64,000 bases of DNA from Rariglobus hedericola (GTDB lineage: Bacteria; Verrucomicrobiota; Verrucomicrobiia; Opitutales; Opitutaceae). The stretch lies in NCBI RefSeq assembly GCF_007559335.1, contig NZ_VMBG01000002.1, forward strand, positions 62,001 through 126,000, written 5' to 3'. The notes under the pieces are model-generated. The model was not told the origin of the DNA. It did no database searches and saw nothing but the letters and a program-made list of their open reading frames with translations. Made by a program: the position numbers and the translations under genes. Shown piece after piece: positions 1 to 64,000 of the stretch. The stretch's first letter is position 1; each line of letters starts with the position of its first letter.

Positions 1-345
1 AAGCTCAGCCTGCGCGTTGGGCACGTAGACGTTGACGAGATAGTAATCGGCGAACTCCGCCGTGATCACGCGCCCCTCCTGGTCGTGTTCCTCGATGCCG
101 ATGCCGTAGAAAACATTGAGCGGCGCATGGCGCGTAAAAATCGCGGTGCCGCTGTAGCCCTTCTTCACGGCGGCGTTCCAGAACGCCGTGTAGCCCTTCG
201 GCCACTCGACATGCTGCACATCGCCGGGGTGGCACTTGGTCTCCTGCAGACAGATGACATCGGGGCCGTTGACGCCGAGGTGGTCGAGAAAGCCTTTTTG
301 CAGGACGGCGCGAAGGCCGTTCACGTTCCAAGAGACGAGTTTCAT
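1..345 (-). CDS. xth: Exodeoxyribonuclease III (partial, C-terminus off window)
   Basis: First 115 residues of an exonuclease III / AP endonuclease, which cleaves DNA 5' of abasic sites and degrades one strand of duplex DNA during base-excision repair. The start at 345 gives [13 protein letters not shown], the canonical N-terminus of the family. Visible family residues are Asn7, the metal-ligand Glu35 in LQETK, the [10 protein letters not shown] block at residues 63-72, and VNVYVPNAQ near the end. The gene runs off the left edge, so only about 45% of a typical 250-260 residue protein is present. It is divergent from the PLP-enzyme gene starting at 431. Family assignment is secure. Confidence 0.93.
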
Positions 346-430
346 GAAGCGCAAACGCTCCACGGTCCGCGGCGAGGTTTCAACCCTGAGGTTGCCAGCG
401 GGCGAGAGATTGCGCCATTTTCGCCGTTCC

Positions 431-1942
431 ATGTCCGTGTTCACCCACATCCCGCTCGGCCAACGTATTCCCGCCAGTCTGCACGGCGTCTCCGCCAGCC
501 TGCCCACGATGCGTGATGTCATCGGCTATGAGGAAAAAGATCCCGAGGTCACCCAACACATGACCTCCGGCTATCCTCGCTTCGTCGTGCACCCGTTCGC
601 CAAAAAAGCCGGCGCCCACCTCCTGCGCACCCTCGGGCTCGCGGGCAACGCCATCTGGCTCACCTCGTCCATCCGCGCCGCCGAGCAGCTTCGTATCCAC
701 CTCGGCGAACCCGCCGCGCTTCTGCCGACCACGGCCGCACTGACCGGCGTTACCTTCCCGGAAGACGCCACGCTCTCCTCGCGCGCCAAGACCTTTCTTC
801 AGCACAGCGGCATGTTCCTCTCCTCCCGCGAAGCCGAGGATTACCTGCTGCGCGTCGGCGAGCTCACCGCCGATCAGGCCCAGGTCGAAAAAGGCTTCGA
901 CGGCTACGCCCCCGCCAACGTGAAAGGCCACGTCGCCCGCTTCTACCAGCACGCCTCCGCCTCAGACGTGTTCCTCGCCACGAGTGGCATGAACGCCTTG
1001 GCCGCGTCCTTCCGCGTGGCCGCCGATCTGCAACGCCCGCTCGGTCGCACCCGTTGGCTCCAGCTGGGCTGGCTGTATCTCGACACCATCGCGATCCTTC
1101 AAAAGTTCACCGACACGCCCGCCGAGGACTACCTTTACCAGTCCAACGTCTTCGATCTGGCCGCGCTCAAACAGCTCTTCATCGAGCAGGGTTCCCGCAT
1201 CGCCGGCCTCATTACCGAGGTTCCGACGAATCCTCTGATCCAGACGCCGGACCTCGCCGCCATCGCCGCCCTGTGCCGCGAATACGGCGTGCTCCTGATC
1301 ATCGATCCGACCGTCGCCTCGCCACTCAACATCGACGTGCTCCCGCACGCCGACCTCGTGGCCAACTCCCTCACCAAATACACCGCCGGCGAAGGCGACG
1401 TGATTCTCGGTGCCGTGGTCGTCAACCCGCAGGGATCGTTCGCAGCCGAGTTCCGCACCCGCCTGCCGCACGCGTTGGAACCGGTTTACTCGCGCGACAT
1501 CGCCCGCCTCGCCTCGCAAATCGGCGACGCGCCCGCCCTCATGGCGCAGATCAACCGCACCACGCCCGCCGTCGTCGAGTTCCTGCGCACCCACCCGCGC
1601 ATCAAAGAACTCTACTGGTCGCTCCATCCCGACTCGCGCGAAAACTACCTCAAGATCGCCCGCTCTCCCGACGCCATCGGCAGCATGATCTCGTTCGTCG
1701 TCGATATGCCCGTCGCGAAGTTTTACGACCGCCTGCGTCTGCCCAAAGGCCCGAGCTTCGGCATGAAGAACACGCTGATCTGCCCGTTCATCTACCTCGC
1801 CCACTACGACCTCGTCACCAGCGAGGACGGCCGCGCCACACTCGCCGCCTCGGGGCTGCACCCGGAGCTGCTGCGCCTCTCCATCGGTTCCGAACCCGCC
1901 GAGGACATCATCGCCACGCTGGCCGAAGCACTGGCCGACTGA
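431..1942 (+). CDS. Cystathionine gamma-synthase-like PLP enzyme, long form
   Basis: Fold-type I PLP enzyme of the Cys/Met metabolism family (503 residues), probably acting in transsulfuration or homoserine-ester sulfhydrylation. Family features are the aspartate that contacts the pyridine nitrogen (IIDP, Asp292), the Schiff-base lysine Lys316 in [12 protein letters not shown], and EVPTNPL upstream. Bacterial MetB/MetC proteins have about 380-400 residues; this one has roughly 100 extra N-terminal residues including [13 protein letters not shown] and [11 protein letters not shown]. From memory these resemble the fungal Str2/YLL058W-type synthases more than MetB. The ATG at 431 was chosen because homologous sequence begins just after it; the frame stays open further upstream to 236, but that part overlaps exonuclease III on the other strand. 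The substrate cannot be read from sequence. Confidence 0.85.
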
Positions 1943-1956
1943 TCGCGCGCCCTGCG

Positions 1957-2232
1957 ATGACGACCGCGTCCTGCAAGCTCGCGATCAAAGCCCTCCCCAA
2001 CGCCCCGCGCAACGAACTCGCCGGCTGGCTCGGCGACACGCTGAAAGTCCGCGTCCACGCGCCGGCACTCGAAGGCCGCGCCAATGACGAGCTGTGCGCA
2101 TTCATCGCCGACACCCTCGCCCTCCCCCGCCGGGCCGTGACGGTTTTCCAAGGCGATAAATCCCGCCAAAAACTCCTTCATATCCAAGGCTTCACCTTCC
2201 CCGAAGTCCGCCAACGCCTCGACCCTTTGTAA
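1957..2232 (+). CDS. DUF167 / YggU family protein
   Basis: Small protein of 91 residues matching the DUF167 (YggU) family: LKVRVHAPALEGRAND followed by ALPRRAVTVFQGDKSRQKLLHI. Family members are small alpha/beta proteins of unknown biochemical role found across bacteria. The ATG at 1957 lies 14 nt after the preceding stop, so the two genes are probably co-transcribed. The stop codon TAA (2230-2232) is itself part of the left arm of an intergenic palindrome (2227-2247), so the gene ends inside the repeat. Family assignment is good; function unknown. Confidence 0.85.
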   Translation: MTTASCKLAIKALPNAPRNELAGWLGDTLKVRVHAPALEGRANDELCAFIADTLALPRRAVTVFQGDKSRQKLLHIQGFTFPEVRQRLDPL

Positions 2233-2247
2233 CTTAATAGGTTACAA
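2227..2247 (+). repeat. Palindrome copy 1 (GTAACTTAATAGGTTAC variant)
   Basis: Member of the seven-copy palindrome family, plus orientation. Arms TTGTAACTT and AGGTTACAA flank a short AAT centre; one position has changed from A to G, leaving a T/G pair. The left arm contains the TAA stop of the DUF167 gene. Confidence 0.85.
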
Positions 2248-2270
2248 TCCTCGCCTTCAGCCCTCCGCCA

Positions 2271-2295
2271 TTTTGTAACTTATTAAGTTACAAAA
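2271..2295 (-). repeat. Palindrome copy 2 (perfect, 25 bp)
   Basis: Perfect odd palindrome with 12-bp arms (TTTTGTAACTTA) around a central T at 2283, i.e. the minus orientation of the core GTAACTTAATAAGTTAC. It ends 8 nt beyond the stop of the MATE exporter and lies 46 bp centre to centre from copy 1. Confidence 0.95.
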
Positions 2296-2303
2296 ATCCG
2301 AAA

Positions 2304-3626
2304 CTACTTCGTCAGGCGTAAGAAACGGGCGGCTAAAAGCACAGCGGCGATGGCTAGGCCCACCGCTAGGCCAACCCAGATGCCCACCGCGCCCAAGCTC
2401 GTGTGCAACCCTAGCAGATACCCGCCGGGAATCGCCAGGAGCCAGTAAGCGATGAACGAAATCGTCGCCGGCACGCGCACATCGGCCAGTCCGCGCAACG
2501 CCCCCGAGCCGATTACTTGCGCGCCGTCGAAGAGCTGGAAAATCGCCGCCACCACGAGAAGTTTTGCCGCCAGGGCAACCACTCCGGGATCGTTCACAAA
2601 CCCTCCCGCCAACCACGGTCCGAACACCGCAAAGCCGATGGCAGAAACGCTCATGATCGCGATGGCCGTGACCAGCCCGCCGGTGGCGATCGGTCGCAGC
2701 AACTCATGCCGCCCCTCGCCCACCGCTTTGCCCACCCGCATACCCACCGCCATCGAAATCCCCAGCGGGAACATGAACATGAACGCGGCGCAACTGAGCG
2801 CGATCTGATGCGCCGCCAATGCCTCCGCTCCGATCCAGCCCATCATCAGCGCCGCCATCATAAACGCACCGACCTCGAAAAACAGCATCACCGCCGCCGG
2901 CACTCCGATCACCAGCATTTCGCGAAACCGGCGCGCCTGCAGTCCGCGCCACCAGGTATCCGGCCACGCACTACGGAAGCCCGTCGCCCGGCGCAGCCAC
3001 AAGATGATCGCGACGACCACGATCACTCGCGATGCCAGCGTGGCCCAACCCGCGCCCGCCAATCCCAGCGCGGGAGCCCCCCAGTGGCCATAAATCAGCA
3101 CCCAGTTCAGCACGACGTTGAGCGCCACGCCGCCGAGCATGATAAACATCGGCACCCACGGACGCCCCAACGCCTCCGCAAATTGCCGGAACACCTGAAA
3201 CACCAAAGTCGGCAGGATCGACGCGGTGATCAGCACGTAGAACGGGTTGACCGCCGCGAGCACTTCGGGCGGCTGGCCGAGCCGGTGAAACCACCCCATC
3301 AGCCCGAGCATCAGCGCGAATTCCACGAGTCCCGCGATCACGCCCAACGCCACGCCGTGCTGAAGCCAGCGTGCGCCCGCCTGATCGTCGCTCGCCCCGT
3401 GCTCGCGCGAAACCAGCACCGCGACCGGCAGCAACAACCCCAAGCCGACCACAAAAAATACCGAAAACACGCCGCTCGCAAAAGCCGACGCAGCCAATGG
3501 CACGGCTCCGAGGCGGCCGATCATCACGCTGTCGGTCACGCCCATGAGCATCTGGCTCACCTGTCCCACGATGATGGGCAGTGCGAGGCGCAGAGTGGCT
3601 CGGGCTTCTCGGAAATACACGGACAT
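2304..3626 (-). CDS. MATE family multidrug/metabolite exporter
   Basis: Inner-membrane cation-coupled antiporter of the MATE family, 440 residues, close to the usual 440-460, with about 12 hydrophobic segments. The N-terminus LALPIIVGQVSQMLMGVTDSVMIGRLG is a textbook MATE/NorM start region, and the two-fold repeat is visible in the second half. The ATG at 3626 gives the complete first helix. The gene stands alone between unrelated genes but is bracketed by two copies of the intergenic palindrome, one 8 nt past its stop (2271-2295) and one about 80 bp upstream of its start (3709-3729), both in the gene's own orientation. Substrate is unknown; such pumps export cationic compounds or metabolites. 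Confidence 0.92.
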   Translation of the reverse strand: MSVYFREARATLRLALPIIVGQVSQMLMGVTDSVMIGRLGAVPLAASAFASGVFSVFFVVGLGLLLPVAVLVSREHGASDDQAGARWLQHGVALGVIAGLVEFALMLGLMGWFHRLGQPPEVLAAVNPFYVLITASILPTLVFQVFRQFAEALGRPWVPMFIMLGGVALNVVLNWVLIYGHWGAPALGLAGAGWATLASRVIVVVAIILWLRRATGFRSAWPDTWWRGLQARRFREMLVIGVPAAVMLFFEVGAFMMAALMMGWIGAEALAAHQIALSCAAFMFMFPLGISMAVGMRVGKAVGEGRHELLRPIATGGLVTAIAIMSVSAIGFAVFGPWLAGGFVNDPGVVALAAKLLVVAAIFQLFDGAQVIGSGALRGLADVRVPATISFIAYWLLAIPGGYLLGLHTSLGAVGIWVGLAVGLAIAAVLLAARFLRLTK

Positions 3627-3916
3627 GCGGATAAATCCTATTCCTGCCCACCCAAGTCAAAGACCCAATGACGCCACCTTTCCTTGAGCCGTTTTTGGCC
3701 AAGCCAACTTGTAACTTATTAAGTTACAAATATGCATTTCTCGTTACTAATAAATTGTTTATTTAGTGATAAAATCACGATCTGAAGCGTCCCGATAGGA
3801 TCGGCTGATCTCAGATCAAAGCGGGGGGCCTTCTTTCAGTCAGAGGGCTCGTTACGACAATCGGGTTGCGACGGGAACTCTGGCTACGCAGCGTCAGTCC
3901 CATCGTTTATCAACTT
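3627..3916. other. Intergenic region between divergent MATE and lipoprotein genes
   Basis: This 290-bp gap holds palindrome copy 3 and, to its right, unusually AT-rich sequence (about 3731-3775). Two further short palindromes are visible: GTGATAAAATCAC at 3766-3778 and TGATCTCAGATCA at 3806-3818, both of a size suited to dimeric regulators. I see no gene here. Promoters for both flanking genes must lie in it. Confidence 0.6.
3709..3729 (-). repeat. Palindrome copy 3
   Basis: Perfect 21-bp odd palindrome with arms TTGTAACTTA around a central T at 3719, in minus orientation. It sits about 80 bp upstream of the MATE start codon, in the probable promoter region. Confidence 0.93.
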
Positions 3917-4270
3917 ATGCACACTTCCCTGCGCTCCGCTTTGATCATTGGCAGTCTCGTTGGAATGACCGGCTTCATGTCGGGTTGCTCCACCACGGAC
4001 GGCAAGTCCGCCACCAATCCGCGTCAGCCCGGTCCAGCCATCGGCCAGGGCGTGGGCGCGGTGGTCGGCTCGGTCGGCGGCAATGTCGTCGGCGCCGGCG
4101 TCGGTGTGGTCGAGGGCGCTTCCAGTGCCGCGAAAGGCGTGTTCACCAACGAGCCGCGCGTCGTGCGCGTGTGGCGCACCGAAACCACCAGCGACGGCCG
4201 CACCATTCAGGTGCCCTACGAGATTCTCGTGGACCAATACGGTCGTCCGATTGGCGATAAAAAGAAGTAA
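3917..4270 (+). CDS. Small glycine-rich lipoprotein
   Basis: Predicted lipoprotein of 117 residues. A hydrophobic signal sequence ends in the lipobox FMSGC, so the mature protein would be lipidated on Cys near residue 24. Residues about 40-75 are rich in Gly/Val/Ala with spaced glycines (AIGQGVGAVVGSVGGNVVG), resembling the glycine-zipper regions of membrane-associated lipoproteins. The C-terminal part (VPYEILVDQYGRPIGDKKK) is hydrophilic. The ATG at 3917 was preferred over one at 3866 because it directly begins the signal peptide. I do not recognise a named family. It is convergent with the LpoB-like gene and shares a bidirectional terminator with it. Confidence 0.75.
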   Translation: MHTSLRSALIIGSLVGMTGFMSGCSTTDGKSATNPRQPGPAIGQGVGAVVGSVGGNVVGAGVGVVEGASSAAKGVFTNEPRVVRVWRTETTSDGRTIQVPYEILVDQYGRPIGDKKK

Positions 4271-4354
4271 GCGGCGAACGCCGGTGGGTAGCTTCTCATC
4301 ACGCATCTGTAGCGCTTCAAATAAAACTGTAGCCATCGGATTTGCTTTGAGGAG

Positions 4355-4374
4355 GACGGACCTTCAGGTCCGTC
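4355..4374. repeat. GC-rich stem-loop (GACGGACC-TTCA-GGTCCGTC)
   Basis: Perfect 8-bp stem with a 4-nt TTCA loop in the 225-bp gap between convergent genes. A related, imperfect hairpin (GGTCCGACC...GGTC) follows about 45 bp later. This has the look of a REP-like intergenic element, but there is only one locus in the window. Confidence 0.5.
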
Positions 4375-4438
4375 ACCGTAACCATTTGGCGAATTTCATG
4401 ATGGTCTGGCCGGGAGGTCCGACCTTCTTTCCGGTCAC

Positions 4439-4476
4439 AAAAAAGCCGTCCCGCGAACTGCGGGACGGCTTTTTGT
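4439..4476. terminator. Bidirectional intrinsic terminator
   Basis: Ten-bp GC stem GCCGTCCCGC / GCGGGACGGC with a 5-nt loop, flanked by an A-run on the left and a T-run on the right, so it can terminate both the plus-strand lipoprotein gene and the minus-strand LpoB-like operon that converge here. Confidence 0.92.
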
Positions 4477-4495
4477 TTTCGCGTCGAGCGCCGGA

Positions 4496-5101
4496 TTACC
4501 AGCCGACGGCGGACTTCTTGGACTGCTTGGCGATCTCGCGGTCTTCTTCCCAGACGGTGAGGCCGGTCTTCACGTTGATGAGCGACATCTGGAACGTGTA
4601 AGTGTTCTGGGTGACGCCGTTGAGACGGTCGACCTGCTGGATGAGCTTCGCGTAGAGCGTGAAGTGCGGGGCGATGACCTTGGCCTTCTTGCCAGTGGTC
4701 ATTTCATCGAGCTCGGCGGCCTCGGAGGCAACGACGGCGCGCTCGCCGAGGCCCATCGTGTTCGTGATGGCGACCTTGCCGGTCTGGGTGAGGGCGACGC
4801 GGATCTTCTTGATGAGGAGATCGGTGTCGACGTTCAGCTGGGTGTTGTTGAGCACGCGGTCGATCGCGAGGACGGCGGGCTGCGACGGAGCGCGGTCAAG
4901 GGCGCCGGAGGTGAGCAGCGAGTTGATCAGCTGGTCGGCGGCATTGGACCAGTCCTGGGAGTTGATCCCGGCGGTGTTGAGGGCCTGCGGGCCGCTGGCG
5001 TCGACGTTGCGAACCTGCGCCGATTGGCAGCCGGAGAACACGAAGGCGACGGGTGCGAGCACGCCGGCGAGAAGAGCGGTTTTGAAGCGGAGTGTGGTCA
5101 T
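4496..5101 (-). CDS. lpoB: LpoB-like penicillin-binding protein activator lipoprotein
   Basis: Predicted outer-membrane lipoprotein, 201 residues, of the LpoB / CsgG-related family. In Enterobacteria LpoB reaches through the periplasm to activate the peptidoglycan synthase PBP1b. The signal peptide ends in FSGC (lipobox). The conserved region runs from SQDWSNAADQLINSLL to the C-terminal INVKTGLTVWEEDREIAKQ, the usual LpoB ending. The start at 5101 was chosen over an upstream in-frame codon because it begins the signal peptide. It is the last gene of a three-gene unit with a YcfL-like and a COG3014 lipoprotein; the ycfL-lpoB pairing also occurs in E. coli. Whether it acts on a PBP here is inference. 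Confidence 0.8.
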   Translation of the reverse strand: MTTLRFKTALLAGVLAPVAFVFSGCQSAQVRNVDASGPQALNTAGINSQDWSNAADQLINSLLTSGALDRAPSQPAVLAIDRVLNNTQLNVDTDLLIKKIRVALTQTGKVAITNTMGLGERAVVASEAAELDEMTTGKKAKVIAPHFTLYAKLIQQVDRLNGVTQNTYTFQMSLINVKTGLTVWEEDREIAKQSKKSAVGW

Positions 5102-5123
5102 GTGGAAAAAAGGGACGTGGAAA

Positions 5124-5549
5124 TTATTCACTGAGTTTCAGGACGAAATCAACCGCGCGGGGGTTGACCGCAACGGTGGAGATGGTGGTGGTTTCGCGAC
5201 CGAGGATGGTGATGGTCTTCCAGGACTCGTTGGGCGAGCCGATGGACATGCCGGTATCGCTGACCCACTCGAACTTGTAGCGCACGGTGCGGGGGTTGTT
5301 CTTCAAGTTCTCCAGCGTGGCCTGCACCTTGAGGAGGTTGCCGGAGACGGTGTCCTGATTCACCGAGTTGACGCGCACAGTGCGGGCGAGGGTGTTGTCG
5401 GTGACGACGCGTTTGTCGGAAATGTAGTTGGGCGTGGCCACCGGCTGGGCGCGTTCAACGCTGTTCACATTGGTGGCGCAACCGGAGAGGGCGACGAGCG
5501 CACCGGCGACCAGAAGGCTGCCGACGAGGAGACGGGGGGATGTTTTCAT
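5124..5549 (-). CDS. YcfL family (DUF1425) lipoprotein
   Basis: Lipoprotein of 141 residues with signal peptide ending ALSGC. The body, from RVNSVNQDTVSGNLLKVQ to LENLKNNPRTVRYKFEWVSD and the C-terminal AVDFVLKLSE, fits the DUF1425/YcfL family, an immunoglobulin-like fold predicted to be periplasmic. Its start overlaps the stop of the upstream COG3014 gene by 4 nt (ATGA), and the LpoB-like gene begins 22 nt downstream of its stop, so the three are almost certainly one transcript. Role unknown; its conserved pairing with LpoB suggests the envelope or peptidoglycan synthesis. Confidence 0.82.
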   Translation of the reverse strand: MKTSPRLLVGSLLVAGALVALSGCATNVNSVERAQPVATPNYISDKRVVTDNTLARTVRVNSVNQDTVSGNLLKVQATLENLKNNPRTVRYKFEWVSDTGMSIGSPNESWKTITILGRETTTISTVAVNPRAVDFVLKLSE

Positions 5550-7108
5550 TTGAGGAGGATTTGAGAAACGAGAAGGGGGGCGGTCGAGGAGACGCTTTTC
5601 ACATAGACCACATTAACCACGCCGGGGTCCAAAGTAATTGTTTTGGTCTGGGTGCCGGTGGTGAGGGTGAGCTGGCGGTCGGCCGGCGTGGCGATGCGGG
5701 CGTATTGGAACTCCTTGGGGAGCGTGATCCAAGTGCGCGTGTCGGCGATGTTGGTCGAGGCGTTGAGAACAGTCATGGTAACGCTGCCGATGAGACCGGC
5801 CATCGCGCTCTGGTCGCTCAACTGCTTCTGCACCGTGGCCTGGATGATCGCCTTGGTCGCGGTCGACACGAGGGTCTTGGTCAGGATGGTGGGCCACTCG
5901 TTTTTGAAGTCGTTGGCCACGACGCTGTCCATGCTGGCAATCGTGGCGGTGGCGGCGGATTGACCGCCGGCGGTCACGGTCAGGCTGGAGGCATAGTCAC
6001 CGTTGAACTTGAGCTTGGGGAAGGCCGCGCCGACGTAGGCGAGGCGGCTGGTCACGATGAAGGTGGGGATGTCGATGCGGATCTGGTCGCGCTCGGGGCC
6101 GGTGCCGGTTTCGAAGATGACGTAGGTGAGGTTTTCCGGAGCCTTGCCCTCGGCGGCGGCGGCGCCGAGATCGCGGTCGGCGATGACGTAGGGATTCTCG
6201 GGGACGAGGCTGGCGAGGCGCTCGAAGGACTTGCGACCGCGCTCCCAATCGGCGCCGTTTTCACCGGCGATGGAGAAGAACAGACCGTCGAGGAAAACCG
6301 CGAACGGGTTCACATAATCACCGTAGGCCTTGATCGGCGCGGTGGACTCGGCGAGAGCCTGATTAAGGGCGGGGCCGGTCTTGGGATCGGCCTGGGCTTT
6401 ATCGACGTCGTAGGAAGCGGTCTGGCCTTTCTCATCTTCAACTTTGCCTTCGCGGGCTTTGTCGGCCTCAGCCTGGGCTTCGGCGATACGCTTCTGGTTG
6501 ATATCGACGGCATCGCGCTGGCGCTGGAGGGAGCGATTCAACTCCACGCGGGCGGCGTCGCGCTGGCCCATCTGGAGGTAGTTGAGCGCCTTGTAGGCGT
6601 TCATAAGGACCTTGTCGTAAGCGCGGCCACGATAGGGAATGTTAGCCTGATTCGTGACGATCGAGAACGCCTCGGAGCCGACCTTCAACTTGGCTTGTTC
6701 CTCCCAATAATTCACGCGCTCTTCCGCCTGATCGAAGGCGGTGTTGGAACGTTTCGCGTAGCCAGCGGCGATCTCGGTGTGCGTGGGCGCGACGGGCACC
6801 GGCTCGGCCGGATCCTTCGGAGCGGCGACGGGCGGATGCGGGAGCTGGGTCTCGTCGGCGAGCACGGCCATGCGCAAGGTCGCGCCTTGCTCGAGGCGCC
6901 AGAGGAGCTCGTCTTTGCCACCGGCTTTGGAGGCGGCCTCCTTATCGGCGCTGGCGACGGCCGAAGCGATGCTCGCATTACGGAAGGAACTGGCGAGATC
7001 GGCGGACTGTTGCTGGTAGGTCTGACAGCCTGAGGCGAGGAGCAGGAGCGCGGCGGCTCCGGTAAACTGCGCAATCTGGCGTGCGCGTGCGGTCGATTTC
7101 ATGGACAT
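5546..7108 (-). CDS. COG3014 family lipoprotein
   Basis: Predicted lipoprotein of 520 residues; the signal peptide ends in LASGC. The middle (about residues 115-215: helical, with NAYKALNYLQMGQRDAARVELNRSLQRQRDAV) looks like TPR helices, followed by a charged helical segment and a beta-rich C-terminal half. This arrangement and the neighbours (YcfL, LpoB) match the uncharacterised COG3014 family. First gene of the three-gene unit; a terminator lies just upstream, separating it from the CsgG-like gene. A second possible start is at 7102 (MKSTARARQ); no clear ribosome-binding site distinguishes them. Function is unknown. Confidence 0.75.
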   Translation of the reverse strand: MSMKSTARARQIAQFTGAAALLLLASGCQTYQQQSADLASSFRNASIASAVASADKEAASKAGGKDELLWRLEQGATLRMAVLADETQLPHPPVAAPKDPAEPVPVAPTHTEIAAGYAKRSNTAFDQAEERVNYWEEQAKLKVGSEAFSIVTNQANIPYRGRAYDKVLMNAYKALNYLQMGQRDAARVELNRSLQRQRDAVDINQKRIAEAQAEADKAREGKVEDEKGQTASYDVDKAQADPKTGPALNQALAESTAPIKAYGDYVNPFAVFLDGLFFSIAGENGADWERGRKSFERLASLVPENPYVIADRDLGAAAAEGKAPENLTYVIFETGTGPERDQIRIDIPTFIVTSRLAYVGAAFPKLKFNGDYASSLTVTAGGQSAATATIASMDSVVANDFKNEWPTILTKTLVSTATKAIIQATVQKQLSDQSAMAGLIGSVTMTVLNASTNIADTRTWITLPKEFQYARIATPADRQLTLTTGTQTKTITLDPGVVNVVYVKSVSSTAPLLVSQILLK

Positions 7109-7149
7109 GAGTTGCGTGTTGAAGCGGAGAAAAACGGGAGCGGTTGATT

Positions 7150-7189
7150 AAAAAAGGCCGCCCGCCTCGGTGCGACGAAGGCGGGCGGC
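7150..7189 (-). terminator. Intrinsic terminator after CsgG-like gene
   Basis: Stem GCCGCCCGCC / GGCGGGCGGC with a 13-nt loop; read on the minus strand it is followed by CTTTTTT. It lies 19 nt beyond the stop of the CsgG-like gene and divides the five-gene lipoprotein region into two transcripts. Confidence 0.9.
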
Positions 7190-7208
7190 TGGCGAAAAAC
7201 GGCCGGGA

Positions 7209-8099
7209 TTATTCAGCCTCGGGATCGGCGACGTCGGTCTTCAGGCGGACCAGCGCGAGTTTATCGATGCCGGTGTCCTCGACGATTTCGGCCTGCGAGT
7301 TCTGCGGCGTGACGCGCGAGATCTTGACGGTGCCGACGGGCACTTCCTCTCGGCTCTTGTCGCCGGTGTCGGGATCGACGAGGTCTTCGCCGAGGATGAA
7401 CACTTCCCACACCTGGCCGACCTTGATGCCGGAGGTGTCATTGCGATTGATGGTCACGAGCTTGTCGCGCTTGGCGAGCACGCGGGCCGGGAACACGGCG
7501 TCGGACACGCGGGCCGAGATCTTCTGGGCCATCTCGCGGGTGATATCGATCAGGAGAACATCGCTGGACTCGCCCACCTTCTCGGTGGTGTTGCCCGACA
7601 GCGAATCGGCCTGGCGGCGCGAGACCTGGAAGTTCGTGCTGGCGACGGCGCGCTGGGTGGCGACCTCCGTGATCTTGGCGACGGCGGAGAGCTCGATAAC
7701 GCGGGCGGTCACGGTCTTGCCGAGGGAGGCGAGCTTGCGGGTCTCCATGCGGTCATTGAAACCGTCGATGCGGATGGTGAGGAGGTAGTCGGCCTGGTTG
7801 AACTGGAAGGCGGCACCGGACGCGCCGGCCTCCTTCGCGAGGGCGTCGGCATCGGAACGCTCGAGCACCTCGAAGCGCTTGGAGTTGAGCACGCGATCAT
7901 AGACCTGCGAGTCGAGCGCCTCGATCACGCTGGAGAGCGACAGGCCGACACCCTGCGTGGCCATGCGGGCCTTCACGGAATCGGTCGCGGCGATCTTGGT
8001 GATCGCGATTTTTTTCTTCGAAGGCGCGTCCTGCGCGGAGAGGCCGCCAACTAGGGCGACGCCGAGGGCGAGAATGGAGAGAATGCGGGAGAATTTCAT
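7209..8099 (-). CDS. CsgG/LpoB-like exported protein
   Basis: Secreted protein of 296 residues with a signal peptide (MKFSRILSILALGVALVGG, cleavage near LSAQD). The region from SLSSVIEALDSQVYDRVL to KRFEVLERSDADAL and DYLLTIRIDGFNDR is the CsgG / LpoB / TolB-N-like pattern of an alpha/beta domain that detects or forms outer-membrane assemblies. The C-terminal part (VLAKRDKLVTINRND...VGQVWEVFILGEDLVDP) is beta-rich and occurs in related CsgG-type proteins. No lipobox is seen. The start at 8099 begins the signal peptide; upstream in-frame sequence lacks one. It follows the PEGA-domain gene by 22 nt and precedes a strong terminator, so the two form an operon. Exact role unknown. Confidence 0.72.
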   Translation of the reverse strand: MKFSRILSILALGVALVGGLSAQDAPSKKKIAITKIAATDSVKARMATQGVGLSLSSVIEALDSQVYDRVLNSKRFEVLERSDADALAKEAGASGAAFQFNQADYLLTIRIDGFNDRMETRKLASLGKTVTARVIELSAVAKITEVATQRAVASTNFQVSRRQADSLSGNTTEKVGESSDVLLIDITREMAQKISARVSDAVFPARVLAKRDKLVTINRNDTSGIKVGQVWEVFILGEDLVDPDTGDKSREEVPVGTVKISRVTPQNSQAEIVEDTGIDKLALVRLKTDVADPEAE

Positions 8100-8121
8100 G
8101 ACGTGGAAATTTGAAATTAAA

Positions 8122-9381
8122 TTAGAACGAGAAGAGTGAACGGTCCTTGTTGTCCTTACGGGGACCGCGGTGGTCGTCATACTCGTTGATGGTGATGGCG
8201 GGGGCCGCGGTGGTGTTCACCTTGAAGCCGCTTTGCTCGAGCATCTTGGCCTTGCCCTCGAGAACCTTGACCTCGCCATCGGTGAGCTTGGCGTCGTTCT
8301 TGAGGTCGTTGAGGAACTGCGTGGAATCCTTCCAGCGCTTGTAGCCTTCCTCGCTCAGCTCAAGGGCCACGGTGAGCGACTGGCCGTTGACGAAATTAAC
8401 GGTGCGCTCGTAGGGCTTGAAGCCGGCGCGGGTGATGCGGAGTTTGCTGAGACCGCGCTTCACCGTAACCGTGCCGGGTGCGGTGCCGACCGCGATGCCG
8501 TCGACTTCGACAGTGGCGGCGAGGGCGGAGACCTTCAGCTTGCTCTCGGAAATGGTGACGGTGTTTTCCACGCCGATACGGATGTCGGGAATCGTGAGGT
8601 CGGCGGCTTCGGTCTGGATCGTGACCGAGACCAGGCCCTGCTCGGCGGAAGGCGCGGTGACGCGGCCGAGGCGGCCCTTGAGGCTGGTGGCAACCTTGAG
8701 CGAGGCCTCGTCGAGAAGTTCATCCATGCCCTCGAGCTGCGTGGCGGTGTTGCCCGCGCCCTGCTGCACGGTCTTGGAGGCCTTGACTGTATCCGCCGCG
8801 AGACTACCGCCGGTCACGCCGTCGAGAATCTTGTAGGTGATGCGGAGCGTGCGGTCTTCGTTGGCGGTCTTGACGCCATAGGCATCGATGTTGCGGCGGT
8901 TGGCCTCGTAGCCGGTCAACGTGACCTGAAGGACGTAATCAGCGCCGAGAGTCTGCGCGAGACGGAGGGCCGAGGTGCTTTGCCCGAGCGTGGTGTCGAT
9001 GGCGTTGGCGGTCGCACCCGGGTCGACTTTGGCGACGGCATCGGAGGCGGTTTCGCGGCTGATAACGCTGACGCCGAGATCGGTCACACGGGAAGTCACG
9101 TAGTCTTCCAGCGCCTCAACTTTGCCGTCATAGGCAGCTCCCGCGCGATTGGAAACGAAGATGGCGGCCCGGTAGGTCTTGGAGGAGGCCTCGCGCTCCT
9201 TCTCAGTCGTAACGACGACCTTTTCGGTGACGGTCTTGCCGTCTTTCACATAAGTGCGGGTTTCCGTTTTAGTGGCGGGCGCGGAGACCTCGCGTTCCGT
9301 GGTGACTGTCGATTGGGCGAAACTGGAGCCAAGCATCGCCGCAAACGCGGTGAGCAGAACAAACAGACGGGCGGTTTTCAT
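8122..9381 (-). CDS. PEGA-domain exported protein with CsgG-like region
   Basis: Secreted protein of 419 residues: signal peptide ending near GSSFAQ, a Thr/Glu/Lys-rich segment (about 20-65), a region from YRAAIFVSNRAG to DYVLQVTLTGYEANRR resembling the CsgG/LpoB alpha/beta domain, and a PEGA domain at about 289-345 (VEVDGIAVGTAPGTV, RITRAGFKPYERTV). PEGA domains are short beta-sandwich modules found in surface proteins. The C-terminal tail is charged. It is the first gene of a two-gene unit with the CsgG-like protein. The start at 9381 is the only one that begins the signal peptide. Function unknown; an envelope role is inferred. Confidence 0.75.
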   Translation of the reverse strand: MKTARLFVLLTAFAAMLGSSFAQSTVTTEREVSAPATKTETRTYVKDGKTVTEKVVVTTEKEREASSKTYRAAIFVSNRAGAAYDGKVEALEDYVTSRVTDLGVSVISRETASDAVAKVDPGATANAIDTTLGQSTSALRLAQTLGADYVLQVTLTGYEANRRNIDAYGVKTANEDRTLRITYKILDGVTGGSLAADTVKASKTVQQGAGNTATQLEGMDELLDEASLKVATSLKGRLGRVTAPSAEQGLVSVTIQTEAADLTIPDIRIGVENTVTISESKLKVSALAATVEVDGIAVGTAPGTVTVKRGLSKLRITRAGFKPYERTVNFVNGQSLTVALELSEEGYKRWKDSTQFLNDLKNDAKLTDGEVKVLEGKAKMLEQSGFKVNTTAAPAITINEYDDHRGPRKDNKDRSLFSF

Positions 9382-9588
9382 GTGGTATGGAAAGAGTGGA
9401 GACGACGAACAGACACGCTCCGGAACCGTTGGTAGCAACAATTCACTAGAGGTTATCCCTCATGCCAGAGCGGCCGGACGGGTCAAGCGACTTGGTTGCA
9501 GTAACCCGTCCGTCACCAGCCACCGAGACAAATGCCGCTTTGCAAAGCCCTTGGCCCCCGCCATGCTGCGCGCACTTCCCGCATCGGC

Positions 9589-11511
9589 ATGAAAAATCCT
9601 CGCTCCTTCCGTCTTGTTCTTTCCCGCGGTCTTCTCGGCTCCGCGCTCCTCGCCTCGCCCGTGTTCGCCCTCACGTCCGCGGAGTTTGATTCACTTCGCA
9701 CCAAGGCCGACCGGGGCAATGCCATTGCCCAATACAACCTCGGCCTCGCCTACGCCGACCGCCGCGAAAGCCTTTACGATCCCGCCCAAGCCTACGCCTG
9801 GCTGAGCCTCGCCGCCACCAACGGCACCAATGGCAAAGCCCTCGCCAATCTCACCAGCATCCTCACACCCGAACAACTCGCCGAAGGCAAACGCCGCCTC
9901 GCCGCCTTCAGCGCGAGCCCGATCGCCCCGGCGACTTCGCCCCTCGCTATGGAGGAACCCGCGCCCGCCCCTGCCGTCGCCCCCGCCATCACCGCCGACG
10001 CCGACCCAGATCAGAAAAAACTCAGCGCCGAGCTCTCTGCCGCCTGGAAGGAAAACGAACTCCTTAAAGCCGGTCTCACCGCCAAGCTGGCCGACGCCAA
10101 CAAACGCGTCGCCATCGCCGAAGCCGCCCTCGCCAGCAAAGACAAAGAGATTTCCGCCCTCCAAACGCGCCTCGCCGAGACACGCGCCCCGGTCGCTCCC
10201 GCTGCCCCCGTCATGCCCATCGGCGTGAGCGCCGAACTCGCGTCCCTCCGCTCCGAACGCGACCAGTTACAGGCCTCCGCCAACACCGCGGCCACCGAGC
10301 TCGCCTCGCTGCGCGCCTCCTCCGCCAAAGCCTCCGCCGAACAGACCGCCCTCCGCGAAAAACTCGCCCTCGCCGTCAACACCGCCAACGCCGCCCAGCG
10401 CGCCCAAGCCCTCGCCGAATCCGAGTCCGCCAGCCTGAAAGCCGCCGCCGATCGCGCCAGCGCCGAACGCCTGGCCGTCGCCGCACAACTGGAGACCGTC
10501 ACCGCCGAACTCGCCACTGCCAAAGCCGCCGCGCCCGCCGCTACCGCTCCTTCCGTCACCGCGCAGCCCGACCCGCGCATCGCTTCACTTGAAACTGAAC
10601 GCGACACCCTCGCCGCCACGATCAAGACCCTTACCGAAGAGCGCGACGGCCTCACCGCCCAGCTCGCCGCCGCCAAGGCCGTGATCCCCGTCGCCCCCGC
10701 TCCCGCCGTCGTGATCGCCCCGATCCCTGCCTCCCCCGCCGAGCCCGCGCCGACTCCCGAAGCCGACACCCGCCTCGCCGATCTCGAAAAAGCCAAGGCC
10801 GACACCGACACCAAACTCGCCGCCGCCCTCCGCTCCTTCACCCTCCAGCAAGCCGAGATCGAGCGCCTCCAAAAAGCCCTCGCCAGCATCGACGAAGAAC
10901 GCGCCGCCACCGTCACCAAACTCGAGACCGCCACCGCCGAGCTGACTACGCTGCGCCCGCAAGCTGCTTCGTCGGCCACCGTCTCCGCCGAAGCCGAAAG
11001 CCTCCGCACCCAGCTCGCCGCCGCCAACCAGTCCCTAGCCGAAAAATCCTCTGCTTTCGCCTCGAGTAGCCAGAGCCTCGCCGATTCCCGCAAGACGATC
11101 GACAACGCCACGACCGAGCTCATCGCCACCCGCGATCAGCTCCGCCAGACGCAGGCCCAATCCGCCGCCTTCGCCGTCGAGAACCAGCAGCTCAAAACCC
11201 GCCTCGCCCTCATCGGCAACCTCCCCGCCGGCAACACCCCGTCCCGCCCCGGCACGGTTCCCTCCATCTCGATCAACCTGCCCGCGGCCACCGTTGCACC
11301 GGTGACTCCGCCGCCCGCCGCAGTCGCGACCGCAGCCGAAACCCCGGCCACGCCCCGCATCCACACCGTGACCGCCGGCGATTCGCTCTCCCGCATCTCG
11401 AAACAATACTACGGCACCCCCAACCGCTGGAACGACATCCTCGAGGCCAATCGCAGCGTTATCAGCAACCCGAACGCCCTCTCCCTCGGCACCAAACTGC
11501 GCATCCCCTGA
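9589..11511 (+). CDS. Exported Sel1/coiled-coil/LysM protein
   Basis: Large exported protein of 640 residues. A signal peptide (to about VFALTSA) is followed by one Sel1-like repeat (residues about 38-75: AIAQYNLGLAYADRRES), then about 450 residues of Ala-rich coiled coil interrupted by three Pro/Ala/Val-rich hinges, and a C-terminal LysM domain at about 590-640 (HTVTAGDSLSRISKQYYGTPNRW). LysM binds peptidoglycan, so the protein probably spans or tethers within the periplasm. The ATG at 9589 was chosen because it starts the signal peptide. Gene ends 34 bp before palindrome copy 4. Overall architecture, not a named family, supports this call. Confidence 0.8.
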   Translation: MKNPRSFRLVLSRGLLGSALLASPVFALTSAEFDSLRTKADRGNAIAQYNLGLAYADRRESLYDPAQAYAWLSLAATNGTNGKALANLTSILTPEQLAEGKRRLAAFSASPIAPATSPLAMEEPAPAPAVAPAITADADPDQKKLSAELSAAWKENELLKAGLTAKLADANKRVAIAEAALASKDKEISALQTRLAETRAPVAPAAPVMPIGVSAELASLRSERDQLQASANTAATELASLRASSAKASAEQTALREKLALAVNTANAAQRAQALAESESASLKAAADRASAERLAVAAQLETVTAELATAKAAAPAATAPSVTAQPDPRIASLETERDTLAATIKTLTEERDGLTAQLAAAKAVIPVAPAPAVVIAPIPASPAEPAPTPEADTRLADLEKAKADTDTKLAAALRSFTLQQAEIERLQKALASIDEERAATVTKLETATAELTTLRPQAASSATVSAEAESLRTQLAAANQSLAEKSSAFASSSQSLADSRKTIDNATTELIATRDQLRQTQAQSAAFAVENQQLKTRLALIGNLPAGNTPSRPGTVPSISINLPAATVAPVTPPPAAVATAAETPATPRIHTVTAGDSLSRISKQYYGTPNRWNDILEANRSVISNPNALSLGTKLRIP

Positions 11512-11545
11512 TCCGAAAAACGCGCAGAACCCTCAAAAAAACAGC

Positions 11546-11584
11546 AAGGCAGGTTTGTAACTTAATAAGTTACAAACCTGCCTT
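11546..11584 (+). repeat. Palindrome copy 4 (perfect, 39 bp)
   Basis: Longest copy: perfect arms of 19 bp (AAGGCAGGTTTGTAACTTA) around central A 11565, plus orientation. The outer seven bases are not shared with other copies but are still fully self-complementary. Lies 34 nt after the LysM gene and 48 nt before the next start; AT-rich sequence follows it. No T-run follows the stem. Confidence 0.95.
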
Positions 11585-11632
11585 AATCATTTTAGTTTAG
11601 ATGGTTAAATTGGCTCAATTTTCCTGTTTTTC

Positions 11633-12517
11633 ATGATATCGGCGCAGTCCAGTCAACTCCTCCCCGAGACCGAGTGGCGTGATCGCCAGCGGGCTCATGA
11701 GGCGCGCGTCGCCAGTTGGGCCGATCCTCACCTCGCTCGCGCTTCGCGCGGCGAAAAACACCCGGTTTACGATTTTCTCTTCAGTTATTATTCGTTTCGC
11801 GCGTCGTGGCTGCGCCAGTGGCATCCGGGCCCCGATGTGCTGCTCGGCGGCGATGCCGCCCGCGAATTCCTACGCTGGCCGGAATACCGCGAGACGCCCG
11901 ACGGCGTGCAGGTGGATTCATCGACGCTGACCGACAAGCGTCGCGTATCCATTTCGTGGATGCGCGACCTGCTCGCCGCCATGACCACCCGCGCGCCGGC
12001 CTTCGCCTGCTTCGGCCTGCACGAATGGGCGATGGTTTACCGGCAGACGCCCGAAGAGATCCGTCACAACGCCTACCCGCTGCGTTTCCCGCCCGATGAA
12101 CTCGCCCGCATCGTCGAAAGCCAGCCCGTGCGCTGCACCCATTTCGACGCGTTTCGTTTTTTCACCGCCCCCGCGCGTCCGCTCAACAAACTCCAACCGG
12201 AACGCACCAGCGTCACCGAGCACGAACAACGCGGCTGCCTCCATGCCAACATGGATCTCTATAAGTGGGCCTTTAAACTCGCGCCGTTCACGCCCAGCGA
12301 CCTGATCGCCGACTGCTTCGCTCTCGCCCGCGACATCCGTGAGATGGACATGCGCGCGAGCCCCTACGATCTGCGCGCCCTCGGCTTTGCGCCGCTGATG
12401 ATCGAAACCCCCGAGGGCCGCCTGGACTACGAACGCCAGCAACGCGCCTTCGCCACCCGCGGAGAACCCCTCCGCGCCCGCCTGCTGTCACTGTGCGAAC
12501 GCCTGCTGGCCGAGTAG
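11633..12517 (+). CDS. Conserved protein, family sometimes labelled 3-methyladenine DNA glycosylase
   Basis: Cytoplasmic protein of 294 residues without membrane segments. Distinctive runs are WRDRQRAHEARVASW, HPVYDFLFSYYSFR, LRQWHPGPDVLL, FGLHEWAMVYR and DLYKWAFKLAPFTPS. From memory these occur in a widespread family, common in actinobacteria, that databases often name 3-methyladenine DNA glycosylase; I know of no biochemical proof and the sequence does not show the helix-hairpin-helix or AAG motifs of characterised glycosylases. The gene starts 48 nt after palindrome copy 4 and is followed 13 nt after its stop by the AsmA-like gene, suggesting co-transcription. Coding identity is secure; function is doubtful. 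Confidence 0.65.
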   Translation: MISAQSSQLLPETEWRDRQRAHEARVASWADPHLARASRGEKHPVYDFLFSYYSFRASWLRQWHPGPDVLLGGDAAREFLRWPEYRETPDGVQVDSSTLTDKRRVSISWMRDLLAAMTTRAPAFACFGLHEWAMVYRQTPEEIRHNAYPLRFPPDELARIVESQPVRCTHFDAFRFFTAPARPLNKLQPERTSVTEHEQRGCLHANMDLYKWAFKLAPFTPSDLIADCFALARDIREMDMRASPYDLRALGFAPLMIETPEGRLDYERQQRAFATRGEPLRARLLSLCERLLAE

Positions 12518-12530
12518 TCCGCTCTCTCCC

Positions 12531-15500
12531 ATGCCTCGAATGCGCATCGTTCTTCGCCGCCTGCTGATCACCTGCGCGGCGGGTGCGTTGCTGCTCGCGC
12601 TCGTCCTCGCCGTGCTGCGCGTGCCTGCGGTTCAGACGTGGCTCGCCAAGCGTCTCGTCGCGCGGCAGCCGGGCTGGTCGCTCGAAGCAGATCGTATCGA
12701 CGTCGGCCCCGGCGGACTCGAAGCGCACGGCATCGACTTTGCCATGCCCGGCCTCACCGCAAAATCGGCGCCTATCTCGGTGCGCGTTCGCCCAAGCCGG
12801 TTGCTGCGGCGCGAATTCGTCGTGGAGCAAGTCTCCATCAATCAGCTCAACATCGAGATCACCCCCGCTGAATTAGCCACACGCGAAACCGGCGCGACGG
12901 CGGATCCTTTCACCGGCGTGCTCGAGTTGTTGCAGGCCCCGTTGTCATGGACCGTTGCCCAGACCGACATCAACGCGCGTGTCGGTTTGCGCGAAGGCGG
13001 CCACTCCGTGATGACCGGCGATCTCAAACTCACGGGCGGCAATCTCGCCCCCGGTTCGCCGGGCACTTTTCATTACGATTTCACCGCCGCATCCGTGCTG
13101 CTGCCGGCGGGTCCGGAGAATGTCATTCGCAGCCAGGGCACCGTGCGCATCGTTCAGAACGACACTCGCGGCATCGCCAGCATCGAGCTCAAGGGCGATC
13201 TGCACCTGCCCCGCTACGGCGCCTTCACTCCGCCGCCGGCCACGCTTTCACTGCTCTTGGAAAACACCCCGTCCGGTGAACGCTACCGTGCGGATATCCG
13301 CTTCGGTGACGAGGCGCTGCTCACCCTGCTCTCGGCCTTCAACCCCAAGGACAAATACACCGGCTTCGATTTACAGTTCACCGGTTCGCCCGCATTTTTT
13401 GCGCGCCTCGATCCACGTCTCGCGCAACTGGGTTCTTGGCAGGCCCGAGTGATTTCAAATCTGGATCTGCAGAAAAGCCCGCCAGTCGCCTCTAAAACCC
13501 GCGTCACGCTCAGCAGTGAAACCACGCCGTTCCGCTTCTCACTCGCCCAGGACGACGCGGCCCACAGCGCGCACGTCGAACTCTCCGGCCTGCCCTTGTC
13601 ATGGGCCAATGCGTGGCTCACCGGCACCGATGCTCAATTAAAAGCGGGCGGCTCGCTCGGCGGTGCCTGGAACGTCGTCCTCAAAGACGACCAAGCCACG
13701 CTCATCGCCACGCCTTCCGCTCCGCTGACCATCGGCCCGGTCGCGATCGAATCCAAAACCTTCCCCTCGCTCCTGCCGGTTACGTTCACGCTCAGCCCGC
13801 ACCTCACCTTATCCAAAGAATCCGTTTCGCTCCGCGTGGATGACTTCACCGCATCGACTGAAAAAGGCGACCGGATCGAGTCCGCGTTTCACGTCACTCA
13901 TTCACTGTCCGCACCGCGCACGCAGACCACGGGCACGCTGACGGGCGCACTCCCGACGTTGCTTGCCGGACCGGACAACCCGCTGCCGTTTCTGATCGCA
14001 GCCCGCTGGGATGCCACGCTCGACGCCGGCGTCTTTCAAATCGCCGGACTTGAATTCACCGCACGCCAAGACCCGGTCTCCGCGCCGATGGTTTCGCTCG
14101 CGTTACAGCAACCCATCCGTGTCGGCAGCACGCCTTCGGTTGCCGCGCTCAAAACGGATCCGTCGCAGGATCTGCTGCGCTTCACCGTCAATGCGCTGCC
14201 GCTCGCCTGGGCCTCCCGTTGGCTACCCTCGATCGCCGTCGATGGCACGTGGTCACGGGGTGAATCCACTCTCCGGCACGCAACCGACGGCGAGGGCTTT
14301 GTCCTCGCGACCCGGCTGCCTTGGTCATTCGAGCATCTGCGTTTCGCCCTTGGCGGAAACCCCGTTTTCGACGGCAGCGCCACCTTTGCGCCCGATTTCA
14401 CTTACAGCGACACGCGGCAATCCGCCGAAGTGCGGGCACTGCACATCGAGACCACGGATGGCAACCGTCTCGACGGCTCCGGTCGTTTCGCGTGGGAGCC
14501 CAAAACCCAAACCTACACCACCGCGCTATCGCTCGACGCCTCATTGCCCGCACTGCCTCACAGCAAAGATACCTTCGGCGCGCTGACCGTCGGGCTGCGC
14601 GCCGAGGCGGGCACGGCCAGCGGTGCGGTTTCCCAAATCACCCACCTCGATCTCACCGTGCGAAACGCCACCGGACCGCTGCTCACGGTGACTTCGGATC
14701 AGCCGGTTTATTTTGTGCAAAAACCCAGCGGCGAAACCGTGTTCAACACGCTGGCCCCCGTTCGCATTCAAACCACCTCGTTCCCGTTGTCGTGGGCGAA
14801 ACCGTGGTTGCCGCCTGGGATGGACGCGAGCGGCACCCTCGGCGCCACCGATCTGTTGCTGCACGCCGAGCCCCAGAAATTCCGGCTGCGTCCCGTCAAG
14901 CCGTTGAAACTCGAAGGCCTCACCGTGGCGGAAAATGGCACCTTCAAAATCAAGGATGCCCGGCTGTCGTTTTTCCCGGGCGCGGACGTGCTGGTTCTTC
15001 ATCAACTCCACCCGGCGTTCCAGCTCGCCTACAAGGGAACGCTCCACGCAACCGACGGCTCCATCGACGTCGCCGGAAAACGCGCGGCGGAATTTGAGGG
15101 CGCCTTCAGTTTCATCGGCAACGACAGCACGTTGCTTCCTCAAAGCATCGACGCGCAGACCCGCGTGGATCTTGGCACCTTGGGCCGGTCTCTCGACGGA
15201 CAATTGGTCGCGCGGCTGAACGGTGATCTGCTCGGTGGCGAGCCGCTGGATTTCTGGGCGCGGATCGATGGCGTCCACACCGGCGCCGGCACCCTGCTCC
15301 CCGCGCTGGAAATTGGTGCGCGGGGAAAAGTGGATGGCAACAAACGCGAGGCCGGGTTCGACGTGGGCATCAACTACCTGACGGCTCCCGCACCCAGTAA
15401 CGCGGCGTTTCGCATGACACTCGCCCTCGATCGCGGCACGTTGAGTTTCGATTCCGCCTTGCGCAGCCGGTTCCTCGATGTGACCGCCGTGCTGGATCTG

Positions 15501-16568
15501 ATGAACACGCTGCAAGGAGCCGCCGGTGCCCGCGAGGCCAAGCCCGTCACGACGGTTTCCCACTCCGTAAAAAATCCCCCGGCAACCGGACCCTCGGAAA
15601 AATCCGCCCGTCTGGGCACCGCGTTTTGGAGTGTGTTACGCGGACGTTTCGACCTGGAACTCGGCGCGGTGCAATTCTCGCCGTATCGCATCGACGATGT
15701 GCGCGGACGGCTGGATCTCACGGAAAACCAACTGCGCCTGAGCGGGCTCACCGGGACGATGTTTGCCGGAAAATGGAGCGGCGGCCTGACCATCGATTAC
15801 AACCCGCAGGCCGAGGCGGATCATTTTCTTCGCGGCGAGTTTCACATCGCGCAGTTTGAAACCGCGCGCGTGGTGCAGACGGTCTTCCCGAACGAATTCG
15901 GATCGTTCGATGCCCGCATCAATTTCGACGCCAAGGTGCGAGCCGACGGCACTTCGTTGTGGGCGTTGCTGGACAACGCCGAGGGTGAGTTTCAAATCGA
16001 GGGCCGCGATGGCGTGGCGCGCATCACGCATCCTGCGGCGGGCACGGCCTCGACCTTGCTGGTGCTCGGCGGCGCGGTGAGCTTCTCCCCAGAACTGCGC
16101 GCTCTCGGACGACTGTTGCGGAAATTTGCAGAGATGCCGGTGGACGCCCTGCGCGTCTCCGGTGGCCGCGATCAGCAAGGTAACATCACGCTGGCGGAGT
16201 TCCTGATCGACTCACCGCAGGCTCGCATCAGCGGACGTGGCTCGGTGCCCTCGGTCGAAGGCGTGGCGCTCGCCGGCCGCCCGCTCAACCTCTCGCTGGA
16301 GCTGTTCGCGCGTGACGAAATGAGCGTGATCCTTGGCAACATGAAGCTCCTCGAAAAACACGCCGGCGCGGATGGCTATCGCAAGATGCTCCAGCCATTT
16401 TCGGTGATCGGTGAAGTCGGCCGGCCCGATGCGAGCCCGCTCTACGACTTGCTCGCGAAAGCCGCCACGGGTTCGCGCGGCACTTGGGGCTTCATCATGC
16501 GCAAGGTGCAGCGCGAGGTGGAAAAACAACGCCCCAAAGACGCGAAAAAGAGCGGAGGTGTGTCATGA
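12531..16568 (+). CDS. Large AsmA/YdbH-like envelope protein
   Basis: Very large protein of 1345 residues with one N-terminal membrane helix (about 8-29) followed by a long, beta-rich periplasmic region. The opening ARQPGWSLEADRIDVGPGGLEAHGIDF is typical of AsmA-like proteins, and the C-terminal third (about 1030-1300), with QLRLSGLTGTMFAGKWSGGL and GRGSVPSVEGVALAGRPLNL, resembles the AsmA C-terminal/YdbH region. Family members form long hydrophobic grooves that bridge the periplasm and move phospholipid to the outer membrane. The gene starts 13 nt after the previous stop and overlaps the next gene by 4 nt. AsmA-clan membership is likely; the phospholipid role is inferred from family. Confidence 0.75.
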   Translation: MPRMRIVLRRLLITCAAGALLLALVLAVLRVPAVQTWLAKRLVARQPGWSLEADRIDVGPGGLEAHGIDFAMPGLTAKSAPISVRVRPSRLLRREFVVEQVSINQLNIEITPAELATRETGATADPFTGVLELLQAPLSWTVAQTDINARVGLREGGHSVMTGDLKLTGGNLAPGSPGTFHYDFTAASVLLPAGPENVIRSQGTVRIVQNDTRGIASIELKGDLHLPRYGAFTPPPATLSLLLENTPSGERYRADIRFGDEALLTLLSAFNPKDKYTGFDLQFTGSPAFFARLDPRLAQLGSWQARVISNLDLQKSPPVASKTRVTLSSETTPFRFSLAQDDAAHSAHVELSGLPLSWANAWLTGTDAQLKAGGSLGGAWNVVLKDDQATLIATPSAPLTIGPVAIESKTFPSLLPVTFTLSPHLTLSKESVSLRVDDFTASTEKGDRIESAFHVTHSLSAPRTQTTGTLTGALPTLLAGPDNPLPFLIAARWDATLDAGVFQIAGLEFTARQDPVSAPMVSLALQQPIRVGSTPSVAALKTDPSQDLLRFTVNALPLAWASRWLPSIAVDGTWSRGESTLRHATDGEGFVLATRLPWSFEHLRFALGGNPVFDGSATFAPDFTYSDTRQSAEVRALHIETTDGNRLDGSGRFAWEPKTQTYTTALSLDASLPALPHSKDTFGALTVGLRAEAGTASGAVSQITHLDLTVRNATGPLLTVTSDQPVYFVQKPSGETVFNTLAPVRIQTTSFPLSWAKPWLPPGMDASGTLGATDLLLHAEPQKFRLRPVKPLKLEGLTVAENGTFKIKDARLSFFPGADVLVLHQLHPAFQLAYKGTLHATDGSIDVAGKRAAEFEGAFSFIGNDSTLLPQSIDAQTRVDLGTLGRSLDGQLVARLNGDLLGGEPLDFWARIDGVHTGAGTLLPALEIGARGKVDGNKREAGFDVGINYLTAPAPSNAAFRMTLALDRGTLSFDSALRSRFLDVTAVLDLMNTLQGAAGAREAKPVTTVSHSVKNPPATGPSEKSARLGTAFWSVLRGRFDLELGAVQFSPYRIDDVRGRLDLTENQLRLSGLTGTMFAGKWSGGLTIDYNPQAEADHFLRGEFHIAQFETARVVQTVFPNEFGSFDARINFDAKVRADGTSLWALLDNAEGEFQIEGRDGVARITHPAAGTASTLLVLGGAVSFSPELRALGRLLRKFAEMPVDALRVSGGRDQQGNITLAEFLIDSPQARISGRGSVPSVEGVALAGRPLNLSLELFARDEMSVILGNMKLLEKHAGADGYRKMLQPFSVIGEVGRPDASPLYDLLAKAATGSRGTWGFIMRKVQREVEKQRPKDAKKSGGVS

Positions 16569-16957
16569 GATTATCCGCTCTGCTCTCTTGGAGCACTCTC
16601 TTGCTCGCCGGCGTCACGCACGTCGCGGCAGTCACGGAAACACGACTGCTGGCCGGCACGGTAACCAACACAACGCACGACGTGACTGCACCCGTGAAGA
16701 TGGAACTCATCATAACGGACGACGGTAAAATCACCGGCTGGCTGGTCGTAGAAGCCCCGCTGCAAGCGGGTCGCTGGCCGCTTACCGGTTCGCGCAAAGG
16801 GGCGTGGTGCGAAGTGACGTGCAAGCAGTCCGCCGACACGGCGACCCAGTTTCGCGGAGCGTTAAGCGCGACCGTATTTCGCGGCACCTATATTTTCGGG
16901 GGCAAGGGCGAGCTCGTCCAATACGGCCGGTTTCAAGCCTCGCTGATCCCGCAGTGA
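16565..16957 (+). CDS. Small exported protein of unknown function
   Basis: Protein of 130 residues with a signal peptide (MRLSALLSWSTLLLAGVTHVAA). The mature part is predicted beta-rich (TVTNTTHDVTAPVKMELIITDDGKITGWLVV, split here by a hydrophilic turn) and contains one Cys pair (WCEVTC). The ATG overlaps the TGA of the AsmA-like gene (ATGA), so it is translationally coupled and probably works in the same envelope compartment. I do not recognise the family. Confidence 0.7.
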   Translation: MRLSALLSWSTLLLAGVTHVAAVTETRLLAGTVTNTTHDVTAPVKMELIITDDGKITGWLVVEAPLQAGRWPLTGSRKGAWCEVTCKQSADTATQFRGALSATVFRGTYIFGGKGELVQYGRFQASLIPQ

Positions 16958-16982
16958 CCGTCGCGTCCCCGCAAAGGCCTCA

Positions 16983-17444
16983 TCACCCCCGACCGCCGCG
17001 CAGCAGGATGACGTTGGCCAGATCGTTTTTCTCGAATTCGTCCCAATAGGCGTCTTCGAGCTTTCGCAGACGGGCATCCGCATCGATCGCCGGACCGCCA
17101 TTGCCGAGCATCGACTGGCGCGCCTGATCGGTGGCGAGATCGCGATCAGCCATGCGGGTCACCAGCTCATGCCAAAATGTGTCGTTGTCGTAATCGCCGG
17201 CGATCTTCGCCATGCGCTCATCATTGAGAAGCCGCTCGGACGGGCCGAGTAATCCGTCGCTGCCCACGTCCACCAAATCGGCGCAGCCCAGCGGCGTGGC
17301 CAGTTCGTAAAGCTTTTGCTCGATCTCCACATAACGCTCCACGTGCGGCCCCACGTCGCCCTGGCGACCTTCGACCGTGCGCATGCCCAGATGCACAAGC
17401 TCGAGCAGCCGGGTGAATTCCTTGGGCGTAAACATGACCTTCAT
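16983..17444 (-). CDS. Conserved hypothetical protein
   Basis: Cytoplasmic protein of 153 residues, mostly helical and acidic, with no signal peptide or membrane segment. Features: MKVMFTPKEFTRLLELVHLGMRTVEG at the start (helical), DNDTFWHELVTRMADRDLA in the middle, and LRKLEDAYWDEFEKNDLANVI near the end. Codon use matches its neighbours, which supports it being real. It is convergent with the small exported protein gene, 25 bp apart, and no terminator is visible between them. I do not recognise the family. Confidence 0.7.
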   Translation of the reverse strand: MKVMFTPKEFTRLLELVHLGMRTVEGRQGDVGPHVERYVEIEQKLYELATPLGCADLVDVGSDGLLGPSERLLNDERMAKIAGDYDNDTFWHELVTRMADRDLATDQARQSMLGNGGPAIDADARLRKLEDAYWDEFEKNDLANVILLRGGRG

Positions 17445-17524
17445 GCCTGCCAGTGCATCCGTCGGCGTTCGCCGCGCAAGTCGCGAATATTTCTTCCCGA
17501 CAGCCTATGGACACAACAGGGACA

Positions 17525-17556
17525 CAAAAAACCCGGCGGACTTTCGTCGCCGGGTT
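17525..17556 (-). terminator. Intrinsic terminator after rhodanese gene
   Basis: Stem ACCCGGCG / CGCCGGGT with a 9-nt loop; on the minus strand the stem is followed by TTTTTTG. It is about 30 nt beyond the stop of the rhodanese gene. Confidence 0.88.
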
Positions 17557-17585
17557 GAGCTTGCAGCCAAATTTTTTCGCTAAAA

Positions 17586-17981
17586 TCAGCTCCCCTTCTC
17601 GGTCTTTTCGCCGGCTTTTTTCCAGCCAGCGATGCCCTTCGAATAGTGCTTCACGTTGGTGTAACCGAGCTTCTCCGCTGCCTTGGCACCTTCTTTATAG
17701 GCGCCGCACTTCTCGTTGCCGCAATACGCGACCACGAGGGCGGATTTGTCGGCGGGAAGGAGCGTGGCGAGCTTGGCTTCCTTGGACTCAAAATCGATCG
17801 CGCCGGGGATGTGGCCTGAGTTGTAGGTGTCGGTGCCGTTCACATCGATGAGCGTGACTTTGCCCGAGGCGATGGCGGCCTTCAGGTCGTCATGGGAGAT
17901 ATCGGCCACCTTGTCGGAGCCGGCGAATGCAGAGGTAACGAGTGCAAAACAAGCGAGGAGCGGGAGGAGCAGTTTTTTCAT
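17586..17981 (-). CDS. Exported rhodanese-domain protein
   Basis: Single-domain rhodanese, 131 residues, with a signal peptide (MKKLLLPLLACFALVTSAFA) directing it to the periplasm. Rhodanese features are TLIDVNGTDTYNSGHIPGAI and the active-site cysteine Cys87 in VVAYCGNEKCGAY. Most rhodaneses have CxxxxR in this loop; here a second Cys (Cys92) takes the final position, hinting at disulfide or sulfur-carrier chemistry instead of classical thiosulfate sulfurtransferase activity. The ATG at 17981 begins the signal peptide. Monocistronic, closed by its own terminator. Confidence 0.88.
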   Translation of the reverse strand: MKKLLLPLLACFALVTSAFAGSDKVADISHDDLKAAIASGKVTLIDVNGTDTYNSGHIPGAIDFESKEAKLATLLPADKSALVVAYCGNEKCGAYKEGAKAAEKLGYTNVKHYSKGIAGWKKAGEKTEKGS

Positions 17982-18276
17982 GGAGCGAAGGATGGAGTTA
18001 ACGAATCGAACAGGGTCGGCCCGCCGCAGATGCAAGCGGGCAACATCCCTTAAGAGGCGTGAACCCTGTGTTTTGTTCCCGCGTATAAAATAAACCCCGC
18101 CGCCCGAGGTAAATGCGTGTGCGGAGCAATCACCGGTTCTTCGAATAAAATCACCGGCGACCGGAATGTAACGCGAGCTTTGCAGATCCGTGACCTGGCG
18201 AAATTGACCGTAGTTTCATCACCAATACACCTCGCCGTGCTTACACAAAAAATCTCCGCGCACCCTGCACCTTTTC

Positions 18277-20511
18277 ATGAAAAAGCTCCCATCCGCATTC
18301 CTCCAAATCTTTCGCCGCCCAATTTTGGCGTGGAGTTTCTTTTTCTATCTGCCGGTCGCCGCACTGGCCGTCGTCGCCATCATCGGCTTGCAACGCAACA
18401 CCGTCCAGATGGATGCCGAACTGGCCGCGGGTCAGCGCACCCTCGGCGTGGCGGGCCGCATCGGCGCCTTCGGTGAACAGATAACGAAATCCATTCTCCT
18501 CATCGAAAAAAGTGTCCGCGATAAAAAGCCCGCCGGTGATTCCGTCTACGAGCTTCAGGTCGCCGCCGACCGTCTCGACCAGATCATCAACGCGTTCAAC
18601 GAGGGCTCCGAAACCGTCGCGCCCGACGGCGTGCGTTTCATGCTCGAAGCCGTGACCGACGAGAAGGCGCTCGAATCCCTTCAGGCGATGAACGTCATCT
18701 GGTTCGGCATCAAAAGCCGCGCCGACGGCATCGTGCTCACCGCCGGCCCGAAGAAGGAAAACTCCGAGGCGCTTCCCTTCACTGAGTCCACGCTCTCCGA
18801 CGCCTCCGCCTTCGTCGCCGCACAGCAGACGCTTCTCGCCGAGAAGACGCTCACGTTCAGCCGCCGTCTCGAAGAGCTCGCCAAGAACCGCGTGGATGCC
18901 GTCGCCGGTCCGCGCAGCATTCTCATCGCCGTCGCGATCATCGCACTGCTCTCGCTGCCCGGCGTGTTTTTCTTCAACCGCGTCCGCAGCGCCCGCAACG
19001 CCTCCCAGCGCCTCGCCTCCGAACTCGGCGCCAGCCAGGCGCGGCTCGAGACGCAGTCGCAGGCTCTCTCGGTCGCCAAGGCCGAGACCGACCGCATCAT
19101 GGAAACCGTGCAAGAGGGACTCCTGCTCATCGATTCGACCGGCATCATCGGCGACTACCATTCGCACGAGCTCAACACCATCCTGCGCCAGGAAAAACTG
19201 GCCGGCCGCAGCCTGTTGCAAATCCTCGAACGCCTTCTCACCGAGAAGATGTTCAACACCACCAAGGATTATTTCGCGCTGCTCTTTGACGCCAACCGCA
19301 AGGAAAAGGCCGTGCTCAAGGTCAACCCGCTCACCGACATCGAGGTCAACTTCTCCAATCCCTCCGGCGGTTTCATCAACCGCTACCTTGGATTCTCTTT
19401 CCGCCGCATCGTGGAGAACGGCGTCGTCACCCGTGTCTTCGTGGCCGTGCGCGATGTGACCACACAGATGGAGCTGGAGAAAAAACTGCGCGACTCCGAA
19501 CGCCACAAGGACCGCCAGCTGGATATTCTCCTCGGCATCGTCCACGTCGCGCCCGACGAGCTGGAGAGCTTTGTCGCCCTCGTCGAACTCGAGCTCGATG
19601 TGATCAACGACACGTTGCGCGCCGAACACTTCGCCGCCACCGGCGGTCAGGGCGACGCGCTTCGCGAACGCCTGCAGACCGTTTTCCGCAGCGTGCACAA
19701 TCTCAAGGGCAACGCCGCGCTGCTCAAACTCACGACGTTCCAAAAAGCCGCCGATCTCTTCGAGTCCAAGCTCTCCGAACTCCTCAACCGTCCGCAGCTC
19801 ACCGGTGATGATTTTCTCTCCGTGGTCGTGGCGCAGGCCGGCCTCCGCGCCGATCTCGGCGACCTGATCGAGCTGCGTGGAAAACTCGTCGGGCTCCGCC
19901 AGCCGGTCGCCGCCGCGGCCGGTCATTCCGGAAATCCGACCAGCCCCGCCTCGCAGATTAGCGCCGGCCTGCAGCAACTCGTGGCCGATGCCGCGCGCGA
20001 TCTCGACAAGGTCACCACGCTCACCATCGACGACTACGCGTTGCACACCGTCGCCACCGACCGCCCCGCGCTCGTGCGCGACGTGCTCATCCAGCTCACC
20101 CGCAATTCCCTCGCGCACAGCATCGAGCCGTCGCCCGTGCGCAGCTCCCTCGGTAAACCGCCCGCCGCCACGCTCTCCGTGCGCGGACTCCCCCGCACGG
20201 CCGACGGTCTCAACGGCATCGCCTTCCGCGACGACGGACGCGGGTTGGATCTCGATGCCATTCGCCTTCGCGCCGAAGCCGCCGGCTTGCTCACACCGGG
20301 CGCGGATCATTCCCCCGCCGACATCGCGCGCTGCATCTTCGCCCCCGGTTTTTCAACCGCCGCCGAGGTCAGCCTGCACGCCGGCCGCGGCATGGGCATG
20401 GACATCATCAAGGCCAAGGTCGTCGACGAGGCCGCGGGTGCCATCGAGGTTCACTGCACGCCCGGCGAGTTCTGCGAATTCCACCTCTACTTCCCCTCCG
20501 CCCACGCATGA
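18277..20511 (+). CDS. Membrane-bound CheA-like histidine kinase
   Basis: Protein of 744 residues. Order of parts: membrane helix (about 18-38), periplasmic sensor region (about 40-210), second helix (about 213-233), short coiled coil, a PAS-like region (about 265-400), an HPt domain with the phosphoacceptor His474 in SVHNLKGNAALL, and a CheA-type ATPase domain (N-box RNSLAHSIE at 609-617, G1 DDGRG 652-656, G2 GRGMGM 703-708). It ends right after the ATPase domain, so the C-terminal CheW-like P5 domain of chemotaxis CheA is absent, as is a recognisable P2. It heads a six-gene unit and overlaps the CheY gene by 4 nt. It presumably senses an extracytoplasmic or membrane signal directly, without receptors. 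Confidence 0.85.
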   Translation: MKKLPSAFLQIFRRPILAWSFFFYLPVAALAVVAIIGLQRNTVQMDAELAAGQRTLGVAGRIGAFGEQITKSILLIEKSVRDKKPAGDSVYELQVAADRLDQIINAFNEGSETVAPDGVRFMLEAVTDEKALESLQAMNVIWFGIKSRADGIVLTAGPKKENSEALPFTESTLSDASAFVAAQQTLLAEKTLTFSRRLEELAKNRVDAVAGPRSILIAVAIIALLSLPGVFFFNRVRSARNASQRLASELGASQARLETQSQALSVAKAETDRIMETVQEGLLLIDSTGIIGDYHSHELNTILRQEKLAGRSLLQILERLLTEKMFNTTKDYFALLFDANRKEKAVLKVNPLTDIEVNFSNPSGGFINRYLGFSFRRIVENGVVTRVFVAVRDVTTQMELEKKLRDSERHKDRQLDILLGIVHVAPDELESFVALVELELDVINDTLRAEHFAATGGQGDALRERLQTVFRSVHNLKGNAALLKLTTFQKAADLFESKLSELLNRPQLTGDDFLSVVVAQAGLRADLGDLIELRGKLVGLRQPVAAAAGHSGNPTSPASQISAGLQQLVADAARDLDKVTTLTIDDYALHTVATDRPALVRDVLIQLTRNSLAHSIEPSPVRSSLGKPPAATLSVRGLPRTADGLNGIAFRDDGRGLDLDAIRLRAEAAGLLTPGADHSPADIARCIFAPGFSTAAEVSLHAGRGMGMDIIKAKVVDEAAGAIEVHCTPGEFCEFHLYFPSAHA

Positions 20512-20867
20512 AACTTCTTATCGTCGATGACTCGCTCATCATGCGCCGCGCCATCGAGCGCAGCCTCGGGCGTTCCCACTTCACCGAGGTTCGCACCGCC
20601 ACCACCGGAGTTCAGGCCGTCGATATGTTCGAACGCTACCAGCCTGATGTCGTTACCATGGACATCACCATGCCGGACATGGATGGACTCACCGCCGTGG
20701 ACATCATTCTCAAACGCAATCCCCGCGCGACCATCCTCGTCGTCTCCGCCCTCGCCGACAAAGCCACCGCCGTCGAAGCCATCAAGCGAGGCGCGTCAGG
20801 CTTCCTGCTGAAACCCATCACGGCCGAGTCCGTGCACAACGCCCTCGAGGACATCCTCACCGATTAA
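20508..20867 (+). CDS. CheY-like single-domain response regulator
   Basis: Stand-alone receiver domain of 119 residues. All catalytic positions are present: acidic pair Asp7/Asp8, phosphoacceptor Asp52 (VVTMDITMPDMDG), Ser80 in VVSALADK and Lys102 in LLKPI. It has no output domain, so it must act by binding a partner. The start overlaps the CheA stop (ATGA), and the CheX-like phosphatase gene follows 23 nt later, which points to a His474-to-Asp52 relay with dephosphorylation by the neighbouring CheX. Confidence 0.95.
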   Translation: MKLLIVDDSLIMRRAIERSLGRSHFTEVRTATTGVQAVDMFERYQPDVVTMDITMPDMDGLTAVDIILKRNPRATILVVSALADKATAVEAIKRGASGFLLKPITAESVHNALEDILTD

Positions 20868-20890
20868 TCGCTACTCTCTCCGCCACTCCC

Positions 20891-21355
20891 ATGGAAGAAA
20901 CCATTCTCAAGATTTTCGCCCAAAGCATCACGCGCTACTTCGCCACTGTCTCCGGCGGCGAAGCCACTCTGGGCACGCCCTACCTTAGCGCCGGCAACGA
21001 ATCCGTGGCCTACGATTTCTCCGCCGTCATCGGCATCACCGGCTCGCATCGCGGCAACATCTACTACACCGCCCCGCGCGAAAAACTGCACGCACTCCTG
21101 CCCTTGATCGGCGAGCGCGAGCCCGACGACCGTCTCTGCGCCGAGCTGGTCGGCGAGATCACCAACACCATCTCCGGAAATGCCCGCGAACAACTCGGCG
21201 GCGGTTTCATGATCTCCACTCCGTTCATCGTGGAGGGCAGCCCGCTCAACATCCACACCGCCCGCGACACCACCTGCTACATCCTTCCCGTCTCCTGGAA
21301 CAACCACCGCTCACGCGTCCTCGTCTCCCTCCAGCAAACCTCCGCCTCAACGTGA
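20891..21355 (+). CDS. CheX-like phosphatase
   Basis: Protein of 154 residues resembling CheX, the dimeric phosphatase that dephosphorylates CheY-P. The signature helix reads LVGEITNTISGNAREQLG, with the Glu-x-x-Asn pair (Glu89, Asn92) expected to position water and the phospho-Asp. The family scaffold is seen also in YDFSAVIGITGSHRGNIYY near the middle. Its stop overlaps the GTG start of a second CheX-like gene, an arrangement consistent with gene duplication. No CheC, CheD, CheR or CheB gene is in the window. Confidence 0.85.
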   Translation: MEETILKIFAQSITRYFATVSGGEATLGTPYLSAGNESVAYDFSAVIGITGSHRGNIYYTAPREKLHALLPLIGEREPDDRLCAELVGEITNTISGNAREQLGGGFMISTPFIVEGSPLNIHTARDTTCYILPVSWNNHRSRVLVSLQQTSAST

Positions 21356-21813
21356 GCACTTCCTTCGAAACCGAGCGCGAGCTCGCCGTCTTCATCGGCA
21401 CCATCGGTCGTTATTTTCAAACCGTCGGCGGTTCCTCGCCCGACTTCCTCACCCCGTCCCTCGAACTCGTGATGCCTCCCCGCCTCGCCTGCACCGGCTA
21501 TATGCCCGTGAGCGGCCGTCTCACCGGCTGGATCGCGCTCAGCCTGCCGTCCGACCTGCTTCTTTCGTTGCTGCATCACATGGGCGAGGACCAGCACGAC
21601 GAGGCCGCCCAACTCGATCTGGTCGGCGAGATCACCAGCACCCTCACCAGCAACGCCCGCGAACATTTCGGCGAACACCTCCTCGTCGCCCCGCCGCTCT
21701 CGGCGGTCGCCGCCGATTTTCCCGACGAACTCACCGCTCCCCCGCTTTCGTTCCGACTGCCGTTTCAATGGCAGGGAGCCGACGCCTTTCTCCTTATCGC
21801 CCTTCAGCGTTAA
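21352..21813 (+). CDS. CheX-like protein lacking the catalytic Asn
   Basis: Second CheX paralogue, 153 residues, starting at GTG 21352 inside the previous gene's stop. It shares the pattern TVGGSSPDFLTPSL, SGRLTGWIALSLP and LVGEITSTLTSNAREHFG. In the signature the position equivalent to Asn92 of the first protein is Ser96 (Glu93-Ile-Thr-Ser96). Since the Asn is needed for catalysis in characterised CheX/CheC proteins, this one may bind phosphorylated CheY without hydrolysing it, or heterodimerise with the first. Other CheX residues are kept, so it is not a pseudogene. Confidence 0.8.
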   Translation: MSTSFETERELAVFIGTIGRYFQTVGGSSPDFLTPSLELVMPPRLACTGYMPVSGRLTGWIALSLPSDLLLSLLHHMGEDQHDEAAQLDLVGEITSTLTSNAREHFGEHLLVAPPLSAVAADFPDELTAPPLSFRLPFQWQGADAFLLIALQR

Positions 21814-21825
21814 CCGCCCCCGATC

Positions 21826-22650
21826 ATGTCCACCGTCAAAACTCCCTCCGCCTCCTCCGCCCGTCTCGCCGACCGTTACATCCGTTGCGAAGATTTCGCC
21901 GATCGCATCGATGGCATCGAGCTCGCCCCCGAGGTGTGGGCGGTCTTCGCACAGCTCGCGCAATCCCGCAACGCCACCGAGCTGGCCCAGCATCTCCAGC
22001 TCGACATCGAGGCCGTCAACGCCTCGCTCCGCCGCCTCGTGCGCCGCAAACTCATCCGCAAGCACGTGCTCGGCTGGCGTGACTACACCGCCACGCACGC
22101 CCCGTTCTCCGCGACGCCCTCCGGCTTCGAGGGCTCCATTCCTCCTTTCCGCGAATCGGCTTCGGCCCAGACCGCCGCGGCCCCCACACTCACCGTGATC
22201 GCGCCGCCCTCCGCCGCGCACTCCCGTCCTCCGTTTTTGACAGCGGTCGCGGCTCAGATTCCCACGCCAGCCCTTCCGCGTTCGCCCATCCTGTCGTTTC
22301 GCATCACTTCGCCGGCACCCGCGCGCGCCCAGCCCGCCGTCAGCCTGCGCATCGAGTCATCCCGTCCGACAACCTCTGCGCCAGGTATTGGATCGACGAA
22401 TACATCCGGCCTGAAACTGCGCCCCATCCTTGATGCCATCGGCGCCAAGGCCGGCGGTGGCGTTGCCGGACAACTGCTCGTCTATCGCGTGTTCCTGCAA
22501 ATCCCCACCGAGCTCATGCAAGCCGCCGGACTCCACTCGCTCAGCCTCGTGGACGACCAGTTCACCCTTCATGCGCCACTGCGCACCGCGCTCGCCGAGG
22601 CCGCGCGGGTTCATGCCGACATCGATATCGAAACCCTCGTTTCCGCCTGA
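21826..22650 (+). CDS. Unrecognised protein of the chemosensory operon (winged-helix-like N-terminus)
   Basis: Protein of 274 residues, 12 nt after the second CheX gene. The N-terminal ~90 residues (ELAPEVWAVFAQLAQSRNATELAQHL, then DIEAVNASLRRLVRRKLIRKHV) have the helix pattern of a winged-helix module. A long Pro/Ala/Ser/Thr-rich linker (about 90-200) follows, then a C-terminal folded segment of about 75 residues containing GGVAGQLLVYRVFLQIP and LVDDQFTLHAPLRTALAEAA. I do not recognise the family. Position in the operon suggests an output or adaptor for CheY; DNA binding is a guess from the N-terminal pattern. Confidence 0.7.
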   Translation: MSTVKTPSASSARLADRYIRCEDFADRIDGIELAPEVWAVFAQLAQSRNATELAQHLQLDIEAVNASLRRLVRRKLIRKHVLGWRDYTATHAPFSATPSGFEGSIPPFRESASAQTAAAPTLTVIAPPSAAHSRPPFLTAVAAQIPTPALPRSPILSFRITSPAPARAQPAVSLRIESSRPTTSAPGIGSTNTSGLKLRPILDAIGAKAGGGVAGQLLVYRVFLQIPTELMQAAGLHSLSLVDDQFTLHAPLRTALAEAARVHADIDIETLVSA

Positions 22651-22661
22651 GCGGACTGCGC

Positions 22662-23495
22662 ATGCCTTCGTCCTTGATTCATTTTGTTCTCATTCATCAC
22701 GGCGCCGCCGGCCGGCCCGATGAACCCCGCGTGCTGCACTTCGGCGTGGACAGCGATGCCGGCCGCGGCAGCACCGCCACGACTCCCGTGCACTTGCTGG
22801 TGATGGATGTCCGCCGGATGAATCCCGCCTGCGTAAAGGCCGCGCTCGCCGAGGTCACCCACCTGCGCCGCTCGCCCGGCATCAAGCATGGCGTGCTCGT
22901 TTGCGACATACCGCTTCTTCCTCTCGTGCTCGGCGCCATGCGCGCCGGTTTGCGCGACATCATTCACGAACCCCTCACCGCCCGGCAGGTGTTGCAACTC
23001 CTGCGGGTGGCCACGCCCGGGCACCGCGCCTGCGCGCGCCAGATTTCCACGCTCGCCGCGCTCCTGCGCACGCTCACCTCCGCTGACAAACCCGCCTCGC
23101 CCTCCGCCTGCGTCGCCCGCCGCGAATACGCGCTCAACCAGCGCGCCGAGCAACTCGCGCACACCGAAACCCGCCTCACCCTCGAACGCGCCGCACTCGA
23201 AGACCGCGAACAAAAACTCCGCGCCGGCACCCGCCGCCTCGAACGCGATTTCGCCGCCCTTCAGTCTGATTCCGACCTCGCACGCCCCAAGCGCACCGCG
23301 ATCCCCTCCACGCCCACCGCGACCCCGTTTACCGCCACGCCGTTCAGCGCGCCGCCCTTCGCGACCGACCTGCAAGCCATCGCCACCCAGCTCGCCGAGC
23401 GCGCCAACGCCCTCGATATCCGCGAGCGCATGTTGCAGGAAATGGAGAACCTGCTCCTCGCCCAGGTCGCCGCGCCTCAAGCCGCCGGTTGGTAA
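22662..23495 (+). CDS. Unrecognised protein, degenerate receiver-like domain plus coiled coil
   Basis: Protein of 277 residues, last of the six-gene unit, 11 nt after the previous stop. Residues about 45-125 read HLLVMDVRRMNPACVKAAL, GVLVCDIPLLPLVLGAMRAGLRDIIHEPLTARQVLQLL: this alternation of strands and helices, ending in a 'GxxDIIxEPLT' segment, resembles a receiver domain, with VMD as the possible Asp position but without clear acidic-pair or Lys landmarks. The rest is charged coiled coil (about 150-205), a Thr/Pro linker, and a final helix. Function unknown; probably a partner in the CheA-CheY pathway. Confidence 0.68.
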   Translation: MPSSLIHFVLIHHGAAGRPDEPRVLHFGVDSDAGRGSTATTPVHLLVMDVRRMNPACVKAALAEVTHLRRSPGIKHGVLVCDIPLLPLVLGAMRAGLRDIIHEPLTARQVLQLLRVATPGHRACARQISTLAALLRTLTSADKPASPSACVARREYALNQRAEQLAHTETRLTLERAALEDREQKLRAGTRRLERDFAALQSDSDLARPKRTAIPSTPTATPFTATPFSAPPFATDLQAIATQLAERANALDIRERMLQEMENLLLAQVAAPQAAGW

Positions 23496-23623
23496 GTCAT
23501 CTGCGCCGGCCGGCGCATCCGCGGGCTTCGTCGTTTGACACCCCGCACGCCCAAAGCATCGTCGGGCCATACCGGCGACGTCTTCGTCGGAGAGCCAAAC
23601 CCCACCCCTGGCACGAGGTCCCC

Positions 23624-25024
23624 ATGCGATCCGAAACTTCCCTTCGCCCCGTCCTGCTCCCCGCCTGCGTCGCCGCCATCGGCGGTTTCCTTTTTGGCTT
23701 CGACAGCGGCGTCATCAACGGTGCCGTCGGCGCCCTCTCCGCCGCCTTCGGCTCCAGCGCGGCCGTGACCGGCTTTAACGTCGCTTCCATGCTCCTCGGC
23801 TGCGCCGCGGGTGCCTTCCTCGCCGGCCGCGCCTCCGATGCTTTTGGACGTCGCTCCGCGCTCTTCGGCGCCGCATTCCTGTTTGCCATCAGCGCGTGGG
23901 GCTCGGGCATCGCGGGCGGCTCGATCGAGTTCGTCATCTACCGCCTCATCGGTGGTTTCGCCGTCGGCGCCGCCAGCATCATCTGCCCCGCCTACATCGC
24001 CGAGATCGCCCCCGCCGCCATCCGCGGACGCCTCGCGACGTTGCAACAACTCGCCATCGTCCTCGGCCTCTTCGCAGCCTTCCTGAGCAACTTCATCATC
24101 GCCCGCCTCGCCGGCGGAACCAGCACGGTCTGGCTGTTCGGCTATCAAGCGTGGCAATGGATGTTCTGGGTCGAGCTCATCCCTTCCGTGGCGTTTTTCC
24201 TCGGCCTGCTGCTCATCCCCGAATCCCCACGCTACCTCGTCACCGCCGGTCGCCACGCGGACGCGATCCGCGCCCATGCGCGCCTCGCCCCGGGAGCCGA
24301 CGGCCAGGCCCATATCGCCGAGATCTCACTCTCCCTCGACAGCGGGAAAAAGCCGGCCTTCCGCGATCTCTGGGACAGCGTCAGCCGCCGCCTCCATCCC
24401 GTCGTCTGGGTCGGCATCATCATCGCCGCGCTCCAACAACTCGTAGGCATCAACGTCGTTTTCTACTACGGCGAAGTCCTCTGGCGCGCCGCCGGTTTCT
24501 CCGTCACCGACGCCCTCAAGATCAACGTCATCGGCGGTATCATCAACATCACCGCCACGCTCGTCGCCATCGCCTTGATCGACCGCATCGGCCGCAAGCC
24601 TCTCCTGCTCATCGGCTCCATCGGCATGGCTGTGTTTCTCGGCGTGCTCGCTGCCGTGTTTTCCGGTGCGGCCACCGGCGCCGACGGCTCGCTGGTCCTC
24701 GATTCAAACCATGGGACGATCGCCCTCGTCGCTGCCAACCTCTACATCGTTTGCTTCGGCATCTCGTGGGGCCCCGTCATGTGGGTGCTCCTCGGCGAGA
24801 TGTTTCCCAACCGGCTCCGCGGCGCCGCCCTCTCGCTGGCCGGCCTCGTCCAATGGGCCGCCAACTTCGCCGTCACGATTACCTTTCCCTTGCTGCTCGC
24901 GGGCATTGGTCTCGGTGGCGCCTACGGCATTTACGCCGTATTCGCGGCATTCTCTGCGTGGTATGCCTGGAAATTCGTCCGCGAAACCAAGGGCCGCACG
25001 CTGGAGCAAATGAGCAACGGCTGA
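23624..25024 (+). CDS. Sugar porter family MFS transporter
   Basis: Inner-membrane proton:sugar symporter of 466 residues with 12 predicted helices, the typical size of XylE/GalP. Sugar-porter signatures are all present: [15 protein letters not shown] in helix 1, GRRSALFG after helix 2, PESPRYLV after helix 6, [17 protein letters not shown] in helix 7, [10 protein letters not shown] after helix 8, [18 protein letters not shown] in helix 10, and [10 protein letters not shown] at the end. The start at 23624 follows GAGG by 6 nt and directly begins the first helix; upstream in-frame sequence is Arg-rich and unlike the family. Substrate unknown. A 128-bp gap separates it from the chemosensory operon. 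Confidence 0.95.
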
Positions 25025-25091
25025 AGAGCGTTGCCAAAGCGTGCAGCGCACCATTGACCCCGGCGGTCCCCCTGCGCTATATCCGCCCCTT

Positions 25092-26624
25092 ATGTCCACG
25101 CCCGCCGCCGCCGCCGAGCCCGCCAACCTCATGGAAGCCGTCGTTTCCCTCGCGAAACGCCGCGGCTTCGTCTTCCAGTCCTCCGAAATCTACGGCGGTC
25201 TCAACGGCTTTTTCGACTACGGCCCCATGGGCGTGGAACTCAAAAAGAACATCCGCGACTGCTGGTGGAACGACATGGTCCGCCGCCGCGACGACATCGT
25301 CGGCATCGAGACCTCCATCATCATGCACCCGAAGGTCTGGGAAGCCTCCGGTCACGTCGCCGGCTTCTCCGATCCGCTCGTTGACTGCAAAGTCTCCAAG
25401 AACCGCTACCGCGCCGACCAACTCTTCTTCGCTCCCGTCGTCATCGACGGCACCACCCACGGCTACGTCTCCGCCCTCGAATCCGAGAAAACCACCGAGG
25501 ACCTGCAAGCCGCCGCCGAGCTCTTCAAACGCAAGAAGGCCATCACCGGCACGCTCTCGCCCGTCGTGGTTAAGGATTTCACCGAGGCCACCGCCGACGA
25601 GGTCACCAAGATCCCCTCGCCCGCCACCGGCAATCCCGACCTCACGCCGCCGCGCGCCTTCAACATGATGTTCCAGACGAACGTCGGCGCCATGACCGAC
25701 GCCTCGTCCGTCGCCTACCTCCGCCCCGAGACCGCGCAGGGCATGTTCGTCGATTTCAAAAACGTCGTGGACACCACGCGCGTAAAACTCCCCTTCGGCA
25801 TCGCCCAAACCGGCAAGTCCTTCCGCAACGAAATCACGCCGCGCAACTTTATCTTCCGCTCCCGCGAATTCGAGCAGATGGAGATGGAATTCTTCATCCA
25901 CGAAGACGACGACTGGGCTAAATGGCACCGCTACTGGATCAACTGGTGCAAAGACTGGCTCCTCTCCATCGGCCTGCCCGAGTCACATATTTCTGAATAC
26001 GACCATCTCAAGGAGAAGCTCGCGTTCTACTCCAAGGGCACGACGGACATCATGTTCAAGTTCCCCTTCGGCGTGCAGGAACTCTGGGGCATCGCCGCCC
26101 GCGGCAACTACGACCTCACACAACACGCCAACGCCTCCGGCAAGCCGCAGGAAATCTTCGACGAAGCCACCAAGAAAAAGTTCGTCCCGCACGTGATCGA
26201 GCCCGCCGTCGGCCTCGACCGCATCTTCCTCGCCGTCCTCGCCTCGTGCTACGCCGAGGAGCAGGTCACCGACGAAAAGGGCAACACCGAGACCCGCACC
26301 GTCCTGCGCCTCAGCCCGCGCATCGCCCCGCTGAAGATCGCCGTCCTCCCCTTGATCAAAAACAAGGAGCAGCTCGTCGCCCGCGCGCAGGCCCTCTACG
26401 CGAAGTTGAAACGCAAATACGCGTGCTTCTACGACGAGACCGGCAACATCGGTAAGCGTTACCGCCGCCAGGACGAGGTCGGCACGCCTTACTGCGTCAC
26501 CATCGACTTCGATACCATCGAGAAGGAAGGCGACACGTTCACCCTCCGCGAACGCGACTCGATGTCCCAGCGCCGCGTCACCGAAACCGAGCTCTTTGCC
26601 CTCCTGGAAGAGCAGGTTTACTGA
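25092..26624 (+). CDS. glyQS: Glycyl-tRNA synthetase (single-chain type)
   Basis: Class II glycyl-tRNA synthetase of the homodimeric GRS1/GlyQS type, 510 residues, which charges tRNA-Gly in the cytoplasm. Motifs: [25 protein letters not shown] (N-terminal, shown in two halves by its helix break), [12 protein letters not shown] and the class II motif 2 [21 protein letters not shown], then a C-terminal anticodon-binding domain ([15 protein letters not shown]...[20 protein letters not shown]). The ATG at 25092 gives the usual short leader. It is the archaeal/eukaryal-like alternative to the bacterial alpha2beta2 enzyme. Its stop overlaps the next start by one nucleotide. Confidence 0.96.
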
Positions 26625-29600
26625 TGGCCGTCCGTCCCCGAGCGCCTCACGTGCGCAGCGTCCGCACGCCCGAGGCGCTCGCCTCGATGGCCGTGTGGCT
26701 GGAGTCTTTTGACGCCGCCACCCGTCAGCGCGGCAGCGAACTCTTCAAGAAGGGCGCCGTCACCAACGTCTGGTCCGAAGCCGATCACCTCGTCAAAGCA
26801 GAGCTGACCGACGACTACCGCTACACGCTCACGTTCTTCCTGACGCGCGGCGATTGGTCGTCTCGTTGCTCGTGCTCGACCACCGCCCGCTGCAAACACA
26901 GCCACGCCGCCGGCCTCGCCTGGATTCACAACGTCGAATCCGGCGCCCGCGATGGCCGCGATCCCGGTGATGCGCCCATCGTCCCCAAAACCGTGGCCGC
27001 CCCCGTCACCGCCGCGTCCACCGCCTCCGCCGCCCTCGAAAACGAACTCGCCGGCTGGCTCCGCGCCCTCACGCCCGATCCCGTCGCCGACAAAGCCTCC
27101 GCTGCCGACGCCTCGCATTTCGCCGGCCTCTCCGGCATCCGCGTGCGTCTTTCCATCCTCGGCACGTGGCACATCGAAACGCGCAACGCCTCCGATAAAC
27201 GATGGAAGCCCCCGTCGCAAAAATGGCTCACCGATCTCGCCCGCCTGCGCCCCGTTGATTTCGAATCGCTCGTCCCCGCCGAAGCCGCCCTCGCCTCCGC
27301 GCTCGCCGCCGAGGTCCGCCTCGCGCCCCACGGTTTGTCCGTGAAACAGCCGCTCCCGCCCGCCGCCGTCAACGGACTCCTCCGCACCACCGCCGCCCGC
27401 CCCGCGCTCACCCTCCCCGACGGCAATCCGTTCGTTATCGAGTCCGCCCCGCTCGTCCCCGAAGCCATCGCCTCCGCCGGCAAACCCGACCAACTCGACG
27501 TCCGGCTCGTCGCTCCCGACGGTCGCATCGCCGACTCCGCCAAGCTCATCGCGCCCCGCCCCGATCCGCTCTACCTCTTCGACGACCGCGTCTGGCGCGG
27601 CCCCCCGCCCGCCCCCTCCGCCAAACTCCCCGTAGCCGCCCTCTCCGACTCGCGCCTCCTCCCGCGCCTGCGCGCCGCCGGCCTCCGCCTCCCCGCCGGA
27701 CTCGCCGCCGAGGTCCGCACCATCACGCTCCGCCCTCACCTTCGCTGCTGGCTCTCCACCGCCATCGACGGCGCCGAGCGCGACTTCCACGCGCAGCTCA
27801 TCGCCCGCTCCGAAAACCCGCCTTGCGAACAACACTGGGCCGGCGCCCCCGTCTCCTGGCACTGGGCCAAAAACGGCACGCCCCCGCCCCGTATCGCCGG
27901 CGAACCCGTCATCGAGTTCGACCTCGCCGCCGCCCGCTCCGCCAGCGCCGCCTTCACCGCCGGCTTCCGCCTCAACTGGGACGGCTGGGCCGATTCCTGG
28001 ACGCGCACCGTCAACGACTCCTTCCCCGACGAATTCCTCGAGTGGCACGCCGCCCTCCCGCCCGATCTCACCGTCGAACTCTCCCCCGAACTTGCCTCGC
28101 TCCTCGGCGAACCGCTCCACGCCGAGATCGACGTCTCCTTCGCCGCCGCCCCCGGCGGCTCCGACCAAGACTGGTTCGACCTCACCGTCGGCCTCCGCGT
28201 CGCCGACTCCACGCTCTCCGCCGACGAAGTCGCCCTCCTCCTCAAAGCCCGCGGCAAATGGGTCCACCTGCCCCGCCACGGCTGGCGCCGCGTCGCCGCC
28301 GACACCGCGCTCGACCCCGCCACCGCCGCGACCCTCGACCGCCTCGGCCTCACCGCCGAAGACGTCTTCACCGGCGGACGCCCCGCCAAACACCGCCTCC
28401 ACGTCCTCCAACTCGCCCTCGAAGCCGAGGCCCTCGCCCACCGCGACGCCCTCCTCGTCCAAGTCCTCCAAGACAGAGCCGCCCGCATCGCCGCCCTCCC
28501 GCCCGCGACGCTCCCCGCCAACCTCCGCGCCACGCTCCGCCCGTATCAACTGGAAGGATACCAATTTCTCTCCCACCTCTCCGCCCAAGGTTTCGGCGGC
28601 ATCCTCGCCGACGACATGGGCCTCGGCAAAACCGTCCAAACCCTCGCTTGGCTCCTGCACCTTTCCGCCCGTAGCCGCGAGCGCCAGCGAGTGGACGCCG
28701 ACGTCCAACCCTTCCGCGCCTTGATCGTCTGCCCCAAGAGCGTGACCCACGGCTGGCTCGCCGAAACCGCCCGCTTCGCCCCCGACCTCGGCATTGCCGC
28801 CTTCAACACCGACGGAAAATCCGCGACCGCCGCCGTTACCAAAGGCCCGCAACTCCTCGTCGCCAACTACACCCAGCTCCGCCTCCACGCCGCCGCCTTC
28901 CGCGCGCAAGCCTGGGACGTCGTCGTCCTCGACGAAGGCCAGTTCATCAAAAACCCCGGCAGCCAGGTCGCCGTATCCGCCCGCTCCTTACGCGCCAAAC
29001 ACCGCGTCGTCCTCACCGGCACGCCCATCGAAAACCGCCTCGCCGACCTCTGGAGCCTCTTCGCCTTTGCCCAACCCGGCCTCCTCGGCGACCAAGCCAC
29101 CTTCCGCCGCCAGTATAACGAAACCGACCCGCAAGCCCTCGCCCGCCTCCACCGCCGCGTGCGCCACTTTCTCCTGCGCCGCACCAAAGCCCAAGCCGCG
29201 CCCGACCTCCCCTCGCGCACCGAGGACGAAATCATCGTCGAACTCGAAGGCGAACAACGCCGCCTCTACGACGCCGAACTCAAGCGCGCCCGCTCGCACC
29301 TCCTCGGAGTCGAGACGACCAAGGCGCTCGACGCCGTCCGCTTCCACGTCCTCGCGAGCCTTCTGCGCCTGCGCCAGATCTGCTGCCACCCCGCGCTCGT
29401 CGATCCGGTCCACGCCGAACTCCCCAGCGCCAAACTCGAAGCCCTCCTCGAGCGCGTCGAAGAACTCGCCGAAGAAGGCCACCAGGTCCTCGTTTTCAGC
29501 CAATTCGTCGGCATGTTGGAAATCATCCGCGACCGCCTCGTCGGCGCCGGCATCGGCCACCTCATGCTCACCGGCGCGACCGAAAACCGCTCCGACTTGG

Positions 29601-29929
29601 TCAACACGTTCCAAACCGACCCGACCAAAACGGTTTTCCTCCTCTCCCTCAAAGCCGCCGGCTTCGGCCTCAACCTGACCGCCGCGAGCTACGCCATCCT
29701 CTACGACCCGTGGTGGAATCCGGCCGCCGAGGCGCAAGCCATCGACCGCATCCACCGCATCGGCCAGACGAAGCCGGTGATCGCATATCGCTTACTCGCC
29801 GAGCACACCGTCGAAGAAAAAATCCGCCTCCTCCAACGCGAAAAAGCCGCGTTAGCATCCGCCGTCGTCCAGGAAGAGTCCCTCGCCACCGTCATGGACC
29901 TAGACAGCCTCAAACGCATCCTCGCCTAG
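26624..29929 (+). CDS. SWIM zinc-finger / SNF2 family DEAD-like helicase
   Basis: ATP-dependent DNA translocase of 1101 residues. The N-terminal SWIM zinc finger reads C-x-C-x5-C-x-H with Cys82, Cys84, Cys90, His92. A ~520-residue middle region of unknown fold follows. The SNF2 ATPase occupies about 635-1100: RPYQLEGYQFL, Walker A DDMGLGKT (about 663-670), Walker B-like VVLDEGQFIKNPG, VVLTGTPIENRLADLW, and helicase C-terminal motifs VLVFSQFV and AQAIDRIHRIGQTKPV. Such bacterial SNF2 proteins are thought to remodel protein-DNA complexes or RNA polymerase, but few are characterised. Translationally coupled to glyQS (TGATG). Confidence 0.93.
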   Translation: MAVRPRAPHVRSVRTPEALASMAVWLESFDAATRQRGSELFKKGAVTNVWSEADHLVKAELTDDYRYTLTFFLTRGDWSSRCSCSTTARCKHSHAAGLAWIHNVESGARDGRDPGDAPIVPKTVAAPVTAASTASAALENELAGWLRALTPDPVADKASAADASHFAGLSGIRVRLSILGTWHIETRNASDKRWKPPSQKWLTDLARLRPVDFESLVPAEAALASALAAEVRLAPHGLSVKQPLPPAAVNGLLRTTAARPALTLPDGNPFVIESAPLVPEAIASAGKPDQLDVRLVAPDGRIADSAKLIAPRPDPLYLFDDRVWRGPPPAPSAKLPVAALSDSRLLPRLRAAGLRLPAGLAAEVRTITLRPHLRCWLSTAIDGAERDFHAQLIARSENPPCEQHWAGAPVSWHWAKNGTPPPRIAGEPVIEFDLAAARSASAAFTAGFRLNWDGWADSWTRTVNDSFPDEFLEWHAALPPDLTVELSPELASLLGEPLHAEIDVSFAAAPGGSDQDWFDLTVGLRVADSTLSADEVALLLKARGKWVHLPRHGWRRVAADTALDPATAATLDRLGLTAEDVFTGGRPAKHRLHVLQLALEAEALAHRDALLVQVLQDRAARIAALPPATLPANLRATLRPYQLEGYQFLSHLSAQGFGGILADDMGLGKTVQTLAWLLHLSARSRERQRVDADVQPFRALIVCPKSVTHGWLAETARFAPDLGIAAFNTDGKSATAAVTKGPQLLVANYTQLRLHAAAFRAQAWDVVVLDEGQFIKNPGSQVAVSARSLRAKHRVVLTGTPIENRLADLWSLFAFAQPGLLGDQATFRRQYNETDPQALARLHRRVRHFLLRRTKAQAAPDLPSRTEDEIIVELEGEQRRLYDAELKRARSHLLGVETTKALDAVRFHVLASLLRLRQICCHPALVDPVHAELPSAKLEALLERVEELAEEGHQVLVFSQFVGMLEIIRDRLVGAGIGHLMLTGATENRSDLVNTFQTDPTKTVFLLSLKAAGFGLNLTAASYAILYDPWWNPAAEAQAIDRIHRIGQTKPVIAYRLLAEHTVEEKIRLLQREKAALASAVVQEESLATVMDLDSLKRILA

Positions 29930-29986
29930 TTTATCGTGTAAGCTACGGCACCGCCGCGCCATCCTGCGGTCCACCCCTTGAACACT

Positions 29987-30640
29987 ATGAAGCACTCTCC
30001 GCTTTGCTTGATCATGCTGGTTTTTGCCCTTTTCGCGACCGGCTGCTCCTCGACCTACTACAACACCCTCGAGAAATTCGGTTACGCCAAACGCGACCTC
30101 CTCGTTGACCGCGTTGAAAAAGCCCAGGACGCGCAGACCGAGGCCAAGGAGCAATTCGCCGACGCCCTCGAAAAATTCCTCGCCGTCACCAAGACCGACG
30201 GCGGCGACCTCCAGCGCAAATACAACGACATGAGCGCCGAGTTCAAGCGCAGCGAGGCGCGCGCCGAGGAAGTCCATGAGCGCATCGACGCGGTCGAGGA
30301 TGTCGCCGAGGCCCTCTTCAGCGAGTGGAAGCAGGAGCTCAAACAATACTCCAGCGCCTCCCTCCGCAGCGAAAGCCAGCGCCAGCTCGATACCACCCGC
30401 CGCAGCTACGACAACGTTCTCCGTCTCATGCGCCGCGCCGCCGATCGCATGGACCCCGTTCTCGCGACGTTCCGCGACCAGGTCCTTTTCCTGAAGCACA
30501 ACCTTAACGCCCGCGCCCTCGCCTCGCTCGACTCCACCAACCGCGAACTCGAGGCCGACATCTCCCGCCTCATCGCCGACATGGAAGCCTCCATCCGCGA
30601 GGCCGAATCGTTCATCAAGTCACTGCAGACGACCCCGTGA
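29987..30640 (+). CDS. DUF2959 family lipoprotein
   Basis: Predicted lipoprotein of 217 residues: signal peptide ending in FATGC (lipobox), then YYNTLEKFGYAKRDLLVDRVEKA, a segment characteristic of DUF2959, and an entirely helical coiled-coil body (EDVAEALFSEWKQELKQY, LRRESQ-type heptads) ending in ASIREAESFIKSL. The ATG at 29987 is preferred over the TTG at 29978. It is convergent with the WYL-like gene, whose stop begins only 2 nt beyond its own, with no terminator between. Function unknown. Confidence 0.85.
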   Translation: MKHSPLCLIMLVFALFATGCSSTYYNTLEKFGYAKRDLLVDRVEKAQDAQTEAKEQFADALEKFLAVTKTDGGDLQRKYNDMSAEFKRSEARAEEVHERIDAVEDVAEALFSEWKQELKQYSSASLRSESQRQLDTTRRSYDNVLRLMRRAADRMDPVLATFRDQVLFLKHNLNARALASLDSTNRELEADISRLIADMEASIREAESFIKSLQTTP

Positions 30641-30641
30641 T

Positions 30642-31064
30642 TTACTTCGCCGGTGCCGCAGGTGGCGAGGGCGGCACCGGGGTTGGCTGGGGCGCCAGCA
30701 CGTCGATATCGATCGATATCAAGCCGCGCGCTTTCGCACGGTAATCAGCGCGCGGTTTTTCGAATTTTTGCGCGGTCATTTTCAGCCCCGCGATCTCCGC
30801 CACCAGAAATACGCGCCAGCCGGGCGGCGGCTCGGTGTTGCTCCCGCCCGACGTCTGCCACGCGAGCAACGCCGGCTTGTCATCCGTCGCCTTGCCCAGC
30901 GCATGCGGCTCCACCGTGCGCTCCTGACCTTTGTAGGTAAACGTCACCACACTTCGCGCGCGCAACGCCTGCGTTAACACGGCCGCGTTGTCCGCTTCCG
31001 CCCCGAGGCTCGCCTGCACGCACACGGTCGCGCAAAACACTCCGATCACCCAGTTTCGAAGCAT
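30642..31064 (-). CDS. Exported WYL-like domain protein
   Basis: Protein of 140 residues with a signal peptide (LRNWVIGVFCATVCVQASLGAEA, split at its hydrophobic core). The mature part reads ALRARSVVTFTYKGQERTV, EPHALGK, LLAWQTSGGSN, GWRVFLVAEI and FEKPRADYR, which follows the pattern of a WYL domain; WYL is normally a ligand-binding module of cytoplasmic regulators and nuclease systems. The tail is Pro-rich. The second of two close ATGs (31070 and 31064) was chosen because AAGGA lies 8 nt before it. WYL in an exported protein is odd and is inferred from pattern only. Confidence 0.7.
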   Translation of the reverse strand: MLRNWVIGVFCATVCVQASLGAEADNAAVLTQALRARSVVTFTYKGQERTVEPHALGKATDDKPALLAWQTSGGSNTEPPPGWRVFLVAEIAGLKMTAQKFEKPRADYRAKARGLISIDIDVLAPQPTPVPPSPPAAPAK

Positions 31065-31091
31065 TGTCATAATCCTTAACCAGCAGACCTC

Positions 31092-31679
31092 ATGCCCGCC
31101 AATGATCGTCGTCCCCGCCTTCTCTTGATCAACGCATCGCTCGCCGGAGACGCGGGTAACTCTGCCGTATTTTTCGACGCAGCCCGGGCATTGCTCGCAC
31201 CGCAGGCCGACGTGAAACAACTCACGCTCGCACGCGATGGCACCGACCTTGCGACCCTCCTGCCCGCACTTGCCGAAGCCGATGGTTTTCTCTTCGGCAC
31301 CGGCACGCACTGGGATTCCTGGAGCAGTCTGCTGCAACAATTCCTAGAAAACGCCACGCCCGCTGAAGGCACGTCCGTCTGGCTCGGCAAACCCACCGCC
31401 GTGGTGGTCAGCGAACACAGTGTCGGCGGCAAAGGCGTCCTCTCCCGACTCCAAGGCGTGCTCGTCACCCTCGGCTGCAGCATCCCTCCCATGAGCGGAC
31501 TCGTGCTCTCCCGCGCCGCGCTCATCGCCGTGGATCACGACGCGCACGCCGCCCGCGATTTCTGGTGCCGCGACGACCTCTCTGTCGTTTGCCACAACCT
31601 CGTCGAAGCCGCCGCCGGCACGCACCACTGGCAAACCTGGCCCGTGGACCGCGAAGATTTCTCCGCCCGCTGGGCCTGA
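31092..31679 (+). CDS. NADPH-dependent FMN reductase-like flavoprotein
   Basis: Flavodoxin-fold protein of 195 residues. The N-terminal phosphate-binding loop LLINASLAGDAGNSAVFFDAA, followed by ADGFLFGTGTHWDSWSSLLQQFLE and LGKPTAVVVSEHSVGGKGVLSRL, matches the NADPH-dependent FMN reductase / WrbA-related group that uses FMN to reduce quinones or other substrates. No transmembrane or signal segment. It is divergent from the WYL-like gene with 27 bp between the starts, so both promoters must overlap. Palindrome copy 5 begins 33 nt after its stop. Confidence 0.82.
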   Translation: MPANDRRPRLLLINASLAGDAGNSAVFFDAARALLAPQADVKQLTLARDGTDLATLLPALAEADGFLFGTGTHWDSWSSLLQQFLENATPAEGTSVWLGKPTAVVVSEHSVGGKGVLSRLQGVLVTLGCSIPPMSGLVLSRAALIAVDHDAHAARDFWCRDDLSVVCHNLVEAAAGTHHWQTWPVDREDFSARWA

Positions 31680-31712
31680 TCCCTCCGCACACCCGTCGCC
31701 GAATTCTTCCTC

Positions 31713-31749
31713 AAACCAGTTTGTAACTTAATAAGTTACAAACTGGTTT
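31713..31749 (+). repeat. Palindrome copy 5 (perfect, 37 bp)
   Basis: Perfect arms of 18 bp (AAACCAGTTTGTAACTTA) around central A 31731, plus orientation. The outermost six bases (AAACCA/TGGTTT) differ from those of copy 4 but pair perfectly. It lies between the flavoprotein stop and the DUF4202 gene, followed by AT-rich sequence up to about 31815. Confidence 0.95.
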
Positions 31750-31857
31750 TCCCACTTTCTAATAATTACTTATGACTTCGATTTATTCAATGTTGAGGGT
31801 TATTATGAGATACGTTTGAGCGTGCCAAAGCCCGTCTGGGACGCGAACGATTGAGCC

Positions 31858-32445
31858 ATGTCAGCTTCCGCCTACACCAGAGCTCGCGAACTCATCGATT
31901 CCGCCCACGCCGCCGATCCCACGCGGACGGCTGATGGACGCGCGGCCGAGCTGGTTTACGCCGATCGCGTCGAGGCATGGGTTCTGAAGCTCGTTGCCGA
32001 CGCCCCACCCATCCTCGCCCTCGCCGCACGCTGCCAGCATCTTGAACGCTGGCTTACCCCACGCACCACCTTTCCGGAGGGCAAAGTGGGCTACCTCACC
32101 TGGCGCCGCTCGCTTTACGTCAAACAAGCCGAGCGCGCCCGCGAACTGCTCCTCGCCGCGGGCATCTCCGACATCGAAGCCGACGAAGTTCGCACCTGGG
32201 TTTCCAAGACCGGACTGAAAACCAATCCCGGCACGCAAGCTCTCGAAGACGCCGCCGTGCTCGTGTTTTTGGAAAACGAAATCGGTGACTTCGCCGCGCA
32301 ACACACCGAATACCCGCGCGAGAAGTTCATCGATATCCTTCAGAAAACCTGGCGCAAACTCAGCTCCGCCGCGCAACAAGCCGCTCTCGGCCTCGACCTG
32401 CCGCCCGCCATCGCCGCCCTCGTGCGCGAAGCACTCGCCGGCTGA
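31858..32445 (+). CDS. DUF4202 domain protein
   Basis: Cytoplasmic protein of 195 residues that matches DUF4202: AYTRARELIDSAHAADPTR at the start, LVYADRVEAWVLKL, AARCQHLERWLTPRTTFPEG, GYLTWRRSLYVKQAERA and ALEDAAVLVFLENEI. Conserved His/Glu/Asp residues (CQHLERW, LEDAAVLVFLE) recall the metal-binding pattern of HD-domain-like proteins, but this is inference. The gene is preceded by palindrome copy 5 and 108 bp of AT-rich leader. Function unknown. Confidence 0.85.
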   Translation: MSASAYTRARELIDSAHAADPTRTADGRAAELVYADRVEAWVLKLVADAPPILALAARCQHLERWLTPRTTFPEGKVGYLTWRRSLYVKQAERARELLLAAGISDIEADEVRTWVSKTGLKTNPGTQALEDAAVLVFLENEIGDFAAQHTEYPREKFIDILQKTWRKLSSAAQQAALGLDLPPAIAALVREALAG

Positions 32446-32471
32446 TCCTCGGAGTCGGCGTGACTTCGCAC

Positions 32472-33278
32472 TTACGACTTCATCCACAGTTCCGGCAGCA
32501 CGATCCGGTTGGGTTTCGTGGGATCAAACAATCCGAATATCGCCTGGCCGCTTTCCTTGCGGCGATTGATCAGCTCAAGGCGGTTCGGCTGATGCCAGCG
32601 CAGCGTGTGGACCGAGGCGATCCCGTCATCGGCCCGTCGTAACGTGATCTTAAACTGCCTCTGCTTGTTAACCGTCACATTCGTCCGCTCAACCGACTCC
32701 ACGATAAAATCGCCGAGACTCCCGTGCGTCAGCAGCCAGCCCACACGACGTCGTGCCCGCAACCACCACGCGAAGACTCCCACCGCGGCCAAAGGCAGCA
32801 ACACCACCGCAAAGCCGCCCATTCCCATTTGCCCCAATCGCGCGCCCTTCACGCAGGCCAGCGTTGGATCCTCCATCGAATAGACCACACTCACGTCCGC
32901 GCCTTCCTTCCAGCGCCGGCCGGTATAGAAGCACTCTCCTTCGATCCGTCGTTCATCCGGCCCCGTGAACTCAAATCGATACGCCTTCACCTGCACATCG
33001 TTGATCGAGAGATTCGTATTCGCCACGGACACGATGCGCCCGCGCGCTTCACCTGCCGGACCGTGATCCAGTCGCCATTGGTCAATGGACCGACGCGGAA
33101 AAAACGCCGCCGAAAACACCACGCCAAAGACCAGCAACATGAGTGCTACCAACAACACGCCGCGCCCAGCGGTTTCCCTCATGGCCCGTTTGCGCAATTG
33201 GACCGGAACCGTGCGCGGCACCGGAGCGGCCAGAAAGCGGATCATCTCGTCGTCGGCAAAAGCGGAAGGGGCGTCCAT
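32472..33278 (-). CDS. DUF3592-like membrane protein
   Basis: Protein of 268 residues with two membrane segments (about 40-62 and 153-172). The loop between them, GRIVSVANTNLSINDVQVKAYRFEF and ECFYTGRRWKEGADVSVVYS (both hydrophilic, beta-rich), has the layout of DUF3592 proteins. The C-terminal cytoplasmic part (VTVNKQRQFKITLRRADD and LINRRKESGQAIFGLFD) is beta-rich. The start at 33278 is one ATG of two close options (33293 upstream). Neighbours are unrelated; function unknown. Confidence 0.7.
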   Translation of the reverse strand: MDAPSAFADDEMIRFLAAPVPRTVPVQLRKRAMRETAGRGVLLVALMLLVFGVVFSAAFFPRRSIDQWRLDHGPAGEARGRIVSVANTNLSINDVQVKAYRFEFTGPDERRIEGECFYTGRRWKEGADVSVVYSMEDPTLACVKGARLGQMGMGGFAVVLLPLAAVGVFAWWLRARRRVGWLLTHGSLGDFIVESVERTNVTVNKQRQFKITLRRADDGIASVHTLRWHQPNRLELINRRKESGQAIFGLFDPTKPNRIVLPELWMKS

Positions 33279-33358
33279 GCGCCCAGCGTGCAAACGCGCT
33301 CCTTCCCAACAAGCTCAATACGCCGGCCCATCCGCCCTCAAGTCACGGTTCATCAAAC

Positions 33359-33742
33359 TCACCCCATCCCCTGCTTCGCCCCTGCCTGCACCCGCGCAGC
33401 CTTGGCCAGCAATTCCCCTTCGCATTGCGGCGAACCTCGCGCCAGATCCCGGCACAGTTGCGGACGTCGTTCATAAACCGTGCAGAAAAACTCACGCGCG
33501 CCCTCCGGCGTGGTTCTTACATCAAGCGCCGCGCAATGTCCGCCTTCCATGCGCATGTAGGCCCGGTTGCCAACGAACCCCGCGACGCGTTCCGCATCGA
33601 CGCCGAGCCGATCCCAGTCGGCGCCGGTGACGCGCACGTAGGTATCCAGATTTGAATGACAACAAACCCCGCAACGGAGGCAGTCGGTGATGGAATTGCT
33701 CAAGCCGCACTCGCGAAGCCGTGGGCCCGCGGGCACGGACAT
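33359..33742 (-). CDS. YkgJ family cysteine-cluster protein
   Basis: Protein of 127 residues of the YkgJ/CxxCxxCC family. Residues 20-28 read DCLRCGVCC, the family's zinc- or iron-binding cluster; further Cys are in HCAALDV, FFCTVYERRPQLCRDLA and SPQCEGE, as usual. The start at 33742 gives the common short N-terminus. Codon use and position fit a real gene; the long stretch before the next gene to the left (33279-33358) is free of features. Biochemical role unknown. Confidence 0.85.
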   Translation of the reverse strand: MSVPAGPRLRECGLSNSITDCLRCGVCCHSNLDTYVRVTGADWDRLGVDAERVAGFVGNRAYMRMEGGHCAALDVRTTPEGAREFFCTVYERRPQLCRDLARGSPQCEGELLAKAARVQAGAKQGMG

Positions 33743-33861
33743 CACCCTGCCCTCACCGCTAGTCCGACGCCAGCCCGCAGTGGACATCCGCCAGCGAGCA
33801 CCGGCACCACACGCCCCGCAGCCCTTAAGCGACCCGCAACTTATCCGCCCTCACCCCGCCC

Positions 33862-33886
33862 GTTTGTAACTTAATAAGTTACAAAC
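33862..33886 (+). repeat. Palindrome copy 6 (perfect, 25 bp)
   Basis: Perfect arms GTTTGTAACTTA around central A 33874, plus orientation. The right edge touches the first base of the stop codon (33887-33889, minus strand) of the XRE-type regulator, so it is the immediate 3' flank of that gene. Confidence 0.95.
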
Positions 33887-34279
33887 TCAGTTCAGCGGTT
33901 TCGGGCTGAGCGTGACGGCTTCGGGCGTTTCGCGGGCGGCGAGCCAGAGCAACAGGTGGATCATGCGCTCCGCGTCAGGCATCTGGGTGCCCGACACGAA
34001 ATAGTCCTGCACGCGCTGACGCGGCACTTCGAGCAGGCGCGCCAGATTGGTCTTCGTGCCGCGCGTGCGCAGGTGGGGACGGATTTGCGCGACCACTGCA
34101 TTCCAAAGCGGCGTATCGGCTCCGGGCCGCAGCGTCGCGCCCTTGCGCGGACGTTTGGCGTCCTTGCGACGCTGCGCGGAGCGTTGCGCCTGCTCGACGG
34201 CCAGCTCGGCCAAAATATCCAACAAACCCGCGATCGGTCTCAGCGTAGGCGGCACATCCACTCCCATTCCAATTTTCAT
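33887..34279 (-). CDS. XRE-type helix-turn-helix protein
   Basis: Small basic protein of 130 residues. The C-terminal half has a Cro/C1-type helix-turn-helix at about 74-113 (TKTNLARLLEVPRQRVQDYF then PDAERMIHLLLWL). The N-terminal half is helical and contains a strongly basic stretch (QRSAQRRKDAKRPRKG), unusual for simple XRE repressors and able to contact DNA or RNA. ATG 34279 is used; a GTG at 34288 is an alternative. The gene is bracketed by palindrome copies 6 (touching its stop) and 7 (about 30-50 bp upstream of its start) and is divergent from pdxH. It is the natural candidate for the factor that reads the palindromes, but nothing in the sequence proves it. Confidence 0.82.
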   Translation of the reverse strand: MKIGMGVDVPPTLRPIAGLLDILAELAVEQAQRSAQRRKDAKRPRKGATLRPGADTPLWNAVVAQIRPHLRTRGTKTNLARLLEVPRQRVQDYFVSGTQMPDAERMIHLLLWLAARETPEAVTLSPKPLN

Positions 34280-34306
34280 GGACGCCACTTTTAAGCACTC
34301 CGGATA

Positions 34307-34329
34307 TTTGTCACTTAATAAGTTACAAA
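34307..34329 (+). repeat. Palindrome copy 7 (one mismatch)
   Basis: Arms TTTGTCACTTA and TAAGTTACAAA around central A 34318; one mismatch (C 34312 where A would pair with T 34324). Plus orientation. Between the divergent XRE-type gene and pdxH, with AT-rich sequence to its right. Confidence 0.9.
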
Positions 34330-34467
34330 CCAGTATTTTCTACTTAAAATTAATGACTTATAAAACACGCTTCCTTGGTTTATGGATGTCAAAATGAGCT
34401 GATTTTGCGTGGTGTTGATCAAGGGATGCGCAGCTTGGCGGGGCACTAAGTCCTAAAATACGGGCTT

Positions 34468-35043
34468 ATGACCAACCCTCTGGATACGTTCCAATCCTGG
34501 TTCGACGACGCCAAACGCCATGGCGTCCACGAGCCGTCCGCGATGGCGCTTTCCACCGTTGATGCCGATGGGCGTCCGTCCGTGCGCATGGTTTTGCTCA
34601 AACACGCCGACGAACACGGTTTCGTTTTCTACACCAACACCGACAGCCCCAAGGCCGATGACTTGCGCCACCTGCCCTACGCCGCGCTTTGTTTTTACTG
34701 GAATCCGCCCGGACGCCAGGTGCGCGTCACCGGCAAGGTTGAGGCCGTCACCACCGAGGAGGCCGATGCGTATTTCAACTCGCGCCCTTACCTGAGTCGC
34801 ATCGGCGCCTGGGCTTCGAAACAATCGCAACCGCTCGATGGCTACGCGGAGCTCGAGCGCGCCGTCGCCGCGACCATGATCCAACACCCGCGCGGACGCA
34901 TGCCGCGCCCGCCGCACTGGCACGGTTATCGCGTCGTCCCCGATGTCATCGAACTGTGGCAAGAGCGTCCGTTCCGGCTTCATGAGCGCGCCGCTTATAA
35001 ACGCGTCGGCAAGGGCTGGCGCGAACAGGCGCTTTATCCGTGA
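34468..35043 (+). CDS. pdxH: Pyridoxamine 5'-phosphate oxidase
   Basis: FMN-dependent oxidase of 191 residues, the last step of PLP synthesis and salvage (PNP/PMP to PLP). Signatures: AMALSTVDADGRPSVRMVLLK, GFVFYTNTDSPKADDL, ALCFYWNPPGRQVRVTGKVE, SRPYLSRIGAWASKQSQPL and the C-terminal RPPHWHGYRVVP...RLHERAAYKR, all conserved in PdxH. Length is slightly shorter than E. coli PdxH (218), lacking mainly the N-terminal extension. It is divergent from the XRE-type gene and its promoter region contains palindrome copy 7, so co-regulation is possible. A bidirectional terminator follows. Confidence 0.95.
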   Translation: MTNPLDTFQSWFDDAKRHGVHEPSAMALSTVDADGRPSVRMVLLKHADEHGFVFYTNTDSPKADDLRHLPYAALCFYWNPPGRQVRVTGKVEAVTTEEADAYFNSRPYLSRIGAWASKQSQPLDGYAELERAVAATMIQHPRGRMPRPPHWHGYRVVPDVIELWQERPFRLHERAAYKRVGKGWREQALYP

Positions 35044-35065
35044 GGCGTGAACCGCCTTCGTATCC

Positions 35066-35112
35066 AAAAAACAAAGACCCGGCGACTCCACAGTCACCGG
35101 GTCTTTGTTTTA
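35066..35112. terminator. Bidirectional intrinsic terminator
   Basis: Arms AAACAAAGACCCGG / CCGGGTCTTTGTTT with an inner GACT/AGTC stem; A-run to the left, T-rich to the right. Serves convergent pdxH and the AspT/YidE-type transporter gene. Confidence 0.92.
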
Positions 35113-35135
35113 TTGGTTTACATGACCGCTTCCGT

Positions 35136-36815
35136 TCACCCTGCCGCCGCCTTGTAGAGCAGGAACACCACGAGCTGTCCCGTGAACACCCGCAGCAACA
35201 TGACCAGCGGATACACCGTCGCATACGCCACGGCGGGCGCATCGCTGCCGGTCGTCTGCTGGGCAAACGCCAGCGCGGGCGGATCCGTCATCGAGCCGGC
35301 GAGCAGGCCGCACAGTTCGGCGTAGTTGAGTTTTTTCCACGCGCGCGCCACAAAGCCGATCACCAGCAACGGCACGATGGTGATCAGCGCCCCGTAGATC
35401 AGCCAGCGCACGCCTTCGGCACCGAGCAGCACGCTCACGAATTTCTCGCCGGACTTGATGCCGACCGCCGCCAGAAAAAGCGAAATGCCGATCTCGCGAA
35501 TCATGTGATTGGCCGTGTGCGGCACATGCCAGATCAGCGGACCCGTCGTGGTGAGTCGCGACATGATGATCGCCACCACCAGCGGACCGCCCGCGAGGCC
35601 GAGCTTCACCGCCGCCGGCAGGCCGGGGATAAACAGCGGAATAAACCCCACGATCACACCAAGAACGATACCGAGAAAAAACGTGAGCGGCTGCGGCGTA
35701 TCCAGGGCCTTCGGCGAGTTGCCCACCACGGCGGCCACCGCGACGATCTGCGGCTCCTCGCCCACCACCATGAGGATGTCACCAAACTGCAGGCGAAATC
35801 CCGGCACAGGCGTGAACTCCAATCCCTGGCGCGTCACGCGTGTCACCACGACCTGATGCTGCGCAAACGTCGTCAACTCGGCCAGGGGCCTCCCGAACAT
35901 CGCCGGCTTGGTCACAATCAACCGGCGGTTGGTCACCGAGCCCGGCAGCGCCTTCAAGTCCACGCCCGCCTCGGTGCCGATCACCACGCGCAGCGTATCC
36001 AATCCTTCCGCCGGGCCCACCGCGTGAAGGATATAGCCCAGCTGTAAGGGCGTCTCCGGCTTCGCGATCCTTACCACGCCATCCCGCGAGATTCGCGACA
36101 CCACCACACCCGAATCCGCGAGGCCGGGCACCGAGCCCAGCGTGCGACCCACGAGATTGGGATTGCGCACTTCGAAATTGCGCGTGGTCGGCGGCGGAGT
36201 TGACGGACGATTCGCGGCCTCGGCGGCGGCGACTTCTTTCTGCACATCAATGCGGAAAACCGTCCGCACCGCGATCATCGTGATGATGATGCCAATGATG
36301 CCGAACGGATAAGCGATCGCATAGCCAAGCCCCTGCACAACCGCGGCATCATCACCGGCTCCCAGCTGTTTGAGCGCCTGCGAAGCCGCCGCCAGACTCG
36401 GCGTGTTGGTGGTCGCGCCCGACAGCAAACCCACGCCGACCGCCGCATCCGTGCGTCCAAGAATGATCCACGTGGAAGCCACGATGACCCCGAGAAAAAC
36501 AATGCCCGCCGCGAAGAGGTTGAGAATCATCCCGCGTGCGCGCAGTGACGCAAAAAAACCCGGACCGATCTGCAGGCCCAGCGTGTAAACGAACAGGATC
36601 AGTCCGAACTCGCGCACGAAATCCAAGACCTCGTGATTAAACGTGAGTTTAAAATGCCCGAGCAGCAGACCGGCAAAGAGCACGCCAGCCACACCGAGGC
36701 TGATGCCGTAGAGTTTAATTTTTCCGAGGGCCGCGCCCAAGGCGCCCGCCACGCCCAACAGAATGACGGTGCGCGCAACGGATTCGGTGGCGAAGAGCTG
36801 GGTGATCCAATCCAT
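35136..36815 (-). CDS. AspT/YidE-type transporter with RCK_C (TrkA-C) domains
   Basis: Inner-membrane protein of 559 residues. Layout: about five helices (1-190), two cytoplasmic RCK_C/TrkA-C domains (about 215-370: VGRTLGSVPGLADSGVVVSR and GRPLAELTTFAQHQVVVTRV), and about five to six further helices (375-559). The repeated membrane halves each contain GxxSGATTNTPSLAAA- or AGSMTDPPALAFA-type segments, typical of the aspartate:alanine exchanger family that also includes YidE and YbjL. Length (550-565) fits. Substrate cannot be inferred; RCK_C domains usually bind a regulatory ligand. Last gene of a minus-strand run that begins at the SpoIIE phosphatase. Confidence 0.9.
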   Translation of the reverse strand: MDWITQLFATESVARTVILLGVAGALGAALGKIKLYGISLGVAGVLFAGLLLGHFKLTFNHEVLDFVREFGLILFVYTLGLQIGPGFFASLRARGMILNLFAAGIVFLGVIVASTWIILGRTDAAVGVGLLSGATTNTPSLAAASQALKQLGAGDDAAVVQGLGYAIAYPFGIIGIIITMIAVRTVFRIDVQKEVAAAEAANRPSTPPPTTRNFEVRNPNLVGRTLGSVPGLADSGVVVSRISRDGVVRIAKPETPLQLGYILHAVGPAEGLDTLRVVIGTEAGVDLKALPGSVTNRRLIVTKPAMFGRPLAELTTFAQHQVVVTRVTRQGLEFTPVPGFRLQFGDILMVVGEEPQIVAVAAVVGNSPKALDTPQPLTFFLGIVLGVIVGFIPLFIPGLPAAVKLGLAGGPLVVAIIMSRLTTTGPLIWHVPHTANHMIREIGISLFLAAVGIKSGEKFVSVLLGAEGVRWLIYGALITIVPLLVIGFVARAWKKLNYAELCGLLAGSMTDPPALAFAQQTTGSDAPAVAYATVYPLVMLLRVFTGQLVVFLLYKAAAG

Positions 36816-36880
36816 ATGCCGGAGAGTCTATACGGATAACCCGCGGCAGACAGCGCAGATTTTGCCAACCTGCGCGCAGA

Positions 36881-38449
36881 TCAAGCCGTGCCTCGCGCCG
36901 TGAGGCGAAGCTCCGTTTGCAATAACTCGTGGGCCCTCCCGCGGATCACCACCACATCGCTACTTTCCGTGGCAACAGCGCCCACGCGCCAGTGATTATT
37001 ACCGTCGAGTTCCGCCTGATCGATGATCGCGCCCGCGTGCAACGTGCGCGGGGCGGCCCCTTCTTCGTGCAACTCCACCGTGCCGCGCCGCACATAATAA
37101 AACGCGCGGCAGGGATCGCCTCGTGAAAAAAGCCCTTCGCCTTTTTCAAGATGAATGGGGCGCAAAATTTCATCCGGTGGCGGCAGCAACAGACTGAGAT
37201 CGCGCGGAAAAATCAGCTCGAAGGTCCAGTCGATCATCACACGCAATTTGCGCAGCACGCCCGGCAGCTTTCCCAAGTAAATCGTGCGCCACATCCACCA
37301 CGCAAAAAATCCGCTGAAGTGAAAACCAAACACCTCGGCCACCGCCTCGCGTTCACCGATCGTGGCAAGCTGGCCCATGTAACGATACGTAAATGGCTTC
37401 AACTCCTGCCCCGCCAGAGCGCGCGCGACATTGCGCCCGAGTTGCACGCCCTGCCGCAACGCCAGCTGCGCGGTTGGCGGAGAGATCTTGAGTTCACCGC
37501 GGTCATTCCAGGGCACCGCGGCGCAATCGCCCGCCGTCCATAAATTCGGATGTCCGGCCACGCGCATGCTGGGCTCTGTCGGCACACGGCCTTTTTCCGT
37601 TTCGATCCCAAGCTGACGGCACAGGTCGAGCACGACCGGATTCGGAGCGTTGCCGATCGTCGAGATGATCGTGTGTCCTTCGATAAAACTACCGTCGGCG
37701 AAAATCACTTTGCTCGCCGTCGCCTCGGCCACACGTGTGGAAAGCAACACTTCGATACCGCGTTTCTTGAGCACGACCAGCGCATGCTCACCGAGTTTCT
37801 GCCCGATCTCGATCAACAGGCTGGGATGCCCGTGCACGAGCACGACGCGAATCTTTGAGTCCCGCAGGTTGGCGTAATACTTCTGCGAGCCGCGCAAAAA
37901 ATCCTGCACTTGTCCCGCCGTTTCAACGCCGGTGTATCCGCCACCCACTACAACAAACGTGAGCAAGCGCGCGCGCATGGCGGCATCCTCGACGAGGTTG
38001 GCCTCTTCAAGGCGGTTGATGAGCGTGGATCGCAGTCGCAGCGCATCCGCCACCGATTTCATCGGCCGGCCGTGATCGGCCATGCCGGGCACGCGTGAAA
38101 GATCCGTCACGCTGCCGAGCGTCAGCACGAGATGATCGAACGTGACCGCGTGATTGCGCGTGAATCGGCCGCCATCGAGCGTGAGGGTCTTCGTCGCCCA
38201 ATCGATGCGGTGGATGCCGCCTTGCAGCACATCGACATGCCGGCAGAGCAGACGAAGCGGATTCACCACCGCGGACGGACTGAGCGATGAGCCGGCGACT
38301 TCGGCCAGCATCGGCTGGAACACCAGGACATTGCGCTCGGCGATGAGCGCCACGCGTTTTTCCCCGCCCTTGCCCAGCAGCTTCCCAAGCGTCTTTGCGC
38401 AATAGGCACCGGCGAAGCCGCCACCGGCAATCACAACGTCATAATGCAT
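36881..38449 (-). CDS. NDH-2-like dehydrogenase with C-terminal cNMP-binding-like domain
   Basis: FAD/NAD(P) oxidoreductase of 522 residues. Type II NADH dehydrogenase features: FAD loop VIAGGGFAGAYCAKTL (6-21), NAD loop VVVGGGYTGVETAG (about 169-182), TAGDCAAVP, and AQLALRQGVQLGRN near the end of the catalytic part, followed by a hydrophobic membrane-anchoring region (FFAWWMWRTIYLGKLPG). Known NDH-2 proteins stop near 400-430; here about 90 residues more (about 430-515), with IHLEKGEGLFSRGDPCRAFYYVRRGTVELH, shown in this evidence only as IHLEKGEGLFSRGD and YYVRRGTVEL, resemble a Crp/cNMP-binding beta-barrel. The extension may regulate the enzyme; ligand unknown. Confidence 0.85.
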   Translation of the reverse strand: MHYDVVIAGGGFAGAYCAKTLGKLLGKGGEKRVALIAERNVLVFQPMLAEVAGSSLSPSAVVNPLRLLCRHVDVLQGGIHRIDWATKTLTLDGGRFTRNHAVTFDHLVLTLGSVTDLSRVPGMADHGRPMKSVADALRLRSTLINRLEEANLVEDAAMRARLLTFVVVGGGYTGVETAGQVQDFLRGSQKYYANLRDSKIRVVLVHGHPSLLIEIGQKLGEHALVVLKKRGIEVLLSTRVAEATASKVIFADGSFIEGHTIISTIGNAPNPVVLDLCRQLGIETEKGRVPTEPSMRVAGHPNLWTAGDCAAVPWNDRGELKISPPTAQLALRQGVQLGRNVARALAGQELKPFTYRYMGQLATIGEREAVAEVFGFHFSGFFAWWMWRTIYLGKLPGVLRKLRVMIDWTFELIFPRDLSLLLPPPDEILRPIHLEKGEGLFSRGDPCRAFYYVRRGTVELHEEGAAPRTLHAGAIIDQAELDGNNHWRVGAVATESSDVVVIRGRAHELLQTELRLTARGTA

Positions 38450-38507
38450 GGCACCAGACGACAGGGATTGTGCGCCGAGTGCGACGGCGAAATCTTCGCG
38501 GGCAAAC

Positions 38508-40511
38508 TTAACGCGGGCGAACCAGCAGCAACGTGCGGTCGTCGTTACGCGAAGCGAGGGCCGAGAACTGGCGGAGATAACGGTTCAGTTTCTCCACCAC
38601 GCGCGGCAACGGGGTCTCTTCCTGGCCGACCAACGTGGTCACGAGGCGGTCGCGACCAAACTCGTCGCCCGACGCATTCGCGGCCTCCGTGATGCCGTCC
38701 GTATAGAGCGCGAGCAAATCGCCCGGTCCCAGATCCAGCACGGCTTCCTCGAGCAGGGAGTCAAACACCGGACCTTCGTCAAAACCGAGCGCCAGGCCGC
38801 CGGCAGACAAAAGCTCGAGCTCGCCACCGGCCTTCAGGAGCAACGCCGGCTCATGTCCCGCCCGCACGTAAGTGAGCCGGTTTGTATCCAAATCCAAGAT
38901 ACCGTAAAAAAGTGAAATGAACATGCCGGGAGGCATGTCGCCGTGCAGCGCACGATTGACGCGGCGCACCACGGTGGCGGCACTGGGCTCGCCGGCGGCG
39001 CACAGCCGCAGCGTCGCACGACAGGCGGCCATCATCAGCGCGGCGGCCGGGCCCTTGCCCGCCACGTCCGCGATGACAAAGCCCCACCGGCGCCCGTCGA
39101 CCGGCAGCACGTCGTAATAATCTCCGCCGATGTGCAGCGACGCCTGCGACAGGGCCTCGATCTCCACTTCACCGATGTCGGGAAAAACGTGCGGTCGAAG
39201 CTGGTGCTGCACTTCGCCAGCGAGACGCAGGTCGCGTTCGCGGAGAGCGCGCTCGCGATCCTCGGCATCTTTGCGCGGCGTGATATCGGTGATGAGGCCT
39301 TCGTGGTGCGTCACGTTGCCCTCCGGATCGAAGCGGACGACCGTGTGGTCATCGACCCAACGCACGGATCCATCGGCGCACACGATGCGGTATTCCTGGC
39401 TGTATTCGTGATGGTTGGTGGCGGCATGCGCCTCGACTTCCGCGCCCACGCGTTCGCGATCATCGGGATGCGTGATGCCGCGGAAGCTCAGGCGGCGGCT
39501 GGTGAAATCCTCCGGCTGGTAGCCGAACTGGCGGATGCTCTGCGAAACGTATTCCACCGGCCAGTTTTCCTCGGCGAGCCAGAGCACGACGATCGACGGC
39601 GAACGGTTGACGATCTGCTCCAGCTCTTCGCGACGGGCGAGCGCGAGCTTGAGCTCCTCCTGCGCTTTGCGGCGGATGCTGACGTCGCGGCCCACGCCGA
39701 AGAAGGCGCGACGGCCGTCGCGATCCGTGTAGGCCGAACCGGTAGTCGCGTGCCAGACCCAATGGCCGTCCTTGTGTCGCACGCGATACTCGATGCCGCG
39801 CGGGCTGACCCCGAGTTCGAGGGTTTCGGCGATAAAGTCCCGGAACAACGAGAGCTCTTCCGGATGAATGAACTCCGTGTAGTCATGTCCGATGATTTCA
39901 GCGACCTCATGGCCGAGCTTCGGTGTCCAGGCATCGGATACAAATTTATAGGTCCCCTCAGGCGTGATCGCGAAGAGGATCTCGCTGGCGATCTTCAGGT
40001 AGGTGCGCCAGCGGGATTCGCTGCGGCGGAGGTCCTGTTCGGCAGCGTGACGCGCCGAAACATCCTCCAGCATGGCGAAGTGGTGCGTGACCCGGCCCTC
40101 GGCGTTGCGCAAGACCACCACGGTGAGTTCGCACATCACCTCGCGGCCATCGGGACGCTCGTAGCGTTTTTCCAATACAAAACCGTTGCGCTTGCCCGCG
40201 TAGATTTCGGCGGTCAGCGCCTTCTGGCGCGCCCAGTCATCGGGATGCGTGATCTTGTGGACGTTATCGATGTTGCTCGCCTGTTCGGGTGTGAGGCCGA
40301 TGAGTTCGCAAAAGCGCTTGTTAACGATGTTTTTCCCCGGGCGGCCGTTTTCGTCGACCTCGCGCCAGCTCAATCCGATCGGCGCGTGCTCGAAGAAAAG
40401 CTTCAGCTGGCTTGCGGCGTCGGGCCCGTGGCTCAACCAGTTGGGAAGCGTGACTTCCCCCGGGCTGGTCGGATCATCTACGGGCGTGCTAGGCGTTTCG
40501 TGCGACGACAT
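38508..40511 (-). CDS. Multi-PAS SpoIIE-type protein phosphatase
   Basis: Cytoplasmic signalling protein of 667 residues: three PAS domains (about 35-160, 165-290, 295-420), each ending in the typical PAC segment (e.g. FAMLEDVSARHAAE, FFGVGRDVSIRRKA, LITDITPRKDAED), then a PP2C-like SpoIIE phosphatase domain (about 430-665). Metal-binding motifs are intact: GGDYYDVLP, FVIADVAGKG, LALYTDGITEAAN and NDDRTLLLV. Such enzymes dephosphorylate anti-sigma-factor antagonists in general-stress or sporulation-type partner switches; no anti-sigma or antagonist gene lies nearby, so the target is unknown. The NDH-2-like gene follows 58 nt downstream on the same strand; a redox input via PAS is inference. 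Confidence 0.9.
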   Translation of the reverse strand: MSSHETPSTPVDDPTSPGEVTLPNWLSHGPDAASQLKLFFEHAPIGLSWREVDENGRPGKNIVNKRFCELIGLTPEQASNIDNVHKITHPDDWARQKALTAEIYAGKRNGFVLEKRYERPDGREVMCELTVVVLRNAEGRVTHHFAMLEDVSARHAAEQDLRRSESRWRTYLKIASEILFAITPEGTYKFVSDAWTPKLGHEVAEIIGHDYTEFIHPEELSLFRDFIAETLELGVSPRGIEYRVRHKDGHWVWHATTGSAYTDRDGRRAFFGVGRDVSIRRKAQEELKLALARREELEQIVNRSPSIVVLWLAEENWPVEYVSQSIRQFGYQPEDFTSRRLSFRGITHPDDRERVGAEVEAHAATNHHEYSQEYRIVCADGSVRWVDDHTVVRFDPEGNVTHHEGLITDITPRKDAEDRERALRERDLRLAGEVQHQLRPHVFPDIGEVEIEALSQASLHIGGDYYDVLPVDGRRWGFVIADVAGKGPAAALMMAACRATLRLCAAGEPSAATVVRRVNRALHGDMPPGMFISLFYGILDLDTNRLTYVRAGHEPALLLKAGGELELLSAGGLALGFDEGPVFDSLLEEAVLDLGPGDLLALYTDGITEAANASGDEFGRDRLVTTLVGQEETPLPRVVEKLNRYLRQFSALASRNDDRTLLLVRPR

Positions 40512-40627
40512 GGGCGGCTTGGAAGTATGTGCCTAACCATGACCCCGCGCGCAATCCAGCACGAACACACACGCAATTAAACGGGTCGGTGCTGGCCATA
40601 CGCGCGAATGCATCGCAAACTACACAC

Positions 40628-40876
40628 ATGATCACCGTGGCCACCTGCAACAACCCCATGCACGCCCAGTTATTGAAGTCGGTGCTCGAGGACAGCGGAA
40701 TCCCTTCCCTCATTCCCAATGAATACAGCGCGCAGACCATGCCGCACCTGATTCTGGCGATGGGCGGAATTCCCATTCAAGTGCCCGCGGAACACGAGAA
40801 CGCCGCCCGCGAACTGATCCGGGCATTCGAGGCGGCCGCGCCCGACGGAGATACGTTCCCGCCCACGATTGCCTGA
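40628..40876 (+). CDS. DUF2007 protein
   Basis: Small protein of 82 residues of the DUF2007 family (TCNNPMHAQLLKSVLEDSGIPSLI followed by GGIPIQVPAEHENAARELI). Family members are small alpha/beta domains that look like PII-like or ferredoxin-like modules; some bind signal molecules but most are untested. The ATG at 40628 was chosen because it starts the conserved region. It is divergent from the SpoIIE phosphatase gene. Confidence 0.85.
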   Translation: MITVATCNNPMHAQLLKSVLEDSGIPSLIPNEYSAQTMPHLILAMGGIPIQVPAEHENAARELIRAFEAAAPDGDTFPPTIA

Positions 40877-40907
40877 GTGCGTCAAAGTCCGGTGGGCGGA
40901 GTAACGT

Positions 40908-41747
40908 TCAACCTTTCAACGCGCCTGCGGTCACCCCTTTCACGAGGTGTTTTTGCAGCGCTATGAATACGATCAATATCGGCACCGTCACGATCACCAA
41001 ACCGGCAAACAACATCCCGTAATCGCTGCGGTATTGGGAGGTGATGGAGAGATTGGCCAGTCCCAGCGGCAGCGTGCGCACCGAGGCACCCGCGTCTCCG
41101 CTCGTGAACATGAAGGCGAAAAAATACTCCTTCCAGATACCGATGAACTGGAAGATCGCGACCGTCACCAGCCCCGGCTTCGCCAGCGGCAACATCACGC
41201 GCCAAAAGGCCGATGCCTCCGAGCAACCATCCACCACCGCCGCTTCGTAGAGCGAGCGCGGGAGCGACTTGAAAAATCCCGCGAGAATGAAGATCGCGAA
41301 CGGCAGGCCGTTGGCCGTGTAAACCAGGATCAATCCCGTGCGCGAGTTGAGCAGTCCGAGCGCACGCAGCTCGAAAAACAACGGCACGATGGAGAGCTGC
41401 ACCGGAACCATCAGGCCTGCGAGAAACAGCCAGAAGACGCCCTTGCCCAGCGGGTGATAAAACCGCGCCAGTGCATACGCCGCCATCGCTCCCAACATCA
41501 CGATCAGCGCAACCGAGGTGAGCGTGACCAACACCGAGTTGATAAAATAATCTCCAAATCGCGCCTCGTTCCAGGCCCGCGTGTAGTTGTCCGTCTGCAA
41601 CGCATCGAGCGGCGGCAGCGCGAACGCCTCGCGGAAAATTGCCTCATCGGTCTTGAGCGATGAATACGCCACCCAAGCCATCGGATAAACCACCCACACG
41701 AGGTAGCCCGCCAGCAGAGCGAAAATGATGAAGCGTGAAATTTTCAT
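40908..41747 (-). CDS. Carbohydrate ABC transporter permease (MalG type)
   Basis: Inner-membrane permease of 279 residues with six helices, MalG/UgpE-like. The EAA loop reads YEAAVVDGCSEASAFWRVMLPLAKPG, shown as YEAAVVDGCSEASAFWRVML, which docks with the ATPase. It begins 4 nt after the stop of the fused binding-protein/permease gene, so they form one transcript and probably one heterodimeric channel. The start at 41747 begins the first helix (MKISRFIIFALLAGYLVW). An ATPase gene is not in the window and is presumably shared or encoded elsewhere. Sugar substrate unknown. Confidence 0.92.
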   Translation of the reverse strand: MKISRFIIFALLAGYLVWVVYPMAWVAYSSLKTDEAIFREAFALPPLDALQTDNYTRAWNEARFGDYFINSVLVTLTSVALIVMLGAMAAYALARFYHPLGKGVFWLFLAGLMVPVQLSIVPLFFELRALGLLNSRTGLILVYTANGLPFAIFILAGFFKSLPRSLYEAAVVDGCSEASAFWRVMLPLAKPGLVTVAIFQFIGIWKEYFFAFMFTSGDAGASVRTLPLGLANLSITSQYRSDYGMLFAGLVIVTVPILIVFIALQKHLVKGVTAGALKG

Positions 41748-41751
41748 GCGT

Positions 41752-44112
41752 TCACATTTCCACGGTGTCGCGCCTGAGCGCGCGCATGACGGCGGCGCTA
41801 CCGACCAGCACGAGGACAAACATCATCACGGCGATAGCCGTGGCGCGGCCCACTTGGAATTCTTGAAACATCGTCGATACCATCAGCGTGCTCAGCGTGT
41901 GCGAACCGCTCGCCGGATCCTGCGAAGTGAGCAGCCAGATCATCTCAAACGCGTTGAGTCCGCCGATCACCAAAAACACCGCGGAGATCACCAGCACTTC
42001 CCATATAAGAGGCAGCGTGATCGTGAAAAATTGCCGCGCCGGCGATGCGCCTTCAAGGTCCGCCGCCTCATAGAGATCGGGCGAGATTCCCTGCATCGCC
42101 GCGAGATACAGAACCAGGTTAAACCCGCACGCCATCCACAGATAGATCGGCAGCAACGCGGCGTAGAGGTGCGCCTGCGAGAGCCACGCAAATCCTTCGA
42201 AGCTCTCAAAGCCCAGTTTCACCAGCGCGGTATTCACCAAGCCGCCGTGCGGATCGTAGGCACTCATCCACAACAACGTCGCCGCAATACCGCCGAGCAT
42301 GTTGGGAAACAAAAACACGACGCGAAACACTGCCCCGCCCCACACGCCGCGATGGATCAACGCGGCGAAAAACAACGCGGCCGGCACCACCACGAGCGCG
42401 GGCGCGATCATCAGGAAAAGATTATTCCGTAGTGCGAACCAGAATACATCGCTCTCCAGCAGCAGCCACCGGAAGTTGAACAGCCCCGCCCAGGTGCGTT
42501 CACCCAGACCATCCCAGCGCGTGAACGCCCAGATGAACGACGCCAGTCCCGGCAGGACGACGAACGCTCCAAACAGCAGCAGTGACGGTCCGACAAAGCC
42601 CATCGCCAGCGATCCGCGCAACCGGCCAAGATGCTCCGACGACGAGGCCTGCGCGGGAGCAGACCGGCGGCCCTTGGCGCACTTTATCCATACCAGCCAG
42701 GCAACGAGCGCAGCGAGAACAAGCAACAGAGCAGCGGCGGCGAAACCGTGGCGCGTTTCCACGTTATCCGGATTGATTTCGCGGGCGCGCGCCGCGGTCG
42801 CGGCCGACTCGAGACGGGCACCGAATTCCTCCGGCGTGATACGTCCCGTCATCAATCGGTAGCGGGCATCCGTCAGCGCTTGATTGATGACCGCGAGATT
42901 CGTCGCCGAAGTCGGCGGCGCCGCATCAAAGGAGCCGGTTGCCTTGGCGATTAACGCCGCGGTGTCACGCATGAGCGGCGAATAATCATCCGGTCCCACG
43001 GCGCGGAGCGCGACGGGTGAATCCACCAGCTGTGCAAACCGTTTCGCGCGTTCACGCGATGTCAGGAAACGGAAGAAATCCACCGTCGCGCGTTCCTGTT
43101 CTTTGTCCCCGCAGGTGAACAAAAAATAATAGGCGCTCTGCGTCTGGATGGTATCCACTGGAGCAATACCTTCCGCAAACACCGGCAGGTTCATCGCGCC
43201 CAGTTCGAAGCCAGCGGGAAGTTTTCCGCGCATCTCACTCGCAAACCACGAAGCCGAAATGGTCATCGCTGCGCGACCGTCGATGAAGGCGAGTTGGGCC
43301 GCGGTATGCGTCATGCCTTCCCAGCCCTTGACGAGATGGCGCGTGGCGAGGCGTTGCAGAATGCCGGCGGCGCGGATGAAGCGCGGATCGGTGCGAGCAC
43401 CCGCTTCGAGCTGGTTGTAGCTGCGCCAGCCATCGGGGCCGACGAGGTTGTAATGCGCGGCGCGGAGAAAGGCGTCACCGTAACGCATGAACACGCCCGG
43501 CAGCGAAAGAGGGGAGACATCCGCGCGCTCCATTTTTTCGCACAGGATAAAAAATTCGTCCCATGTGCGCGGGACTTCCCAACCGTTTTCACGGAAGCGT
43601 TTTTTGTCGTAGAAAATCGTCCATACCGCGTGGGCAAAGGGCAGCCCGTAAACCGGCGCGGCCACAGGGGGCGCGGCAGTCGTTTCGCCGGAATTCGTCA
43701 CGGCGGCTGGACTGGTCCACCGCTCCAGCACGCCGGGCAGAAAGGTGTCGCGCCAGCGCGCATCGCCTTCCCAATTGGGGCCGTCGAGGTAGGGCGCGAG
43801 ATCGAGAATGCGCCCGGCCTTGATGAGGTTTGGATAAAGCAGGACGGCATCAGTGGCGTCCGGATCATCGCCCGCCATGACGCGAATGCGGACCTGATCG
43901 TTGATGCGCGGATTGCCGTGGATACGGACCTTCAGATCCGGCCGCAGGGATTCGAACTCGCGGGCGGTTTCCTCAAAAAACGCGGCGCCGTAGCCCGCCA
44001 CCAGCACGGGAATGTCGAGTTCCCGCGGCGTGGTTTCAGCGCGCAAGGACACGCGCGCCACCAGGCACACGAAAAAACAAACGACGAACAGGGCGGCCGC
44101 ACTCCGACGCAT
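41752..44112 (-). CDS. Fused solute-binding protein / MalF-type ABC permease
   Basis: Single chain of 786 residues joining two normally separate subunits. Residues about 1-440 are an extracellular sugar-binding protein: signal peptide (AALFVVCFFVCLVARVSLRA), VLVAGYGAAFFEETAREFE, PVYGLPFAHAVWTIFYDKK and AAMTISASWFASEMRGKLP. A membrane helix (about 458-480) tethers it, and residues 500-786 are a MalF-like permease with six helices and an EAA loop (YEAADLEGASPARQFFTITL, about 687). The fusion fixes a 1:1 ratio and keeps the binding protein at the membrane. Sequence is continuous with no frameshift. Followed 4 nt later by the MalG-type gene. Substrate is probably a sugar. Confidence 0.9.
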   Translation of the reverse strand: MRRSAAALFVVCFFVCLVARVSLRAETTPRELDIPVLVAGYGAAFFEETAREFESLRPDLKVRIHGNPRINDQVRIRVMAGDDPDATDAVLLYPNLIKAGRILDLAPYLDGPNWEGDARWRDTFLPGVLERWTSPAAVTNSGETTAAPPVAAPVYGLPFAHAVWTIFYDKKRFRENGWEVPRTWDEFFILCEKMERADVSPLSLPGVFMRYGDAFLRAAHYNLVGPDGWRSYNQLEAGARTDPRFIRAAGILQRLATRHLVKGWEGMTHTAAQLAFIDGRAAMTISASWFASEMRGKLPAGFELGAMNLPVFAEGIAPVDTIQTQSAYYFLFTCGDKEQERATVDFFRFLTSRERAKRFAQLVDSPVALRAVGPDDYSPLMRDTAALIAKATGSFDAAPPTSATNLAVINQALTDARYRLMTGRITPEEFGARLESAATAARAREINPDNVETRHGFAAAALLLVLAALVAWLVWIKCAKGRRSAPAQASSSEHLGRLRGSLAMGFVGPSLLLFGAFVVLPGLASFIWAFTRWDGLGERTWAGLFNFRWLLLESDVFWFALRNNLFLMIAPALVVVPAALFFAALIHRGVWGGAVFRVVFLFPNMLGGIAATLLWMSAYDPHGGLVNTALVKLGFESFEGFAWLSQAHLYAALLPIYLWMACGFNLVLYLAAMQGISPDLYEAADLEGASPARQFFTITLPLIWEVLVISAVFLVIGGLNAFEMIWLLTSQDPASGSHTLSTLMVSTMFQEFQVGRATAIAVMMFVLVLVGSAAVMRALRRDTVEM

Positions 44113-44149
44113 CGCGACAGATGTGCGCGGTGCGACGAAGGGGCGCCAA

Positions 44150-44608
44150 CTATTTCTTGTCTTTGCCCTTGGCTTCCTCAATCCGGGTCCGGATTTTTTC
44201 GCGGCCGGCGATCCACTCGGCATCGCTCAGCTTGCCATCGCCATCGGTATCGAGGCGCTTGAGCAGCTGCGGACGTTTTTCGGTGCGGGCGCGCATCGTG
44301 GTGTCCATCGCGGCTTTTTCGGCTTCGTCGAGTTTGCCGTCCTTGTTGGTGTCGAACTCCTCGAGCCAGGATTTTTGGCGCTCTTGAAGACGTTCGCGGC
44401 GGGCCTCTTTGTTTTCCTGGCTTTCCATCAACATCGTTTCCTTCACGGCGGCGACCTCGGCTTCATCGAGTTTGCCGTCTTTGTTGGTGTCGTAACGCTT
44501 GATGATCTCGGCATCACGGGCGGCGGCAGAATCGGGTTCGGCAGCGTTTGCGGATACAAGAAATTGCGTTGCTGCGAGGAGGGACGGGAATAGAAATGCT
44601 GCTTTCAT
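44150..44608 (-). CDS. Exported EF-hand protein
   Basis: Exported protein of 152 residues: signal peptide to about residue 22 (FLVSANAA), then three EF-hand calcium-binding loops: DTNKDGKLDEAE twice and DTDGDGKLSDAE, each with the D-x-N/D-x-D-G-x-(L)-x-x-x-E ligand pattern. A coiled-coil Glu/Arg-rich segment (about 65-85) separates the first two. The protein ends KGKDKK. It is probably a periplasmic Ca2+ sensor or buffer. The ATG at 44608 begins the signal peptide. It is 37 nt upstream (in gene order) of the ABC fusion gene's start, on the same strand, and may be co-transcribed with it. Confidence 0.88.
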   Translation of the reverse strand: MKAAFLFPSLLAATQFLVSANAAEPDSAAARDAEIIKRYDTNKDGKLDEAEVAAVKETMLMESQENKEARRERLQERQKSWLEEFDTNKDGKLDEAEKAAMDTTMRARTEKRPQLLKRLDTDGDGKLSDAEWIAGREKIRTRIEEAKGKDKK

Positions 44609-44722
44609 GGAATTGATCGGGGTGGCCTGTTCTCGTGTCTGTATCTGGCGTGACGCCTGATCAGATGCCCGGTTACAGCCGCTCCCGCAACCCAAGCCCT
44701 TCGCGATCCCCGTCTTCTTATC

Positions 44723-45079
44723 ATGTATCAGGTCACTTTTTCCGAGCAGAGCATGCTGGAACTCAACAAGCTGGATAAACTCCAGCAACTTGAAGCCATT
44801 GAGCCGATCAGCTCGTTGAAGCCGGCCGATCTCGAACACCCGCGCGAGCCGCTCGGCACCTTCACGCGCGCCGGCCACACCCTCTACCGTCTGCGCGCCG
44901 GCGATCATCGGTTCTATTTCGAAACGCGCGGCACCGAGGCCATTCACGTCCTCTACATTTTGCACAAGAACTCGTTGGAAGACTTTTTGTTGCGCAATAA
45001 ACTGCCTGTCTCCGAGAGCCAGCTGGCTGAACAGGATTCCAAGTTTTGGAAATACCTGGAGTCGCTCACCAAAAAATAA
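44723..45079 (+). CDS. RelE/ParE-fold-like protein
   Basis: Protein of 118 residues whose middle reads PREPLGTFTRAGHTLYRLRAGDHRFYFETRG and VLYILHK, here quoted as LYRLRAGDHRFYFE and VLYILHKNSLEDFLLR. This is the beta-hairpin and strand pattern of RelE/ParE toxins. The RelE catalytic residues are only partly recognisable (Arg and His in the RAGDHR segment), and there is no adjacent antitoxin gene: the neighbour 11 nt downstream is pssA. A role outside toxin-antitoxin systems is therefore likely. Family call by pattern; function unknown. Confidence 0.65.
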   Translation: MYQVTFSEQSMLELNKLDKLQQLEAIEPISSLKPADLEHPREPLGTFTRAGHTLYRLRAGDHRFYFETRGTEAIHVLYILHKNSLEDFLLRNKLPVSESQLAEQDSKFWKYLESLTKK

Positions 45080-45090
45080 TTTCTCCCGAA

Positions 45091-45972
45091 ATGGCCAACG
45101 ACACGCCCCCTCCCACGGATAACGAAGCGGACCCCTACTCGATCGAACAGGCCAGCCGGATTTACTTCCTGCCGAACCTGATGACCGCGGGTAACCTGTT
45201 CTGCGGTTTAGCGGCCTGCTTGCGCTGTATCGAAGCCAGTTTCATCGCCCGCGGCGCCGAAGCGGTCGGCGTAATCCCGCCTGAAGCGATTGCGCACTAC
45301 AAAGATGCGATTTGGTATATCTTTGGTGCCATGGCCTTTGACGCACTTGATGGCCGTCTCGCCCGCATGGGCGGCAAGGAATCGCTGTTTGGAGCGGAAT
45401 TCGATTCCTTGGCCGATGTCGTTTCGTTCGGCCTGGCTCCGGCGCTGATGGTGTTTTTCCTCATCATCCGTCCGGCGGGTGGCGACCAGACGCTTTTGAG
45501 TGTCGGTGGTTTGATCGGCTTTATCTACCTGCTGTGTGCGGCCATCCGTCTCGCCCGCTTCAACGTCATCACCCACCCGTTGCTCCAAAAACCGGGTTCG
45601 AAATCCGCCAATAAAGACTTCATCGGCCTTCCGGTCCCCGCGGCCGCCGGCACGGTGGCCGCGTTGATGCTTTTCCTGCTCAACCTACTATCAAACGATA
45701 AGTCATTGCAGTGGATTACCTTGGGCCTTCCTCCGCTGTTGCTTTTAGTGGCGATGCTGATGGTCAGCACGGTGCGTTATCCGAGCGGCAAGCAGATCGA
45801 TCTGCGCACCAAGACGAAGCTCACGACACTGGTCCTCTACGTCGCAGTCGGTGCGGCGGTCGTGCGTTTTAAGGAATACGGCATGATCATCGTGTGCTTG
45901 GGCTACATTTTCTACGGCCTCGCGCGTCACTGGCGCCGCCACGGTCCGATCAAGCGCGCGCCCCTCGTTTGA
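45091..45972 (+). CDS. pssA: CDP-diacylglycerol-serine O-phosphatidyltransferase
   Basis: Inner-membrane enzyme of 293 residues that makes phosphatidylserine, precursor of phosphatidylethanolamine. The CDP-alcohol phosphotransferase motif D-x2-D-G-x2-A-R-x8-G-x3-D-x3-D is complete: DALDGRLARMGG then GAEFDSLAD, with 6-8 helices around it. The leader IYFLPNLMTAGNLFCGL is the usual start of PssA. ATG 45091 is 11 nt after the RelE-like gene, so the pair is probably one transcript. No psd gene is seen in the window. The gene is followed by 255 bp of AT-rich sequence before dnaN. Confidence 0.94.
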   Translation: MANDTPPPTDNEADPYSIEQASRIYFLPNLMTAGNLFCGLAACLRCIEASFIARGAEAVGVIPPEAIAHYKDAIWYIFGAMAFDALDGRLARMGGKESLFGAEFDSLADVVSFGLAPALMVFFLIIRPAGGDQTLLSVGGLIGFIYLLCAAIRLARFNVITHPLLQKPGSKSANKDFIGLPVPAAAGTVAALMLFLLNLLSNDKSLQWITLGLPPLLLLVAMLMVSTVRYPSGKQIDLRTKTKLTTLVLYVAVGAAVVRFKEYGMIIVCLGYIFYGLARHWRRHGPIKRAPLV

Positions 45973-46227
45973 GGAGTTGTGAACCGTTTCGCGAGCAACC
46001 CACCAATAACCCACCAATAACTTTCCCGTTGCGCATAACCCCTGGTTTATTGGTTTCCACGAACTCGGTTTTTCACGTCACCAATCGACCGGTTTTACGA
46101 GCAGCGAGACCGAGTTGTGGCAGTTACTCGCAGAGCATAATAAGAGTGATAACATATATATTGAGTTAGGTTTCTTTTATCCTTTGTTAATTTCCGCCTT
46201 TCCCGTCTCCTCTCCCTTCCGCTTTAC
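45973..46227. other. AT-rich region upstream of dnaN
   Basis: 255 bp with no gene. It contains a perfect tandem repeat of the 11-mer AACCCACCAAT (45997-46018) and increasingly AT-rich sequence towards dnaN, including ATAACATATATATTGAG. A weak promoter-like pair TTGTGG / TAATAA (46115-46120 and 46138-46143, 17-nt spacer) can be seen. I see no convincing DnaA-box cluster; dnaA is not adjacent. Confidence 0.45.
45997..46018. repeat. Tandem direct repeat (2 x 11 bp)
   Basis: Two head-to-tail copies of AACCCACCAAT upstream of dnaN. Could be a regulator site or iteron-like element; only two copies are present. Confidence 0.85.
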
Positions 46228-47352
46228 ATGAAATTCAAGATCAACCGCGATCACTTCAGCAACGGCCTCGCCCAGGTTCTCAACGTCGTTGGCTCCAAGG
46301 CTACGATGCCGATCCTGAGCAATGTGCTGATCGAAGCAGAGAAGGACTACATCTCTCTCACCACGACGAACCTCGACCTCGGCATCCGCTGCAAGATCAA
46401 GGCCGAGGTGAAGGAAGGCGGCTCGGTCACGCTTCCCGTGAAGCGTCTCGCGACCATCGTCCGCGAATTGCCCAACGTCGACGTCACCTTCGACTCCACG
46501 CCCAATCATCAGGTCAAACTCACCTCGGGCGGCTCCACCTTTAAAATCGTTGGCATCGGCAAGGAAGAGTTCCCCCCGCTCCCCGAATTCGGAGACGACA
46601 AGAGCTTCACCCTCGAGCAGGCCGAGCTCACCTCGATGCTCAAGAGCGTGTCCTACGCCCAGTCTTCCGATGAGACGCGCTACATCCTCAACGGCGTTTA
46701 TTTCAACTTCCGTGACGGCAAGTTGAACCTCGTCGCCACGGACGGCCGCCGCCTCGCGCTCATTTCGAAGGAGCTAGAGGTTCCCGCCGAGAGCGCTGGA
46801 AGCATCATCCTGCCCGCCAAGACCGTTTCCGAGCTCACCCGCATGCTGGACAAGGGGGAGAAGCTTAAAATCGCGTTTAATGACCGCCGCGCGTCCTTCC
46901 AGATCAACACCGACAAAGACTCCAGCGGTCTCGTTGATTCGATCTACCTCTATTCGAAGGTCGTCGAAGGCAACTATCCCAATTACCAGCAGGTCATCCC
47001 CAAGGAGACCCACCAGCGCATCAAGCTGGAGCGCGAGTTGTTCCTCCAGTGCGTGCACCGCGCCGCGCTGGTCACCTCCGAGAAGTCCAACTCGGTGAAG
47101 ATCAAACTCACCAGCAACCTGCTCGAAATCACCGCACAGAGCCCTGATTTCGGCGAGGCGCACGAGTCGATGGCGATCGCCTACAGCGGCCCCGATCTTC
47201 AGGTCGCGTTCAACCCCTCGTTCGTCATCGATCCGCTCAAGGCATTGACCAAGGACGAAGTGTTTTTCGAGCTAAAGGACGAAGTGAGCCCCGGCGTGTT
47301 CAAGACGCTGGAAAGCTTCATCTGCGTCATCATGCCGGTGCGCCTGAGCTGA
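46228..47352 (+). CDS. dnaN: DNA polymerase III beta subunit (sliding clamp)
   Basis: Ring-forming processivity clamp of 374 residues, the usual length, with three similar domains. Recognisable segments: [21 protein letters not shown] (start), [51 protein letters not shown] in domain 2, and the C-terminal end [11 protein letters not shown], matching the conserved 'IMPMR(L)' clamp terminus. It stands away from dnaA and recF, alone downstream of pssA, and is closed by a strong terminator. Confidence 0.97.
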
Positions 47353-47373
47353 TCCGCTGATTCGCCCTGATTT

Positions 47374-47406
47374 AAAGGCCGAGGTTTAACGACCTCGGCC
47401 TTTCTC
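47374..47406 (+). terminator. Intrinsic terminator after dnaN
   Basis: Perfect 12-bp stem AAAGGCCGAGGT / ACCTCGGCCTTT, 6-nt loop, ending in TTTCT. The next ATG (47411) starts only 7 nt after the stem, so the hairpin would occlude that start on a read-through transcript. Confidence 0.88.
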
Positions 47407-47410
47407 ATCC

Positions 47411-48286
47411 ATGAACCCCGACTATCCGCTCCTCGCAGCGATTGTGCTTTCGCTGGTGCTGTGGCAGCTCAACCAGAGCCGCGGTTCACCCGTGATCGCG
47501 ATTTTCAACCGGTGGTTGCGGTGGTTCATCTTTGCTTTTGGCGGGGCGGCGATCTGCCTGGATCTGGGTTGGGCCGACCGGCCTTATCCCGTGATGGTCG
47601 CGGCGTTTTTCCTGCTCTGGTTTCTGATTGAGACGCTTTACAACTGGCTCGCCATCCACGCGCTCAGCGTGAGTCCGCTGCCGTTGTTTCCCCGGTTCAC
47701 GGCCAACACCTCGGGCGAAGAATGGCCGACGCATCCGCGATTGCTGAAGATCCGCGACTGGCTTCGCGCCAATGGATTCAAGCAAGTGCAGGCGCTCAAG
47801 GCCGAGGTCGGCCCGAGTGTTTATCTGCGTGTCTCGATTTATCAGGATGCCGATGCCAGCACGCGTCTGCAGATCACGTTTATCCCGCAGGCCAATGGCG
47901 CGTTGTCCGTGTGCTACAGTCTCTCGACCAACACGGTGAGCGGCTATCGTTACGTGACGGATAATCTGCATCTGCCCTTTGGCGGGTTTTATCCGGAAAA
48001 CTGGTTGGTGAGGCGCAACCTGTGGCGCCGTTCGTTGGCGGGTCTGGTGAAACGTCACCGAAACCGTCTCGCCGTGGGCAACGAGCTCGTCGTGCCGTGG
48101 ACCACGGATCCGTTGACGGATTTAAATGCGCAGCAGCGTGAATTGGAGCAGGTGAACACGGAGCTCGGTTTCCTGTTCCCGCAGGCTGAACGCGAAGAGC
48201 ACGGCAAAATCAGCCACGAAGGCCGCTACCGCGTCTGGAAGGAATATTGGATGATCAGCTACTTCGGCCGCAGCGTGCGGTATTGA
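47411..48286 (+). CDS. Membrane protein of unknown function
   Basis: Protein of 291 residues with three N-terminal membrane helices (about 5-20, 35-54, 59-82) and a ~200-residue cytoplasmic domain: LKIRDWLRANGFKQVQALKAEV, VYLRVSIYQDADASTRLQITFIP, VCYSLSTNTVSGYRYVTDN and PENWLVRRNLWRRSLAGLV. I do not recognise the family. No ribosome-binding site is visible before the ATG, which is only 7 nt past the dnaN terminator stem. It is convergent with the next gene. Confidence 0.75.
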   Translation: MNPDYPLLAAIVLSLVLWQLNQSRGSPVIAIFNRWLRWFIFAFGGAAICLDLGWADRPYPVMVAAFFLLWFLIETLYNWLAIHALSVSPLPLFPRFTANTSGEEWPTHPRLLKIRDWLRANGFKQVQALKAEVGPSVYLRVSIYQDADASTRLQITFIPQANGALSVCYSLSTNTVSGYRYVTDNLHLPFGGFYPENWLVRRNLWRRSLAGLVKRHRNRLAVGNELVVPWTTDPLTDLNAQQRELEQVNTELGFLFPQAEREEHGKISHEGRYRVWKEYWMISYFGRSVRY

Positions 48287-48307
48287 GCCGTGTGCTGTGG
48301 TGTCGGA

Positions 48308-49690
48308 CTATCTGGCTGATGTCGCCGGCCAGGTGAGGTCGAGCGGGCGGCCGACGTTTTCGCCGGAGCCTTGGCCGCCGTCATCGATGCCGTTTTCACC
48401 TAAGCTCCAGATGCGCGCGCGCAACGGGCTGGTCTCATAACGCAGTGCTCCGTCGGAAAACGGATCTGCGGGTGCCGCGGGGATGAGCCGCGCTTCGATC
48501 AGTTGCTCCCATGTCGCAGGATGGCCCAGACGGCGCCACGCGAGCAAACCGGTGAGTGCGCTGCGTTGGGCTTCGCGGCGAAACACATGGGCGGACAGTG
48601 GCTCCCATTGGGACGTTGTGATGACCAGAAAAAGTTTCCCGACGGGATTTTCGATGGTGGCGACGATGGTATCCGCAGCTTTGATACGTTCTTCGGTGGG
48701 TGGTGCATCCTCGGTGGCGTAAATCAGGAAGGCCCCGAGCTCGTTGGCATACGTGCGTAAGCGGGTGTGGGTATGCAGTGCACTGAATCCGCGCGGATGG
48801 CGGCCTGCGGCGAACGCATTGATCCAGCCGCCGATATCGTCGGCGGATGCCTGCAAGGTCGCACCACGGTCCAGAGGATCGCGTGAAGGCACGGTGAGCG
48901 CGCGTTGACCTTCCTCCGGTGCTTCCGGCGCGGCCATGCCAAGAGAACCGATGCTGCTCAGGAGCAGATTGACGTCGTGCGTCTTGGGCAGGCGATCGAT
49001 GACGACTTGGGTGAAAAACGTGAACTCACCGCGAAAAGCGCGAATCAACGCCTGGCGTGCGAGCAAGGCATCAGCCTCTAATTCGGCCTGAAGAAGGGCC
49101 GCGGCTTCGGACGAAAGATCATCCTGGCGTGTGAGCCAGTAAACGCCGTCCAGGGAAATTTGCCATACGCCAGCCGCCTGGATCAGGGGAACGATACCTT
49201 CTTGAGCTTTAAGAAAAGCGCGCGCCAGCCGAAGGTTTTCCACGGCGGCATTGATCGCGGCGGGATGGTTTCCGGCGAGCCACGACGCTTTCAGTGATGC
49301 GAGCCGCACTGCCGCGAGTTGACGCAGAGGCTGGTGATCCGGGAAGGGCGTTTCGGGGCCGGAAATCGCAGGCAGCTGAAACGCTTCGCTTGGCTGCACA
49401 ACGAGCTGGTTGAGCACGGGTGCGATCGAGTCCAGCCACGTGATCAAGGCGGCATCTTTGGCGGCGTCGGAATCTTCCATCGGCGATGTCAGAATCTGGA
49501 GTGACTCGATCAGGGCGAGGTCGTTGGGGAAGAGCTGCGGCAGCAGTGGACGCCAGCGATCCAAGGCGTTGGTGCCGGTGGCTAATTCGTGGCGCGGCAG
49601 CAGCCGGGTTTCCCAAGATGGCGTGCTTCGGTGAACGCAGCCATTCGTCAGCACACAGATCAACGCGAACAACAGGGCGAGGCGGCGCAT
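48308..49690 (-). CDS. Lipoprotein of unknown function, helical
   Basis: Protein of 460 residues with a lipoprotein signal (LALLFALICVLTNGC). The mature region is mostly alpha-helical (SLQILTSPMEDSDAAKDAALI, LRQLAAVRLASLKASWLAG and AAALLQAELEADALLARQALI), with an acidic C-terminal tail and a final segment (AAPADPFSDGALRYETSPLRARIWSLGENGIDDGG, quoted here as PADPFSDGALRYE and WSLGENGIDDGG) of the kind seen at the end of type II pseudopilin-like proteins of this phylum. Family not recognised. Confidence 0.78.
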   Translation of the reverse strand: MRRLALLFALICVLTNGCVHRSTPSWETRLLPRHELATGTNALDRWRPLLPQLFPNDLALIESLQILTSPMEDSDAAKDAALITWLDSIAPVLNQLVVQPSEAFQLPAISGPETPFPDHQPLRQLAAVRLASLKASWLAGNHPAAINAAVENLRLARAFLKAQEGIVPLIQAAGVWQISLDGVYWLTRQDDLSSEAAALLQAELEADALLARQALIRAFRGEFTFFTQVVIDRLPKTHDVNLLLSSIGSLGMAAPEAPEEGQRALTVPSRDPLDRGATLQASADDIGGWINAFAAGRHPRGFSALHTHTRLRTYANELGAFLIYATEDAPPTEERIKAADTIVATIENPVGKLFLVITTSQWEPLSAHVFRREAQRSALTGLLAWRRLGHPATWEQLIEARLIPAAPADPFSDGALRYETSPLRARIWSLGENGIDDGGQGSGENVGRPLDLTWPATSAR

Positions 49691-49805
49691 GGGTTAAGGT
49701 GCCGCTTTCTTGCAAAGGGCGTCGAGACTGCTTTTGGTAAAAGCCTACTGCGGCGCCGGGTAAAATCCCGACGTCGCTTCCCTTAACCCTTCGCTTCCGG
49801 TTTCT

Positions 49806-50246
49806 ATGAAACGTATCCTTATATCGTTATTCTTCGCAGCGCTCACCCTTGGTTCTTTGAATGCCGCCGATGCTAAATGGCTCACTAACTATGATGCCGC
49901 GGTTAAACAGGCGGCGGCCCAGAAAAAGCCGCTGCTCATCGATTTCACCGGTTCGGATTGGTGCGGTTGGTGCATCCGTCTGGACAAGGAAGTTTTCTCG
50001 CAGCCCGAGTTTGTGGATTATGCCTCCAAGAACCTGGTTCTCTTGAAGCTCGATTTTCCGCGTGAGAAAGAGCTGCCTGCGGCGCAGAAGGCGCAGAATG
50101 AAAAGCTCGCCAAGAAATACGAAGTCCAAGGCTACCCTACCATCGTCGTGCTTGATGCCACGGGTAAACAAGTGGGTGAGCTCGGCTATGAGAAGGGTGG
50201 CCCGACCAAGTGGATCGCTTCGTTGGAGAAGGTGACGAAGAAATAA
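49806..50246 (+). CDS. Exported thioredoxin-fold protein (CGWC)
   Basis: Periplasmic thioredoxin-like protein of 146 residues. Signal peptide to about Ala20; active site Cys53-Gly-Trp-Cys56 in FTGSDWCGWC; then LKLDFPREKELPAAQKAQNEKLAKKY (quoted as LKLDFPREKEL) and VQGYPTIVVLDATGK with the cis-Pro typical of the fold. The 'SDWCGWC...D.EV' pattern fits the thioredoxin_7 / DUF255-like group of disulfide reductases, not DsbA. Monocistronic, followed by its own terminator. Confidence 0.92.
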   Translation: MKRILISLFFAALTLGSLNAADAKWLTNYDAAVKQAAAQKKPLLIDFTGSDWCGWCIRLDKEVFSQPEFVDYASKNLVLLKLDFPREKELPAAQKAQNEKLAKKYEVQGYPTIVVLDATGKQVGELGYEKGGPTKWIASLEKVTKK

Positions 50247-50284
50247 GACCGCTTTTAAAAGCGTGCCCGATGACGGCATTTTAA

Positions 50285-50316
50285 AAGACGCTTCCGCTGT
50301 GAAGCGTCTTTTTTTG
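50285..50316 (+). terminator. Intrinsic terminator after thioredoxin gene
   Basis: Ten-bp stem AAGACGCTTC / GAAGCGTCTT with a 6-nt loop and a T-run. A second palindrome (CGCTTTTAAAAGCG, 50251-50264) lies between it and the stop. Confidence 0.92.
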
Positions 50317-50320
50317 GACA

Positions 50321-50351
50321 TAAAAAAACGCGTCCGGTAAGGGACGCGTTT
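50321..50351 (-). terminator. Intrinsic terminator of the atp operon
   Basis: Stem AAACGCGTCC / GGACGCGTTT with a 6-nt loop; on the minus strand followed by TTTTA. It ends the ATP synthase operon 23 nt beyond atpC. Confidence 0.92.
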
Positions 50352-50374
50352 GAAGAGCAGGGTTGTTGGGCAAC

Positions 50375-50782
50375 TCAGCGCTGGCGGCGTTTGAGGGCGA
50401 GCTGGACGCCGGCGAAACGCACGAGGCTGTGAAGCGTTTCCTGTTCGGCCGGATCGAGGTGGGCCGACTCTTTGAGCTGGGCCTCGGCACGCTTGAGGGC
50501 GTCTTCGACGGCGGCTTCATCGATCTTCTCTTCGTTGATGGCGCGTTCAGCGAGGATCGAGACCTTGTCGCCTTCGACCTGGGCGAAGCCCGAGCCGACC
50601 GCGATGTAGTGCTGCTTGCCGTCCTTCGTCACGCACAGCTCGCCGTCGGCTACTTGCGTGAGCAACGGAATGTGTCCGGGAAGGATGCCGATTTCACCGT
50701 CCACGGTCGGGATGACCACGGTTTCGATGGTATCGGAATAAACCCGGGCTTCGGGAGTGACGATTTCGAGGGTGAGGGACAT
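50375..50782 (-). CDS. atpC: ATP synthase F1 epsilon subunit
   Basis: Central-stalk subunit, 135 residues, that couples rotation and inhibits ATP hydrolysis. The N-terminal beta-sandwich reads LEIVTPEARVYSDTIETVVIPTVDGEIGILPGHIPLL and is followed by two helices (VEDALKRAEAQLKESA). Last gene of atpBEFHAGDC. The gap to atpD (95 bp) is occupied by strong self-complementary sequence. Confidence 0.96.
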   Translation of the reverse strand: MSLTLEIVTPEARVYSDTIETVVIPTVDGEIGILPGHIPLLTQVADGELCVTKDGKQHYIAVGSGFAQVEGDKVSILAERAINEEKIDEAAVEDALKRAEAQLKESAHLDPAEQETLHSLVRFAGVQLALKRRQR

Positions 50783-50791
50783 GGGCTGGGT

Positions 50792-50871
50792 CTTTCTCTT
50801 TCCTCTTTCGCTTTCCTCTTTCTCCCCCCTTTCGACTGACGAAAGAGAAAGATTAAGAGGAAAGCGAAAGA
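50792..50871 (-). other. Self-complementary atpD-atpC spacer
   Basis: A 17-bp inverted repeat (50804-50820 with 50855-50871; core CTTTCGCTTTCCTCTT) encloses a smaller hairpin (CTTTCG-ACTGA-CGAAAG, 50829-50845). A third 11-bp pairing (50792-50802 with 50841-50851) overlaps topologically, so the RNA could form alternative folds or a pseudoknot. No T-run follows, so it is not a simple terminator. Confidence 0.75.
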
Positions 50872-50877
50872 TACGGA

Positions 50878-52335
<1,458 letters not shown>

Positions 52336-52339
52336 CTAA

Positions 52340-53209
52340 TTACGCAGCGAACGACGAGGCGGCGATCTCCAGGATTTCCTGGGTGATGGCAGCCTGACGG
52401 GCCTTGTTGTATTCGAGGCTCAATTCGCCGACCAGCTTGGTGGCGTTGTCCTTGGCGGTCTTCATCGCGACCATGCGGGCCGAGTGCTCGGAGGCCTTCG
52501 AGGAAAGCACGAGCTGGTAGACATGGCGGTTGAGGTAGAACGGGATCAACGCTTCGAGAACCTTGCGGGGGCTGGGCTCGAAAAGCATGTCACGGTCGTC
52601 GCGCTTCGGCGTGGTGCCCGCCTCGGCGTGAACGTTCTCGATGAACGAGGCGAGGCTCGTCAGCGGGAGCACGGGGCGCACGGTCGGCTCCTGCACGAGG
52701 GTGTTGCGGAAGCGGGAGTAGATGACCTCGACGGTGTCGATCTCGCCGTCGAGATACTGCTTCACCATGAGTTCGACGGCGACCTTGATCTCACCGAACG
52801 GCACGCGGTCCTGCACGGCGAAATCGGCGACGAGTTCGCGGTGGGTGCGGGCAAGGAACTGGGCGCCTTTGCGGCCGATGGCGAAGAACTTGGCCGGCGT
52901 CTTGATCTCGGTGACGAGCTTGAAGAGGTTGGCGTTGAGGGGACCGCAGAGACCCTTGTCGGTGGTGACAAGGAGGATGCCGCGGGTCTTGATGTCGCGC
53001 TTGGCGAGGAAGACATTCTCAAGCTCGGCAACGCGGGGGGCGAGAGCCGCCAGCATGTCGGACATGAGCTGCGTGTAGGCGCGTCCGGCGAGGGCCGCCT
53101 GCTGCGCCTTCTTCATCTTCGACGCGGCGACGAGCTCCATCGCCTTGGTGATCTGGCGGGTGTTTTTGACCGACTTGATGCGCCGGCGGATGTCGCGTGT
53201 TGAGGCCAT
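52340..53209 (-). CDS. atpG: ATP synthase F1 gamma subunit
   Basis: Rotor shaft subunit, 289 residues (usual 285-300). N-terminal RDIRRRIKSVKNTRQITKAMELVAASKM and C-terminal RMVAMKTAKDNATKLVGEL are the two conserved coiled-coil ends that insert into the alpha3beta3 hexamer. Located between atpA and atpD as in most bacteria. Confidence 0.97.
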   Translation of the reverse strand: MASTRDIRRRIKSVKNTRQITKAMELVAASKMKKAQQAALAGRAYTQLMSDMLAALAPRVAELENVFLAKRDIKTRGILLVTTDKGLCGPLNANLFKLVTEIKTPAKFFAIGRKGAQFLARTHRELVADFAVQDRVPFGEIKVAVELMVKQYLDGEIDTVEVIYSRFRNTLVQEPTVRPVLPLTSLASFIENVHAEAGTTPKRDDRDMLFEPSPRKVLEALIPFYLNRHVYQLVLSSKASEHSARMVAMKTAKDNATKLVGELSLEYNKARQAAITQEILEIAASSFAA

Positions 53210-53255
53210 GGATACGGTGGGTGCGAAGGGTTAGAGCGAAAAACCTAGGCGCCGA

Positions 53256-54782
53256 TTAGGCGGTGTAGGTGCTCTTCCACTCTTCGAGGGCGGCGACGAT
53301 CTTGGCTTCGAGGTCCTTGTCCAAGGCGGCCTTGGTGCGGATTTCGGTGAGCAGCGCGTCTTTGCGGGAAGCGAAGAAGTCGCGGATCGAGACGGAAGCG
53401 GCGGTGACCTTCTTGATGTCGAGGCCGTCGTAGAAACCCTTTTGGAGGGCGTAGATGGTGACGGCCTGGAGCTCGATGGAGATCGGGCTGAAGGCGGGCT
53501 GCTTGAAGAGCTCAACGATACGACCACCGCGGTCGAGCTGGGCCTTGGTCTTGGCGTCGAGGTCGGAACCGAACTGGGCGAAGGCGGCGAGTTCGCGGAA
53601 CTGGGCGAGCTCACCCTTGAGCTTACCACCGACTTGCTTGGTGACCTTGATCTGGGCGGACGAACCGACGCGCGAGACGGAGAGACCGACGGACACGGCG
53701 GGACGGATGCCTTGGTTGAAGAGGTCGGTCTCGAGGAACACCTGACCGTCGGTGATCGAGATCACGTTGGTCGGGATGTAGGCGGACACGTCGCCGGCCT
53801 GGGTTTCGATGATGGGGAGCGCGGTGAGCGAGCCCTTGCCGTCAAGACGGGCGGAGCGCTCGAGGAGGCGGGAGTGCAGGTAGAACACGTCACCGGGATA
53901 GGCTTCGCGGCCGGAGGGACGCTTCAGGATGAGCGAGATCTGGCGGTAGGCGACGGCGTGCTTGGAAAGGTCATCATAAACGATGAGGGCATCCATGCCG
54001 TTTTCCATGAACCATTCGCCGATGGCGGCACCGGAGAAAGGGGCGATGTATTGGTTGGCGGCGTTGTCGGCGGCGGGAGCGCCGACGATGCAGGTGAACT
54101 CAAACGCGCCGGCCGCCTCGAGGGCGTTGATGGTGCGGACGATGTTGGAGTTCTTCTGGCCGACGGCGACGTAGATGGAGTAAACGGGGCGGAACTTGGG
54201 ATCGCCGGAAGCGAGGCCGACCTTGTTGATCTTGGCCTGGTTGATGATGGTATCGATCGCGATGGTGGTCTTGCCGGTGCCGCGGTCGCCGATGATGAGT
54301 TCGCGCTGGCCGCGACCGATCGGGATCATGGAGTCGATGGCCTGAATGCCGGTGAAGAGCGGCTGGTTGACCGATTTGCGGGACATGACGCCGGGAGCGA
54401 TGCGCTCGACGGGGTAGGTCTCGGTGGCGCCGAGGGGGCCCTTGCCGTCCACGGGATTGCCGAGCGCGTCAACGACGCGGCCGAGGAGGGCCATGCCGAC
54501 GGGAACGGAGAGGAGCTTGCCGGTGGTGGAGACTTCGTCGCCTTCCTTGAGCTGGGAGACGTCACCGAGGACGACGGCACCGACTTCGTCGGCACCGAGG
54601 TTGAGCGCGATACCGATCACGCCGTTGGGGAACTGCACCATCTCGTTGTAGGCGACGTCGGAGAGACCGTCGATCTTGGCAACGCCGTCGGCGACGGTGC
54701 GGATGATACCGGTGTTCTTACGGACGGCTTTGGAGGAAAGCTTCGCGATCTGCTGTTCGATTTGTTCGATGACCGTGCTCAT
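53256..54782 (-). CDS. atpA: ATP synthase F1 alpha subunit
   Basis: Regulatory/nucleotide-binding subunit, 508 residues. Walker A GDRGTGKT (about 170-177), [16 protein letters not shown] and [14 protein letters not shown]-type segments are conserved; the C-terminal helical domain is complete. The first 45 residues include the delta-contacting N-terminus ([20 protein letters not shown]). Confidence 0.98.
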
Positions 54783-54818
54783 GGGTTTTGTTTTTAGAAA
54801 GGGTTCGGAGGGAGAAAA

Positions 54819-55214
54819 TCAGACGCTCTGGGAAAGGGTCGCCAGCTGGCTGGCGATGGACGACTCGTAGACATCGTCACCGATGCGCACGCGCAGGCCG
54901 GCGAAAAGATCCGGATTGGCCTTGGCGGTCGTGGTGACGGGGCGGTGGTAACGTTGGGAAAGAGCGCCGGCGATGGCGGCGAAGGTGCTCTCGCTGACCG
55001 GGCCGGCGTGTTCGACGACGGCGACGCCCTTGGCGATCTCGGCAGCCACCAACCGTTGGTAGGCTTTGAGGAGGGGCAGGCCGTTGGCGGCCTGGTTCTT
55101 CTCAACGTAGCCGAGCACACCGGCGACGCGCTCTTCGGAGAGACGGCCGTCCACGAGGCTCAGTTTGAAGAGCTGGCGGGCGAGCTGCTGAATCTGGAGT
55201 TTGCCGGTGGCCAT
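54819..55214 (-). CDS. atpH: ATP synthase F1 delta subunit (short)
   Basis: Peripheral-stalk subunit, only 131 residues; E. coli delta has 177. The C-terminal domain is normal (ANPDLFAGLRVRIGDDVYESSIASQL), but the N-terminal helical domain, which clamps the alpha subunits, is about 45 residues shorter and begins at LQIQQLARQLFKLSLVDGRL, which aligns by pattern with the last helices of E. coli delta's N-terminal domain. The start is fixed by the ATGG context and by atpF ending 9 nt before it. Position between atpF and atpA supports the call. Confidence 0.88.
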   Translation of the reverse strand: MATGKLQIQQLARQLFKLSLVDGRLSEERVAGVLGYVEKNQAANGLPLLKAYQRLVAAEIAKGVAVVEHAGPVSESTFAAIAGALSQRYHRPVTTTAKANPDLFAGLRVRIGDDVYESSIASQLATLSQSV

Positions 55215-55223
55215 GACGGGTGA

Positions 55224-55814
55224 TTAAACGGTGGTGAGCTCGCGGGCGGCGGCTTCGTTGTATCCGGCGCGGTCGGCATCGGAAAGTTTCTTGGCGAGGA
55301 CGCGCTCGGTCGTGGCAACGACGAGGCGGGCGATCTCGGTGCGGGCGTCGTCGAGCATCTTCTTGTGCTCAAGACCGATGGCCTGCTGGGCCTTGGCGAG
55401 CTGGGCGGCGGCGCGCTCGGTGGAGGCGGCGGCTTCGCGCTCGGAGAGTTCCTTGGCGGTCTTGCGGGCCTCGTCGATGATCTTGTTGGCGGCGAGCTGG
55501 GCGTCCTTGAGCTGGGTGGCGGCCTGGGCTTGCGCGGCGGCGAGCTGGGCGGCGGTGGCTTCGGCGTTCTTGAGGCCGGCGTCGATCTTGGCGTTGCGCT
55601 CGTCCATCGTGGCGATGATCGGCTTGATCGCGAACTGGTAGAGGACGACGGCGAGGATGGTGAAGCTCAGGAGCTGCATCCCGACGTTAACGCCGTCGAT
55701 GCCGAACTTGGTCACAAGGTCGTGAACAAGGCCGCCCTCGGTGCCAGCGTGGGCATGGGCGTCGTGCGCGGTTTCAACGGCGGGATTGGCGGCGGCCAGA
55801 AGAAGGGAGAGCAT
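55224..55814 (-). CDS. atpF: ATP synthase F0 subunit b
   Basis: Peripheral-stalk subunit, 196 residues: N-terminal extension with His (AHDAHAHAGTEGG), one membrane helix (LLSFTILAVVLYQFAIKPII), and a long Ala/Glu/Lys coiled coil (NAEATAAQLAAAQAQAATQL) reaching towards F1. Slightly longer than E. coli b (156). Ends 9 nt before atpH. Confidence 0.95.
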   Translation of the reverse strand: MLSLLLAAANPAVETAHDAHAHAGTEGGLVHDLVTKFGIDGVNVGMQLLSFTILAVVLYQFAIKPIIATMDERNAKIDAGLKNAEATAAQLAAAQAQAATQLKDAQLAANKIIDEARKTAKELSEREAAASTERAAAQLAKAQQAIGLEHKKMLDDARTEIARLVVATTERVLAKKLSDADRAGYNEAAARELTTV

Positions 55815-55893
55815 GGCTTAAAAGACGAAGGAGGGAAAAGGGGTTGGCTCCGTGGCGGGTAAGCACCGCGGAGCCGGGACACTATACTAAGAC

Positions 55894-56097
55894 TTACTTG
55901 GCAAGGAACAGCGCGAGGAGGCCGAGACCTTCAGCGAGCGCCATACCGAGAATGGACTGAACGAGGATCTTGCCGGACGCGCCGGGGTTGCGACCGACGG
56001 CTTCAGCGGCCTTGGTGCCGATGAGACCGACAGCGATGGCGGCGGCGATGAGGCCGGCAGCGGAAGCGATATTACCAGTGATTTCAGCGAGGAACAT
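55894..56097 (-). CDS. atpE: ATP synthase F0 subunit c
   Basis: Two-helix proteolipid of 67 residues that forms the rotor ring. Loop RNP (36-38) and the ion-binding carboxylate Glu56 in MALAEGLGL are present. The first helix lacks the Gln/Glu ligands of Na+-type rings, so a proton-driven enzyme is expected. Confidence 0.96.
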   Translation of the reverse strand: MFLAEITGNIASAAGLIAAAIAVGLIGTKAAEAVGRNPGASGKILVQSILGMALAEGLGLLALFLAK

Positions 56098-56190
56098 GTG
56101 TGTAGGTTTTGGTTGGTTTGGATTGCGTCCGGTGGTGCACGTTTGGTGTGGCGCGTGGGCCCGTGGTCACCCTCAGACAAAGTGGGAAAC

Positions 56191-57081
56191 TTAGTGGGCC
56201 GCCTCCTTGGCGTGACCGTGATCGGAACCGTGTTCTTCGTCGTGGTGGTCGTCGCCGTGGTTGCAGATGAGGCCGATGTAAACGGCGGTCAGCAGGGTGA
56301 AGACGAGGCCTTGGACGAAGCCGACGAGCAACTCGAGGAAATAGAAAGGCGGCAGGAAGTGCATCGCGTGAAGGAGGTTCTCACCGCCGAACACGTTGCC
56401 GAAAAGACGCATCGAAAGAGTCACCGGACGGATGAAGATCGAAACGACTTCGATCAAACCGACGACGATGAAGACCAGCGAGAGGCCCCAATACATGGCG
56501 GGGGCGAGTTCCTTCTTGTCGGCCTTGTTGCCGAAGAGGTCTTTGATGAGCAGGCCGGGACCGGCGTAACGCATCACGATGATGAACCAAGCGCCGAAGG
56601 AAACCAGTGCGAGGGCGATGGTGCCGTTCAGCTCGGAAGTGTGAGGGCGTATCAGCGGAGTAATTACGTGGAAGTGTCCGGCCGCATCGGTCTGGCCCCA
56701 GCCGACCGTGCCGACAAACGGCAGCAGGCCCGACCAGTTGTGCAGAACGATGAACACGAAAAGCGTGAGGAGAACAGGGAACGCCATCGGCATGGCTTTC
56801 TTGCCGACGATGGGTTCGTAGAGATCACGAAGACCGGTGATGGCGTCTTCAACGATGGCTTGGCCGCGCGAGGGGACCAGCTTCGGTTTGCCGACCATCC
56901 AGCGAATAACGAGGATGATCGCGATGGTGATCACCCAGCTCGTGAGGATACTGTTGGTCACGGGCACGCCGAGGACTTCCTTAAGGGAGGAGGCGGCCTC
57001 GTGTCCGCCTTCAGCGGCGAACGCGGTCGCGCCTGATGCGAGCAACAACGTCGAAAGTGCGAGGGTTTTGACTGCGGACAT
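56191..57081 (-). CDS. atpB: ATP synthase F0 subunit a
   Basis: Stator subunit of the proton channel, 296 residues. It has an N-terminal signal-like segment (MSAVKTLALSTLLLASGATAFAAEGG, quoted in part), as in some bacteria where subunit a is processed, then six helices. The essential Arg is in LSMRLFGNVFGGENL. The C-terminal tail is His/Asp-rich (HGDDHHDEEHGSDHGH). The start at 57081 is the first codon of the leader; upstream in-frame codons lack homology. No atpI lies upstream. Confidence 0.95.
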   Translation of the reverse strand: MSAVKTLALSTLLLASGATAFAAEGGHEAASSLKEVLGVPVTNSILTSWVITIAIILVIRWMVGKPKLVPSRGQAIVEDAITGLRDLYEPIVGKKAMPMAFPVLLTLFVFIVLHNWSGLLPFVGTVGWGQTDAAGHFHVITPLIRPHTSELNGTIALALVSFGAWFIIVMRYAGPGLLIKDLFGNKADKKELAPAMYWGLSLVFIVVGLIEVVSIFIRPVTLSMRLFGNVFGGENLLHAMHFLPPFYFLELLVGFVQGLVFTLLTAVYIGLICNHGDDHHDEEHGSDHGHAKEAAH

Positions 57082-57238
57082 GGGGGCGCGGAAGGGCAAG
57101 GCGTGAATGGAAAAAGACAAGACGTAGGCTGACGGTTTTGTGGTCGTCAACCCCTGAAATTAAGCGGCCTTATGGTTGTGTGAGGAATAAGCTATGCCAA
57201 CGGCGGGCGCGGCATTGCTAATTCTGCTAATCGTAACC

Positions 57239-57844
57239 TCACCCTTGCGGATGTGTAATCGCCGCCCGGCGGGCGATGAACGACTGGTGGGCTTCGGCGC
57301 GTTGCTGGAAGACGGTTGCCAATTCGAAAGGCCATGGCTCCTGCGGGCAGAGGTTCCAGTCGGCATGTTCGGTGACAAATTGCTGCGCTTGAGCGAAATA
57401 AGGCGCATGATCGGTGCGGAAACAGAAGCGGGCGCCCTCCCCTGCCTTGGACGCGAGCAGTGAAAGGAACTCCGGTTGGAGCACGCGGTTTTTCCAGTGC
57501 CGGCGCTTGGGCCAAGGGTCTGAGAACAAAAGAAAGATCTCCGCCAGCCGGGTTTCGGCGGGGAGTGCCTCCAGAAAAACCCCGACGTCGGCGCGCAGCC
57601 AGGAGATGTTCTTCAGTTTTGCGCGATCGGATTTGCGGGCGGAGCGATCCAGCCGGTCGCCGATCAAATCGATGCCGATACAATAGCGTTCCGGATACGC
57701 TTGGGCGTAGGCGGTGAGATAATGGCCGTGGCCGCTGCCGATTTCCAGAGTCAGCGGCAGCTTGGTTTCGAGCAGCGGTGCTAGGAGTGCGCGCAGTTCG
57801 GCGAGTCGGGTGGCGGTGATGGCTTGGGCGGTTTCCAGCGGCAT
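57239..57844 (-). CDS. trmB: tRNA (guanine-N7-)-methyltransferase
   Basis: SAM-dependent enzyme, 201 residues, that methylates G46 of tRNA. Motifs: TLEIGSGHGHYLTAYAQAYPE (SAM loop), CIGIDLIGDRL, and FLLFSDPWPKRRHWKNRVLQPEFL, the diagnostic TrmB segment, with FRTDHAPYF after it. Chosen start is the ATG at 57844; a TTG at 57883 would add 13 residues. It lies between the two-component genes and the atp operon in the same direction. Confidence 0.92.
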   Translation of the reverse strand: MPLETAQAITATRLAELRALLAPLLETKLPLTLEIGSGHGHYLTAYAQAYPERYCIGIDLIGDRLDRSARKSDRAKLKNISWLRADVGVFLEALPAETRLAEIFLLFSDPWPKRRHWKNRVLQPEFLSLLASKAGEGARFCFRTDHAPYFAQAQQFVTEHADWNLCPQEPWPFELATVFQQRAEAHQSFIARRAAITHPQG

Positions 57845-57941
57845 GGAGGGAAGCGAATTATGCGGGGAGTTGCGCTTCCTCAATCACGAATCAGCACCGT
57901 CGCGAAATCGGCGGAGTGGCGGCCTGTGCAGTGAAGGCCGG

Positions 57942-59225
57942 TCAGACGTGGCCGTTGGTGCGTAGCGGGAGGCTGAAGTGGAACGTGGTCCCCTGCCCTT
58001 GCTTGCTCTCGACCCAGACGCGTCCGCCGTGGAGCTGCACGATGTGCTTAACGATGGAGAGGCCCAGGCCGGTGCCGCCCTTGTCGCGCGAACGGCCTTT
58101 ATCCACGCGGTAAAAGCGTTCGAACAGGTGGGGCAGATCTTCGGCGGGGATGCCGGGTCCGTTGTCGCGCAGGCTTACGATGATTTCGCCCAGACCTTGC
58201 AGACGGGCCGAGAGTTCGATGCGCGAGCCTTTGCCGGTGTATTTGAGGGCGTTGTCGAGGAGGTTTTCGACGACTTGGGTGACCTTAAGCGGATCAATCA
58301 GCAAAAGCCCGATCGCGGGGTCCACCGAGAGATCGAGGGTGTGGCCAGAAGCGGAGGGGCGACCGTGGTAATCATCGATGATATCGGTGAGCAGCGTCTG
58401 CAGGTTGACGGATTCGCGATGCAGGCCGGGGTTGATCGACTCCAAGCGTGAGAGCACCAGCAGATCTTCGAGCAGGGAGTTGAGGCGCTCGGTGTGGCGC
58501 TGGATGGTTTTTAAGAAGCGCTCGCGGTCGTCGACGGGGATGTCGTGGTGGCCGTCCACGAGGGTTTCGACGTAACCTTTGATCACGCTGAGCGGGGTGC
58601 GTAACTCGTGGGAGACGTTGGCCACGAAATCCTTGCGGATGGATTCGAGTTTCTTCTGCTTGGTGATGTCGTGGAGCACGAAGAGCGTCCAGGGCCCGCG
58701 CGAGTTGCCCTGGCTTTGAATGGTTGTGCCGGTGACTTCCAGCCATGTCGTGTGGCCGTCTTCGGAGAATTCGACTTCTTGCTGGGGCTGGGCTTTGCCG
58801 AGCCGGACGGATTCCACGTAGGTGAGGAAGGCGACACTGTGCAGAACCAGCTCGAGGCGGTGGCCAATGATCTGGTTCGAAGCGCGCGGGGAGATCGCCT
58901 GGAGGGCTTTGTTGGCGAGCAGGATGTAGTTGCTCGCATCGACTATGAGAACGGCCTCCTGCAAACTGCCCAGCGTGGCTTCAAGTTGGGCGAGCTGGCC
59001 GGTGCGTTGTTGCTGCAACTGGCCGACCTCGGTGATCAGTTCGTTGCTCGCGAGGCGCAGGCGTTCCCACGCGGGGCCGGCGGCGCCGGGCAGATCTTCG
59101 CTGAGCAACAGCTGTTTACGGAAGATCGCCTGTTGTAGGGCGCTCACGGCCCGCCGATGCGACAGGGCTTTTAACAAGGTGATACCCAGCGCGATGGTCA
59201 GGGCGATCGTAAGGAAGATAAACAT
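57942..59225 (-). CDS. PhoR-type sensor histidine kinase
   Basis: Membrane kinase of 427 residues: one N-terminal helix, a PAS domain (about 80-195), phosphoacceptor His in VANVSHELRTPLSVIKGYVE (about 215-225), and HATPase with ENLLDNALKYTGKG, LRDNGPGIPAEDLPHLFERFYR and GGTGLGLSIVKHIV. Layout and length match PhoR of the phosphate-limitation system. It is 66 nt downstream of the response-regulator gene. No pst genes are in the window, so the phosphate role is a family-based inference. Confidence 0.9.
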   Translation of the reverse strand: MFIFLTIALTIALGITLLKALSHRRAVSALQQAIFRKQLLLSEDLPGAAGPAWERLRLASNELITEVGQLQQQRTGQLAQLEATLGSLQEAVLIVDASNYILLANKALQAISPRASNQIIGHRLELVLHSVAFLTYVESVRLGKAQPQQEVEFSEDGHTTWLEVTGTTIQSQGNSRGPWTLFVLHDITKQKKLESIRKDFVANVSHELRTPLSVIKGYVETLVDGHHDIPVDDRERFLKTIQRHTERLNSLLEDLLVLSRLESINPGLHRESVNLQTLLTDIIDDYHGRPSASGHTLDLSVDPAIGLLLIDPLKVTQVVENLLDNALKYTGKGSRIELSARLQGLGEIIVSLRDNGPGIPAEDLPHLFERFYRVDKGRSRDKGGTGLGLSIVKHIVQLHGGRVWVESKQGQGTTFHFSLPLRTNGHV

Positions 59226-59291
59226 GCGCGGATGCGTGCGGCAGCCAGAGGGATTTGGCTGCGGGCGACCGGAGGGTCAACTCTGGTGAGT

Positions 59292-60005
59292 TCAGGCTTC
59301 TTGGGCGCGTTTTTCCGCCATGCGGTAACCGACGCCGCGGATGGTCTCGATCCAGTCGGCCTCGGTGCCGAGCTTCTCGCGCAGGCGGCGGACGTGCGTA
59401 TCGACGGTGCGCGTCTCGATCTCGGTCTCGTAATTCCAGACGTTGAGCAAGAGATGTTCGCGGGTTTGCACGCGTCCGCGGCGTTCCATGAGAAGCTTGA
59501 GAAGGTTGAACTCGGTGGCGGTGAGTTCGACGGGCTGGCCGTGGATCTGAACTTCGTGCCGCTCGGTATCGACGACGATTTCGCCGACTTGGAGGCGCTT
59601 GGGCTCCTCGGGTGCGCCTTCTGAAAGGCGGCGTAGAATGGTCTGCACACGAAGAACTAATTCCTTGGTGCTAAATGGCTTGCAGATGTAATCATCGGCG
59701 CCGGTTTCCAGGCCTTGGACGCGGTCATTTTCCTCGGCTTTGGCGGTGAGGAAGATGACGGGGACTTTTTTAAGTTTGGGGTCCGCACGGAGCATCCGAC
59801 AGATCTGGATGCCATTGAGGTCGGGCATCATGACATCGAGGATGACGAGGTCGGGCAGAAAGGTGCGGGCGGTGCCGATGCTGGCGTTGGGATCATTGAC
59901 GACGGCGACCTCAAAGCCCTTGGCCTTGAGGCTATACGCGACGAGCGCGGACACGTCGGATTCGTCGTCCACCACGAGGATTTTTTTCGGTTTAACGTCT
60001 GCCAT
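59292..60005 (-). CDS. PhoB/OmpR-type response regulator
   Basis: Response regulator of 237 residues: receiver with Asp13/Asp14, phosphoacceptor Asp57 (LVILDVMMPDLNG), FLTAKAEENDRVQGLETGADDYICKPF, then a winged-helix DNA-binding domain (about 140-235: LTATEFNLLKLLMERRGRVQ and TVDTHVRRLREKLG). First gene of the pair with the PhoR-type kinase. About 110 bp of sequence separate it from mnmG; it contains GTAACAAT/ATGTTAC inverted partial repeats that could bind a regulator, but I see no clear Pho box. Confidence 0.92.
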   Translation of the reverse strand: MADVKPKKILVVDDESDVSALVAYSLKAKGFEVAVVNDPNASIGTARTFLPDLVILDVMMPDLNGIQICRMLRADPKLKKVPVIFLTAKAEENDRVQGLETGADDYICKPFSTKELVLRVQTILRRLSEGAPEEPKRLQVGEIVVDTERHEVQIHGQPVELTATEFNLLKLLMERRGRVQTREHLLLNVWNYETEIETRTVDTHVRRLREKLGTEADWIETIRGVGYRMAEKRAQEA

Positions 60006-60119
60006 AATCGTAACAATAGCCGATGTAGGCGTTGGCTCCTAGTGGATTTAGGTTCCGTTTCACAAATGTTACAGCGACACCGGAATGACGGAATCTGCCT
60101 GTTGTCGTCAGCTTAAGGT

Positions 60120-62006
60120 CTATCGCCCTCCCCTGCCCGCTTCGATAAGAATCATTAAGATGCTAATGTCGGCGGGGTTAACACCACTGATGCGGCTCGC
60201 TTGGCCCAAGGTGTAGGGCCGGATTTCGGCGAGTTTCTGGGCGCTTTCCTTGCGCAGGCCGCGGACTTGTAGGAAGTCGATATGCGGGGGGATTTTGATT
60301 TTTTCGATCTCGCTAAGCTTGGCGATCTGACGCTCTTCACGGGACAGGTAACCTTGGTGGCTGACGCGATAGAGGACTTCCTGGCGCAGGCCTTCAGGCT
60401 GGGCTAGGAAATCGGCAGGCAATGCTGGCATGGATTGCAAGGGTCCGGTCACCGCGCGACGGATGGAATCGCCGAAGGTCCCCTGCCCTGCCGGTGCTTT
60501 GGAGGTTTCGAGGAAATTGATCCAGTGCTCGGTCTGACGCTTGGAGTCCTCCATGCGGGCCAGCCGTGTCGATGAAACGAGTCCGTGGGCTTTCGCGTGA
60601 TGCTGAAGCCGCAGCTCGGCGCTGCCATGCGTGAACAGCAGCCGGTATTCGGCGCGGCTGGTGAACATGCGGTAAGGCTCGTTGGTGCCCTTGGTCACGA
60701 GATCGTCGATCAGGACGCCGATGTAACCCTCGTGACGGCCGATGATGAGCGGTGATTGCCCGCGGACTTTGTTCACGGCGTTGACGCCGGCGAGCAAGCC
60801 TTGGGAGGCGGCTTCTTCGTAGCCGGAGGTTCCGTTGATCTGGCCGGCGAAAAACAGGTTTTCGACCTTCTTGGATTCGAGCGACGGGTAAAGCTGGGTC
60901 GGCGGCGCGAAGTCGTATTCGACGGCGTAAGCTGGGCGCAGGAGCTGGGCCTTCTCCAAGCCGGGCACGCTATGGACCATTTGGAGCTGAATATCGAACG
61001 GCAGCGATGTGGAGAGTCCGTTGACGTAGTATTCGTTGGTCGAGCGGCCCTCGGGTTCGAGAAAGAGTAAATGGCGGGGTTTGTCTGCGAAACGGACAAA
61101 TTTGTCCTCGATCGACGGACAGTAACGCGGGCCGACGCCCTCGATCTCGCCGGAATACATGGCCGACTTGTGGAGATTGTCGCGCACGAGCTGGCCGGTT
61201 TCGGCAGTTGTGTGGGTCATCCAGCACGAAACTTGGTTAGTGGTGGCGGACCAGCCGATGCGGGTTTCGCCCGTCTGTTCCACGTGGAACAGATCTTCGG
61301 GGTCGCGGCTGTCGTAGAACGCGAATCGAGTCGGCGAGGTGTCGCCGCGTTGTTCTTCCATCTTGGAGAAGTCAATGGTGCGGCCGAGGAGGCGGGGCGG
61401 GGTGCCGGTTTTGAGGCGGCGAAGCTCGATACCAGCTTCGAGGAAGCTGGCGGACAGGGTTTTCGCACTAAAATCGCCGAGTCGGCCACCTTCGTTCTTG
61501 TTCTGGCCAATGTGCATGAGGCCACGCAGGAAAGTGCCGGTGGTCACGACGACGGTCAGGCCATGAAACTCGATGTCGAGATTGGTGCGGACGCCGGTGA
61601 CTTTCTGGCCCGTAAAGACCAGTCCGGTGACGGTGGCCTGAAAGACTTGGAGGTTGGGTTGAAGCTCCAGGGTGTGTTTGAGGCGGAATTGATAGGCCTT
61701 CTTGTCGCACTGGGCACGCGGAGACTGGACGGCGGGGCCTTTGGATTCGTTGAGCAGGCGGAACTGGATCGCGGTAACGTCAGTATTGAGGCCCATTTCG
61801 CCGCCCAAGGCGTCGATTTCACGGACCATTTGACCCTTGGCTTGGCCGCCGATGGCCGGATTGCAGCTCATCTGGGCAATCGTATCGATGTTGCCGGTGA
61901 GGAGCAGGGTGGAGGCTCCCATGCGGGCGGCGGCGAGCGCTGCTTCGCAACCGGCATGGCCGGCACCACAGATGATAACGTCGAAAGGAGCTTGGTTATA
62001 GATCAT
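60120..62006 (-). CDS. mnmG: tRNA uridine-5-carboxymethylaminomethyl modification enzyme MnmG
   Basis: FAD-dependent partner of MnmE, 628 residues, that installs cmnm5 on the wobble uridine of several tRNAs. N-terminal FAD loop [21 protein letters not shown] (11-31), [44 protein letters not shown]-like segment ([17 protein letters not shown]) and the C-terminal [20 protein letters not shown]. The start (62006) overlaps the mnmE stop by 4 nt (ATGA), so the complex is translationally coupled. Confidence 0.97.
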
Positions 62007-63358
62007 TTGCCGATGCAGAAGGTCTTAAAGAGGTGGTCGAGCATGCGCTCGTTGTCGATTTTACCGGCGATCTCACCAAACGCGTCGAGGGCGCCGCGGA
62101 GGTCGCTGGCGAGGAGCTCGGTCGGGCCGCTGTTCGCGACTTTGTCGCGGGCGGTATTTAAGCATTCGGTGGCGCGCCGCAGGGCGTCGGCGTGGCGGGC
62201 ATTGATGGCGATGATCTCGTCGCCTTGGTCGAAGCGGAACGCATCGGCCAGGCGGGTGATATGATCACCGAGGGAGGTGATTCCGTCGCCGGTGAGAGCT
62301 GAAATTGAGAGGCTGGGAAGTGCCGTGAAGGGCAGGGGGGTAGACTCGGCGAGCAGGTCGGCTTTGTTGAGGAGCACGAGGGTGTTCGCGGGGGTGAGGC
62401 GTGAAGAAACCGAGTCGGGCAGGGCGGGAATAGGGCGGGTGGCATCAAGGACCCAGAGGAAAAGATCTGCTTCGGCGGCGCGCTCGAGGGTCTTGTCCAT
62501 GCCAAGCTTTTCCAACGCGGCGGGGGAGGGGTTAAGGCCGGCGGTGTCGATCAGGCGCAGGCAATGGGGTCCGAGGATAATGCGCTCCTCAATGAAGTCG
62601 CGCGTAGTGCCCGGTTCGGGGCTGACAAGCGCGCGATCGCGGCCAATGAGCCGGTTGAGGAGGCTGCTCTTGCCTGCGTTGGGCTCGCCGATAATTACGG
62701 TTTTGATGCCATCGCGCAGGAGTTCGCCGTAGTGATGGGTGGCCAGAAGGCGGGCTGTTCCATGTAGAACGGTGTCCAATTCTTTCACGACGATTCGGCG
62801 ATCTTCAGCGGGGAGATCTTCGTCGGGGAAATCGATGTAGGCTTCGATGCGCGCGAGGACGAGCAGGAGGCCTTCGGTGAGCTCGCTGAGGTGGCGTCCG
62901 AGGCTTCCCCGGAGCTGTTGGTTGGCCGCGGCGAGGGCGCGTTCGCTGCGCGCGTGAATTAAATCCATAACAGCCTCGGCCTGAGATAGATCCATTTTTC
63001 CGCATAGAAAAGCGCGTTGCGTAAACTCGCCCGCTTCGGCGAGGCGAATTCCTCTCGCAAGCAGGTCATTTAGAATAGATTGCGCGATAAATGGATTTCC
63101 ATGAAGGGCGATTTCCAGCGAATCTTCGCCTGTATACGACCGTGGGGCTTGATAAAACGTAGCGAGCACATCGTCCAAAACGGCGCCCTGAAGATTGCGG
63201 TAGTCGGTGTGGCGGGCGACGCGCGGGGGCAGGGGGACGGGACCGAAGAGACCTTGGGCGAGTGAAGCGCAGTCGGGACCGCTCACGCGCACGACCGCGA
63301 TGGCGGACGTGCCCACGGGTGTAGCCAAGGCGGCGATGGTGTCGGTCGGTCGGGACAT
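62003..63358 (-). CDS. mnmE: tRNA modification GTPase MnmE
   Basis: GTPase of 451 residues, partner of MnmG. N-terminal folate-binding domain ([24 protein letters not shown]), helical middle, G domain with [14 protein letters not shown] (about 223-236), and the catalytic C-terminal CIGK. Overlaps mnmG (ATGA). The start at 63358 ([16 protein letters not shown]) is chosen over an upstream TTG because homology begins here. Confidence 0.96.
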
Positions 63359-63457
63359 GCCGTTCACGGAAAACGGCGGCGCACCAAAGCGCAAATAAAC
63401 ACGGGTGCCCGGGTCCCGACGGGATATTCGTCAGCCGCGAGCTGGGCTCGGAAAAAC

Positions 63458-64000
63458 TCAGGGTTTGGCGGCGGGATCGAGAGTGATCTTGGTGCCGCTG
63501 CCTTCACGGGGTTCTATTTTGAAGGCGTTTAGATCGATGCGGTTGTTGAACCGGATGCCGCCTTTTTCGAGTTGTTCGTAAGCCGCGTCGCTTTCGATGG
63601 CCGTCAGCAGGATCACGGCTTTCGAGCCGGGGGGGAAGTTAATGTAGTGGTGTTCGCCGCCGCCATAGACGCCACCATAGGCATTGCCTGAGAGGGTGAG
63701 CGTGCCGCCGGCGAGCGTGAGAACGCCATGAGTGCCTTCGGCTGCGTCGTCGAACGAGACGAGTTCGGCGAATACGTTGCCGGCCTGAAGTGTGAAAGTG
63801 GCGTTGCGGCGAAGTTTGAGTTCGCCGGCGGGAAGCGTGAGCACGGAGTCGGCGCCGTTCATGAGCACGTGGCCGGGCGTATCGCTGCCAACGATAAAAT
63901 TCGCACTCGTGCCGCCATCAAAGGTGGCATCCGTAATGGTCAGGCTTCCGCCGTTGCGAACAAAGATCCACGAAGGGCCGCCGGTTTGTTTCCAGCCGCC
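63458..64000 (-). CDS. Beta-repeat surface protein (C-terminal part, runs off window)
   Basis: C-terminal 180 residues of a larger protein, open to the right edge. The sequence is made of short beta strands with Gly/Asn/Thr turns: GGSLTITDATFDGGTS, FIVGSDTPGHVLMNG, LTLPAGELKLRRNATFTLQAG and LTLAGGTLTLSGNAYGGVYGG. This resembles the passenger of an autotransporter or filamentous surface protein (parallel beta-helix). No transmembrane barrel or sorting motif is seen at this end; the tail ends GTKITLDPAAKP. Function unknown. Confidence 0.75.
   Translation of the reverse strand, partial: GGWKQTGGPSWIFVRNGGSLTITDATFDGGTSANFIVGSDTPGHVLMNGADSVLTLPAGELKLRRNATFTLQAGNVFAELVSFDDAAEGTHGVLTLAGGTLTLSGNAYGGVYGGGEHHYINFPPGSKAVILLTAIESDAAYEQLEKGGIRFNNRIDLNAFKIEPREGSGTKITLDPAAKP

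Follow-up and report, generated by a model that had tools for sequence, protein, structure and literature searches.

The locus

The window, i.e., the entire stretch of 64,000 nt analyzed here, is densely coding (predicted coding fraction 0.925) and carries seven copies of a 41-bp palindrome together with a gene for a small XRE-like HTH protein (33887-34279, minus strand; 130 aa from ATG, with an alternative GTG start at 34288), which is proposed to be the cognate palindrome-binding protein. This gene sits exactly between two of the copies: copy 6 (33854-33894, plus; core 33866-33882) is located directly downstream, with its outer arm overlapping the stop codon, and copy 7 (34298-34338, plus; core 34310-34326, GTCACTTAATAAGTTAC) lies 31 bp upstream of the start codon. 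The gene that ends at 2232 receives its stop codon from the core of copy 1 (2217-2257, plus; core 2229-2245, GTAACTTAATAGGTTAC). At a distance of 46 bp, this copy forms a helically phased pair with copy 2 (2263-2303, minus; core 2275-2291), found 13 bp past the stop codon of a MATE gene, while copy 3 (3699-3739, minus; core 3711-3727) lies upstream of the MATE gene, in the adjoining gap. Copy 4 (11545-11585, plus; core 11557-11573) and copy 5 (31711-31751, plus; core 31723-31739) are both situated between tandem genes and both have mirrored outer arms, in copy 4 aaggcagg/cctgcctt.

The seven copies are real, as a scan of the window allowing up to three mismatches gave 14 strand matches at seven places against 0.02 expected (100 shuffles; largest shuffle count 1), with at most one mismatch per copy on the better strand. 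According to the original prediction, five of the seven coincide with or closely follow a stop codon, which is correct for the whole element but not for the core, and it saw none inside a gene body, which applies to the window but not to the genome, where 18 of 63 copies are intragenic. The direction it assigned to each copy from the central A can be read in the window as stated; this direction is probably not functional, because the central A flips between same-site copies in related genomes.

With regard to the HTH protein, a protein family search gave no match above cut-off, including no recognizable transposase domain, and the Pfam HTH_3 match stayed below cut-off. An AF2 model (mean pLDDT 68.6, residues 61-110 at 86-91) retrieved mostly XRE regulators with Foldseek (Cro, c2, HipB, HigA; all with E 0.3 or worse), and the modeled fold may resemble the lambda-repressor fold of this family. 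No toxin or phage context was noticed around the gene. The A-type HTH gene occupies the same syntenic locus in six of seven genomes and, therefore, is itself not hopping.

Element structure and genome-wide distribution

The original prediction was meant to stand or fall with a genome-wide excess of the motif and with its rarity inside genes. A pattern search of the genome yielded 63 copies, compared to none for the reversed pattern, and a core scan with up to two mismatches gave 120 strand matches against one; the motif is depleted in genes, though present there. Column frequencies from 62 of these copies define a 41-bp palindrome with the ends CCAA...TTGG and a highly conserved inner part of 23 bp, 13 core positions of which were pre-set by the search pattern. 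Counts from CM searches are strand matches and exceed the number of copies, because a palindrome matches on both strands, so that the value of 117 is no copy number. A tRNA scan of seven samples gave nothing useful.

Changes in the arms of 79 copies were two-sided in 202 cells, compared to 99.8 in shuffles, and one-sided in 24. Moreover, 49 pairs of copies were found, 44 of them less than 100 bp apart, and for those 44 the spacings follow a period of 10.4 (R=0.66). Close pairs accordingly lie near 46, 56, 66, 77 or 88 bp, i.e., on the same helical face: in a scan of 31-61 bp all 36 pairs were spaced at 44-47 or 53-59 bp, and between 60 and 90 bp all 21 were at 65-69, 75-78 or 87-90 bp. As the arms change in matched pairs, intragenic copies are in frame and close pairs are helically phased, the sequence data point to a protein site in duplex DNA and not to an RNA hairpin.

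HTH homologs and palindrome types

An HTH profile, seeded with 13 genes found beside palindromes, matched 50 genes spread over 28 of the 56 genomes searched; some of the genomes searched had been chosen for having palindromes. Within 320 bp of these homologs, a palindrome (score of at least 9) was present on both sides in 24 cases, on one side in 13 and on neither in 13, compared to 5 of 394 control windows. For the 36 of 50 homologs scored on both sides, the upstream and downstream cores were identical in 26 and within two bases of each other in 33, at least two of the scored homologs (L458 and L477) being flanked by unrelated GC-rich palindromes. About a dozen palindrome types were seen around the homologs. 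The distance between HTH proteins tracks that between their palindromes (Mantel r=0.28, n=44, 0 of 5000 permutations), and at the surveyed sites described below the resident HTH type matches the palindrome type (A, B or C) in 70 of 79 cases (p=5e-5). The neighboring XRE-type protein, for which the original prediction proposed a binding test, has become the main lead.

Within the genus, the genomes lacking the HTH gene have 0 (G002), 0 (G009) and 6 (G012) pattern copies. CM matches occur without an HTH match in G016 and G013, G011 has the HTH gene and no pattern copies, and in G001, whose genome is 77% complete, B palindromes were found and no B-type HTH gene.

Copies inside genes and turnover at shared sites

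All 18 intragenic copies lie inside genes predicted by our own simple gene caller; 17 are tied to conserved hosts and one (L201) is a call of the gene caller alone. They lie in open frame, and conserved enzymes thereby gain peptides like CNLIS[DY]K, an insert absent from both solved cysteine desulfurases compared. The 12 sites surveyed were picked for having a copy in G000; at 10 of them a palindrome, often of another subfamily, is also present in relatives, and the codon position is about constant while the palindrome type changes. Other cells are empty, namely 52 of 119 by pattern scoring, at least two of them wrongly scored. Host loops hold none, one or two palindromes, and some spacers are missing from the empty relatives. 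Intact copies at these sites amount to 0 of 33 in G009, G011 and G012 and to 58 of 86 in the eight remaining genomes; G012, without a detected HTH gene, has one intact copy at PabB, and its TatD and P-type ATPase sites hold near-intact copies with a single mismatched pair, though these were pattern-scored empty. These observations suggest that Fmt, TatD, cysteine-desulfurase-like and PabB-like enzymes tolerate, gain and exchange such inserts.

No pair of an empty and a filled site close enough to show target duplication was found. The idea that the outer arms are copied host flank, raised by the NnrD-like site, was dropped, as the arms fit the element consensus. Likewise, a comparison of third codon positions, in which 0 of 414 differed in the core and 209 of 556 in the flanks, was dropped, the core bases being pre-set by the pattern.

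Interpretation

We consider it rather probable that the copies represent dispersed cognate sites of the small XRE-like HTH protein and that both together constitute a two-part, REP-like system, a reading which draws on the sequence comparisons above. On either side of the HTH gene stands a copy of what would be its own palindrome, and the other copies, single or paired on one helical face, are scattered between and inside genes. A dimer of the protein could bind the duplex palindrome, and at phased pairs two bound dimers might touch. Once the protein is gone, its sites would decay, and palindromes of a new type, arriving with a new HTH type, may enter the same tolerant spots and displace the old ones. 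Cutting and joining for new copies would fall to host replication, repair or transposition machinery, because the HTH protein shows no catalytic domain. More tentatively, palindrome and protein could form a self-spreading system, in which the tiny transposase-less HTH protein, bound to a copy, guides host machinery to insert additional copies on the same face of the helix, also in frame in genes, and in which rival types overwrite copies at the same sites; we regard this further step as possible, though somewhat doubtful.

XRE repressors commonly autoregulate via a nearby palindrome, and for members of the family such as 434 Cro, P22 c2, HipB and HigA the operators are known. A dimeric HTH protein and a symmetric, AT-centered site upstream of its own gene are shared with the predicted binding described here, whereas dozens of copies, many of them in coding DNA, and a second copy behind the gene set the present element apart. 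Autoregulation alone would account for one flanking copy, which counts against the reading as dispersed cognate sites.

An unlikely alternative is that the HTH protein acts as a global regulator or nucleoid-associated factor, with palindromes kept by selection at useful places and their type switching with the resident protein. SlmA and Noc, which act in nucleoid occlusion, each likewise have tens of palindromic sites across the chromosome, some of them intragenic. The present system differs from them in protein class and site sequence, and its sites are insertions with arms of their own that turn over between species. The kept codon position, the helical phasing and the vertically kept A-type HTH locus would fit such a functional network, as would the largest copy-free gap of contig C1, which spans 624 kb (p=0.012 uncorrected) and lies near a sampled change of GC-skew sign. 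However, the skew was sampled at only 20 stretches of 20 kb, and the largest gap on C2 is ordinary (p=0.28). Many copies moreover lie mid-ORF in unrelated enzymes that seem empty in relatives, with the scoring error given above, and loops with no, one or two palindromes, some lacking the spacer when empty, also argue against selected sites.

It is improbable that the copies are ordinary selfish coding palindromes and the HTH gene just one of many adjoining genes. Rickettsia palindromic elements (RPEs) likewise lie in frame inside conserved genes, according to a review (PMC10969869). Like RPEs and Wolbachia coding palindromes, the present element is inserted in frame into conserved genes, and other homologs of these genes lack the insert. 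Yet the matching flanks around HTH homologs across genera (33 of 36; control 5 of 394) and a palindrome type that follows the resident HTH are not expected for such elements. RPE insertion sites, too, are shared between species. The present element differs in size (41 vs. about 150 bp), in host (Verrucomicrobiota vs. Rickettsia) and in having a putative cognate HTH gene and a turnover of types at a single site (RPE features in part after PMC10969869).

That the copies are REP elements mobilized by a RAYT-type Y1 tyrosine transposase is very improbable. REP/REPIN systems share small dispersed palindromes occurring as singlets and doublets (dimers), some of them intragenic, lineage-specific types and a gene that has its own palindromes on both sides, and the present element is equally high-copy, dispersed and often paired. 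Intragenic GTAG REPs have been reported to be most numerous in Opitutus terrae, a member of the same family (PMC3733652), and G002 lacks both Y1_Tnp and copies. The putative partner here, however, is XRE-like and of the HTH kind, in place of a Y1 transposase; the 62 copies are nearly symmetric, with conserved flanks and without a GTAG or CGTC tag at the foot of the stem-loop; and among 20 of 29 Y1_Tnp matches examined, both of the genome's own included, none had the palindrome core in the stretch inspected, and none of these Y1 genes was flanked by the repeat. G009 and G011 do contain Y1_Tnp, and neither of them has pattern copies. The doublets, in addition, are helically phased, with spacers that are unrelated in G047 and some of which are alike in G018. 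With regard to IS elements and MITEs, which have a transposase, terminal repeats and target duplication, the HTH protein gave no transposase family match and no close empty site was found.

Finally, RNA 3'-end hairpins or terminators, which the original prediction had listed next to an operator and a mobile palindrome, are equally implausible, whereas a protein-bound palindrome and a dispersing palindrome are both supported. Five of the seven window copies come after stop codons and a hairpin can form, but the 63 copies include 7 divergent ones and 18 that are intragenic (own gene calls), and these, the in-frame position, phased pairs and the excess of two-sided over one-sided (G-U) arm changes (202 vs. 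24) all speak against them. In the copies displayed, a T-run is missing directly after the 23-bp inner hairpin, though copy 5 has TTTT behind its extended stem.

Significance and further observations

In the open-licence literature searched, we found no account of palindromes of this kind on both sides of an HTH gene and no earlier description of dispersed palindromes paired with a flanked small HTH gene. Gene-invading dispersed palindromes would thereby be tied to a definite small DNA-binding protein instead of a tyrosine transposase, and tens of putative natural protein-site pairs of about a dozen types, whose specificity co-varies, offer a data set for HTH recognition. The origin and persistence of coding palindromes also become directly testable.

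Within the sampled order, the element was found only in the family of the window. One contig titled Akkermansiaceae (L103) also has the palindromes, on both sides of an HTH homolog; perhaps the restriction to one family is not absolute, or L103 comes from a mislabelled bin. Fourteen stretches of viral contigs contain the 17-mer, with flanks unlike the element and, in several cases, like phage promoter operators, and were treated as unrelated. In G004, a DDE_5 insertion sequence appears to take the palindrome as its target.

Results and Discussion

The seven palindromes that the original prediction had placed in the window were borne out, with 14 strand matches at up to three mismatches against 0.02 expected by chance. 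Across the 4.15-Mb genome of Rariglobus hedericola, the pattern GTNACNTAATANGTNAC has 63 distinct copies (reversed-pattern control: 0), and a column count over 62 of them gave a 41-bp palindrome, CCAAGCCAGTTTGTAACTTA-A-TAAGTTACAAACTGGCTTGG, with a highly conserved inner 23 bp and looser outer arms, 13 core positions being preset by the search pattern. Among named genomes, at least 119 stretches matched GTMACTTAATAAGTKAC; the 80 titles listed are mostly Opitutaceae or Verrucomicrobiota, with one Akkermansiaceae and single ones in unrelated groups, where the flanks differ from those of the element among the matches listed. Of 132 genomes from the order, 6 matched a covariance model trained on 79 copies under strict filters, and all 6 belong to the window's family. 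The contig titled Akkermansiaceae (L103), a label outside this family, carries a homolog of the HTH protein described below with four palindromes around it and represents either a mislabelled bin or a wider spread. On viral (phage) contigs (L037, L039, L040 and L041), the same 17-mer lies directly behind promoter-like TTGACA/TATAAT sequences and is probably an independent operator.

Two window copies (33854..33894 and 34298..34338) bracket a gene for a small HTH protein of 130 aa (33887-34279, minus strand). In its AlphaFold model (mean pLDDT 68.6), residues 61-110 form a bundle predicted with confidence (86-91), whereas the N-terminus is unreliable. Foldseek matches were mostly XRE regulators, none of them significant, Pfam HTH_3 and YdaS matched weakly, PHROGs gave a weak "transcriptional regulator" for at most 3 of 13 members, and the NCBIfam search yielded no match. 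At other loci, chosen by palindrome, homologs lie between palindromes (in one case beside them) of a type matching the HTH type. Since these loci had been fetched by palindrome, we ran an HTH profile against 56 genomes, part of which had been selected because they carry palindromes, and obtained 50 matches in 28 genomes. Within a distance of 320 bp, 24 HTH genes had a palindrome scoring at least 9 on both sides, 13 on one side and 13 on neither side, compared with 5 of 394 control windows; at least two of the scored palindromes are unrelated GC-rich ones. Where the 17-bp cores of both sides were comparable (36 genes, score 5), 26 were identical, 7 had one or two differences and 3 were unrelated.

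About a dozen palindrome types occur beside HTH genes, for example TGTTCGTAATACGAACA going with the helix HRAR[IV] and GTAACCYAATAGGTTAC often with PKQR. HTH distance correlates with palindrome distance (Mantel r 0.28, n=44, 0 of 5000 permutations, shared ancestry uncorrected). With HTH types assigned by hand, 70 of 79 A, B or C palindromes at surveyed sites and PabB are of a type whose HTH is found in the same genome (permutation p 5e-5), or 65 of 68 without the 77% complete genome G001. Genus genomes lacking the HTH gene hold 0 (G002), 0 (G009) and 6 (G012) pattern copies, and G011, with a divergent HTH, has D-type relics and no pattern copy. Contrary to a partnership, however, covariance matches occur in G013 and G016 despite the lack of an HTH match. 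Taken from sequence, a putative binding partnership between HTH protein and palindrome appears very probable.

The A-type HTH gene is syntenic in six of seven genomes. A chimeric query served to survey 12 sites in 11 genomes of the genus, and fixed patterns assigned the 119 readable cells (of 132) to intact type A, B or C palindromes (58), decayed ones (9) or none (52). By eye, two empty-scored G012 cells contain a palindrome in which a single pair is mismatched, and some further cells may hold relics. Ten of the 12 sites feature at least two types, counting the window genome's own copy; the central A/T flips between genomes, and some loops hold two palindromes, one (G007) types A and C together. 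The best supported full statement, which we consider fairly probable, would combine the putative partnership with a REP-like spread of the palindromes. The main rival is a network of functional chromosome sites, in which the HTH protein would act as regulator or nucleoid-associated factor and selection would keep the palindromes. Two defining features of REP sequences were looked for and found absent, namely a GTAG or CGTC tag among 62 copies of the window's genome and a palindrome core at the 20 Y1_Tnp loci inspected out of 29 matches, and length and host of the element do not fit Rickettsia palindromic elements; it was therefore assigned to no known family.

Of the 63 copies, our own simple gene caller scored 18 as intragenic, 29 as lying between genes in tandem, 8 between convergent and 7 between divergent ones, and 1 at a locus edge. 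A conserved host could be named for 17 intragenic copies, L201 being called by the gene caller alone. These copies read in open frame as CN[LV][IL]S[DY]K, one B-type copy as CHLIGDT. Pfam confirmed Fmt, TatD, Peptidase M32, class-V aminotransferase, allophanate hydrolase, NAD(P)HX dehydratase, P-type ATPase, methyltransferase and an HPPK/anthranilate-synthase-like fusion as hosts; beyond Pfam, we take further hosts to be an AMP-ligase, a helicase, an epimerase, DUF1365 and MGMT. The insert position is a gap in both solved cysteine desulfurases compared, and most genus members inspected have a PabB-like protein occupied at two or three sites that are empty in other members. At L002:658-2673 (minus strand), HPPK, anthranilate synthase N-terminal and chorismate-binding domains are joined in one open frame. 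By-eye counting in the window's genome found the right arm often kept as GTGAC (Asp) in intragenic copies versus GTTAC (Tyr) in intergenic ones, which suggests a protein-level constraint on arm change.

Arm changes and pair spacing of the copies look like a duplex-DNA signature. In 79 aligned copies, 79.6% of arm cells pair, and arm changes were two-sided in 202 cases (shuffles 99.8) and one-sided in 24. Core-to-core distances of 49 distinct neighbouring pairs fall at 44-47 (6), 53-58 (18), 64-69 (16), 75-78 (4) and 114-149 bp (5); the 44 pairs below 100 bp show a best period of 10.4 bp (R 0.66), with 0 of 20000 jittered sets as strong. Pattern scans of 21 genomes, in which the first copy had to carry the central A, yielded 36 distinct pairs at 31-61 bp, all at 44-47 or 53-59, and 21 pairs at 60-90 bp, all at 65-69, 75-78 or 87-90, two of the four at 90 being a single tandem repeat. 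There is overlap among the three sets, and a few of the pairs are related copies. Spacers are unrelated in G047 and some are alike in G018.

In G004 (L314, L315, L316, L317 and L318), identical copies of the complete locus-specific palindrome, 35-44 bp as judged by eye, stand at both ends of a 1.8-kb insertion sequence (DDE_5 transposase in L316) and of its 0.46-kb derivative. It looks as though the entire palindrome were their target duplication. In the window's genome, 624 kb of contig C1 (430349-1054302) are free of pattern copies (uncorrected p=0.012); a GC-skew sign change was sampled nearby. A 20-kb sample (L512, C2:600001-620000) looks foreign, at 35% G+C versus 54-63% in other samples.
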